Position numbers and translations under genes: made by a program. From NCBI GenBank assembly GCA_017541265.1, contig JAFXZK010000041.1, positions 1-39,915 on the forward strand: a DNA stretch of 39,915 nucleotides, given 5' to 3'. The notes under the pieces were generated by a model. That model did no database searches, was not told where the DNA came from, and saw only the letters and a program-made list of their open reading frames with translations. Source of the stretch: Bacteroidaceae bacterium (lineage in GTDB: Bacteria; Bacteroidota; Bacteroidia; Bacteroidales; Bacteroidaceae). How positions within the stretch are numbered: the stretch's first letter is position 1; every line of letters starts with the position of its first letter. Below are positions 1-39,915 of the stretch, piece after piece.

Positions 1-2793
1 ATAGACAGGGCAGACATGGGTAAAGGACGCATCCACCATTTCAAAGAGGCGTTGGTCTTTTGCGGAAAGCGTTGACATTTCAACAGCCGTACCAAGGTGT
101 ACGTTACTATTGATTTGGGAGGGAGTCAGTACAAGGCACTGACCCGGATCGAGACGGTCATAGTCCAGGTCGGTATTGTAACCGACATCGCCGAATTTCC
201 ATTGTGTGTTCCAATAGAAATATGTCATGGCCGTCGTACCCTGCCCCTTTCCTTTCAGTTTCTTCGTCGCCTTGCAGAACGAGCCGCTATATTGAGGAAG
301 ATGGATGCCGCTGTAGTCATAACGTCTCATCTCCAACCAACCTTTCTTCGAGTCGTCGCCGTACATGACCTCCTCACCGTGCCAAATCATACACGTCTTG
401 CCTGCGTTGCAAGCCTTGGCAAGTGAAATGCGCCCTGAGTTATCGTCGAACGTAATGTCGTTGGCGGCTTTCACGGCACGTTTCTCCGTAGAGCCAGGGA
501 GAGCGGAAACGCAGTTCTGGAGCACCTGCTTGGGTGAAAGTCCTCTCTCCCATACGCGGATGCCGTAGATGTCTATATCTGCTCCGCTACCGCGACCGTC
601 TGTTCCGACCTGTCCGATGATAATGCCGCTATTTGACAACGCACCCGTGCAGAACTCCGTGCGGTTAGACGGGTTGTAGCGCGTTTCTCTGACAATGACA
701 CCATTCAAATAGACACGGACAAGGTTTATTGTGCCGTTTACGGAAGAAGCATAACCAGAAGTATAGCGGGCGTCGTTGCTCACATTCGGCGTCACGCCTG
801 GTGTTATCGTGATGGAGAGATGTTGCCGTCTGCCTTCAGCCCAGCGGAAGTCAGTCGTAGCCTCGTTATTGTCTGTAACACACCCCATCGTGCCTATCAT
901 GGGACGCAGGCGCAAGCCGAGGAAATGTCCTGCTGTGCCAGTACCTTCACAGATGCGCAGCACGGGGTCATCCTCGTTTGTGACATTGTTAATCTGGAAG
1001 TCAATCTCTATGGCCAGTGCCTTTGACGAAGCAGGAGCCGTATAGAAGTGGTTGAACGGATTGTAGCCGATTGTCAGCAAACGGCCCGACGGAACGCGCA
1101 GCACCTTCTCGCCGTTATCGTCTGTTGCCCAACCGTCCGAAGCGTCCATCTTGAAGGAGTTGCTCCATTCGCTCGTCACCACGGCGTTCCCATTCCTGGC
1201 ATTGAGGATGGACTTTGGCGTCGTCTCGTCATTGTCGCGAGACTTCGGGTTCAAATGGAATACCGAGTCGGCTGTCGGCTGGAAGCCACTCGTGTTGTCA
1301 ATTGTGAACTGGCGCGGAGGACTGAGCAGGGCTACACCAGTTGACGAGAGGGCATGAAGACGGGCAATATAGGTGTCCTGTGATACAGCCGTCTCGACCT
1401 CCATTGTGGCAAGCAGTTCACGATCGCTTCCAGGTGTGACGCTGACGGGCAGGCTCACATACTCCGTATGCTCCTCGGAGAGGTTGGGAGAGTCGGCCAC
1501 AACGAAGCGCACAGCCATGTTCTGCGACGTGTTGTTGATATAGATGCCATTGTCAAGGATGGGATTCCATACCCAATAATGGCAGATGAGCGACTGCACG
1601 AAGTTATCGACGCTTTGTGCCATCTGCTGTATCAGCACCTTTGGACCAACATTCCCAGCCGTAGATGGTTTCAGAATCAGGAGCTGATGTACGATGATGT
1701 CGGATGTGATGGCGTCATCGCCGGAGCCGTATGTCAGCCATGCAGTCAGAGTATGCACGCCGCTGTCCGTCAAGCCCATCGTGCCGGCATCGTCGGCAAT
1801 CGTGTAGTTTATCTCGCCTGTTGCCGTGATGTTCGCTGTCGTCTCGTCGTATGTCTCCGTGCCTGCCGTGTTCGTCATTTTTACATGCAGTGTCTTTGCC
1901 ACATTACCCTGCAAGGTGAACTTCAGGCCGAAACTCGTCGCGGTGTCGCCGATGCGAATGGGAGAAATCCAGTCCGTCGTCGCCATCGAGATACCCAGCG
2001 TTACCGTCTGCAAGTAGATGACGACGCGGTTTGACGACATGACAGCCGTGTCACCTGCGGCATTCGTATAGATATAGCTCTGTATTGAGAAGCGAATCAT
2101 CACGGAGCCGTCGCCGCCCGTGTCTGCCATGCTGCCGACGTCAATCACATTCGGGAAGCTGTCATCCGTGAGACTTTCGGCGATACCCGTCAAGCCAACG
2201 GTTCCTACGATGTCCCATGACAATCCGCCGTTACCAGAACGCTCTATGACGATGTTCGGCTGGCGGTCATAGTTCGCTGCATCGCCCGTGCCGTTTGGTG
2301 GGTAGTGCCATGCAAGCACGCGCAACGGCACTTCAAAAGCTGCGCCGCGCTTCACGACGAAGGGATTGGCCTGCGTGCTGCCAGTAAGACTTGTAGAGAG
2401 TGACAGTGTATAACTATCAACCTCTGTGGCAGAGATTGGAAGCTCCGCACAGAACAGCCGCAAGGCAGCCACCGACGATGACAGGCTCTCACCAGCAGAC
2501 AAGGCATTAAATGCCGTCAGATAGGTTGCCTGATCTGTCGCATTTGCGAACCCCCACAACTCGTAATGGTTTGATGCGTTCGGTGCAGGCGAGAAGCAGG
2601 TACTGCCGCATTTCGTTCCGAACTGCGCCTTGATAAACCGTTCGACCTCGCCACGATTCATGCCCCACTCCACTCCTGGAGGTATGGTTATGCCGTAAAC
2701 GGTCTGCGCCTCGTTAGTTTCGTTCTTTCCTCCCCAATCCTGCGAGAGGTTACTGAGCTTGTCACTGCCCTCAATCGTTATTTTCTTTGCCAT
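1..2793 (-). CDS. Large tail protein with LamG/concanavalin-like domain (partial, 3' end outside window)
   Basis: An uninterrupted leftward reading frame starts at ATG 2793 (protein begins MAKKITIEGSDKL) and is still open after 931 codons at the left edge, so the C-terminus is missing. The N-terminal half is a series of beta-rich, Thr/Ser-rich segments typical of phage tail fibre or baseplate proteins. Roughly residues 575-755 read like a LamG/concanavalin A-like lectin-glucanase fold: IEIDFQINN, then LVRVYLNGVIVRETRY, then IDIYGIRVWERGLS. That fold binds or cleaves glycans, so a role in contacting host surface polysaccharide at the tail tip is likely. It is the most distal gene of the leftward tail unit that begins near position 6.9 kb. 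The domain call comes from pattern recognition only; the general tail role is well supported by the neighbours. Confidence 0.75.
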   Translation of the reverse strand, partial: MAKKITIEGSDKLSNLSQDWGGKNETNEAQTVYGITIPPGVEWGMNRGEVERFIKAQFGTKCGSTCFSPAPNASNHYELWGFANATDQATYLTAFNALSAGESLSSSVAALRLFCAELPISATEVDSYTLSLSTSLTGSTQANPFVVKRGAAFEVPLRVLAWHYPPNGTGDAANYDRQPNIVIERSGNGGLSWDIVGTVGLTGIAESLTDDSFPNVIDVGSMADTGGDGSVMIRFSIQSYIYTNAAGDTAVMSSNRVVIYLQTVTLGISMATTDWISPIRIGDTATSFGLKFTLQGNVAKTLHVKMTNTAGTETYDETTANITATGEINYTIADDAGTMGLTDSGVHTLTAWLTYGSGDDAITSDIIVHQLLILKPSTAGNVGPKVLIQQMAQSVDNFVQSLICHYWVWNPILDNGIYINNTSQNMAVRFVVADSPNLSEEHTEYVSLPVSVTPGSDRELLATMEVETAVSQDTYIARLHALSSTGVALLSPPRQFTIDNTSGFQPTADSVFHLNPKSRDNDETTPKSILNARNGNAVVTSEWSNSFKMDASDGWATDDNGEKVLRVPSGRLLTIGYNPFNHFYTAPASSKALAIEIDFQINNVTNEDDPVLRICEGTGTAGHFLGLRLRPMIGTMGCVTDNNEATTDFRWAEGRRQHLSITITPGVTPNVSNDARYTSGYASSVNGTINLVRVYLNGVIVRETRYNPSNRTEFCTGALSNSGIIIGQVGTDGRGSGADIDIYGIRVWERGLSPKQVLQNCVSALPGSTEKRAVKAANDITFDDNSGRISLAKACNAGKTCMIWHGEEVMYGDDSKKGWLEMRRYDYSGIHLPQYSGSFCKATKKLKGKGQGTTAMTYFYWNTQWKFGDVGYNTDLDYDRLDPGQCLVLTPSQINSNVHLGTAVEMSTLSAKDQRLFEMVDASFTHVCPVY

Positions 2794-2837
2794 AACAGAT
2801 ATAGATTGTTAATAAGTAAATCATCAAATCGTAAATC

Positions 2838-2942
2838 TTACCATGCCTCGCTGCGGAACCAGCCTTCGCTACGGAACCAAGCGGAGACATACATTGCCAG
2901 TGCAGCGGCCATCATCAAAAGTCTTCTGCGGAATGTACTCAT
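2838..2942 (-). CDS. 34-residue hydrophobic peptide ending in WFRSE repeats
   Basis: A 35-codon frame starts with an ATG that overlaps the stop codon of the Ser/Asp-rich upstream gene (ATGA arrangement), a classic sign of translational coupling, and ends with TAA. The peptide has a basic start (MSTFRRR), a short hydrophobic stretch (LLMMAAALAMYVSAW), then a tandem six-residue repeat WFRSEG-WFRSEA followed by W. The repeat is also visible in DNA as two 18-bp units that differ at several third positions, which suggests selection on the protein. It looks like a tiny membrane-associated or exported peptide. Function unknown. It is short, so a chance frame is possible, but the coupling and the conserved repeat argue for a real gene. 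Confidence 0.6.
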   Translation of the reverse strand: MSTFRRRLLMMAAALAMYVSAWFRSEGWFRSEAW

Positions 2943-3649
2943 ATTTCAGATGAACTTGAATCAGTATTCGGCTCATCGCCCAGACTTGAGTCAGAGCCTG
3001 CTGTCGTATCGGAACTTGAACTGTCTTCTAACTCAATCAAGTCGGAGCTGCTCGAATCAGAGTCTGCATCAGAATCGGAGCTGTCAGAATACCAATCGGA
3101 ACTGCTCGAATCCTCAGAAGGCTCCCACCCCGCATAGACGGCAAGTTTGTTCAGGATGCTCACTTGATAGGTGTATCCGTCTTCCCATTCGGGTTCTTCG
3201 ACCCACCGCACGCCGTTTGGCATTGACAGCGAGAAGTTGTCGCCGTTCACCGTGAACTCCATCATATACTCATTGGCAAAGCCAGACGGTCCAGATTTGA
3301 AGGATGTGATGGTGAGTGACGATACCCTGCCCCATTTGTTCAGGACATTGGGCTTTATGGATACGGATGTCCGCGTCTGCGAGACAATCTTCGGCGCAAG
3401 TTCCGAGATGACCTTCGTCTGTGTCACCTGTCCGCCTATGACGATATAGCCGTCATTGTTGATGGAAATCTCGAATCCAGCCATAAGGTACGCTTTCACC
3501 AACTGAGCAGAAATGCGTATGGCTGCCTGCGAGCCGTCACCGCCACTCGTGCGGTTAGCTTGTAGGAGGAAGTAGTCGTTGAGTTCGTTCAAGGCCGCAG
3601 CGGTCTGAAACGGCGCGAGAATATCGCGAGTGCTGATAGTGTCTGCCAT
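2939..3649 (-). CDS. Tail-associated protein with Ser/Asp-rich C-terminal tail
   Basis: A 236-residue protein in the leftward tail unit, 13 bp downstream of the large tail fibre gene. Residues 1-170 form a compact, mixed domain (NELNDYFLLQANRTSG near the start; SISLKP-like beta strands after it). From about residue 175 to the end it is almost only Ser, Asp and Glu, in runs such as SSSSD and DSSSSE. A similar tract occurs inside the neighbouring fibre and in two other proteins of this window. The tail could be a flexible linker or a site of glycosylation or metal binding. The family of the globular part is not recognised. Its position between fibre and distal tail protein supports a structural or fibre-assembly role. 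Confidence 0.7.
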   Translation of the reverse strand: MADTISTRDILAPFQTAAALNELNDYFLLQANRTSGGDGSQAAIRISAQLVKAYLMAGFEISINNDGYIVIGGQVTQTKVISELAPKIVSQTRTSVSIKPNVLNKWGRVSSLTITSFKSGPSGFANEYMMEFTVNGDNFSLSMPNGVRWVEEPEWEDGYTYQVSILNKLAVYAGWEPSEDSSSSDWYSDSSDSDADSDSSSSDLIELEDSSSSDTTAGSDSSLGDEPNTDSSSSEI

Positions 3650-3662
3650 ATAGGATGCTTAA

Positions 3663-6600
3663 TTATTGTTTTACTTTGAGGACGCCGTTATCGACATAGA
3701 GCGTTCCAGATGGCGCACTTCCTATATCAGAAGCTGTTGGCAAGCCGCCTGCACCAGACCATCCATTGCTATATATCCGAGGCCATCCATTGCTATCGAC
3801 ATATATTTTGAGACGCAAGAAGCCATCGTTGATGTTTGTTCCAGTGGCTCCATAAAAAAATTGCAGTTCGCCAGGCGAAAGGGCTGCTCTTTGTTTTGCT
3901 ATTGGTATCCCATCAGAAAGGGTTACATCAGACAAAATAAGCCTTCCCTTCGCTATCCCATCGCTGTTGTTGGCAACAGCACCCAATGAGAGGATGTCGC
4001 CTGCCACATCATTTATTATTGTGGTTGCGGCAAAGCCAAACCACTCGTCATAGCCATATACGCTTGTCGTCGATGATTCAAATACCAGTGTTCGTGCAGA
4101 AGATGACGAATTAAGCTTTAGTGTCGCCGAGCCAGTTGTTGCTGGCTTCAAGTCAATCTTATCTGCTGTAATCTCCAAGTCACCGTTCTCCTTGACGTTG
4201 AAATTGCCACCAGCAGCTATCATCGTGCCTTTTTTCAGGTTGACCGCCCAGCTTGGAGCGAAGTGCGGGCTGTTAGCAGTTCCATTCGCACCGGCTGCAT
4301 CTGTTGCATCAAAAAGTGTATATGCAGCCCTTTCAACGCTTCCAGAACCATTGTTGTATGTCACGATGTTGTCTGCACTTACAGATATTCCTGTTCCAGA
4401 CGATGCCGTGCCATTGATGATAAGCGGACTTGTTCCGCCATAATGTACCTTACCATATTGGCTAAACATCCAGTCCCCGCAGAACACCGCGCTTGACATC
4501 ATGCCATAGTCAATAATGCCGAATTTGACAAAAACGGTATCCATCAGCTCAATCTCTACCCATTTGTCCGATGCGCCTGGCACATCACTTCCTGTAGCTG
4601 ACGAGCTGTTAAGGTAATAGTATTTTTCTCCGTGTACGACATACGGCTTACCATTACTGCTCACAGAATAGGTGCGTGTCACGTCCCATTTACCTGCGGG
4701 ATAGAGCATCGGCCCTGCGGGACCTGCGCTGTCAAGAATCTTTCGCACGGAGCCAAAGCTTGAAGCTGTCAAGACAGCATATTCGTCTTCGCTTATGGCC
4801 TGAGCCTGTATCGAATAGCACGGGTCGCTCGTACCTGGAATTTCTCTTTGCCATCCGTTGAGAGCCGCGCTGCCCGCCTCTGTCGTCAAAGAGGAATTGA
4901 CATACAATTTGCCGTCAGAGAATTTATAGTAGAGCGGTCCGGTTATTCCATGTTGTGATATAGCAGTGTCGCTTCGCTTATAAAGTACAATAGGTGCCGA
5001 ATTGACGCCATTTTTAACAAGACTTACAGAGAATGTCTTTCGGTACTCGTAGCTTCTTCCAGCAAGGCCGACCTGAACGGTCAGGCCAAGAACAATGACA
5101 GATTTATTATATGTATTTGGGATGCTCGAAAGGATAAGCCCATATTGTGAATCTGCTATATCTGAAGATGCAGAAGGACTTGTGGATTCAGGAGCCGAAG
5201 GTACTGAGCCTTCGGAAGAGTCTGAAAGTTCTTGGTCGCTTGACGAGCTGGAACTGTCAGCAGACGAGCTTTCTGACGAAGAACTGCTTGATGTCTGTTG
5301 TTCTTGTTCCAGCTCTCCGAAACGGATGTCCCATCCCGCGCCTCCGTCAGTTTGGTAAAGGCATTCCAGGCCATTTGTATCCGTCCATGAAACAGGGCTA
5401 CCGTCTATATCGAGTGCCACGCTTTCTATAGTTGGCAGGACGGGACTACCGACAACATTTGCTACAAGCGCCGCCTGTATAGGGAGTCCTTTATAGGAGT
5501 TTGACACGGAATTTAGCTGAACAGAAGTGGCCGCTGGCACGAATTGGACATCTACAATAGAGGTGTCTAAATGTCCGATACTGATAGGCAGACTTTTAAC
5601 CGTACTGAAGATACCCTCGCATACAACGGTAAAAGTTGCCGTCGCTTCTTTCATGCGACGCATACGCTCATACCATTCGTCGGTCATAACATCGTCGCTT
5701 GTTCCTGCAACGCCGTCTTTGATGTTGTCAATGCCTACGATATAAACCGTACCATTGCTTACCATGAGCGTACAATCGCCTGCCTGCGGGTAAATCTGAT
5801 ATTGCCCGATGCCAGGAGCTGCGCCGTTAGGGGCAAGTGTGAGGTATTTGTTGCCGCGTCGAACCGTGACGGCAGTATGCAGGCGATAAGTGCGATATGC
5901 GTCCTCTTCAGTCCATAAACCACCTTCCACGTTGCCGAAGTCGTCCACCATGATTGCGAACGACTGCATATCCATTTCAACGGTCCAGGAGCTTATGTCT
6001 TCGTGTGGGATATTGATGGTACGCTCGGCAATGACATTGTTGCTCTCGTCGTATGCCCTGATGGTGAAGAACGTCTCTTTGCCAAGCTGACCGAGGTCAT
6101 TGCGACTCTGAGTATATAGGAGGTTAATTGAGAAGTGACCGTCGCTCACCGTACCTTCGCCTTGCCATGCCGCATCTTCTTCCGAAGAGCCAGTGTCGCG
6201 CGTAATTTCCCAATGGTCGGCTTCTATTGGTGTGTCCCATCCTTCTATGAGCCATGCTGATACCGTGACCGCTTCCCCGAATGGGACAGGTGATACCAGC
6301 GTGTCTGTCGTGTTATCGCCAAGAGCGATGGCGACGTTCATGCGGATTGGTAAGTCGGTATTGTTTATGTCCCATACATTGTTATACTGCTCTGTCCCAA
6401 GGACACCAGTATCAAGAGTTACTGTGCGCTGGTTATCGACAACCTCGCTTACTTCACCGAGACGGATATACCAATAACTCTGGTTGCTTTCAATCTGTTT
6501 CTGTCCGAGGTAGTAGCACTGCGTCAGTCCTGGACTCTCGTTTATAACAGAAGAATGCGTGTCGAGCCATTCCCCATTATGATACACTTGCTTGGCAAAA

Positions 6601-6881
6601 ACAAGATAAGCCCTATATCCATTCGTCTGCGGATTCCTGTTGATGCGGGCGAATATCGTATATGGGCCATCACCACCATTAAGCCTGCGGTTCCTGCCAG
6701 TCAGCGTCCACTCCTGAAACTGACTATCAACAAAGCCGAGGTCGCTATTGTCCTTGGCATAGACTTTTATCTTCGTGCCATTTTGGATATATACAGCAAG
6801 GTCGTTTTTTGAGTTGTTCGCATTCGGTGTGATGCTTATTGCGTTTGGGTTGATGTAATAGACAGGATTTGAGCGAGCCAT
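3663..6881 (-). CDS. Long tail fibre / baseplate protein, 1072 aa
   Basis: The frame is open as far upstream as 7169, but the start at 6881 (MARSNPVYYINPNAIS) is chosen. The longer version would overlap the divergent gene at 7012, and a promoter-like site at 6912-6946 would place the RNA start just upstream of 6881. The protein is a modular beta-rich fibre. A Ser/Glu/Asp-rich linker (runs of SSSSSS) lies at about nt 5120-5300. A GPAGPM collagen-like remnant is followed by a segment with FVKFGIID and SSAVFCGDWMFSQYG, a pattern I associate with Bacteroidetes phage fibres, and the C-terminal region resembles other phage fibre shafts (ADKIDL, NVKENGDLEI). It probably forms the receptor-contacting fibre. 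Confidence is high for tail protein, moderate for exact role. Confidence 0.8.
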   Translation of the reverse strand: MARSNPVYYINPNAISITPNANNSKNDLAVYIQNGTKIKVYAKDNSDLGFVDSQFQEWTLTGRNRRLNGGDGPYTIFARINRNPQTNGYRAYLVFAKQVYHNGEWLDTHSSVINESPGLTQCYYLGQKQIESNQSYWYIRLGEVSEVVDNQRTVTLDTGVLGTEQYNNVWDINNTDLPIRMNVAIALGDNTTDTLVSPVPFGEAVTVSAWLIEGWDTPIEADHWEITRDTGSSEEDAAWQGEGTVSDGHFSINLLYTQSRNDLGQLGKETFFTIRAYDESNNVIAERTINIPHEDISSWTVEMDMQSFAIMVDDFGNVEGGLWTEEDAYRTYRLHTAVTVRRGNKYLTLAPNGAAPGIGQYQIYPQAGDCTLMVSNGTVYIVGIDNIKDGVAGTSDDVMTDEWYERMRRMKEATATFTVVCEGIFSTVKSLPISIGHLDTSIVDVQFVPAATSVQLNSVSNSYKGLPIQAALVANVVGSPVLPTIESVALDIDGSPVSWTDTNGLECLYQTDGGAGWDIRFGELEQEQQTSSSSSSESSSADSSSSSSDQELSDSSEGSVPSAPESTSPSASSDIADSQYGLILSSIPNTYNKSVIVLGLTVQVGLAGRSYEYRKTFSVSLVKNGVNSAPIVLYKRSDTAISQHGITGPLYYKFSDGKLYVNSSLTTEAGSAALNGWQREIPGTSDPCYSIQAQAISEDEYAVLTASSFGSVRKILDSAGPAGPMLYPAGKWDVTRTYSVSSNGKPYVVHGEKYYYLNSSSATGSDVPGASDKWVEIELMDTVFVKFGIIDYGMMSSAVFCGDWMFSQYGKVHYGGTSPLIINGTASSGTGISVSADNIVTYNNGSGSVERAAYTLFDATDAAGANGTANSPHFAPSWAVNLKKGTMIAAGGNFNVKENGDLEITADKIDLKPATTGSATLKLNSSSSARTLVFESSTTSVYGYDEWFGFAATTIINDVAGDILSLGAVANNSDGIAKGRLILSDVTLSDGIPIAKQRAALSPGELQFFYGATGTNINDGFLRLKIYVDSNGWPRIYSNGWSGAGGLPTASDIGSAPSGTLYVDNGVLKVKQ

Positions 6882-6910
6882 AGTGTCATTTGCCAATTTT
6901 ACGATTTGAT

Positions 6911-6985
6911 TACAATTTAATTGTTTTTGTTCCTGCGTCAAGGGCAGATTGCCCTTGACTAAGCCGCCACTACATTGTAAATTCA
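6911..6985. promoter_or_regulatory. Divergent promoter pair sharing a perfect 10-bp inverted repeat
   Basis: The inverted repeat GTCAAGGGCA-GAT-TGCCCTTGAC at 6937-6959 lies between the two divergent tail units. Each arm doubles as a -33-like element TGCCCTTGA. Rightwards, TTGA (6955-6958) is 19 bp from TAAATTCA (6978-6985), which would start RNA about 20 nt before the ATG at 7012. Leftwards, TTGA (6941-6938) is 18 bp from TAAATTGT (6919-6912), just upstream of the start at 6881. The -7 boxes fit the Bacteroidetes TAnnTTTG pattern partly. The same -33 motif occurs at three other unit starts in the window. The dyad could also be a single regulator site controlling both directions. Confidence 0.65.
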
Positions 6986-7011
6986 AGATGACGTAATACC
7001 AATACGACGCG

Positions 7012-7497
7012 ATGACAATAAATAACTTCTTTCGCCACAAGGCAAAGCCGACTCCCCTACCCCTTCGCATAGAAGGCGTAGGAACTGCGCCCATTACACC
7101 TTCACCAGACGATGCAGAGTTTGCTGCAAAAGCTCTGTTGGATGCTGATGCTGGCCGCAATAAGGACACGTTGATGTTACGTCACAACGAAAAGACAACA
7201 CCAGAGAAGGGCAGTCCGGCATACTATGCCATACTGTCTTCTCGTATCCGCGAAACACGCGCCACCGAAGCACGCCTCGCAACACGCTACGTCGCGTATG
7301 CAGAGCAACAGTTGGCTCTCAACCACCCCGCGAGCGTCGTCGCTGTCGGTGGCGCACTCGCGGAGATAGAGAAAGGCCTTTATGACCGCATCGACATTAT
7401 CGAGCGTGAGGGAGGCGAACTTAAACGCCGTTGGCAGCATTGCCTCGCAACGGTCACGGTGCGGATGATGCAGAAAGGACTTTATAGCACTACTTGA
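7012..7497 (+). CDS. Small phage structural-region protein, 161 aa
   Basis: First gene of the rightward unit, directly after the divergent promoter region and 4 bp before the next gene. It begins MTINNFFRHKAKPTP. The second half is alpha-helical and Arg/Ala-rich (RETRATEARLATRYVAYAEQQL; AEIEKGLYDRIDIIEREGGELKRRW). No family is recognised. Its place two genes ahead of the tape measure is where tail assembly chaperones, tail completion or head-tail joining proteins usually lie, so a virion or assembly role is inferred only from context. Confidence 0.7.
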   Translation: MTINNFFRHKAKPTPLPLRIEGVGTAPITPSPDDAEFAAKALLDADAGRNKDTLMLRHNEKTTPEKGSPAYYAILSSRIRETRATEARLATRYVAYAEQQLALNHPASVVAVGGALAEIEKGLYDRIDIIEREGGELKRRWQHCLATVTVRMMQKGLYSTT

Positions 7498-7501
7498 AAA
7501 T

Positions 7502-8032
7502 ATGGCAGAAGAACCGCTTTGGAGACAGAGAGACCCGTTTGGCGATAAGATATGGTCCACGTCATTTGACTGGAGGGACGAACGTGTCATGCAATACATC
7601 CGTGCCTTCATTCGACACGGCGAGGTTGACTCAAAGAAGAATGTCAAGCGTCTTGATGCCATCAAAACAGGAAAGTTGGTTCGTAGTATCGGATGGAAAG
7701 CATGGTCAGACAGCGGTGGTAATGCTGAGGTATTTCAGGAAACTTACCTCAAATACGGTCAGTTTGTGGAATTGGCCGTTGGCTGGAAGAACAAATACAA
7801 ACCTATCGACCCGATTATGACACGTCAGTGGCGTCCTATTCCTGTAGCCGGTCGTAAGCGTAAGGCAAAGCCACACTCTACTGCAGAAATGCGTAAGCAA
7901 GCCAAAAAGTTTGAGCGGATATTGCTTGACCACTTCTCGTTTGTAGGGCTTGGCTTCTTGGTTTATGCCGCAGGAGCGAACCGAGCGAATTATGAAGAGC
8001 TTAACCGCCTGATGATGTCAAAAAGAAAGTAA
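7502..8032 (+). CDS. Putative head-tail joining / tail completion protein, 176 aa
   Basis: Starts 4 bp after the preceding stop and ends 28 bp before the tape measure gene. It contains the segment TGKLVRSIGWKAW followed by YLKYGQFVELAVGW, which recalls the pattern (TG.L..SI.W...Y..FVE.G) of HK97 gp10-like tail completion proteins, then a basic stretch RKRKAKPHS and a helical C-terminus. The resemblance is loose and rests on memory. The position immediately before the tape measure supports a structural or assembly role. A shorter overlapping frame at 7494-7820 is considered a shadow. Confidence 0.65.
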   Translation: MAEEPLWRQRDPFGDKIWSTSFDWRDERVMQYIRAFIRHGEVDSKKNVKRLDAIKTGKLVRSIGWKAWSDSGGNAEVFQETYLKYGQFVELAVGWKNKYKPIDPIMTRQWRPIPVAGRKRKAKPHSTAEMRKQAKKFERILLDHFSFVGLGFLVYAAGANRANYEELNRLMMSKRK

Positions 8033-8060
8033 ATTGTAAAACCTCAATAGTAATACGACT

Positions 8061-11000
8061 ATGAGCAACAAAATTGCATTAGCAACCATTCAGTTTAAGG
8101 CAGATGCCACTGGCGCAAACGCCGCCCTGGAGTCTATGCGTGAAAGCGCAAAAAAGGCAGAAGAAAAGGTTGAAGAACTGCAGAGAGCATTCGATAATGG
8201 CATCAAAACCATGAAAGATGCCAATGGCGTTGAGTTTGATGTTGCCAAGAGACTGAAAGAGGCAAACGCAGAAGCAAGAAGTTTCAGAGACGGTATCAGT
8301 CAGTTGATAAAAGGTGCTACGGCGTTAGAGGCTGTGGTAAAGAACATACGTCTGGGTGAAATCGAGAAGAACACAAGGGGCGAACTGATAGGTGCAAGGA
8401 ATGCGCTTAACCTCCGCAGACGCAACCTCAAAGAGGAAATGCCAGACTACGCCGAGAGGAAGGCCGATTTTGATAGTGCTGAGAACGAAATCAACAAGCA
8501 GCTAAACCGCATCGACCATGACACGGACAGGCTGTTGCAAACCCTCCGTGATGGCGGTTCCGTTGCCAAAGAGGTTATCGAAAAGGAGATTAAGGGTCTT
8601 GATGATATGCTAAGGCTTATTCCCGAGACTACAGAGGAATGGAAGAAGTATGCAGCTCAGCTGAAGGAGATTCAGGGTTATGTTGGTAACATGCGCAAAG
8701 AAGAACTCAAGCAGGCGACAAGCATTCTTGGCGAAAAGGACCTTGGGCAATACAATGAGACACAAATCAGAAAGGCAATCGATGCTGGCAAGGAACTGAT
8801 AAAAACCTACGAAACGGCAAGTCCAGAAGCAAAGAAGCTGGCCGCAGAAATTGTCCGTGCCGAGGAGCATGTGGAGCAATATGGCGTAAATGCGGAACGC
8901 TCTGCACGTAAAGAAGCAAAGGCTGTTGAAGAAGCGGCAAGGAAGCGGAAGGAGTCTGACGACATGATGCAACAGCAGCTGCAAAAGGGGGCCAGTCTCA
9001 CGGAAAGTGCATTAAAGCAGCAGGAAGCATATTGGCGTAAATTGATTGATGACCCGAAGACCGCAGCATCCAGTTTACAACAATACCAAGCCAACCTTGC
9101 TCAGGTTAAAACGCTGCAAGAACAGATGGCATCCGGTTCTATTGCGACAAAAGGGCAGGAGGCCTTGGCATTCTTCAGGGGAGACACCAGCAATGCAAGT
9201 ACCACCCAAATTCAAGAGCAGGCCAAGGCCCTGAAATTATATCGTGACTCTCTGCCAAGAAAAACAGAAGCCACCGTAATCAATGAGATAAACGGCTATC
9301 TTGAAAAGGCAGGTGCTATTTCCGAAAAAGCGGCTGCAAAAACAATGTCCTTTAAGCAGGCAATGCAAATAGGCATTTCCGCAGGGAGTGGGAACTTCAA
9401 GGGCACAACCGAGCAACTGAACCTCGCCAAAAAGACGCTGGAAGAAATGTCGCAGGGTGCCGTAAAAGGTGGCCTCGCATGGAGGAGGATGCAGGAACAG
9501 CTCAGCAATGTCAATCTTGAATTGGCTCGGACAGGTCATATCTCTGGGGAAGTAAAGGGCATCCTTGACAAGCCCAAAGGTCATTCGTTTAATGAGCTGA
9601 AGCAAGCCGTTGAGCAAGGACGTATTGCTCTGAATAACATGCGCCGTGACACCGCCGAGCAGCGCAAAGAATATGATAAATTAGCTGCAAGCATCAAGTC
9701 TGCTGACAAGGAAATGAAGAACCTCGGCGAATCGAGCAGAGGAACAGCGACTTCCTTCGAGAAGGCATGGAGCCGACTGAAGACATATATTGGTCTTTAT
9801 GTCAGTGCGGCAGTTGCCATGCAGAAGGTAATTGGCACGATGGGCGATTTGCTCACCCTATCTGACAAAATGGGTGAGGTTCGTAAGACAACGGGATTTA
9901 CGGCAGACGAAGTAGGCCGCCTTTCAGATTCTCTTGCGAAGATGGACACCAGAACGAGCCTTAATAGCCTCCTCGAATTGAGTGTAACAGCCGGACAATT
10001 AGGCTTGAAGACAGAACAAGATGTCAGAGGTTTTACAGAGGCTGCAAACATGCTGATGGTTGCGCTGCCTGAAATGGGTAAGGAAGGTGCAACCGCAATG
10101 CTTAAAGTCGCATTGGCAACCGGCGAAATCAACAAGATTAAAGAGCAGATGCAACAAGGGCTGATTGAAGGCACAGATGCCGTGTCGGTCGCTATGACAA
10201 AAATTGGTTCTACCATCGATGCTCTTCGTGCCAATAGTGCCGCTGCTGCACCTGCCATCACTGACTTCGTGAAGCGTGTCGGTGCCGTCGGTGCTCAGTC
10301 GGGTATCACTATAGACCAGGTCGCTGCACTTGGTTCAACAGTAGATGCTCTCGGCTTACGAGTTGAGATGTCCGCCACTGCCATTTCGCGTATGATTCCA
10401 GCAATTAAGAATAACGCCTTTGCCGTAGGAGAGGCGATAGGACTTACTGCCGAGCAGATAGAAGAGATGTATGAGCGCGAGGGCGGTGCTATGGAAGTGT
10501 TCTTGATGGTTCTTGAGAAAATGCGCGGGAAGGATGCAGACAGCATTGAGCAAATGCTTGGCAAGGGCGGCATGGCTAACATGATGAAGGAATTAAACCA
10601 ACAGGGTGCTCGTGCTGGAATTGTGTTCGCCGGACTGTCACAAAACATTGACGAGTTGCGCAGGCAGTTGGTTATTGCCGAAGATGCCTACGAAGAGAAT
10701 GTCGCTATAATGGACGAGTATAACAAGATGAATGAAACGGCTGCAGCGAAGTGGGCACGCTTGAAAAACGAAATCGAAGAAATGTTCGTTAGCAGCAAGG
10801 GCCAAAGCATCCTCGGCGGAATAATAGACAAGCTAAGAGCCGTCGTAAATTGGATTGCAGAAGACGGCATTCTTGTTAAGGCACTGAAGGGAATTATGGT
10901 CTATTGGGCATTCATAAAGCTTGACCTTGCAAACGGTTTTTTAGTAATCGCAAGGGGGTTTAAGAACATGGGTGTTGCACTTCTTGGAGGTCTCAATCAG

Positions 11001-14000
11001 ATTGGCGTAGCCTTGTTTGGTATGACAAAAATGTCCAAGGGGCTGACAAAGGCATGGAAAGAAATGGACGCCACGATGAAAGCGAACATCTTTATTGCTC
11101 TCGGGGCTGCCATCTATTATGCAATTAATGCCTGGAAGGATTTCACACAACGTGTTGACAATGTAACAGAAGCCCTGCAGGATGCAGAAGCGAGTTTCTC
11201 TGCTACAGAACGCTCGGTCGGCAATCTGTTCTTCCGTTTGCATGAGACAACCATCAAGCAGCAGGATGCGGCAGACAGTGCCACAAAGTTGAAGAAGGAA
11301 GAAGAGAAACTCGCGTCTGAGGTTGAATACCTCAATCAGCATCTGGACGAAGGCGCAAATGTAAGCGAAAAGTTGAAGAAAAAGCAGGAGGAACTGGAAA
11401 CAGCCCACAAGAAAGTTGCTACTGCAGAGGGCGAAGCAGCCCATCAGACGGAGCGTCGCATGGGTATCATTGCCGAAATCAACAGTAAGTACAGCGAATA
11501 TCTTGGTTATATGCTTAGCGAGGCTTCTACAGCAGAAACCGTTGCGACATCTCATGACTTGATTGTTGCATCCTTGAAAGAAGAAATGTATTGGCGTGAG
11601 CAAAACAACGCCTTCGAGACCGTCAGGAAGCAACACGGAGATGCCCTGAAATCTGCACAAGGAAAAGCACTTGCAGAGATAAACGGATTATCGACGTATG
11701 ACCAGCAAAGCTTTATGTCAGACTGGCAGCGAGTTCTATCAGGTGTGAAGTTTGATGCAGAAAAAGGTGGCTTTTTGCTGGACAACAAGATTTATGCGAG
11801 AATAGAAGATGTCTTAAATGCACTTGAAAAGACTTTTATTGGAGAAGTGTCTGGTCGCTTCTCTGGAATGGGAAGCGGAGAAGATGTTTTGGGCAAGGCT
11901 CATGACTGGTGGGGAAGTGGACCTGAAGGTTTGCTGCTTTTGGGGAACTCTTTCGCAGATGCGGGATTCAAACGCTGGACTGAGGAGAGTCTGAAAGTTT
12001 TGCAGGAGGCATCAATGCTTCAAAGCATATCTGGGAGTGCCGCACAAGCCGAACACCAAAATACTATTGAACAAGCAAGGGCAAACACCAATGCGCTTAT
12101 ACAACAAGCCCAAACACGTGGCGATGATGTCAGCAACAAGAAGCTTGCAGAAGCCATCGTTGGAATCTCAAAAAACCTCAGCAAATACGGAGAGTTAAGT
12201 GGCGAGTATTCTCAATTCGCCAAAGACACAACAATGAAAGGTATTGCAAACGTCCTTTTGAAAGACCTTCCAGAAGCAACTCGCAAGGCTGTTGAAGAAG
12301 AGATGGAACGTGTTGCTGCGAATGGTACGAACCCCATCAAACCCACAAAGCCAAAGAATCCATACGGAAGCGGCACAAAAGAACCGACAGATTATGCCGC
12401 AATGGATGCAAACTTGCTTGTGTCCCGAAGGGAGCAAATGAGGAACTATGTAAGAGCCATCCAATCGGATACTGATGTTCCTGCCGTTCTCTCGAAAGAC
12501 CCTGCCCTCAAGAAAGCCATCGAAAAAGGCATGTCGTCCGATATGCGCACGGTCATTGAGTGGTACAACACAGAACGTCTGAAGATTCAAGACGAACTCC
12601 ATGCGCGCCACCTCACCAATACTGGTGATTGGATGGACCCAAAGAAGCAAAAAGAGAGAAAGAAGCAATTCCAGAGTGACATGAAAGCCTACCTGGAAGA
12701 GCTGGATGCGTACTATACGGAGCGTAAGGCCCGCATACAGGAAGCTGGTAACGAAGAAGGCATCACCGATGCGGAGGTGCGCAATAGGACGCTTGCCAAC
12801 GAAATGGAATGGCGGCAGCGCAGGGCTGAACTACAGAAGTTGTATGCTGACAAGACGGCAGAGGTGACAGAAGAGGAGCAGCGGGCTATCTTTGAAATCA
12901 TTGCCGAGCGTACCGGTGACGAAGCCACGCTCATAGAAAAGATGATTGAGAAAACTGTTGACTTCTCACACAAGGTTCGCAATAAGAACGAACAGGGCGC
13001 CAAGGAGTATCGAAAGTGGATGGCTGACCTGGGACTTGGATGGGAGCGTGACCTGATGAAAGTCCAGACTGCTGTGGCTCAGCAGATGAAAGCCATACAA
13101 GATATTATCGACAAGGAACGTCCCTTCAATGGAATCACCAAGAACCTGCGTGAGAATCTGGTGACGATGGGCATACTGACAGCTGACATGAATGCAGAAC
13201 GCAACCGCCTGATGAAAGACGGTGCAGACATGACAGATTTCAACGCACGGCAGGCAGCCGAGGAGGTGAAACGAACAGCATTCGTGCTTAGCGAGGCTGA
13301 GAATGCCTATTCTACAACCATCGAAGAAGTTATGAGCCGAATGGCAGACAAGGGAATGACGGCATGGGCTGACGAGCTAAGACAGAACCCGAAGATGCAG
13401 GAAGGCTTGATGGCACAGTTGCGCTCCACATTTGACAGCATCCAGGAAGCTATCAAAAAAGAGGCTTCACTTTTGAAGAAGGAGGCTGAAATTCTCTGGA
13501 ACAATATCCTCATGCCAGATGGTGAGACCACATTGAAACAGGCAGTCGATAAGACCATTGCACAGTTGGGCTTGGATGAGGGACGTGTGAAGCGTGCCAA
13601 CTCGCTGATAGGTGCGGGTCAGGCATCGGAGCGTGTGGCCGACAATCTTGCCATCAAGCAGATGCAGATTCAACTCACCATGCAAGAACACTATTACAAT
13701 CTGATGCGCAAGCGCGGGCAGGCGGCCATTGATATGCTGAACGAACAGGCTAAGAAGGCTCGTGAGTTAGGCGACCTCGCCAAGGCAGAACGCTTAGAGC
13801 AGGATGCTAAGCACGCTACGATGAGTCTGAACTTGGCAACGGCAAAGGAAGAAACCGAATTGGCAAAGCAGCGCGAGGAGATTATCGCTCGCACCGAGGA
13901 AAGCCAGAACAGGCTTTATACGGAATTAAGGAGTTGGGCTGATTTGCTGACAAGCAGTTTGCAATCTCTCTTTGAGGCAAGCAATGCTGGCAATGCTGAG

Positions 14001-15626
14001 TTTTATAATGAGCGGGCAAAACTTCAGCTGACAGGCGGGAAGGGTGGCACACAGCAGTATATCGTCATTGACAATGCAGGCACGAGTGATGCGGCAGCAC
14101 ACTATGAGACGCTCACAGAGCTTGAAGCCCTCGAACGTCAGCGCGAGATTGAGCAGCAGAACGCAATGGCGGACGCATGGAAGAAGGTTATGGACGACAT
14201 CAACGCCAAGCTGAACGAGACCATTACCGACCAACTCAATGCGATGTTGCAGAACCAAAGTATTGATGCCAACACCGATGCAACAAAGGCAAACACTGAT
14301 GCACTGAATGCACTGATACAGGTAATGGATTCCTCAAAAAACGGCAACGGCTCAGGAATTAGCATGACTCTCAATGGTCTTGACGATTTAGGGGTTGCTA
14401 TTACTGATAAATTGTCGAGCGGAAAAGCTGAAGGTGAAGGCGGCAAGAAAGCATCTGTCGAAATCGAAGGGTTATATGGAGAAGGCTCACCTTATCTCGT
14501 TCCAGAAGATGAGCAAAACGTGAAGTTCTTTGATTGGGGTACGGCAGACGCTCCTGCAACGGCACAAGATTGGGCCGATGAACTCATTGGGAAGAAGGAG
14601 GCAAACGAGGAACTTACACAGCAGTTGGGAGAAGAGCAAGAGAAGAGACTTAAAAGTCAGAAGAAGACTGACAAGGAGATGGCAGCCAGCGCACAGAGCA
14701 CGTATGCCAAGATGATTGCTGCCGCTAACCTTTATGGTGTCGCCTATCAAGCGATGTCAAACGACAACATGTCCGCTTCTCAGAAGTTTGGAATGATTGC
14801 TGTACAAGCCGCAGGTAATGCTGCTATCACTGCATTGACTGTAGCCTTGTCGCAAGATACTGGTGAGACATTATCGTCTATGCCTACCATTGCTGCCAAG
14901 TGCTTCAAGATTAACCCGATTGCCGGTGCTGCCATCTTCGCAGCCATCAGTGCCGTTCTCGGCGGTTTGATGGGACTCGCCGCTTCAAAGATTGCAAAAA
15001 GCAAGAGTGAGGTCGCTGCCGTTACTGGTGCCAGCAACAGCGTGGCAAGCGGTCGTCTTACGACTGGTATGCTTACCTATGCAGAAGGTAACGTGAATGA
15101 GTTTACAGACCCAAGCACCCTTCGCGAGGGGCAGCAGTACAATGTGGATGCCGCAGACGGCAGGACATATCGTGCCCGCTATATGGGCAGTAACCCAAGA
15201 ACACACATCACGAATGGTCCTGAGTTCCACTTGGCAGGCGAGCGTGGCCGCGAAGCCATCATAGACGCAGCCACCACAAGGCATATACAGATGGACGAGG
15301 TGGGCATTTGGCGAGCCATTCAGACACTCAGTTCGGGTGGTCGTTTGCGCAGAAGTTCCGCACGCAGGGGCATTCCTGCTTTTGCAGAAGGCAATCTGGA
15401 TGAGCTGGGAGATATTGGAGAATTGGGAGGTATGGGAACTGTTGGTGGCATGAGCACGGAAATGGCTGTTGCCTTGCAGTCAAGCATTGACCGCCAGAGT
15501 GACCTCTTGGAGCGTGCGTTGACAGAAGGCATCAAGGGTGTATTCGACATCTACGGCAAGGGCGGCCTCGTTGACAGCTATGACACAGGCAAGAAAACGG
15601 TTAACAGATACGGGCAGAAGTACTAA
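8061..15626 (+). CDS. Phage tail tape measure protein, 2521 aa
   Basis: The largest gene in the window. Tape measure proteins fill the tail tube, set its length during assembly and leave with the DNA at infection. The N-terminal ~580 residues are coiled-coil rich (many E/K/A/Q heptads). Residues about 590-910 match the core of the phage tail tape measure family (DLLTLSDKMGEVRKTTGFTADEVG..., SVTAGQLGLKTEQDVRGF, ISRMIPAIKN). A hydrophobic stretch follows (KGIMVYWAFIKLDLANGFLVIARGF), then more than 1000 residues of coiled coil. The C-terminal part has a small Gly/Ala hydrophobic region and a segment with FHLAGERGREAIID. At roughly 0.15 nm per residue the size predicts a tail of about 380 nm. No frameshift is seen. 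Confidence 0.95.
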   Translation: MSNKIALATIQFKADATGANAALESMRESAKKAEEKVEELQRAFDNGIKTMKDANGVEFDVAKRLKEANAEARSFRDGISQLIKGATALEAVVKNIRLGEIEKNTRGELIGARNALNLRRRNLKEEMPDYAERKADFDSAENEINKQLNRIDHDTDRLLQTLRDGGSVAKEVIEKEIKGLDDMLRLIPETTEEWKKYAAQLKEIQGYVGNMRKEELKQATSILGEKDLGQYNETQIRKAIDAGKELIKTYETASPEAKKLAAEIVRAEEHVEQYGVNAERSARKEAKAVEEAARKRKESDDMMQQQLQKGASLTESALKQQEAYWRKLIDDPKTAASSLQQYQANLAQVKTLQEQMASGSIATKGQEALAFFRGDTSNASTTQIQEQAKALKLYRDSLPRKTEATVINEINGYLEKAGAISEKAAAKTMSFKQAMQIGISAGSGNFKGTTEQLNLAKKTLEEMSQGAVKGGLAWRRMQEQLSNVNLELARTGHISGEVKGILDKPKGHSFNELKQAVEQGRIALNNMRRDTAEQRKEYDKLAASIKSADKEMKNLGESSRGTATSFEKAWSRLKTYIGLYVSAAVAMQKVIGTMGDLLTLSDKMGEVRKTTGFTADEVGRLSDSLAKMDTRTSLNSLLELSVTAGQLGLKTEQDVRGFTEAANMLMVALPEMGKEGATAMLKVALATGEINKIKEQMQQGLIEGTDAVSVAMTKIGSTIDALRANSAAAAPAITDFVKRVGAVGAQSGITIDQVAALGSTVDALGLRVEMSATAISRMIPAIKNNAFAVGEAIGLTAEQIEEMYEREGGAMEVFLMVLEKMRGKDADSIEQMLGKGGMANMMKELNQQGARAGIVFAGLSQNIDELRRQLVIAEDAYEENVAIMDEYNKMNETAAAKWARLKNEIEEMFVSSKGQSILGGIIDKLRAVVNWIAEDGILVKALKGIMVYWAFIKLDLANGFLVIARGFKNMGVALLGGLNQIGVALFGMTKMSKGLTKAWKEMDATMKANIFIALGAAIYYAINAWKDFTQRVDNVTEALQDAEASFSATERSVGNLFFRLHETTIKQQDAADSATKLKKEEEKLASEVEYLNQHLDEGANVSEKLKKKQEELETAHKKVATAEGEAAHQTERRMGIIAEINSKYSEYLGYMLSEASTAETVATSHDLIVASLKEEMYWREQNNAFETVRKQHGDALKSAQGKALAEINGLSTYDQQSFMSDWQRVLSGVKFDAEKGGFLLDNKIYARIEDVLNALEKTFIGEVSGRFSGMGSGEDVLGKAHDWWGSGPEGLLLLGNSFADAGFKRWTEESLKVLQEASMLQSISGSAAQAEHQNTIEQARANTNALIQQAQTRGDDVSNKKLAEAIVGISKNLSKYGELSGEYSQFAKDTTMKGIANVLLKDLPEATRKAVEEEMERVAANGTNPIKPTKPKNPYGSGTKEPTDYAAMDANLLVSRREQMRNYVRAIQSDTDVPAVLSKDPALKKAIEKGMSSDMRTVIEWYNTERLKIQDELHARHLTNTGDWMDPKKQKERKKQFQSDMKAYLEELDAYYTERKARIQEAGNEEGITDAEVRNRTLANEMEWRQRRAELQKLYADKTAEVTEEEQRAIFEIIAERTGDEATLIEKMIEKTVDFSHKVRNKNEQGAKEYRKWMADLGLGWERDLMKVQTAVAQQMKAIQDIIDKERPFNGITKNLRENLVTMGILTADMNAERNRLMKDGADMTDFNARQAAEEVKRTAFVLSEAENAYSTTIEEVMSRMADKGMTAWADELRQNPKMQEGLMAQLRSTFDSIQEAIKKEASLLKKEAEILWNNILMPDGETTLKQAVDKTIAQLGLDEGRVKRANSLIGAGQASERVADNLAIKQMQIQLTMQEHYYNLMRKRGQAAIDMLNEQAKKARELGDLAKAERLEQDAKHATMSLNLATAKEETELAKQREEIIARTEESQNRLYTELRSWADLLTSSLQSLFEASNAGNAEFYNERAKLQLTGGKGGTQQYIVIDNAGTSDAAAHYETLTELEALERQREIEQQNAMADAWKKVMDDINAKLNETITDQLNAMLQNQSIDANTDATKANTDALNALIQVMDSSKNGNGSGISMTLNGLDDLGVAITDKLSSGKAEGEGGKKASVEIEGLYGEGSPYLVPEDEQNVKFFDWGTADAPATAQDWADELIGKKEANEELTQQLGEEQEKRLKSQKKTDKEMAASAQSTYAKMIAAANLYGVAYQAMSNDNMSASQKFGMIAVQAAGNAAITALTVALSQDTGETLSSMPTIAAKCFKINPIAGAAIFAAISAVLGGLMGLAASKIAKSKSEVAAVTGASNSVASGRLTTGMLTYAEGNVNEFTDPSTLREGQQYNVDAADGRTYRARYMGSNPRTHITNGPEFHLAGERGREAIIDAATTRHIQMDEVGIWRAIQTLSSGGRLRRSSARRGIPAFAEGNLDELGDIGELGGMGTVGGMSTEMAVALQSSIDRQSDLLERALTEGIKGVFDIYGKGGLVDSYDTGKKTVNRYGQKY

Positions 15627-15664
15627 CCGCACAAACTATTTGACAATTTATAATTTATGATTTT

Positions 15665-16564
15665 ATGATACCGATTGATTTAGTAATCCCAATGGTCTTC
15701 CCACAAGACCCGCAGTGGCAGGCAAGATATGCCGCTGCAAGCGGCAAGAGTTCTTCCGCAAACAATCATGTCAGGTTCCGTTCATGGGGAACGGAGGAGT
15801 TGTTGGTGCGGTGCTGCCTGAAGTACATGCCGTGGTTAAGGACTATCCATATCCTTCTTGCGTCCGAAAGTCAGGTGCAGGACTGGATGAAGCCCATGAG
15901 CAATAGGAGGAATACTCCGAAGATAAACCTTGTTTATCACAGGGACTTCATTCCCGCACAGCATCTGCCATGCTTCAATGTCAACACGATTGAAATGTTC
16001 CTGCATAAGATTCCTTTCGTTGCTGAGCACTTCATTTACAGCAATGATGATTTCTTCCCGCTCAGTCCTTTGGCTGAGAGTGATTTCTTCCGAGACGGAC
16101 TACCCTGCCAGCACATGACGGAAAAGCCCTACCCTACCGACCCGAATGTGTTCCATCGTTTCGTAAAGGGCGGGCTTGATATGGTTGCAGCAGACTTCGG
16201 CAAGCAATACACGGACACCTGGATTAGAGGCAGTCATTCCATGCAGCCCATGCTTCGCAGCACTGTAGAGGAAGTCTGCACGCGACACGCAGACCGTATC
16301 AGCAAGAGCTTCTCATTCAGAAGATCCGACAGGAACTTCAACCAGTACATCTTCCCTTACTATCAGCACCTGAGCGGGAAGTACGTTGACTATGAGCCGC
16401 GACATGCCTATGTCGGCCCCAAGGCTACGACAGCTCAGGTAGAAGCATATCTGCGTAAGCCTAACCTTGGCATCGTCTGTCTGAACGACAATGAGAGTAT
16501 CGCCGATTGGGAGCAGCGTGCGGCAGTTGTCCGCAGGGAGCTTGCTGCAATTCTGGAGAGGTGA
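15665..16564 (+). CDS. Stealth-family sugar phosphotransferase, 299 aa
   Basis: Stealth proteins transfer hexose-1-phosphate groups onto sugars, mainly in capsule and surface glycan synthesis. The conserved regions can be read in order: CR1-like IDLVIPMVFPQDPQWQ (residues 3-18); CR2-like RSWGTEELLVRCCLKYMPWLRTIHIL, then LVYHRDFIP, CFNVNTIEMFLHKIP and the hallmark HFIYSNDDFFP; later regions include FRRSDRNFNQYIFPYY and a C-terminal NDNESI. Length and order fit a complete enzyme. It follows the tape measure by 38 bp and is followed by two more glycosyltransferases in the same direction, so it is expected to be made late with the virion proteins. Either virion proteins or the host surface could be the acceptor. 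Confidence 0.85.
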   Translation: MIPIDLVIPMVFPQDPQWQARYAAASGKSSSANNHVRFRSWGTEELLVRCCLKYMPWLRTIHILLASESQVQDWMKPMSNRRNTPKINLVYHRDFIPAQHLPCFNVNTIEMFLHKIPFVAEHFIYSNDDFFPLSPLAESDFFRDGLPCQHMTEKPYPTDPNVFHRFVKGGLDMVAADFGKQYTDTWIRGSHSMQPMLRSTVEEVCTRHADRISKSFSFRRSDRNFNQYIFPYYQHLSGKYVDYEPRHAYVGPKATTAQVEAYLRKPNLGIVCLNDNESIADWEQRAAVVRRELAAILER

Positions 16565-16664
16565 GGAGAACAGGAACATTTCGTCTTGCCAATCACCTAT
16601 AACAACAAAAATGTTAAGCCATACACCGAATTTGTGTTAGAATGTTCACAAAATCCGCACGACT

Positions 16665-18926
16665 ATGATAAATGTTCTTATTGTCCACTACAACACTCCA
16701 GAACTGACCGCCGCTGCCATCAGTTCTTTATGGAAACACACACCGAATGCGTATGTGACGGTGTTCGACAATAGCGATGAAAGGCCGTTCTCTCCTAATG
16801 GGCTTGATATGCTTAATGTGGTAAATAGAAAAAACGAGCTGCTAACCGTCGTTGACAACACGCACGGACAGATTGTCGATTGGAACCAATGGCTCTCGCT
16901 GTTTCCAAATAAGATGCCTTGTCAAGAGAATAACTATGGTAGTGCAAAGCATTGTTATTCCGTAGAGGTAATGATGAACATGTTCCCTGACGGTTTTGTT
17001 CTCATGGACAGCGATGTTCTTATCAAGCGTGACATAAGAGACATCATCGACCCGTCCGTAGCATGGTGCGGTGGTGTGCATATCAACACGAAGAGATTCG
17101 GCGTTTCGATTAAGCGCATCATTCCCTTTCTATGCTGGATTAACACCCCACTTCTTCGGCAGCATAACATCCGATACTTCAATCCTGATAAGATGTGGAA
17201 GCTACACACGGCAAGCCCCAATTGTTGGTATGACACTGGAGCGTGGTTGCTCGAAGCCTGCAACAATGCCGGTATTGCAGGAAAGAAGATAAGAATAGGA
17301 GATTATGCCGAGCACTATGGCGGTGGCTCATGGAGGCAGCATACGCCCGAATCGTGGCTTGACAAGTTCCGTTCTCTGTGGGAACCCGTGAAGCCGACGC
17401 GCAAATCCGATGGGACGGAGGTCAAATATACCGTGCTTTCTTATATCTTCGGCGACTACGAGCAAGTGCATGAGGTTGAAGAGAAAGACCCAGAGGCAGA
17501 CTATATCCTCGTGACGGACAATCCTACGCTTCGCAGCGACACTTGGCGCATCGTCCTCGATGAGATGCCAGGACTCGATGCGATTGAGAAAATGTATGAG
17601 GTCCGTTATCATCCCTTCCGTTATGCAGGGACGGAGTTCGTTGTGAGGCTTGACGGTGCTATCGGAATCAACAAGCCGCTCCTGCCTATTATAAAGAAAA
17701 TGGAGAGAGGCGGCTATGACCGACTGCTGATGATACACCCTCGGCGAAACACATTACCTAATGAATATGGCGTATGGGTACGCAGACGCAACTACCCCAA
17801 GGCACATGCCGACCATATCCTCTCCAAGATGCAGCAGGCAGGTTACGATTTGCATTATTGCGGTCTGTTCCAGTCATGCTTCGAAGTTGTTCGCAACAAT
17901 GAGGTAAACAATGAATTAAACAGCATGACGTTCCGGCTGCTTCGGGACTTCACCCCAGACAGACACATTGACCGCATCGACCAGACGCTCCTATCGTATG
18001 TCGTCAACCATCACTTTGCTGAGCGAATAAAGGTGTTGCCTGTATCGGAAAGCATCGTTACAGACGGATACCTGATGACATGGTACAAGCACAACTCCTT
18101 CTCCCTTAATTACTCGCGTCAGACAATCGCTCCGATGATGTTCGACAAGCCGTGCATTACATGGGCGCACGATGTCCCTTGCTACACCGTGCTGACCTAC
18201 ATCTTCGGCGACTATGAACAGGTGCATGAGATAGAAGAAAAAGACCCGAATGCAGACTACGTTCTCGTTACCGACAATCCTTCGCTGCATAGCGACACTT
18301 GGCGTATCGTCCTCGATGAGCTGCCAGAACTCAGTGTGATGGAGAAGTGTTATGATGTACGCTATCATCCCTTCCGTTATGCAGAGACGGAGCTGTGCGT
18401 CAGGCTCGACAGTTCAATAGGCATCAATGGTTCTTTGCGGCCTTTCATAGAGAAGATGCAGGACGGACAGTATGACCGCTGCCTTATGGTTCATCCGAGC
18501 CACAGGACCATGCAGGAAGAGTACGATGCTTGGGTCGGATACCGTCGCTATTCGCAGGAGTATGCAGACCACGCACTTGCGACGCTGCAACGCATGGGCT
18601 ATGACATGCAGTATCAGGGCTTATTCCAAGCGTGCTTCGAGGTCGTGCGCAACAATAAGATAAACAACGAGATTAACGAGCAGACCTTCCAACTGCTTCA
18701 CGGCTTTGCTCCTGACGGTGAAATTGAGCGCATCGACCAGACGCTCCTATCTTTTGTCATCAACCAGCACTTTGCGGAACGCCTGAAGGTGCTGCCTGTT
18801 CCTGAAAGAGTCGTCGGCTCGGACTTGATGACATGGTACTGGCATAATTCAGACCATGCAAAACGTCTGAGAAAACCAATCGCACCTATTATGTTCAACA
18901 AACCTTGTGAGACATGGATGCCATAG
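16665..18926 (+). CDS. Multidomain glycosyltransferase: GT2-like N-terminus plus two DUF616-like repeats, 753 aa
   Basis: Residues 1-250 look like a GT-A fold glycosyltransferase: INVLIVHYNTPELTAAAISS at the start, VFDNS, and the DxD-type metal/nucleotide-sugar motif in VLMDSDVLI. From residue 255 two tandem modules of 252 residues follow, each opening with YTVL(S/T)YIFGDYEQVHE and carrying ADY(I/V)LVTDNP, VRLD, MIHP or MVHP, GLFQ(S/A)CFEVVRNN and RIDQTLLS. This order resembles the DUF616/TOD1-type glycosyltransferase family. The duplication is also clear in the DNA. A 100-bp gap precedes it, and its last 13 bp overlap the next gene. It probably adds one or more sugars in the pathway served by its two neighbours; donor and acceptor are unknown. 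Confidence 0.8.
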   Translation: MINVLIVHYNTPELTAAAISSLWKHTPNAYVTVFDNSDERPFSPNGLDMLNVVNRKNELLTVVDNTHGQIVDWNQWLSLFPNKMPCQENNYGSAKHCYSVEVMMNMFPDGFVLMDSDVLIKRDIRDIIDPSVAWCGGVHINTKRFGVSIKRIIPFLCWINTPLLRQHNIRYFNPDKMWKLHTASPNCWYDTGAWLLEACNNAGIAGKKIRIGDYAEHYGGGSWRQHTPESWLDKFRSLWEPVKPTRKSDGTEVKYTVLSYIFGDYEQVHEVEEKDPEADYILVTDNPTLRSDTWRIVLDEMPGLDAIEKMYEVRYHPFRYAGTEFVVRLDGAIGINKPLLPIIKKMERGGYDRLLMIHPRRNTLPNEYGVWVRRRNYPKAHADHILSKMQQAGYDLHYCGLFQSCFEVVRNNEVNNELNSMTFRLLRDFTPDRHIDRIDQTLLSYVVNHHFAERIKVLPVSESIVTDGYLMTWYKHNSFSLNYSRQTIAPMMFDKPCITWAHDVPCYTVLTYIFGDYEQVHEIEEKDPNADYVLVTDNPSLHSDTWRIVLDELPELSVMEKCYDVRYHPFRYAETELCVRLDSSIGINGSLRPFIEKMQDGQYDRCLMVHPSHRTMQEEYDAWVGYRRYSQEYADHALATLQRMGYDMQYQGLFQACFEVVRNNKINNEINEQTFQLLHGFAPDGEIERIDQTLLSFVINQHFAERLKVLPVPERVVGSDLMTWYWHNSDHAKRLRKPIAPIMFNKPCETWMP
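17427..18926 (+). repeat. Intragenic tandem duplication, unit 756 bp
   Basis: Two consecutive copies of a 252-codon module lie within the glycosyltransferase gene: copy 1 at 17427-18182 and copy 2 at 18183-18926 (slightly shorter at its end). Protein identity is high at motifs such as FGDYEQVHE, DTWRIVLDE, YHPFRYA and RIDQTLLS. Stretches of identical DNA remain, for example CGCATCGACCAGACGCTCCT in both, so the duplication is fairly recent or is kept similar by recombination. Confidence 0.85.
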
Positions 18927-19693
18927 AACAGAATTTACGCATATATATATGCACACACATAGACTTCAAGCCGTTAGTGAAGAATCCCGTCTATGAGGTT
19001 GTGGACGCTCGGCAGTACAATGGTGACATGTGCGCGAACGGACTGCACGGCTCATTCTATTCGGAGTTGCTAATGTACAAGTATGTGTCGGAGCGGAAGG
19101 ACTTGCCTGAATATGTCGGTTTCTGCGGTTACAGGAAGTATTTCTCGTTTCGGGATGATGTGCCGGATATGGATGCGATTTTCAGGGAACATGATGCCAT
19201 CGCCACCACACCCATGCGCATAGAACCCGATGTGAGAGGCCATTATCTCCATTATCATAATGAACACGATCTTGACATCGTGACAGACATTATACGCAAC
19301 GACTACCCTACCCTATTCCCGACCTTCATCCAGTCCCTGACACGCAAGGAGTTCTATGCCTGCAATATGTTCATCGTGCGGCGAGACGATTTCCTTTGGC
19401 TCATCAATACCGTATTCGGGATTCTTGACAAGTATCTGGAGGCGGTCACAGCAGGCATAGAGACAGAAGGAGACCCTATCCTCGCACGCATCGCAGCACA
19501 TAAGCAGGATTATCACATCGGCATGGAGCCTTCGCTTACGATGGAGTATGAGTACCGCATTGGCGGCTATCTTGGCGAGCGCATCGTGAATGCCCTGCTG
19601 CTCCATCGCTTCAGGAACATCAAGCACTATAATATGATAGTCACGCGGAATGCCGTGTCTCCTCGTCTGCCCTTGACGAAAGCCTCTTTATAA
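18914..19693 (+). CDS. DUF4422-family glycosyltransferase, 259 aa
   Basis: Overlaps the preceding gene by 13 bp, so the two are probably translated together. It opens with LRIYICTHIDFKP and shows the DUF4422 pattern: HGSFYSELLMYKYV, then LPEYVGFCGYRKYF, then FYACNMFIVRRDDF, and a C-terminal R.GGYLGER segment. DUF4422 proteins are putative glycosyltransferases of surface polysaccharide clusters. It is the third gene of the cassette. The last codons contain the -33-like motif of a promoter for the next gene. No catalytic mechanism can be assigned from sequence alone. Confidence 0.85.
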   Translation: MDAIEQNLRIYICTHIDFKPLVKNPVYEVVDARQYNGDMCANGLHGSFYSELLMYKYVSERKDLPEYVGFCGYRKYFSFRDDVPDMDAIFREHDAIATTPMRIEPDVRGHYLHYHNEHDLDIVTDIIRNDYPTLFPTFIQSLTRKEFYACNMFIVRRDDFLWLINTVFGILDKYLEAVTAGIETEGDPILARIAAHKQDYHIGMEPSLTMEYEYRIGGYLGERIVNALLLHRFRNIKHYNMIVTRNAVSPRLPLTKASL

Positions 19694-19703
19694 TGTAACT
19701 TCG
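19668..19703 (+). promoter_or_regulatory. Late-type promoter for the DUF6712 gene
   Basis: CTGCCCTTGA at 19667-19676 is followed after 19 bp by TAACTTCG (19696-19703), which fits the TAnnTTnG -7 box. The predicted RNA start is about 20 nt before the ATG at 19729. It shares 17 identical bases (TGCCCTTGACGAAAGCC) with the promoter-like site in front of the large tail gene at 27.6 kb, although here the sequence also encodes the end of the DUF4422 protein. Confidence 0.6.
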
Positions 19704-19728
19704 AGCATCATCACAAAAAGGAAACGCC

Positions 19729-20976
19729 ATGTTTATCACAACACAAAACGAGGTTGTCACCCTCATGCCAACGGCGCGTTGGGACCGACCCGAACAACTC
19801 TTCGGATACCTTGAGGAAGAAGAGCGCGTAGCATTGGAGCCGTTGCTCGGCACGGACTTGTACGAGCATCTTTGTACGGAGTACGAGCGACTCATCAAGA
19901 AATACACAGACATCACGGCCACCACCATACGCCCGACCAAAAAAGCAAAGGCTCATCCGCACCTTCCATACGCCGATGTGACGGAACGTCTAAATGCTTT
20001 GCAGGCACAGATGGCTCCGCCTTCACTCCAGCCTTCAATGTCTTCCGATTCGTCAAGTTCTTCAGACGCGGAAGAAAACGCTGTCTCCGACGAAGATATG
20101 GCCGCTATCAGGCTCATCCGTATCTGTCAGCAGATAGAGTTCTACAAGATGCTTAGTCATAAGGCTGGTTTGCTGACCGTCTCTTTCAATGAGGGAGGCG
20201 GCGCGAACATGGTATCTGCTGAAAACTATGAGCCTGCTGACGACAAGCGGATGGAGCGCATGGTAAAGGATGCCTATATGAGTGCAGGCAGAGCCATCGA
20301 CACTCTCCTGCTCTATCTCGAATCCGATGCCAAAGGCAAGAAGTTCTTCACTGAGCGTTGGAGCAAGGCGGACGCTTTCTATTTGCATAAGGACCTGCTG
20401 TTCCAGACGGCAAGGGTAATGAACGAATACATTGACATCAAAGGCGAGCGGATGGCATACGTCTCATTGGTGCGCGACATACGCTTCTGCCAGAACACCT
20501 ACTTGAAACCTCGCATCGGTGCGAAGCTGCTGAATGCTGTGGTATGCTTTGCAAACGGCAAGAGTGACACCTCCAGTTCCTCAGATTCTTCTGAAGACAC
20601 GAGTATCGGAAATGAAGCGATGCAAGAGTTGCTGTCATTGTTAAGGACAGCCCTCGCCTTCTATGTTGAAGCGCGTCGCAAGTCGTTGGAGCCTGTCAAG
20701 GATAAGCTCGCCCGTCGTGACAGCATGACGGATGCACAGCAGGCAATGGCCGCAGCGTGTGAGCATATCGAAGACAACCTCGACATGCTTGGCCAGGCAG
20801 CCGTTGACAGTCCAATATATAAGAGTGTACGCGCACGCGAAGAACAGCTTGCCAAAAACAAGGCAGATGCTGCCGCCGCTTCAGAGCGCCAGCGAATCAG
20901 AGACAGAGAGCAGAACAGCCGTAAATTGTTCACGGCCTTCCCCGCTACCCACCGTGTGCCTGAATACAAACCTTAG
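19729..20976 (+). CDS. DUF6712-like virion protein with two Ser/Asp tracts, 415 aa
   Basis: The N-terminal region (FGYLEEEERVALEPLLGTDLYEHLCTEYERL) matches my memory of the DUF6712 family, a Bacteroidetes phage protein found among head and tail genes. Two Ser/Asp/Glu-rich insertions (SSDSSSSSDAEENAVSDED at about residues 104-122 and DTSSSSDSSEDTS at about 281-293) interrupt an otherwise helical protein. The C-terminus is a charged helix rich in A, R, E and K. The gene has its own late-type promoter upstream and a strong terminator 30 bp downstream. Exact function unknown; a connector or head-tail role is plausible. Confidence 0.75.
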   Translation: MFITTQNEVVTLMPTARWDRPEQLFGYLEEEERVALEPLLGTDLYEHLCTEYERLIKKYTDITATTIRPTKKAKAHPHLPYADVTERLNALQAQMAPPSLQPSMSSDSSSSSDAEENAVSDEDMAAIRLIRICQQIEFYKMLSHKAGLLTVSFNEGGGANMVSAENYEPADDKRMERMVKDAYMSAGRAIDTLLLYLESDAKGKKFFTERWSKADAFYLHKDLLFQTARVMNEYIDIKGERMAYVSLVRDIRFCQNTYLKPRIGAKLLNAVVCFANGKSDTSSSSDSSEDTSIGNEAMQELLSLLRTALAFYVEARRKSLEPVKDKLARRDSMTDAQQAMAAACEHIEDNLDMLGQAAVDSPIYKSVRAREEQLAKNKADAAAASERQRIRDREQNSRKLFTAFPATHRVPEYKP

Positions 20977-21006
20977 TCCACATAACACGTTATGACCTTA
21001 TTTGCG

Positions 21007-21036
21007 AGAGCTGCGATGAGAATCGCGGCTCTTTTT
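21007..21036 (+). terminator. Intrinsic terminator of the rightward late unit
   Basis: AGAGCTGCGAT and ATCGCGGCTCT form an 11-bp stem with one G-T pair around a short loop, followed directly by a run of five T. It lies 30 bp after the DUF6712 gene and separates the late unit from the partition locus. Confidence 0.85.
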
Positions 21037-21042
21037 ATGTTG

Positions 21043-21106
21043 TATAACATTATTGCGATAATTTCTTAGTGCAATAGTGCAATAATTCAATAATTTATTA
21101 TTACCT
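21043..21106 (+). repeat. Octad array A upstream of parA (8 units)
   Basis: Reading from 21043 in steps of eight bases gives TATAACAT, TATTGCGA, TAATTTCT, TAGTGCAA, TAGTGCAA, TAATTCAA, TAATTTAT, TATTACCT. The consensus is TANNGCAA. The last unit overlaps the parA -7 box, so protein bound to the array should also repress parA. Same repeat and period as arrays B and C. Confidence 0.75.
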
Positions 21107-21109
21107 TTG
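21102..21109 (+). promoter_or_regulatory. Host-type promoter -7 box of parA
   Basis: TACCTTTG is an exact match to the Bacteroidetes -7 consensus TAnnTTTG, placed 32 bp before the parA ATG. No clear TTTG -33 box is seen; that position is occupied by octad repeats, as expected for an autoregulated promoter. Confidence 0.7.
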
Positions 21110-21141
21110 CACCCAGCTACAACATTTTTATCCAAAACATT

Positions 21142-21975
21142 ATGAAACGCGGCAAAACTACCCAGTTGCGTGCCGTTATCGGCATAGGCAACTATAAGGG
21201 AGGTGTCGGGAAGACCACTACCACCCTTAATCTTGCTACAGCTCTACACAAGCAGGGCTATCGTGTTATGTTGATTGACATGGACCGGCAAGCGAACCTT
21301 TCGTCATGCACCGACTGGAATCCCGACTTGGAGGTGCAACACTACCCTACTATCTACAATGTATTATGCGAAGATGCGCCAATCCCTGTATATAAAAGCG
21401 CATCGGGTCTCTACTATTGTCCATCGACATCAATTATGAACAAGGTTGACCAGCAGCTTCCGACGATGCGTAACCCTGCCATGAAAATGACACGCGCGTT
21501 ACAGAAGGCTCCCGATGACCATACTGGAGAAGGATTAACAGAATGGCTGACAGATTTTGACTATATTCTAATTGACAGTCCAGTTGGTCCGCAGGTGCTC
21601 GTTGACAACATCCTGATTGCCGTAAATGCCGTGCTTATTCCCATCAATCTTGAAGGATTTGCCATGAGCGGGTTGCAGAACTATCTTGCATACATACAAG
21701 AGATACGCGAAACAGAGAATAAGGACTTGATAAATCTTGGTTTCTTGGTTACACGCCGCAAGGCGTACATCAAGGGGCAACAGGAAGCCGAGGAGCAGCT
21801 GAAGAAACGCTATGGCAAGATGGTCTTGCCTATCAGTATCTCTGAACGTGAGGCGGTCAGCAGGAGTCAGCGTGAGTTTGTCAGCGTTTACGACATTGCA
21901 CGCGCAGATGTTCCTCGCGAAGAATTTACCTTGCTTGCCAACGAAATCATCAAACGAACCAAGAATCTAATATAG
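21142..21975 (+). CDS. parA: ParA-family partition ATPase, 277 aa
   Basis: ParA proteins use ATP to move or position DNA copies before cell division. The deviant Walker A motif KGGVGKTT is at residues 19-26, with the signature lysine at the start. MLIDMDRQAN (43-52) is the A' motif, and DYILIDSPVGP is Walker B. There is no long N-terminal DNA-binding domain, so this is a small (type Ib-like) ParA. It is followed by a ribbon-helix-helix gene and flanked on both sides by octad repeats, the usual set of ATPase, adaptor and centromere. Its stop codon lies inside the first unit of array B. Partition genes on a phage point to a stable extrachromosomal prophage state. Confidence 0.93.
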   Translation: MKRGKTTQLRAVIGIGNYKGGVGKTTTTLNLATALHKQGYRVMLIDMDRQANLSSCTDWNPDLEVQHYPTIYNVLCEDAPIPVYKSASGLYYCPSTSIMNKVDQQLPTMRNPAMKMTRALQKAPDDHTGEGLTEWLTDFDYILIDSPVGPQVLVDNILIAVNAVLIPINLEGFAMSGLQNYLAYIQEIRETENKDLINLGFLVTRRKAYIKGQQEAEEQLKKRYGKMVLPISISEREAVSRSQREFVSVYDIARADVPREEFTLLANEIIKRTKNLI

Positions 21976-22098
21976 CATTATTGCAGTATAGCACATTTGC
22001 ATTACAAGCAAATTGCGTCACTGCAATTCCGCTTAATTGCCTTAATGCGATTTTGTAATAACGCAGTATCGCAATAATGCAGTAACACAATAAAACAC
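21971..22098 (+). repeat. Octad array B between parA and its partner (16 units), candidate centromere
   Basis: From the parA stop to just before the next gene, 16 consecutive 8-bp steps mostly carry GC at steps 5-6: TATAGCAT, TATTGCAG, TATAGCAC, ATTTGCAT, ... TAATGCGA, TTTTGTAA, TAACGCAG, TATCGCAA, TAATGCAG, TAACACAA. The 8-bp phase is kept across 128 bp. The architecture resembles the TP228 parH site, where 4-bp boxes alternate with 4-bp AT-rich spacers and are bound by the ribbon-helix-helix protein ParG. Confidence 0.8.
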
Positions 22099-22118
22099 CA
22101 ATTATAAAATATAAGATT

Positions 22119-22499
22119 ATGAGTGCAATCAGTAAGAAAAAAAACGGTGGGTCGCAGATGCTTGGAGAGACCCCCGAAGAGATTTTGCGCCGTAAGCGCA
22201 CATTGAATGCCATTTATGAAAGTAGGGTAGGGGATCGCAGCTCGTCAGACGAACCAGAATTGACAGGACTTGCAGCAGAAAAAGCTATCGGCGCATTGTG
22301 TTTCCTGCCTAAAAGCTTACATCGCCTGGCAAGTCGCGCTGCCGAAGACCGAGACATCACTTCAAAGCGTTTCTTCTTTGAAAGTATTCTTATCGGGCTG
22401 GAACAACAGGGTGTAATTACTTCAGAGCAACGTGCAGATGCACTGACGCTTCCTCCCGAATACGGATGGAAAGGGCGCAAGACGGGAACTCGCGATTGA
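22119..22499 (+). CDS. Ribbon-helix-helix partition adaptor (ParG/ParB-like), 126 aa
   Basis: Small basic protein encoded directly after parA. Residues 57-97 fit a ribbon-helix-helix fold: strand IGALCFLP, helix SLHRLASRAAEDRDI, turn, helix KRFFFESILIGLEQQ. The N-terminal 50 residues are charged and probably flexible, as in ParG and omega proteins, where that arm stimulates the ATPase. It is flanked by octad arrays B and C, the expected binding sites. Inferred role: binds the octads, links DNA to ParA and represses parA transcription. The fold is assigned by eye; no close homologue is recalled. Confidence 0.7.
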   Translation: MSAISKKKNGGSQMLGETPEEILRRKRTLNAIYESRVGDRSSSDEPELTGLAAEKAIGALCFLPKSLHRLASRAAEDRDITSKRFFFESILIGLEQQGVITSEQRADALTLPPEYGWKGRKTGTRD

Positions 22500-22503
22500 C
22501 GAG

Positions 22504-22567
22504 TAACGCAATAGTGCAGTATTGAAGTATTGCTGTATTGTAGTTTTTCAATAACACATTATTGACG
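22504..22567 (+). repeat. Octad array C downstream of the partition adaptor (8 units)
   Basis: Starting 5 bp after the adaptor stop: TAACGCAA, TAGTGCAG, TATTGAAG, TATTGCTG, TATTGTAG, TTTTTCAA, TAACACAT, TATTGACG. The 8-bp period and TANNGCA(A/G) consensus match arrays A and B. Unlike A and B it does not precede a gene, which supports a centromere rather than only an operator role. Confidence 0.7.
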
Positions 22568-22581
22568 TAGATTTATGAATT

Positions 22582-22613
22582 AGAAGCCGCCATCCTCACG
22601 GACGACGGCTTCT
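22582..22613. terminator. Hairpin between convergent units
   Basis: AGAAGCCG and CGGCTTCT form a perfect 8-bp stem between the rightward partition locus and the leftward holin gene. There is no clear T run, so it is at best a weak or bidirectional terminator. Confidence 0.45.
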
Positions 22614-22659
22614 TAGATACAACACTATTTATTAACTAAACCTTTAATAAAAAGAAATT

Positions 22660-23127
22660 TTACTTTTCTTCTTCTTTTTTGCTGTTCAGATATTCCCCAA
22701 GGAGAGGAATCTTGCGAATTATCTCGAACGAGAGGATATAGTATAGAAAATCGACTGCTCGGAAAGCGGGAGTATGCGGTTTAAGCACTTGCATGAGGTT
22801 CCGCAGGATGTTGGTACTATAGAAGTAGATGACGATGTAAGCAACGGTACTGACGCATTGGATGGCTGCGTCTGGCTGTTGCTTCATCTTGCCGATGCCG
22901 TAGATGCTTGCAACCAGGAGAAAGAACAGTGCAGCTTCCGTAAGACATCGCCAGGCTTTTTTAAGATTGAAGTCGTTGCCGTTGGCTATCCTATCCGCGA
23001 GGTAGCCGAAGAAAAAGTTAAGCACGAAGATATATATGAGCGTAAACACGTCGCCAGCAATAGGCTCCAGCCATCCAAGCACTCCCGCGAGGAATCCGGC
23101 GATTAAAGTTCTATAATTGTCTTCCAT
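22660..23127 (-). CDS. Phage holin-like membrane protein, 155 aa
   Basis: Holins form membrane lesions that release lysis enzymes at the end of infection. The protein has three to four hydrophobic segments: around residues 6-22, 27-42 (FTLIYIFVLNFFFGYLADRI), 62-78 (AALFFLLVASIYGIG) and 90-104 (VSTVAYIVIYFYS), with a charged C-terminus ending in KKEEEK. The FGYLADRIANGNDFNLKKAWRCLTEA pattern resembles the phage_holin_4 family of Gram-negative gut phages. It is a single-gene unit with its own promoter-like site about 40-70 bp upstream. No lysin is seen next to it. Confidence 0.65.
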   Translation of the reverse strand: MEDNYRTLIAGFLAGVLGWLEPIAGDVFTLIYIFVLNFFFGYLADRIANGNDFNLKKAWRCLTEAALFFLLVASIYGIGKMKQQPDAAIQCVSTVAYIVIYFYSTNILRNLMQVLKPHTPAFRAVDFLYYILSFEIIRKIPLLGEYLNSKKEEEK

Positions 23128-23161
23128 TTTATCGGTGGTTTATGTAGTTTTCTTGTTATAG

Positions 23162-23198
23162 TAAAGATACATCATTGCGAAACGAAAAGCAAGGGCAA
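23162..23198 (-). promoter_or_regulatory. Late-type promoter for the holin gene
   Basis: On the minus strand TTGCCCTTGC (23198-23189) is followed after 19 bp by TATCTTTA (23169-23162), one base off the TAnnTTTG -7 consensus. It lies 35 bp before the holin ATG. It shares TTGCCCTTG with the other late-type sites. Confidence 0.6.
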
Positions 23199-23227
23199 TA
23201 CCAACTACGGTTTTTCCATTTGACATT

Positions 23228-24307
23228 TCAACCTTCAAGGGCAAGCGTAACCGTGAACTCCACGCTCGGCATCTGTTGTTTTGTGCGGTCGTAGATGTTC
23301 GTCGTCTTCTTGGTTGGTATTACGGTAACGGGGACATATTTGCCATTGTAGAGCATCCAATGGCGGCGTGCCATAAGAAACTCCAACGTCCACCATTCTG
23401 CCCATTCGCGTGTCTGATAGCCACTCGACATGCTCCATGAACGACGGCCACCGGATGCAATAGCCATAATCGAGCGAGAAGGGTTGTATGTTGGTGATTC
23501 AATATGCGCGTATTGTTTCGCTTCTATGGCTATGTCCTGGGCTTCGAGCATCCGTGCGCTGCATGTCTCGACAGCACCGCGCCGATTGACAAACAGGAAA
23601 TCCGTATATGGCACAGAGTCGCGCATTACGATAGGAGCGTGACCGTTCCATTGCCCTTCGCCAGTATCGTCGTTCTGAGGTATTGATGTTGGTGAATAGA
23701 ATACACTCTTAGTTCCTGCGCTGTTGACATCCACCCATGATGTGATGCTATTGCTGCCGACACGTTCCGGCGAAGAGGTCGGTTTCGTGCTTGCGTCGCC
23801 GTTACGAGGACCAGAATGCTCCAGCATAGACACATCGTTTCCTGTGGCGACACTGCGTTCTATCTCTGTAAGACCACCTATGATACATGAGCCGCCTGCA
23901 AACTCGCCAGAATCGGTAACTGTAAACACGCCATCATCAGAGATGTATTCCGTGAACACCTTCAGGCTGTATGCCTTCTTTGAACGTGAATAATAAGAGT
24001 TTTCGGCCAGTAGTGCCTTACTGACCTCGTTTGAAAAGTCGTACTCGCTCCACAATGCACGAAGAGCAGATGATATGTCAAAGCTGATAGAAGTCGCGCT
24101 ACCGACCTCTCCTGAAAATTCGCCGACCACTTCACTATCGTTTCCGTATAGCACTTGCACTCGGCACACTTTGATTGGGCTTTCTTCTGGAAAGTCCAAC
24201 TCACTGACGTTTATCACTACTGGATTGTCGGCAAAATAGGTGTTGTTTTCACCAATCATGCCGCTGATTACTGCGATATTTGATTCGCTGCTGCTACTTG
24301 ATGCCAT
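23228..24307 (-). CDS. Tail-region structural protein with Ser-rich N-terminus, 359 aa
   Basis: Begins MASSSSSES, a short version of the Ser/Glu tracts in other virion proteins here. The body is beta-rich with many Ser and Asp residues (SFDISSALRALWSEYDF; RSWSMSSGYQTREWAEWWTLEFL; HWMLYNGKYVPVTVIP). It follows the 1080-residue tail gene by 24 bp in the same direction. No family is recognised. The composition and the link to a large tail gene suggest a baseplate or tail-tip component. Confidence 0.7.
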   Translation of the reverse strand: MASSSSSESNIAVISGMIGENNTYFADNPVVINVSELDFPEESPIKVCRVQVLYGNDSEVVGEFSGEVGSATSISFDISSALRALWSEYDFSNEVSKALLAENSYYSRSKKAYSLKVFTEYISDDGVFTVTDSGEFAGGSCIIGGLTEIERSVATGNDVSMLEHSGPRNGDASTKPTSSPERVGSNSITSWVDVNSAGTKSVFYSPTSIPQNDDTGEGQWNGHAPIVMRDSVPYTDFLFVNRRGAVETCSARMLEAQDIAIEAKQYAHIESPTYNPSRSIMAIASGGRRSWSMSSGYQTREWAEWWTLEFLMARRHWMLYNGKYVPVTVIPTKKTTNIYDRTKQQMPSVEFTVTLALEG

Positions 24308-24331
24308 AGTTTTATTTGTTTTTCGGTTATC

Positions 24332-27300
24332 TTATAAGTACCACACTTCCATGTTTACAAGCCCAAGTCCGCTGCTCATGTCAATGCTGTACTGCATCTT
24401 CTTGATAAAGCCTGTTATGTCGCCTATACGGACACGCTTAGTCTTGTCGATATTCAAGAACTGCGCCAGCTCCATTTTTACTTTCATCTTAGCGATACGA
24501 GCATTGCGAACCCAATAGCTGTACTCCTTATAGAATTGGTCTGCAAGGCCGCGCTGCCGAAGTGTAGGATTAGAGATTTCAAGGAATCGTTGGTTTTCTG
24601 CGCTCTCTGGTTGTGTCGGGTCGAAGTAGGGATTGGGCTTCTCAGCGCGGAGCTTGAGGGATACTCGTCCGTCGTTTTCATCCGATGAATCAACATAGCC
24701 ATAATTGACTATCGCATTCCCTCGTATATAATTATCGCAAACAGTTTTTAAGAACTCGCTTGTGACTGTTGGGTCAATAGCAATAATCATATTTGAAATA
24801 GTGCCATTCCCATTCCTGTCGCGACGAAGAATTTCATTTATATCGGAAGGACTTGTATTATTTGTTCCATGTTGCAGATAATCGAGATAACCATTTTGCC
24901 CGAGCATTGAACCATACGATTTCAGGACATGCTCATAAACACAGCACAACCATATAACATGAGTTGTCCCTCCTGTATCCGTAACACTTCCAATGGTTGC
25001 ATAATATCCTTGGTCTGTTAAAATTAGAATATCATATCCATGTGATGAATAGTAGGTATCTATTAGCGATAATGTATCAAGCCCAGTTGGTACAGGACCT
25101 TTTCTGCTTTTAAGGTCACACTGATTAGCGAATCCTGCTTCAGACAACAACTTGTCGCCATACTCCAAGCCTGTATATGAACGCATGGCACAACGTCTCC
25201 ATAGAATGCCATAATCATCACAAATATCTGGATGTGCAGATGCTGTATCACCAGGTAATGTTCCCCAATAGTCATTACCCTCTCCTTCTATATCGTCGGC
25301 ATCATAAACAGTGCGTCCTGCTTCAAGCGACCCAAAACTTCCACGAAGAACTCCAAGAGTCAACCCCCAATCAACTTTTTCTAATGGGGACAATAGCTCA
25401 TCAGAAACTTTATAATTGTCGTCAAGATACAATCGGTATCCTTCTCGTATCCATCCCGTGATTTTATATGTATAACTCCAGTACTGAGCGGGCGACACAC
25501 CAGCAACTTGACCAGATATTGTAAATGTGTCCCCGCCCATGCTATTTTTGGCGACGAAAGGAACTGATGTCGCTACTTCAAACAGGCCACTTTGATATTC
25601 TGGTCTTTTCTGTGTAAACGTACACCCCATAGAGTCTGGTTCTGCACTGCCAGCCATTTTATTGAGGATTTCACTTGGAGTAGTATCAATGGCACGATTA
25701 TAGGAGTCTGTTGTTCCCATTAGTTGTGCATACGCACCCGTTTCTTTATATGGGACTCCCATCTCCTCTGAAATAAAAATTGCATACTGCATACCAGGAA
25801 GAGAAAGGAGGTATGTTGGCGAATTAAAATTCTGAGACCTTCCAGAAGCCCCAGAGATGGCCGACATTATAGCTGGTGTAAATCCAATATGTACCTCTTT
25901 GATAGTCTCCTCCTCTCCTCCACAATCTCCATCTTCTGCATCAATAAATTCAGCGCATTCAAATTGTGACGGATACCACTCATCTGGATTTTTTGCATTT
26001 TCGTCAATTTTCACAACATAGGAATTTCCTGTGTTTTTTGCGACATAGCATGTTGGGCTTAGAGTTTTAGCCTTCTCTTTAATTGGCACATAATTATCAT
26101 AAAACGCAAATTTTGTATAGTCGTGTGCATCAGGCTCATCCTCCCATTTGTTTTTTTCTATCTTCTTGGCACTAACAAATCCTTTATAGTTGTAAGCGGT
26201 GTCTTCTTCGCTGCCACCATAAGTCAACCTGAATCCCAGGATATTATTTTCTTTTTTTGAAATTTCTGTGATTTCACAAGAAATTTCTGATACGTCATTT
26301 GACCTAAAGACTTCTCGTAAAAGAACTATTCGTACATCTGTATAATCTTTGTTGAAGAGTAATCTTGCGCAAAATCCTGACTCTATCGATTCTATCACAT
26401 CACTAATGTCTGTTTCTGGAAAATTAGCACTGGTTGCATACGCGGGTTGCCAAAGCACCGTGTCGCCACCCCATCCAACATGCACCATTTCGCAATAGCT
26501 GTAATTCAATGCTCCCCAAAATCCTTCATCAAATTGTGGTTCTAACGTTATCGACCATGCTGGATCTTCATCAGTTGGTTGTGGCACGAGAGGGCTGTTG
26601 GGGCCAAGAGGCATATAATCTCCAGTATATTTGATTGTACCTTTTGTTTTATATGAGCATTTGGTATTAACAAAGAACAAGCGCCGAAGGTCTTTTACTC
26701 CAAGCATCTGGTTTTCTTTAATGTAAATTCCAAGGTGCTTCATTAGACAGTCCAGCCAGTACAAAACAAAAAAGTTAGGTGCAGGATTTATACGACGAGG
26801 CGAACTAACGTGATAACCGCGGATTGTTTTTTCTTCTATTTCCGTCCCATTATCTTTCCATTCTTTGTCTTGATAACAAATTGTTACGTTGCAATACGGA
26901 TGGCTCTCATCGTAGGCATAATCGGTATTGATAGTGTTCTCTGGAAGAATCGTAAATTCTTCATTTGTGCCATACTTCTTCCATGTCCCATCTGGTCGCA
27001 CATATTTCGGGAACATCTGTGCTTTTATTCCATCTTTTTCTTGCAAGTCTGCCCAGACAATTCCTTCGTGATATGTCTTATCGCCAAAAAGTCCATAGGT
27101 GAAATGGCCTAACTTTATTTGAACACCATGTCTCCCAAATGTTCGTTCCCGTTCTGCCGCCATACCAATAAGTACATCCCCCATCAATGGCACTTGGTTT
27201 GCCTTAGCGCCTTCTATCATGTCATAGAAGGTTTTCTGGCCGCTCTCGAAGCTGACATTGACATCGCCATCTTCATCAACATCTACCTCGTCATCAAGAC

Positions 27301-27574
27301 GTAGGTAGCCATAATACAGAGGAAGCCCCTCTACCCACAAACGAGCACGGCGTTTGTCTACCTGCTCATGCAGACGCGAGCCGTGCATTTCGCCCGCCGA
27401 CCCGAAGATGTGCGAGTTTGCATGGATATTGAGTTTGAAGGAGTAGCTCCAGATGTCGCCAGAGTCGAATATCTCTGACGTATCTATGATGGTAATGCTG
27501 GTATCACTTGGCAGGAATGCGTATTTGCTGCCATTCCCGTCGCGGTTGAAAATCTCTAATGCGAGGTGTTCCAT
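24332..27574 (-). CDS. Large tail / baseplate protein, 1080 aa
   Basis: Begins MEHLALEIFNRDGNGSKYAF. The first 200 residues (IWSYSFKLNIHANSHIFG, RRARLWVEGLPLYYGYLRL, VNVSFESGQKTFYDMIEG) read like a tail-hub or baseplate domain, and the C-terminal 150 residues include RFLEISNPTLRQRGLADQFYKEY. The middle (about nt 24.7-27.0 kb) is clearly richer in A/T than both ends and than the neighbouring genes, as if a central, perhaps receptor-facing, part had been exchanged. It is preceded by a late-type promoter and by a 12-bp dyad that reaches into the ATG. Structural role is likely; exact position in the tail unknown. Confidence 0.7.
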   Translation of the reverse strand: MEHLALEIFNRDGNGSKYAFLPSDTSITIIDTSEIFDSGDIWSYSFKLNIHANSHIFGSAGEMHGSRLHEQVDKRRARLWVEGLPLYYGYLRLDDEVDVDEDGDVNVSFESGQKTFYDMIEGAKANQVPLMGDVLIGMAAERERTFGRHGVQIKLGHFTYGLFGDKTYHEGIVWADLQEKDGIKAQMFPKYVRPDGTWKKYGTNEEFTILPENTINTDYAYDESHPYCNVTICYQDKEWKDNGTEIEEKTIRGYHVSSPRRINPAPNFFVLYWLDCLMKHLGIYIKENQMLGVKDLRRLFFVNTKCSYKTKGTIKYTGDYMPLGPNSPLVPQPTDEDPAWSITLEPQFDEGFWGALNYSYCEMVHVGWGGDTVLWQPAYATSANFPETDISDVIESIESGFCARLLFNKDYTDVRIVLLREVFRSNDVSEISCEITEISKKENNILGFRLTYGGSEEDTAYNYKGFVSAKKIEKNKWEDEPDAHDYTKFAFYDNYVPIKEKAKTLSPTCYVAKNTGNSYVVKIDENAKNPDEWYPSQFECAEFIDAEDGDCGGEEETIKEVHIGFTPAIMSAISGASGRSQNFNSPTYLLSLPGMQYAIFISEEMGVPYKETGAYAQLMGTTDSYNRAIDTTPSEILNKMAGSAEPDSMGCTFTQKRPEYQSGLFEVATSVPFVAKNSMGGDTFTISGQVAGVSPAQYWSYTYKITGWIREGYRLYLDDNYKVSDELLSPLEKVDWGLTLGVLRGSFGSLEAGRTVYDADDIEGEGNDYWGTLPGDTASAHPDICDDYGILWRRCAMRSYTGLEYGDKLLSEAGFANQCDLKSRKGPVPTGLDTLSLIDTYYSSHGYDILILTDQGYYATIGSVTDTGGTTHVIWLCCVYEHVLKSYGSMLGQNGYLDYLQHGTNNTSPSDINEILRRDRNGNGTISNMIIAIDPTVTSEFLKTVCDNYIRGNAIVNYGYVDSSDENDGRVSLKLRAEKPNPYFDPTQPESAENQRFLEISNPTLRQRGLADQFYKEYSYWVRNARIAKMKVKMELAQFLNIDKTKRVRIGDITGFIKKMQYSIDMSSGLGLVNMEVWYL

Positions 27575-27608
27575 ATTGTGCTATGACGTATTCGTTATAG
27601 CACAATAT
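27573..27608. promoter_or_regulatory. 12-bp perfect dyad spanning -7 box and start codon
   Basis: ATATTGTGCTAT and ATAGCACAATAT are separated by 12 bp. One arm overlaps the predicted -7 box and the other abuts and overlaps the ATG of the 1080-residue tail gene. If RNA starts where predicted (about 27596), the first arm is not transcribed, so the dyad is better read as an operator with two half-sites than as an RNA hairpin. Confidence 0.6.
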
Positions 27609-27637
27609 AATTTTTAGTCGGCTTTCGTCAAGGGCAA
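27602..27637 (-). promoter_or_regulatory. Late-type promoter for the large tail gene
   Basis: Minus-strand TTGCCCTTGA (27637-27628) is followed after 18 bp by TATATTGT (27609-27602). It belongs to the same family as the sites near 6.94, 19.67 and 23.19 kb, and lies in the 75-bp gap between two leftward genes. Confidence 0.6.
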
Positions 27638-27649
27638 CAAAGGCACGTT

Positions 27650-27973
27650 TCAGTCGAAGCCAAACGCTTCGTCAAGTGCTCTTTCAATCTCTGCTTCTGC
27701 TTCGTCTTGCACGGAATACCCTTTCGGCGGTGCAGTCTGCCTGAGCATGAAATTGGGGAACCACACGTCTTCGTGTCCGCCATAGCAGTTATAGAATCGC
27801 AGACGATGGAAGCCGTATCGCATGTCGATACATTCGCCTACTTGGTCTCTCCATTGCTGGAACAGCTTATGAATGGCTTCTGCAAACGCCAGTTCTGTTT
27901 CGTAGCCATACTGATGATGGTCTGTAGGAACATCCCGCAAACGAGGAAGAACGAGGTAGAATGATTTTTCCAT
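27650..27973 (-). CDS. Hypothetical protein, 107 aa
   Basis: Last gene of the leftward early block, separated from the tail gene downstream by a late-type promoter. The sequence (FYLVLPRLRDVPTDHHQYGYETELAF; GFHRLRFYNCYGGHEDVWFPNFML) has conserved-looking aromatic and His residues but no known motif. The acidic C-terminus (EAEAEIERALDEAFGFD) is a predicted helix. The 13-bp gap to the gene upstream indicates shared transcription. Function unknown. Confidence 0.65.
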   Translation of the reverse strand: MEKSFYLVLPRLRDVPTDHHQYGYETELAFAEAIHKLFQQWRDQVGECIDMRYGFHRLRFYNCYGGHEDVWFPNFMLRQTAPPKGYSVQDEAEAEIERALDEAFGFD

Positions 27974-27986
27974 TTGGCATTAGGTG

Positions 27987-28553
27987 TTAAGGCTCAAATG
28001 AAATATAGTTGATGTTGAAGCAGGAAGCAAGGGCTGCACGGAAATCCTCATAGCTATCGTAATAGTCTATCATGTAGTCCGTGATACGTTCCTGCTTGCC
28101 GTTAATCACAACACAAAGATGAAGACGGTTTCGTCCTTCGTCAACGAAAGGAATTGAAAGTCCATCTATGATTTTGAGATATTCTTTCCACCGTGACGGA
28201 TTCTTCGGTTCCTTTTCGCGGAGATTCTTTTTCAGCAATTCAAGAGCCGAGAGTTCAAATGGGGTAGGGGAGCGACGAGAAGAGCCAGATAGATTATCGT
28301 GAGAGGAAGAAGCGGTAGCAGTTTTTGCTACCGGCTCTTCTGTCTCATCCTCCCAACGCCGATGATTGAGATAGCCTTGGGCATACATCATCATGCGGTT
28401 GTGGTTGGCACAATCTTCCTTATATGCCTTGATGCCGTCGAAGGCCGCACGTTGGTCGCGCTTGCCGAGCCGCTTCCACGCACGCTCTGCTGCTATCTTG
28501 TCACGCTTCAGTCCGTAAGCATCCCAGAACTGGCTAAAGGTTATTTCTTTCAT
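27987..28553 (-). CDS. Replication-protein-like (phage O / DnaT-type region), 188 aa
   Basis: The start at 28553 (MKEITFSQFWDAYG) is preferred over 28577 because it overlaps the upstream stop as ATGA. Residues 4-60 (FWDAYGLKRDKIAAERAWKRLGKRDQRAAFDGIKAYK...YAQGYLNHRRWEDE) match the C-terminal motif common in phage replication initiation proteins of the lambda-O/DnaT type (FW..Y..K....A...W..L ... YL..RRW). A Ser-rich linker and a second small domain of unknown type follow. The usual N-terminal winged-helix DNA-binding domain is absent, so a helicase-loading or accessory role is more likely than origin binding. Known pattern, inferred function. Confidence 0.6.
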   Translation of the reverse strand: MKEITFSQFWDAYGLKRDKIAAERAWKRLGKRDQRAAFDGIKAYKEDCANHNRMMMYAQGYLNHRRWEDETEEPVAKTATASSSHDNLSGSSRRSPTPFELSALELLKKNLREKEPKNPSRWKEYLKIIDGLSIPFVDEGRNRLHLCVVINGKQERITDYMIDYYDSYEDFRAALASCFNINYISFEP

Positions 28554-28810
28554 CGTTTGTCGTTGCATTCGTTCCAACGCCGTGCAATCTCATCGCCAAG
28601 TTTCTTTGCATCTTCCATTGTGGCCTTGAAGTCCACATATAGGTTTTTGCTATGCAATACAATCCGGCCTATCGGTATGTTCCAACCGCAGCCTTCTTCT
28701 TTGATACAAAGGTCAATCTTGCCGTGATTATCATCGGCTATGCACAGCATCTTCACATCCTTGGTGTCGAAGCTGCCTTCTACAAAATTAAATTTCGGTG
28801 TAATTGTCAT
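28550..28810 (-). CDS. Hypothetical protein, 86 aa
   Basis: Short protein with a probable single beta-rich domain (MTITPKFNFVEGSFDTKDVKMLCIADDN) and a C-terminal helix (TMEDAKKLGDEIARRWNE). Its stop overlaps the start of the replication-like gene, so the two are probably coupled. No family recognised. Confidence 0.65.
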   Translation of the reverse strand: MTITPKFNFVEGSFDTKDVKMLCIADDNHGKIDLCIKEEGCGWNIPIGRIVLHSKNLYVDFKATMEDAKKLGDEIARRWNECNDKR

Positions 28811-28832
28811 TGTATGCCCTCCTTATCTTTCT

Positions 28833-29075
28833 TCAATTCTTCTTAATGTCTTTATCCTTGAAACCCTCGATGCGCCTTAGCATATAGTCTTCAAGGAAGT
28901 GCAGTGTGTCGCGACGTTGCCGTGGTGTGGCTTCCATCTGCGCAAGGCTGTTGCCTATAAGCATCATTGCCGCTTCCAGTACATGAATGGTTGTTGCGCC
29001 CTTCGGCACAGCTTTCTCAAAGGCGATGAAGACGCTATCTGTGTCCGTCGCCTGTATTTTCTGTTTCTTTGCCAT
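28833..29075 (-). CDS. Hypothetical small helical protein, 80 aa
   Basis: Begins MAKKQKIQATDTDSVFIAF and is mostly helical (IHVLEAAMMLIGNSLAQME, RRDTLHFLEDYMLRRIEGF). It sits in the tightly packed leftward early block, 22 bp before the next gene. No motif gives a function. Confidence 0.65.
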   Translation of the reverse strand: MAKKQKIQATDTDSVFIAFEKAVPKGATTIHVLEAAMMLIGNSLAQMEATPRQRRDTLHFLEDYMLRRIEGFKDKDIKKN

Positions 29076-29082
29076 GACTCGT

Positions 29083-29460
29083 TTAATTTGTTGTTTGGTT
29101 AGGCTGTTTTCCCGCCAGCATGTCGCGGAGCTGTTCCTGCGCTGCTATATGTCTTTTTGTGAGGTCGAATGCCAGTATGCGGAGATTCTGCACCATTCTC
29201 TTCTTCGTTGGAGGATTGTTGCTCACGGCCATCTTGAATATCCCCATTTGTGCATCCTTGTAGATATTTTCCAGCTTACGGATGTAGGCAATGAGTGTCA
29301 TACGTTCGCTCAACATCTTGCGATAGTCAGCATAGAGGTGACGCAGGATTACCTCGTCAGGCACATCATCTTGGGGACGCGGATGGCCACATGGTGTTTT
29401 AAGCCATTCCATCACGCGGCGTGAAATCTTGGCCGTCCAAATCTCGGTGAAAATGTTCAT
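29083..29460 (-). CDS. Hypothetical protein, 125 aa
   Basis: Helical, basic protein (EVILRHLYADYRKMLSERMTLIAYIRKLENIYKD) that follows the hairpin at 29490 and precedes the 80-residue gene by 7 bp. It may bind nucleic acid given its charge, but no family is recognised. Confidence 0.6.
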   Translation of the reverse strand: MNIFTEIWTAKISRRVMEWLKTPCGHPRPQDDVPDEVILRHLYADYRKMLSERMTLIAYIRKLENIYKDAQMGIFKMAVSNNPPTKKRMVQNLRILAFDLTKRHIAAQEQLRDMLAGKQPNQTTN

Positions 29461-29489
29461 TTCGTTAATTGTTAGGGATTATTATGACC

Positions 29490-29515
29490 GGCTCTCGTGG
29501 CTGAACGGGAGAGCC
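29490..29515. promoter_or_regulatory. Intergenic hairpin
   Basis: GGCTCTC and GAGAGCC form a perfect 7-bp stem with a 12-nt loop in the 68-bp gap between two early genes. No T run follows in the leftward direction, so attenuation or RNA processing is more likely than termination. Confidence 0.4.
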
Positions 29516-29528
29516 TGCCAGTTACGGA

Positions 29529-29825
29529 TTACTTTTCCTCTTTGTCAGGATGGTCTGCAGCAAAGCAGAAGAAGTCGAGAATGTCATAGAACAGACAGCC
29601 GACAGTTTCGACAGTCTGCACGGGTTCGCTTTTCCTTGCACCCATACTCAAATACATGCTCACTGCCTCGGCCAAAGCCACCATTCCGTGCTTGAAGTCA
29701 CCAGAGTCCTTGCCTCCGATGATTTCATCAGTGATGGTCTTAAAGAGTTTTTTTGTCAGTTCAACATCGCGGTGTTCGTCGATAAATGTGCAAGCCTCTG
29801 GCTCAATAGTCTTTTTGTAACGCAT
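29529..29825 (-). CDS. Hypothetical protein, 98 aa
   Basis: Begins MRYKKTIEPEACTFIDEHRD; contains a helix AEAVSMYLSMGAR and a hydrophobic C-terminal part (VGCLFYDILDFFCFAADHP). Part of the leftward early block with gaps of 68 and 23 bp. No recognised family. Confidence 0.6.
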   Translation of the reverse strand: MRYKKTIEPEACTFIDEHRDVELTKKLFKTITDEIIGGKDSGDFKHGMVALAEAVSMYLSMGARKSEPVQTVETVGCLFYDILDFFCFAADHPDKEEK

Positions 29826-29848
29826 AGTCTCTTATTTTTAATTTTTCG

Positions 29849-30301
29849 TTAGTATTTTCTGTTCCCGTAATTGTCAAACAACGATGGGTTGGCATGTACA
29901 TCGAACAATAATTTTACGAGCGGCGTTTCCTTGTAGTTCCAACGGCCATTCTCGTAGAGTTCAACGTCTGTCATTTTTTCCCAACCCTTGTTGAGCATAA
30001 CCATTAACGGGTCGGTTGCATGTTCCTCACACACTTTCCTGAGTATTTGGGCAACTTTCTCGCGACCAATATAACCGGACACTCTCTCGTCGCACCCTCG
30101 CATCAGGCCAACGAGTTGTTCAATCACGTGTTTTGATGGCAACCGCTGATTGGCATTTGGCGTCCACTCCCATAGGAGTCCGAGGATTGTCTTTACTTCT
30201 TCGTCTTTAGCCCATTCTGCCGTTGGCTTGCTGATTTGTCTTTGTAGTTGCTGCATGTGTCTCACGAGTCTTACTACTGCAGCTTGTTCTGATTTTCTCA
30301 T
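29849..30301 (-). CDS. Hypothetical protein, 150 aa
   Basis: Starts MRKSEQAAVVRLVRHMQQLQRQ, a helix that could dimerise, followed by WEWTPNANQRLPSKHVIEQLVGLMRGC and a C-terminal WEKMTDVELYENGRWNYKETPLVKLLFDV. The pattern of conserved Trp and the length suggest a folded domain, but none is recognised. It lies in the early block, 27 bp after the 344-residue gene. Confidence 0.65.
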   Translation of the reverse strand: MRKSEQAAVVRLVRHMQQLQRQISKPTAEWAKDEEVKTILGLLWEWTPNANQRLPSKHVIEQLVGLMRGCDERVSGYIGREKVAQILRKVCEEHATDPLMVMLNKGWEKMTDVELYENGRWNYKETPLVKLLFDVHANPSLFDNYGNRKY

Positions 30302-30328
30302 AATTCAATTCGTTTTTGGGTTAAACAT

Positions 30329-31363
30329 CTATTTCTTTTTAATCTTCGCATTCATTTTTTCGATTTCTTTCGCTTCTTTCGACATTGTATTCAGAATGTC
30401 AAGGACAAAAGGGAGATTGCTGTCATACACTTGCTGTTGCTCTGCATAGCCAGCGTATTTCATAATGGTGTTTATCGTTCCGACCTCACCCGTCAAGGCA
30501 TCCTTCATCGTCTCGTTCTTACCCCCGCCACTGAATAGGAGGGGGTAGGATGCGCTATAGTAGCTTAGGGCAGTCTGATATACCTGGAAACAGACGTGGA
30601 AAATGGTTGCGCCTTTTATTGTTTGGAGTCGTTTTTTCCAAAATGAGACAATCCCTTCAGACCTGTCCTCGTTATACTCATAGACGTAGTGTAGATGTAG
30701 TCTGATACTGCTGCCGTTAGTATCAAGGAGCGCAAAGCTTCTTGGAGTGAGGATATGGGAAAGGAACCTTGCCTGCAACTCGATGGCTTGCTCTGCCTCG
30801 ATATTCTCCGAAAACAACTGCGGCGTGATATTCTGCAGCGTGCGATACTGCTGCCACGTCAGGTTATTGCAGGCGACTTCTGGCAGCTTGAACCAGCGAG
30901 GCATCTTGAATCTTGAGCCTTTAACCTTGATTCTGTCTTCAGGCAATATCATTGCGTCACGCATGGGACTGACATAGCCGGCAACCGGCTCGCGACGTGC
31001 TTTCGTTACCTTGCCGTCTGCATCGTGTTCTTCTTTCTCTCCTTGGTCGCCATAGGGATAGTCGAACCATCGAAGAGCCTGCTTCGCAAGATGCGAGACC
31101 TCTCGGGCTGTTGCAGTCCACACCCTGCCATCACCCCCTCTCAGGGCGTAAACGGACTCGCCTGTCATTTTGCTATATTGCGATTCCAGGATGTCATCGT
31201 CGCGACAGGACGAGAGGCCACATAGCGATAACAATGCAGCGACACGCGCCACTTCTGGGTGTCCGCCGTATCGTATCTTGATAGTCCACATCTGTGTAAG
31301 CTGCTCCCATGTAAGCTCGCTCCATGAGTGGGGTAGGGGAGGAAGGAGATTGTTTTTTGTCAT
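30329..31363 (-). CDS. Conserved phage protein of unknown function, 344 aa
   Basis: Opens LPPLPHSWSELTWEQLTQMW, a motif I associate with a Bacteroidetes phage protein usually found near tail genes, then a long helical region (ARVAALLSLCGLSSC), a Lys/Arg/Glu-rich linker (GEKEEHDADGKVTKARREP) and a C-terminal helix ending in KIKKK. The ATG overlaps the stop of the upstream gene (ATGA), so the pair is coupled. A tail-assembly-chaperone role is possible but unsupported by any specific motif. Confidence 0.65.
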   Translation of the reverse strand: MTKNNLLPPLPHSWSELTWEQLTQMWTIKIRYGGHPEVARVAALLSLCGLSSCRDDDILESQYSKMTGESVYALRGGDGRVWTATAREVSHLAKQALRWFDYPYGDQGEKEEHDADGKVTKARREPVAGYVSPMRDAMILPEDRIKVKGSRFKMPRWFKLPEVACNNLTWQQYRTLQNITPQLFSENIEAEQAIELQARFLSHILTPRSFALLDTNGSSIRLHLHYVYEYNEDRSEGIVSFWKKRLQTIKGATIFHVCFQVYQTALSYYSASYPLLFSGGGKNETMKDALTGEVGTINTIMKYAGYAEQQQVYDSNLPFVLDILNTMSKEAKEIEKMNAKIKKK

Positions 31364-31821
31364 AACCTATTTATCGTACCGTCATCTTGAACCAAAGGCC
31401 ATTCACTTGGGTGAGAGTCGATATGTTTCGACGCAATTTTCTTGTAGTTCTCTATTGCCACCATTTTCGCAAAGCTATTCTGGGTAGGCATCTGTACGCC
31501 TTTGTTGTAGTGCCAGCGAAGCACATTGATTGATTTATATAGCAATACGTTATCTACGCATGTGTAATCGTCAGCATCACCAGTCTTTTCTGCCCAGCCT
31601 TCCCATATACAGCGGCTCCCGTCGTTGTTTATCGCATTAGATACTCCATAAACATAGACGGCCTGTATGATACGCCCATCCTCTGTCATAGCCTTGCATG
31701 GAATGGATGTAAATACACTTGACGGATATATTGAGTACTCCTGATTGCATAATGGCAAATCATCACCACTCTCTATCCAAGGCATTCCGTCAATATAGTC
31801 CATGTGAATTGTTTGCTCCAT
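31360..31821 (-). CDS. Hypothetical protein, 153 aa
   Basis: Begins MEQTIHMDYIDGMPWIESG. Beta-rich with several Asp/Tyr-containing loops (RIIQAVYVYGVSNAINNDGSRCIWEGWAE), then a helix and SHPSEWPLVQDDG. Coupled to the downstream gene by an ATGA overlap. Its start lies 28 bp from the left boundary hairpin of the TnpB island. Function unknown. Confidence 0.6.
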   Translation of the reverse strand: MEQTIHMDYIDGMPWIESGDDLPLCNQEYSIYPSSVFTSIPCKAMTEDGRIIQAVYVYGVSNAINNDGSRCIWEGWAEKTGDADDYTCVDNVLLYKSINVLRWHYNKGVQMPTQNSFAKMVAIENYKKIASKHIDSHPSEWPLVQDDGTINRL

Positions 31822-31848
31822 ATTTTCACAAATCTTTGCGCCAGGAAA

Positions 31849-31871
31849 CCACGCGGTCTTTAGCCGTGTGG
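31849..31871 (+). repeat. Left subterminal hairpin of the TnpB island
   Basis: CCACGCGG and CCGTGTGG (one G-T pair) around loop TCTTTAG. The preceding GGAAA and following AGG resemble the end hairpin of tnpB-only elements. A second small hairpin with T run (GGAGG/CCTCC then TTTTT, 31870-31891) follows and could terminate rightward transcription. Confidence 0.55.
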
Positions 31872-31988
31872 AGGAATGGCGCCTCCTTTTTAATGTTTAA
31901 CAATGTTTGCATATCTCTGAAATTATGTTCTATAACACTTCCTACGTGATTTTCTAAAAGAACGCTTGCGGGTGTGGAAAATTCTTCC

Positions 31989-32049
31989 GTACTTTGCAGC
32001 GCTAAAATGATAGTGCGGTACTAAATGACGCCGCAAAGCGGCTATTTTT
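31989..32049 (+). promoter_or_regulatory. Two stacked hairpins, the second terminator-like
   Basis: GCGCT/AGTGC (31999-32016) with an outer GTAC/GTAC pair forms one hairpin. GCCGC-AAA-GCGGC (32030-32042) followed by TATTTTT forms a second that looks like an intrinsic terminator or attenuator for rightward RNA. TATTTTTG at 32043 also fits a -7 box, but no -33 element sits at the right distance. Confidence 0.45.
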
Positions 32050-32078
32050 GTATCTGCCAGAGAATAGAAAAACCCATT

Positions 32079-32156
32079 GGGACAGTAACCGCGTCGGTCA
32101 GCCGAAAGGCTCCGGTGGCTTGCACTATCAGCCATAGCAACGCGCAGTACTGCCCC
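32079..32156 (+). ncRNA. Structured RNA candidate with three-way junction
   Basis: A nested set of complementary segments can be read directly. The outer stem is GGG/CCC (32079-32081 with 32154-32156), CAGTA/TACTG (32083-32087 with 32148-32152) and CGCGT/ACGCG (32090-32094 with 32140-32144). The first inner arm is CGG..AGCC-GAAA-GGCT-CCG with a two-base bulge and a GNRA loop (32095-32114). The second inner arm is TGGCT/AGCCA with a 9-nt loop (32116-32134). ATTTTT follows. It ends 25 nt before the ATG of the next gene, so it may be a leader element or a small RNA with its own terminator. It matches no RNA family I recognise and is not a tRNA. Confidence 0.5.
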
Positions 32157-32180
32157 ATTTTTGCTAAAAATGATAGTGAT

Positions 32181-32633
32181 ATGAAAAGAATCAAAACCCC
32201 TCAGTCGCAAGGACGCGACTATGAGAAGATGCTCAAAGAGTATTTCAGCTTCCACCTTCACGGGATGGAGGTAAAGGAAGAAGGCGGCAGAGTACAGGTG
32301 CAGATAGTCTATAACGACTACAAGCACATCGACACGGTGCGTCGAGAGTTGGCACAGATGATGCCAGAAGTAGAGTTTACGAAGCTGCGCAGAGAGTTCA
32401 CTGAAAGTGCTGTGATGTGGACGCTCAACAGAATGTATTGGGATTTGCGAGGTGAGTTCACACCCGTCATCTACGTGCAGCATGGCGACACACTCACGAA
32501 GACCACATTGAGCGATATCGCATACGCCGACCTTAACCAACTGGAACTGGACGATGACGACAGCATCCCATACACCGCCGACGAGCGGAAGATGAGCGAC
32601 GCCGACGATTTGAGGCGCAACGCTTGGGAGTAG
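32181..32633 (+). CDS. Hypothetical protein encoded beside the TnpB-like gene, 150 aa
   Basis: The frame is open from 32025, but the earlier part covers the structured non-coding stretch and reads poorly, so ATG 32181 (MKRIKTPQSQGRDYEKMLKEYF) is preferred. The protein has an N-terminal helix-strand unit (MEVKEEGGRVQVQIVYNDYKHIDTVRREL), a middle part with RRMYWDLRG-like aromatic residues and an acidic C-terminus (LNQLELDDDDSIPY). It is rightward, against the surrounding genes, and ends 30 bp before the TnpB-like gene, so the two probably share an RNA. Not a transposase by any motif. It may be cargo of the element or an older phage gene. Confidence 0.6.
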   Translation: MKRIKTPQSQGRDYEKMLKEYFSFHLHGMEVKEEGGRVQVQIVYNDYKHIDTVRRELAQMMPEVEFTKLRREFTESAVMWTLNRMYWDLRGEFTPVIYVQHGDTLTKTTLSDIAYADLNQLELDDDDSIPYTADERKMSDADDLRRNAWE

Positions 32634-32663
32634 CCATATATATAAAGGTATAGCACAGACATC

Positions 32664-33938
32664 ATGCGCAAGACTGAAAGCAAACCCACACTGACGTACA
32701 ACGTCCGACTCGTCGCCACAAAGGAGGTGACGGACTACTGGCTGCGTCTGCTCGGCGAGGCTGCCAGGGCGTATGATGCCTGTGTCAAGTTCGTCAAGGA
32801 GAACGGCGTGCCTTTGAACACAAAAGCCATCCATTGTGCCTGCTATGACTGGCTGCGGAGCGAATACAAGATGCTTTCCTCGCAGATGGTCATCAAGGTT
32901 TATAAGGACGTGTGCGGTGCCCTGCGTTCCGTCAGGAGCAACGGCAAGGAGTGGAAGGCCAAGGCCTCCGAGAAGCAGAACCTCTCCATGCGTCTTGACA
33001 AGCGGCTCTATGCCCGTTTTGGCAAGGACGGCATCGACGTGACGGGAGCCACGAAGAACAAGCGTGACCACCTCGCGTTCTCGCTCTATCCCAAGCTGGC
33101 TGAACTCTTTGACAACTACACGCCCTGCGACCCGCTCATCTTTGTGCGTAGCGGTCAGCTCTGGCTCTCCATACCCTTTGACACTCCCGTCGTGAAGCAG
33201 GAGGGAGAGGAAGCCGTCGGCATCGACCTCGGTATGCGCCGCCTGTTTGTGACCAGCGACGGCACGGCGTTCCGCGACAAGGACTATCTTCGCAAGCGTC
33301 GCCAAGTGCGATACCTCAAGCGCCAGTTTCAGAGTAAAGGCACGAAGTCCGCGAAGCGCCGACTGAAGAAGAAGGCGCGGAAGGAGCACCGCATGTGCAA
33401 GGACATGTGCTACCGTGCCGTCAAGACCTTGCTCAACTCTACCGACGCTCCAGTTCTCGTGATGGAGGAACTGAAGCAGATTAAGCAGAACACCTCGCGC
33501 CGCAAGAAGAAGGATGGCTCCGACGGCGCAAAGCGCAAGCAGCACAACAACGCTTTCCATCAAGTACCCATCCGCATGTTCCGTGAACTGTTGACTTACA
33601 AGGCACAACTCGCCGGAAGGCGCGTTGAAACGGTTGAGCCAGCATACACCAGTCAGACCGACAGCCGCACAGGTCAGCGTGACGGCATTCGCAAGGGATG
33701 TCGCTACCACTGCGCCGACGGCCTTATGCTCGATGCTGACTGGAATGCGGCTGTCAACATCGCTCGAAAGAGCAACCGCCCCGTCTCGAACCCGCTGCCT
33801 GTTGATGGCGGCATCAGGTTCTTGTCGGGCAGGTCGCATGTCAACCGTGCCAAACGGGGTGAAAACCCCAATGTAGGGACTATTGTGCCTTTGCATAATT
33901 CTCACTTACAAGCTGCGCAGTCTTTAGCTGCGCGGTAG
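32664..33938 (+). CDS. tnpB: TnpB-like RuvC nuclease with degenerate zinc ribbon, 424 aa
   Basis: TnpB proteins are RNA-guided DNA nucleases of IS200/IS605 and IS607 elements. RuvC-I is VGIDLGMRRLFVTSDG (Asp188), RuvC-II is VLVMEEL (Glu268) and RuvC-III is DADWNAAVNI (Asp357/359), so the catalytic residues look intact. A basic helical insert (RKRRQVRYLKRQF...KKKARK) lies between I and II as usual. The zinc ribbon is damaged: the first CxxC is replaced by DSRT (residues 333-336) and the second pair is reduced to a single Cys near 350. Zinc-ribbon cysteines are normally conserved, so this is either a divergent or a decaying copy. The gene's last codons form the right-end hairpin where the guide RNA scaffold would end. 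Confidence 0.85.
   Translation: MRKTESKPTLTYNVRLVATKEVTDYWLRLLGEAARAYDACVKFVKENGVPLNTKAIHCACYDWLRSEYKMLSSQMVIKVYKDVCGALRSVRSNGKEWKAKASEKQNLSMRLDKRLYARFGKDGIDVTGATKNKRDHLAFSLYPKLAELFDNYTPCDPLIFVRSGQLWLSIPFDTPVVKQEGEEAVGIDLGMRRLFVTSDGTAFRDKDYLRKRRQVRYLKRQFQSKGTKSAKRRLKKKARKEHRMCKDMCYRAVKTLLNSTDAPVLVMEELKQIKQNTSRRKKKDGSDGAKRKQHNNAFHQVPIRMFRELLTYKAQLAGRRVETVEPAYTSQTDSRTGQRDGIRKGCRYHCADGLMLDADWNAAVNIARKSNRPVSNPLPVDGGIRFLSGRSHVNRAKRGENPNVGTIVPLHNSHLQAAQSLAAR
33912..33936 (+). repeat. Right subterminal hairpin of the TnpB island
   Basis: GCTGCGCAG and CTGCGCGGT pair around the loop TCTTTAG, overlapping the last codons and stop of the TnpB-like gene. In this family the guide RNA scaffold ends here and the bases just outside serve as guide; those bases would be the 3' end of the leftward alpha-CTD gene. 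Confidence 0.6.
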
Positions 33939-33942
33939 TTGA

Positions 33943-34464
33943 CTATACATTCATTCCCCATTGCAGGCCGATACTCTGAATAAAGTCGTCCAGTTCTGCG
34001 AGCGACTTCTTCCCGCCATTTCTGAATTTAATCCAGTCGAGCTTTTTGAGCCTAACAAGGTCGCGGACTGTGTAAATGTCGTTTGACTTCAGGATGTTCA
34101 GCGTGCGGACAGTCAACTTCATGTCCGTAACCTTTTGGTCGAGCAACGCCTCCTGTTCAGGCGTTAGCTTATCTCTTGCTGCCACACCCTCTGCGTCGCG
34201 CTTGAAACTCTCACGGACGGACATCAAAGCATCTTCCAGCATTTCTACACTCTTGATATTGTCGAACACAAGGAACACTTGCGGGTCGTGATGCTGCGGT
34301 GTTGGCGCAGGTTCTCCAACCGTTCCCTTTTTGAAAAGTTCACACAAGGCGATGCCGTGCGTTTTTGTTCCTTTGTAATCCACTACATGAATGGAAATTT
34401 TACCACCAAAGCGCACCTCTGCCTTTCCGAAAATGCCGCTTTCGTAATTCTGATTTTCTTCCAT
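33943..34464 (-). CDS. Protein with RNA polymerase alpha-subunit C-terminal domain, 173 aa
   Basis: Residues about 113-173 (KLTVRTLNILKSNDIYTVRDLVRLKKLDWIKFRNGGKKSLAELDDFIQ...GLQWGM) are a clear match to the alpha-CTD of bacterial RNA polymerase. Counterparts of the DNA-contacting residues R265, N268, G296, K298, S299 and E302 of E. coli RpoA are present here as R120, N123, G151, K153, S154 and E157. The first 110 residues are a different domain (FGKAEVRFGGKISIHVVDYKGTKTHGIALCELFKKG) with no known family. alpha-CTD binds UP-element DNA and activators, so this could redirect or anchor transcription. The stop is 5 bp from the TnpB stop on the other strand. Confidence 0.85.
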   Translation of the reverse strand: MEENQNYESGIFGKAEVRFGGKISIHVVDYKGTKTHGIALCELFKKGTVGEPAPTPQHHDPQVFLVFDNIKSVEMLEDALMSVRESFKRDAEGVAARDKLTPEQEALLDQKVTDMKLTVRTLNILKSNDIYTVRDLVRLKKLDWIKFRNGGKKSLAELDDFIQSIGLQWGMNV

Positions 34465-34475
34465 AGTTACTTGTT

Positions 34476-35030
34476 TTATTGGTTGTTTTTAGTTTTTACT
34501 ATTGGCGATGTTCCGTCTGCTTCGTCCGATTCCTTCATAAAGCATATCCAGTGTGTTTTTGAAAGCTTACCCGAGAGATGACCGAAAAGTGGCCGCATGT
34601 GATGGGGGGGGGTAAGTTCCAGTATCCTTGAAACGGGGATGTCCGTCTCATTCCATTTTAAGATAAGGAAGCCGCCAGGCATAAGGACGCGGAAACATTC
34701 TGCGAAACCTTTACGGATGATGTCCTCCCATCCATGAGCAGGGAGCCAGCCATACTTTTTCATCTGCCAGCTTGACACCTCTTTCTTTCGACCAGTATAT
34801 TTGAGGTGTGGCGGGTCGAAAACCACCATGCGAAAGCTATTGTCATGGTAGGGCATAGATGTGAAGTCGGCAATCACATCTGGCTTGACCGAGAACTTGC
34901 GGCCATCACAGAGTACCATGTCGGCGCAACGAATGTCTTGGAAGAGAACATAAGGATTATCCTTGTCAAACCAAAACATTTTGCCGCCACAACAGGCATC
35001 GAGTATTGGTGGTAAACTATCTTTAGTCAT
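34476..35030 (-). CDS. SAM-dependent methyltransferase, 184 aa
   Basis: Start at 35030 (MTKDSLPPILDACCGG) is preferred because the SAM-binding motif I, ILDACCGGKMFWFD, then begins close to the N-terminus as usual. Motif IV is VVFDPPH (residues 69-75), of the DPP(Y/H) type seen in amino-methyltransferases acting on DNA or RNA bases. C-terminal segments (GFAECFRVLMPGGFLILKW) fit the class I Rossmann fold. There is no target-recognition domain, so specificity is unknown; protection of phage DNA from restriction is a common role. A run of nine C residues encodes Pro-Pro at 141-142 and could slip. Confidence 0.75.
   Translation of the reverse strand: MTKDSLPPILDACCGGKMFWFDKDNPYVLFQDIRCADMVLCDGRKFSVKPDVIADFTSMPYHDNSFRMVVFDPPHLKYTGRKKEVSSWQMKKYGWLPAHGWEDIIRKGFAECFRVLMPGGFLILKWNETDIPVSRILELTPPHHMRPLFGHLSGKLSKTHWICFMKESDEADGTSPIVKTKNNQ
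34604..34612 (+). repeat. G9 homopolymer inside the methyltransferase gene
   Basis: Nine consecutive G (C9 on the coding strand, codons for Thr-Pro-Pro-His). Tracts of this length are prone to slipped-strand changes; one base gained or lost would frameshift the last 40 residues. Confidence 0.8.
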
Positions 35031-35126
35031 ATATGCTTTTCTTTGTCTCTCACTACAACATCCCGATGCTCTCATAGTATAAGTTCACGGGACGAAAGGT
35101 TTGTTTTTGTTTGCCTGATTCCATTC

Positions 35127-35693
35127 TCATGCTTCGCAGAATAGTTTGCCGATGACTCCATGATGGCGGTCACGGTTCCATTCTCTCCTTAATATCTTTT
35201 TGGCGTTCCTGACAATGCGCTTCATAAATAGGCTGACAAGACGGTGTTGGGCAGTATTCATATAAACAGTCGCCTGTTTACTATCTTTGTCATGCAAAAT
35301 ACGTTCAGGAAACAGCATACACGCCGCAAGGCTAAAGAATGTATCCGTCTTACCCAAGCTGATAACAGCAAACTTGACAAGTTCTTCCCTGTCACGCATA
35401 ACACGATTGACACGGCGTTTCTTCTCCTTGCGCGGCAGACGACCAGAGCCAGACATCATTGTCTTAATGAACTTTTTCAACGTCTTGTCGTCTTTCGGTG
35501 AATCCAATCGGGCCGTAGCCGTGATAGTCCATCCATTTTTAGAGTAGCCGCCATGTTCTGTTTCACCATCGCCAGCAATGCACTTGAGGTCGGTGGCGTG
35601 GCATTCTATTGGCTGAAGATGTTCAAGTTTCTTGTCGTCTGCAGTTGTGACATATATCCTGCCTAATCCTGCTGGGGTTTCTTTTTCTCCCAT
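35127..35693 (-). CDS. Hypothetical basic protein, 188 aa
   Basis: Begins MGEKETPAGLGRIYVTTADDKK. The middle and end are strongly basic (LPRKEKKRRVNRVMRDREELVKF; MKRIVRNAKKILRREWNRDRHHG), suggesting nucleic acid contact. Gaps of 96 and 7 bp separate it from the methyltransferase and YopX genes. No family recognised. Confidence 0.6.
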   Translation of the reverse strand: MGEKETPAGLGRIYVTTADDKKLEHLQPIECHATDLKCIAGDGETEHGGYSKNGWTITATARLDSPKDDKTLKKFIKTMMSGSGRLPRKEKKRRVNRVMRDREELVKFAVISLGKTDTFFSLAACMLFPERILHDKDSKQATVYMNTAQHRLVSLFMKRIVRNAKKILRREWNRDRHHGVIGKLFCEA

Positions 35694-35700
35694 ATCGGTG

Positions 35701-36084
35701 TTACTTCTTTTTTATCAGTCCTGGGTTGTCATGAATGTTGCCGATAACCTCTGCCCATTCATGTGTTGGAGCTTGTGTTACGCATTCGTCGTCAAGATTG
35801 CCGTTCCAAAGGAAGGCAAATACTCCCCTGACAAAACGCACTTCAATAAGGGACTTTATGTCGTAACATTTTAGTACGTCACCGTCGTATATCTCATTCT
35901 TGTGCTTGTCATACAGGGTTGAGAACTGGCCGACGCTATCTGGCTCGACCTCATAGTCGTCCCATGACTTCCCCGTCGCAAACTCGTCAGGACATACGAA
36001 GTGTGCGCCACGGTTCTGGAGATAGAAGCCGTAGAGCCATTGCTTGTTCTTGGCATTAAAGCCCCTGAATTTAATCGCTCTCAT
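35701..36084 (-). CDS. YopX family protein, 127 aa
   Basis: Start at 36084 (MRAIKFRGFNAKNKQWLYGFYL) fits the YopX family, whose members open R.I.FR..d...k.W.yG. Further family signatures are VGQFSTLYDKHKNEIYDGDVL and WAEVIGNIHDNPGL. YopX proteins are common in phages and prophages; their function is unknown. The gene overlaps the end of its upstream neighbour by 14 bp. Confidence 0.85.
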   Translation of the reverse strand: MRAIKFRGFNAKNKQWLYGFYLQNRGAHFVCPDEFATGKSWDDYEVEPDSVGQFSTLYDKHKNEIYDGDVLKCYDIKSLIEVRFVRGVFAFLWNGNLDDECVTQAPTHEWAEVIGNIHDNPGLIKKK

Positions 36085-36316
36085 GTTTGTTGTTTCCGTT
36101 AAGTATTGGTACTTCTTTTTCGCTCTCGAATAAGGTGGTTTCCTTAATATCTCCACACCAGTATTTCATGCCCCAAAGGTCTGGATGGCTGTTGGCTTCA
36201 ACGGCGGCACGCTGTGCCTTTTCTGCCAGTTCACGGGTAGCGAAGCAGGCTGTTGATGACGATGCTGTCACTGTGCCATTCATCAGCCGTTCTTCAAATG
36301 TATAAATCTTAATCAT
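36071..36316 (-). CDS. Hypothetical protein, 81 aa
   Basis: Begins MIKIYTFEERLMNGTV; contains SSSTACFATRELAEKAQRAAVEAN and ends with a charged segment. It overlaps both neighbours (14 bp with YopX, 8 bp with the PP-loop gene), so all three are probably one RNA. No recognised family. Confidence 0.6.
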   Translation of the reverse strand: MIKIYTFEERLMNGTVTASSSTACFATRELAEKAQRAAVEANSHPDLWGMKYWCGDIKETTLFESEKEVPILNGNNKHESD

Positions 36317-37160
36317 GTTTCGTTATAAAGTTATGCCGAAATACGTTTCGAGAAATTCTTTGTATAGGGGGGGTGAGCAATACCCTGCAATGGTCGTTCC
36401 ACGATTTTTGTTTATCGAAAAAAGCATCGCGAACAAACCATGTATAGACATCGGGATAAGTGCTTATAGTCTTTGCTTTTGGATGATTATCACGGAACTT
36501 TTGGCCTGCACGAATGTAGGCTTTTACCATACCAGGATAGCGTCTGAAATAATCCAAACGCTTCTCGTAATAAGCAAGTGGGCAGCACATACAGCCCAGC
36601 CTACGCTTTGGGTCAATTGTTCCGTCTTCGCGATAATACAACGGATGAATCTTTACGCCGTACTCAGTGATGAACTCAACGACATCTTCATCCGTCCAAT
36701 CAAGGATAGGATAGAAGGCTTCTACACCAGCCCTTTTCTTGCCGCGCCCATAAACACGACACTCCGTCGGCTCTTCGTAATTTTTCTCTCTTTGTGTGCT
36801 TTCTGCCTTGCGGATGCCGTAGATGGCGCGATCGAGGACCTTATATTCCTTCAGCATCCTGCAGCAGGAGCGCTTGAACTGATTTGGGAAGCCGTTCTCT
36901 GCCACAAGTTCAAAGAAGGACTTGGGAGGTCTCAGTATTTCTGCACCATTATCTAAGGCGTGTCTAATCGTTCCTGGAGGGTCAATGGTCGTATTCTTGT
37001 ATATGGCACGATACTTGATGCCTGCCATTTTCGTCAGTGCAAGAATAACATCACTATCCTTTCCACCAGAGTAGGCGACTTCAACCGTCGTCCCGTCTGC
37101 ACCAGCAGACCGAATGAGACGCATAGCCCTTTCAACTTTATTCAGTAGTTCGTCTGTCAT
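36309..37160 (-). CDS. PP-loop ATPase of the PAPS-reductase / DndC-like group, 283 aa
   Basis: The nucleotide-binding PP-loop SGGKDS is at residues 31-36 after VEVAY. Cysteine pairs CC (99-100) and CxCC (190-193) lie about 90 residues apart, the layout of the 4Fe-4S ligands in assimilatory PAPS/APS reductases and in the DndC sulfur-modification enzymes. Members of this group are frequent in phages, where roles in sulfur metabolism, nucleic acid modification or defence evasion are proposed but rarely proven. Other Dnd or sulfur genes are absent from the window. A G7 tract lies near the 3' end. Confidence 0.75.
   Translation of the reverse strand: MTDELLNKVERAMRLIRSAGADGTTVEVAYSGGKDSDVILALTKMAGIKYRAIYKNTTIDPPGTIRHALDNGAEILRPPKSFFELVAENGFPNQFKRSCCRMLKEYKVLDRAIYGIRKAESTQREKNYEEPTECRVYGRGKKRAGVEAFYPILDWTDEDVVEFITEYGVKIHPLYYREDGTIDPKRRLGCMCCPLAYYEKRLDYFRRYPGMVKAYIRAGQKFRDNHPKAKTISTYPDVYTWFVRDAFFDKQKSWNDHCRVLLTPPIQRISRNVFRHNFITKHD
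36367..36373 (+). repeat. G7 homopolymer near the 3' end of the PP-loop gene
   Basis: Seven G (C7 on the coding strand, Thr-Pro-Pro). Shorter than the other tracts and close to the gene end, so its effect would be small. Confidence 0.7.
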
Positions 37161-37161
37161 G

Positions 37162-37329
37162 TCATAAATTTTTCGATATTAACTCTGACATCTTTTTTGC
37201 GCCCAATATATAGGCATCCTTTACGAGCTTTGCAATAGCCCTCGTTACATTCTCATCGAACGAATCTCCGAGCACGTTCATTGTAAGCTCCATTTGAACT
37301 TCTGCGTATTTTTCAATTTCCTTGTTCAC
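37162..37329 (-). CDS. Small protein, 55 aa, GTG start
   Basis: A frame from GTG 37329 reads MNKEIEKYAEVQMELTMNVLGDSF and ends in SELISKNL, stopping at TGA 37162-37164, 2 bp before the PP-loop start. The GTG overlaps the stop of the upstream gene. The protein is helical and acidic/basic mixed. It fills an otherwise empty 165-bp gap in a dense operon, which supports a real gene. Function unknown. Confidence 0.6.
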   Translation of the reverse strand: MNKEIEKYAEVQMELTMNVLGDSFDENVTRAIAKLVKDAYILGAKKMSELISKNL

Positions 37330-37796
37330 ATTATGCTTTGATTAGCGTCGTTATTCAACTCGGCTATAATAGCCTTCATTATCTCTCTGTTCCTTGGCTC
37401 TTCCCATTCCTGGGCCACATTCCATGCGATTGACTTCTTCGGGGTCCAGTCAGCAAGTCTCATAGAGTGATGCGAGAGTTTACCTTCCGTTGGCTTCAGC
37501 CCCTTATCGTGCAACTCACACAGCCCATCGTGAAAGAACGTACACCATTCGCCATCTACCAGTGGCTGCACCATTGGCACAATATGGTCCGTACAGCCCA
37601 TTATCATTCCTGCTGCCCATGCGGTAGGTGCAAGCCTGTCTTTGTATCCTGCCTCGATCAGCCGCATAATATCCTGCGGCGTACCGAGACATGCCTGATG
37701 GCATTGTTGCTGACAGAGCTTACACTTACACGAAATGGGCTTCCTTCCTGTCTTTCGGATGATATAATGTAGTTGACTTTCGCCTACTCTTTTCAT
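37326..37796 (-). CDS. Cysteine-cluster protein, 156 aa
   Basis: Residues 23-36 carry five cysteines in CxCxxCxxxCxxxC spacing (SCKCKLCQQQCHQAC), followed by GTPQDIMRLIEAGY, and later a WCTFFHDGLCELHDKGLKP segment. This resembles YkgJ-like proteins thought to bind zinc or iron. Coupled to its neighbours by overlaps of 3-4 bp. Role in infection unknown. Confidence 0.65.
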   Translation of the reverse strand: MKRVGESQLHYIIRKTGRKPISCKCKLCQQQCHQACLGTPQDIMRLIEAGYKDRLAPTAWAAGMIMGCTDHIVPMVQPLVDGEWCTFFHDGLCELHDKGLKPTEGKLSHHSMRLADWTPKKSIAWNVAQEWEEPRNREIMKAIIAELNNDANQSIM

Positions 37797-38242
37797 TTCT
37801 TTTTATCTTGCATCAAGACATCCACAATTGTTGTTTCACTGAGAACCGCATTCTCCCAGGCTGCAAATCCAGCCACTTTCTGCATCCCTTCCTGAATGTT
37901 ATTGTTGGCATCGTTGAAGTCTGTACCTTGTGCGTACATGATTTCTGGAACGCGCTTCTCCTTGCCGGTTTTTTCGTCGAGGAATACGAAAACCAACTTT
38001 GCTTTGAACCATCTGTCGGCTTGTGCGTTCTTGCTTCGGAAGACAGCGGCAACTTGTTTTCTGCTAATCGCCGTAATGTCGAACTCGCCACTGCAATACT
38101 CTTCCATCAGTTCTATCGCCTTCGCTTCGGCTTCTGTGAATGTCATTGCCTCAATGAGATACTTTTCTGTCACCTTCTTCTGAAGGCCATTCTCCTGTGT
38201 CTGGTCAAACTTGACCGAAACTTCGTAATATAAATTGTTCAT
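37793..38242 (-). CDS. DUF4494 protein, 149 aa
   Basis: YYEVSVKFDQTQENGLQKKVTEKYLIEAMTFTEAEAKAIE at the start, DRWFKAKLVFVFLDEKTGKEKRV in the middle and ETTIVDVL at the end are the characteristic parts of DUF4494, a family of Bacteroidetes and their phages. Function unknown. The stop overlaps the start of the cysteine-cluster gene as ATGA. Best single taxonomic marker in the window. Confidence 0.9.
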   Translation of the reverse strand: MNNLYYEVSVKFDQTQENGLQKKVTEKYLIEAMTFTEAEAKAIELMEEYCSGEFDITAISRKQVAAVFRSKNAQADRWFKAKLVFVFLDEKTGKEKRVPEIMYAQGTDFNDANNNIQEGMQKVAGFAAWENAVLSETTIVDVLMQDKKK

Positions 38243-38272
38243 AATGTTACCGTTTTGTTGGCAGATGGGTGA

Positions 38273-38560
38273 CTAATCCCCATCTGCTTTGTTGAACTTT
38301 TTCATTGTTGCCATCATACAAATCTCACCGATTGTCTTGTCGAACAGCTCGACGATTTTCTCATCCAGGTTTTCGCGTGATACGACAAACTCGGTGTTGC
38401 CCTTGTCTATCTCCTTTGTAACCTCCGAGAAAGCAATCATATCAAAGAGTGCTTTTATAGCCCCCCCCCCCCGATTGCCTTGTGCCTTCTTTTCGACGTT
38501 TTCAACTTCCGAATTTTCACGGATGAAATCTTCACTCACTTCAATGATAAACTTTACCAT
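38273..38560 (-). CDS. Hypothetical protein with a G12 tract, 95 aa
   Basis: Start at 38560 (MVKFIIEVSEDFIRENSE) is preferred over 38602, whose extra 14 residues look random. The segment NRGGGAIKALFDMIAF is encoded across twelve consecutive G on the coding strand. Helical C-terminus (DEKIVELFDKTIGEICMMATMKKF). No known family. A tract of this length is expected to vary by slippage and could switch the gene on and off. Confidence 0.6.
   Translation of the reverse strand: MVKFIIEVSEDFIRENSEVENVEKKAQGNRGGGAIKALFDMIAFSEVTKEIDKGNTEFVVSRENLDEKIVELFDKTIGEICMMATMKKFNKADGD
38461..38472 (+). repeat. C12/G12 homopolymer inside an early gene
   Basis: Twelve consecutive C on the plus strand (G12 on the coding strand). 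Such a tract is very rare by chance in a mixed-composition genome and lies at codons 36-40 of the 95-residue gene. It may also be a place where read or assembly errors occur. Confidence 0.9.
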
Positions 38561-38607
38561 AATACTTTTATTTTTGATGTTTTTACTATGTGGGACTTTC
38601 ACCCACG

Positions 38608-39471
38608 TTACTTATTATTGCTTTCGTCTTTAAGAATCATTACTTTTGCTTTGTCCGTTTTCTTAAATTGAGACATGGGAATATCTGCCACAAACTCAAC
38701 ATAAGCTAAATCACCAGACGCCTCATAGCAATTCACACTGGCTTCAACAGCACACTGCATTATCTGCTCCTTCTTCAATTTCATTCCATACTCTATTGCA
38801 TCTAAATATGTAGGTGGTCGATTATTCTTTTCAATGTGACAGCTTACAAATTCCGACTCCAAGTCATATTGAACATCAGTGATATTATCACAATGTTCAA
38901 GTCTGTTCTTTTCAAATCGTTCTTTCTGCCAATTAGCACCATAACGGACTGCTGCTATTATGTCAGATTCTTTTAATTTACCATCACGAGAAGGGAACTT
39001 TAATGCAACGCAATCTTTAACATATTGTTTTGCTGCTTCTTCCAAGCCCTCGCTCGTAGGTTCTTTTGCAGTTATGTTGAACAAGTCGTCAATATATGCC
39101 CATCTCGTTACGCCCTTAACTTTTGTAGTATAATTCCAAAAGTCTTTAGTGTTAGCGTGATAAAAAGCTACTTCATGCCAAGTTGCATCAGGAGATTCCC
39201 ATTCACATAGCAATTCTTTCATCTCATCTGGTTCCTCGCTTACATCGTGCCATAAGCTACTTTCGGAATTAAACTCTTTAATCATTTCGCCAAGCACACC
39301 TTCTGCCTCTTTTGGTTCTCCAATAGTTACTTTGATAGGTTCTTCAAAAGAAATAAGTACATTACGATAAGCATCTGCTTTACCTTCCCAATACTCATTG
39401 CCTGTATTTTTTGCTCTGTCTAAAGATATACTATAAAGCCTTTCAATCTCAGCTTTTATTTGTTTATTCAT
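38608..39471 (-). CDS. Multidomain early protein with DUF551-like segment, 287 aa
   Basis: Starts MNKQIKAEIERLYSISLDRAK, a helical part, then WHDVSEEPDEMKELLCEWES...WHEVAFYHANTKDFWNY...VTRWAYIDDLF, which looks like the DUF551 pattern of phage proteins. Further down EGLEEAAKQYVKDC and AAVRYGANWQKE are typical of Bacteroidetes phage proteins built from the same modules. Function unknown. It follows the small cysteine protein by 5 bp. Confidence 0.7.
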   Translation of the reverse strand: MNKQIKAEIERLYSISLDRAKNTGNEYWEGKADAYRNVLISFEEPIKVTIGEPKEAEGVLGEMIKEFNSESSLWHDVSEEPDEMKELLCEWESPDATWHEVAFYHANTKDFWNYTTKVKGVTRWAYIDDLFNITAKEPTSEGLEEAAKQYVKDCVALKFPSRDGKLKESDIIAAVRYGANWQKERFEKNRLEHCDNITDVQYDLESEFVSCHIEKNNRPPTYLDAIEYGMKLKKEQIMQCAVEASVNCYEASGDLAYVEFVADIPMSQFKKTDKAKVMILKDESNNK

Positions 39472-39476
39472 AGGTG

Positions 39477-39602
39477 TTACTTCCTCGCTTTTAGGGTTTC
39501 ACTTCTAATTCCTTCTGCAAACTTATGTTCCTTACAGGCTTTCTTTTTAGGTGCAAAGTTTGGGCAAGTATTTCTCTTTGTGCACGACCAGCAATGTTTC
39601 AT
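39477..39602 (-). CDS. Small cysteine-rich protein, 41 aa
   Basis: ATG 39602 preceded by a purine-rich AGGAGAA site. The product MKHCWSCTKRNTCPNF then KKKACKEHKF has four Cys and two His in a short stretch, like a zinc-binding knuckle, with a basic C-terminus. Ends 5 bp before the next gene. Too short for homology calls but the ribosome site and cysteine pattern support it. Confidence 0.6.
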   Translation of the reverse strand: MKHCWSCTKRNTCPNFAPKKKACKEHKFAEGIRSETLKARK

Positions 39603-39623
39603 ATTATTCTCCTTTCTGTGCTT

Positions 39624-39713
39624 TTAGTCCAAGTTCAAAGAAATGTTTGGAACCTTCACCACAGAGCAGCAATACTCTTCTGTGAAATTCTTCGATTTTG
39701 TAAGTTCAATCAT
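39624..39713 (-). CDS. Possible small ORF, 29 aa
   Basis: A frame from ATG 39713 (MIELTKSKNFTEEYCCSV) stops after 29 codons. An overlapping frame with no ATG reads KIEEFHRRVLLLCGEG then SKHFFELGLKAQKGE to a stop just before the next ribosome site and looks more protein-like. Either one is a small gene, or the pair is a gene broken by a frameshift. Confidence 0.3.
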   Translation of the reverse strand: MIELTKSKNFTEEYCCSVVKVPNISLNLD

Positions 39714-39759
39714 GTCTGCTTTATTTCTCGATTATCAATTTCTTCATGCTTTCTCTTTA

Positions 39760-39915
39760 TCACCAGAAAGTAGGTTGTTGCAACTCTCTTTTAATACGTT
39801 TCTGGGCCATATCGAAAAACTCTTTATTCAGTTCAAAGCCTATGTAACTTCTCTTTTCCTTTATACACGCTATGGCTGTCGTGCCAGAGCCAATACAATT
39901 ATCTAATACTACCCC
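39760..39915 (-). CDS. DNA N6/N4 methyltransferase, C-terminal fragment (5' end outside window)
   Basis: The minus-strand frame from the right edge reads GVVLDNCIGSGTTAIACIKEKRSYIGFELN and ends ELQQPTFW. LD..IGSGTTAIA and YIGFE are the SAM-binding signature at the C-terminus of beta-class DNA amino-methyltransferases (usually LDpF.GSGTT and iGiE). Only about 51 residues are in the window, so target and completeness cannot be judged. A second methyltransferase in the same block suggests DNA modification against restriction. Confidence 0.8.
   Translation of the reverse strand, partial: GVVLDNCIGSGTTAIACIKEKRSYIGFELNKEFFDMAQKRIKRELQQPTFW

Follow-up and report, generated by a model that had tools for sequence, protein, structure and literature searches.

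A probable phage-specific late promoter in a family of large uncultured Bacteroidota phages

To our knowledge, the control of late genes in Bacteroidota phages has hardly been described, and the locus presented here raises the question of how it is achieved: are the near-identical elements standing before structural and lysis genes promoters of a dedicated kind, and what would read them? The window, meaning the whole 39,915-nt stretch that was analyzed (Bacteroidaceae bacterium, contig JAFXZK010000041.1 of GCA_017541265.1), is contig C100 of a 3.24-Mb, 143-contig assembly (G000) and probably represents part of a large uncultured Bacteroidota phage. The element consists of the core TGCCCTTGA, whose A is sometimes replaced by C, followed by N18/19 and TAnnTT(G). 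Spacing is given here as the nucleotides between TTG and the TA of the TAnnTT box; it is 20, sometimes 19.

The initial annotation claimed five such promoters, and all five are present where it placed them. Two of them are divergent, the first at 6914-6946(-) (TGCCCTTGA-N18-TAAATT, 19 nt) before the large protein gene 3663-7169(-), whose true start is likely the ATG at 6882, and the second at 6950-6983(+) (TGCCCTTGA-N19-TAAATT, 20 nt) before 7012-7497(+). The third, at 19668-19701(+) (TGCCCTTGA-N19-TAACTT, 20 nt), precedes 19729-20976(+), which has a DUF6712 match below cut-off. The fourth, at 23164-23197(-), is a TTGC variant (TGCCCTTGC-N19-TATCTT, 20 nt) and serves the holin-like gene 22660-23127(-) (Pfam Phage_holin_4_1, 22.7 bits vs. 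a cut-off of 22.2), while the fifth, at 27604-27636(-) (TGCCCTTGA-N18-TATATT, 19 nt), stands before the gene of a 1080-aa protein at 24332-27574(-). The list was nevertheless incomplete, since a sixth site at 28002-28034(-) (GCCCTTGC-N19-TATATT, 20 nt), preceded by A and not T, had been missed; it is located 28 nt upstream of the start of 27650-27973(-) and overlaps the end of the upstream gene. Concerning the large target genes 3663-7169 and 24332-27574, the tail identity first assigned to them found no support in Pfam, nor in PHROGs for 24332-27574.

All four A-type sites of C100 are matched at homologous places in C75 or C41, two contigs of the same assembly, despite the diverged surrounding DNA. 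Specifically, the second and third promoters have counterparts at C75 9755(+) and 21755(+), and the fifth at C41 4639(+), upstream of a 56%-identical gene. The newly found sixth promoter also has one, at C41 4221(+), in the same place before the orthologue 4265-4624; coding constraint may add to its conservation. The counterpart of the first promoter, at C75 9748(-), has TATTAT in place of the box and thus does not satisfy the strict form. Unlike the fourth promoter, the TTGC site of C41 at 9698(+) is upstream of a gene of another family.

Enrichment, form and distribution of the element

The strict pattern GCCCTTG[AC]-N18/19-TAnnTT occurs six times in the window, never in the reversed window, and 0.03 times on average (maximum 1) in 300 dinucleotide shuffles. 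A loose search of the window (10-mer plus box, 3 mismatches) found 6 sites vs. 3.9 expected, which is not significant alone, and the strength of the claim therefore rests on the strict form. The bare word GCCCTTG is also found within genes and is special only when coupled to the box at 19-20 nt.

The enrichment anticipated for related phages was borne out. Thirteen records, picked solely via protein families F1 and F2 (families 13 and 12) and with no use of the motif, contain 73 GCCCTTGA+box sites spread over 12 of the 13; the reversed control gave 0, and in every record the shuffles averaged 0.0. Seven further IMG/VR records gave 32 matches to TGCCCTTGAC-N16-20-TAnnTT and none to the reversed pattern; this set is biased, six having been picked for several motif matches and one via the 1080-aa protein. 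A scan of the whole of IMG/VR returned at least 120 stretches, by our own estimate about the chance expectation for a collection of that size, and therefore only contigs with several matches were used. GCCCTTGA-type sites number 140 in 25 contigs or records; they are non-independent, as some records share stretches, and 132 are distinct. Among the 140, 51 lie entirely within a mechanically called, uncurated ORF, and these ORFs probably have over-extended starts.

When any spacing of 8-32 nt between GCCCTTG and the box was allowed, 160 sites were found at 20 nt (control 1), 11 at 19 and at most 9 at any other distance (control 0-3 each). With only 19 and 20 allowed, 131 of the 140 GCCCTTGA-type sites have 20 nt and nine have 19. 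The phage sites thereby show the spacing of Bacteroidota sigma-A promoters, in which TTG lies ~19-20 nt before TA. A start codon follows within 70 nt of the box in 116 of the 131 spacing-20 GCCCTTGA sites. The corresponding fractions are 0.11 for a scrambled heptamer, 0.11 for a reversed heptamer, 0.20 for TTGA plus box lacking the preceding C, and 0.19 for any TAnnTT; GCCCTTG alone (0.42) and TTG-N20-TAnnTTTG (0.57) are comparison sets that include real promoters.

Conservation was assessed on the 132 distinct sites. The T of TGCCC is conserved (0.93); the first T of TTGCCC, part of the motif as initially written, is not (T 0.42, C 0.41, A 0.13, G 0.05), and the base preceding TGCCCTTGA is mostly C or T. 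TTGA is followed by C (0.58) or T (0.39), with 77 exact TGCCCTTGAC+box sites, 49 with T at position 10 and five with A there. Single changes of TGCCCTTGA at positions 1-9 gave 12 sites vs. 1 in the control, a test that overlooks doubly changed sites and so underrates C at position 9; replacement of the A by C or T added 31 sites vs. 2 in the reversed control. No strongly conserved base was found upstream of the block in the 132 sites, therefore the element appears as a single asymmetric block in which a second half-site is absent, and the repeated site of a dimeric Mor-type activator was not found.

The motif is nearly absent from host chromosomes. Within the window's own genome, five phage contigs account for 13 of the 14 strict sites (none for the reversed pattern) and for 18 of the 34 occurrences of the bare decamer (reversed 5). 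The single strict site elsewhere in that genome is at G000:C107:18590-18623(+). Five MAGs of 2.1-3.5 Mb each (~14.4 Mb) contain 37 sites, 36 of them on one or two contigs each (reversed pattern 2); these phage contigs were judged from coordinates, lengths and site sequences and are hence called apparent. Across the six MAGs, two sites are off apparent phage contigs. Additionally, among 14 IMG/VR portal relatives the seven most distant (23-37% identity) have no sites, and six of the seven nearer ones have 2 to 9.

Target genes and contrast with host-type promoters

The genes most often served are family 16, with an S49 peptidase domain (15 records or contigs), and family 4, the portal (14). Families 23 (12), 5 (10), 17 (9), 26 and 14 (8 each) follow; family 14 is DUF6712-like, and 17, 23, 5 and 26 are unannotated. 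Family 11 is served in 6, plus 7 with the C/T variant, making 13 records or contigs. These eight main families make up 82 of 130 record-by-family pairs; most of the remaining 26 are rare and lack annotation. The proposed enrichment before late-type genes thus holds in that the nameable targets are portal, S49-peptidase or lysis genes, or stand in a block with the tape-measure gene. For nameable genes, the motif precedes structural or lysis genes and not early ones; many targets are unannotated, and the label "late" is itself a presumption from gene content.

Family 11 has no Pfam match, but we read it as spanin-like because it has a lipobox-like stretch and membrane stretches. It is encoded apart from the structural genes, among early genes and beside HU-like and regulatory genes, and it has the element all the same; therefore the regulon tracks function and not map position. 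As a side observation, the C/T variant is commoner before this spanin-like family (7/13) than elsewhere (24/158; Fisher p 0.003, from counts entered by hand and related, non-independent records). The TTGC/TTGT promoters of lysis genes are perhaps a weaker or later version.

Host promoters were taken from 443 kb located elsewhere in the assembly, which may include other mobile elements. Upstream of genes in this set, 90 TAnnTTTG boxes were found with TTG mostly 20 or 19 nt away. Where TTG lies at 19-21 nt, it is preceded by GCCC in 0 of 37 promoters and by T in 27 of 37. The initial view that the extended -33 motif differs from the host norm is therefore upheld, and the -7 box was found to differ too. 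The host -7 consensus is TANNTTTGY (PMC12632263). The late sites as a set do not carry the sigma-A box TAnnTTTG (24/132), and TAnnTTG is their commonest form (69/132), whereas [A/T]TTTG-N19/20-TAnnTT matches in the phages, unfiltered for genes, have TAnnTTTG in 69/128 and TAnnTTG in 10/128. In short, the phage element shares with Bacteroidota sigma-A promoters (-33 TTTG, -7 TAnnTTTG) the -33 TTG and the -7 TA and TT, 19-20 nt apart, and differs in its near-invariance, in its box, mostly TAnnTTG(C), and in TGCCC replacing the T/A-rich stretch before TTG.

The same phages also have promoters of the host type. Near starts, 116 TTG-N19/20-TAnnTTTG promoters were counted, 23 with GCCC and 93 without. 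The latter have A/T-rich upstream DNA and mainly precede F2 (17), Rep (family 10; 15), F1 (7) and family 32 (5); ParA genes account for two more, as do portal genes (G012, G019). In a number of records, promoters of the host type precede Rep, ParA, F1 and F2 genes; strict sites were not found there. The window's parA does have the host-type -7 box reported for it (TACCTTTG); a TTG 19-20 nt upstream of that box is missing.

Candidate readers and rival explanations

Enrichment, target genes and near-absence from the host support the late regulon proposed at the outset, with a phage activator or modified host polymerase as its reader. In our judgment TGCCCTTGA-N18/19-TAnnTT(G) is probably a dedicated virion and lysis promoter, used by the host polymerase together with an early phage protein at TGCCC/-33, and the phages that share it are probably one family of large phages of Bacteroidaceae/Prevotellaceae, several from rumen. 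We are confident that it is a phage-specific late promoter and have little confidence in the identity of its reader. Host RNA polymerase is suggested because the TTG at -33 and the TAnnTT at -7 keep the host spacing. A host factor for a nine-base word almost absent from the host is unlikely; the reader is therefore most likely a protein of the phage itself, produced early. Such a reader would be expressed from an ordinary host-type promoter, would bind TGCCC beside, and jointly with, the -33 TTGA, and would recruit or re-aim host RNA polymerase in the manner of phage activators that act beside the -35 region.

Phage elements beside -35 that are read with the host polymerase are already known in other phyla. 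T4 middle promoters are activated by MotA and use the host polymerase. They and the Mor-dependent Pm of Mu have in common with the present promoters a conserved phage element at or just upstream of -35 and a host-type -10/-7 box. In contrast to them, the element described here has no inverted repeat and retains the -33 TTG; Mor recognizes a pair of 5-bp inverted repeats with its center at -43.5 (PMC4390567). No homologue of Mor or MotA was found in the phage families scanned, and among the matches listed for the open-licence literature there was nothing on the motif (including the word TTGCCCTTGA) or on such promoters in Bacteroidota phages.

Thirty-nine protein families were profile-tested. 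Six of them (2, 5, 8, 11, 13, and 21) could be detected in every one of the 15 near-complete groups that bear the motif, but not in any of five distant relatives that lack it, several of these being short fragments. Three of the six (2, 5 and 8) belong to the late block, a fourth (11) is the lysis gene and a fifth (21) carries a MutS domain; what remains is F1, an orphan family of ~220 aa that we put forward, as a guess, as the best candidate reader. Seven contigs or records show a host-type promoter before F1. The protein ends in a C-terminal region with a nearly invariant RREWQRR stretch, the family is detected more weakly in G014, and searches of Pfam, PHROGs, NCBIfam and PDB sequences returned nothing significant for it. 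A possible, decidedly tentative refinement is that a specificity factor of a new class, with F1 as the candidate, recognizes, with the host polymerase, a near-invariant block of 9-10 bp lying roughly between -40 and -31 as counted from the box, and accepts a -7 box shifted from the host form; we know of no Bacteroidota phage with such sigma-appropriation. Another widespread protein, family 0 (~105 aa, 71% mean column identity), is found in all 15 groups, yet it is absent from G021 and weakly matched in G023. The HU-like family 6 was not found in the window and is likewise weakly matched in G023. Families 0 and 6 are conceivable readers all the same. Searches with F1, F2 and family 0 turned up no known activator or sigma factor at a significant level, and PDB profile searches gave nothing usable.

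The strongest rival, although an unlikely one, is that TGCCCTTGA is an asymmetric repressor operator, e.g., of F2, which would cover -33 and so keep the virion genes silent. Phage P1 has dispersed asymmetric operators, and the Rep- and ParA-like genes suggest that these phages may persist as plasmids. F2 is HTH-like and present in 14 of 14 groups, with weak matches: its N-terminus scored insignificantly against lambda-repressor-like HTH chains (E 0.64 and worse), and DUF5053 was matched at E 0.003 in three of six members. However, a pure operator needs no -33 TTG in one fixed register, and the -7 box of the late sites deviates from TTTG, the host form, as if needing help. Furthermore, members of F2 differ in their putative recognition helix while the motif is constant, for which reason F2 was also set aside as the reader.

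Distinctly improbable, and partly overlapping with our preferred promoter reading, is a very divergent phage sigma factor or phage RNA polymerase that reads a two-part promoter. In its favor, both boxes are unlike the host sigma-A boxes, and the late TAnnTTG(C) resembles the SM5 motif of Flavobacterium psychrophilum (TAnnTTGY), which has the TTG one base closer to TA in the same manner and is credited to an alternative sigma factor (PMC9723704). SM5 is a host regulon of LPS, amino-acid scavenging and gliding, and the portion of that source consulted does not mention a TGCCC element for it. Against this reading, the polymerase active-site word (N/D)xDFDGD is absent from all frames of at least 40 aa in the fetched records, and Pfam sigma region 4 exceeds its cut-off in G001 only among G001-G007, with none in G002-G007. 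Comparison of F1, F2 and family 0 by hhalign with three host sigma-like ORFs gave probabilities of at most 0.2%, the unrelated control A3 behaving alike.

That these are plain host sigma-A promoters, with TGCCC as a habit of the family or a host-activator site, is highly improbable. TTG-N20-TAnnTT does match the host spacing, but nine bases are near-invariant family-wide, none of the 37 host promoters has the GCCC, six MAGs have no more than the two sites mentioned outside apparent phage contigs, and ordinary host promoters serve the early genes of these phages. Finally, a 173-aa protein with an RNA polymerase alpha-CTD, encoded in the window at 33943-34464(-), could dock at the UP-element place as the general reader, which is the least credible proposal, given its sporadic presence across motif-bearing phages: PF03118 was found at E ≤1 in 3 of 20 IMG/VR records (G001, G008 in part and G019 below cut-off; records may be fragments), with the motif in 19 of the 20, even if G001 has an ORF that combines the domain with sigma70 region 4.

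The alpha-CTD of the 173-aa protein spans residues 102-161 (PF03118, E 4e-14); NCBIfam rpoA models match its C-terminal half only, far below their cut-offs, and a direct search for alpha-CTD relatives in viral contigs returned none. The ORF of G001 (locus L193, 66600-67385(-), 261 aa) fuses sigma70 region 4 (PF04545) and alpha-CTD (PF03118), and its N-terminal start reads as HTH-like. Both proteins show that these phages borrow parts of the polymerase, although such genes are sporadic.

As for its use, one near-invariant word flags genes of late type on contigs of uncultured phages. The word can be used for recognizing and joining contigs of the phage family, for separating early from late genes, and as a bait for the factor that re-aims an unusual (-33/-7) polymerase, and it may offer a phage-dependent promoter for Bacteroides and Prevotella genetics.

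The phage family and its gene content

C75 and C41 align to about half of C100 with a DNA identity of 66-87%, and C2 and C71 of the same assembly resemble each other. All five have proteins in common with the same large IMG/VR records and scarcely share any across the two sets, for which reason C100, C75+C41 and C2/C71 appear to come from two co-binned relatives within one large-phage family. Fetched IMG/VR members reach up to 145 kb, and records may be fragments. Relatives of the portal were found in five MAG contigs of Bacteroidaceae or Prevotellaceae, three of them from water buffalo or goat rumen. One portal relative has 27% identity with the portal of Polaribacter phage Leef_1 over 38% of its length. 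Against the phage collection, the portal query matched three phage records (two being one phage) at 27-28% identity, and against the plasmid collection it matched no plasmid record.

A Rep3-like initiator and a ParA-like protein were each present in 14 of 14 groups and a DnaA_N-domain protein in 11 of 14, and because of these families replication is perhaps plasmid-like. The family also encodes a protein with a weak match to a primase zinc finger and, in G006, a helicase; a MutS-domain protein, an amidase, a tape-measure protein and a weakly matched large terminase are among its protein families.

Some further features of the window were noted. Three glycosyltransferase-like genes at 15665-19693(+) (Stealth_CR2, PHROG glycosyltransferase, DUF4422) are located in a late unit, flanked by a 2521-aa gene of the tape-measure family and the DUF6712-like gene; a glycosyltransferase-like query had zero matches in the phage collection. 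The leftward block at 28-39.5 kb includes a YopX-domain gene at 35701-36156(-) and a PAPS-reductase-domain gene at 36309-37160(-). The region of a 660-aa gene (31825-33905) recurs at C41 1-1230 and 11891-13862, in both orientations at the ends of that contig, and in part at C2 23332-23922, near a TnpB-like gene at C2 21569-23239, and is possibly mobile or inverted. Lastly, window 1-3660 and C75 1-3725 start at the same homologous base, which may be a genome end or an assembly breakpoint.
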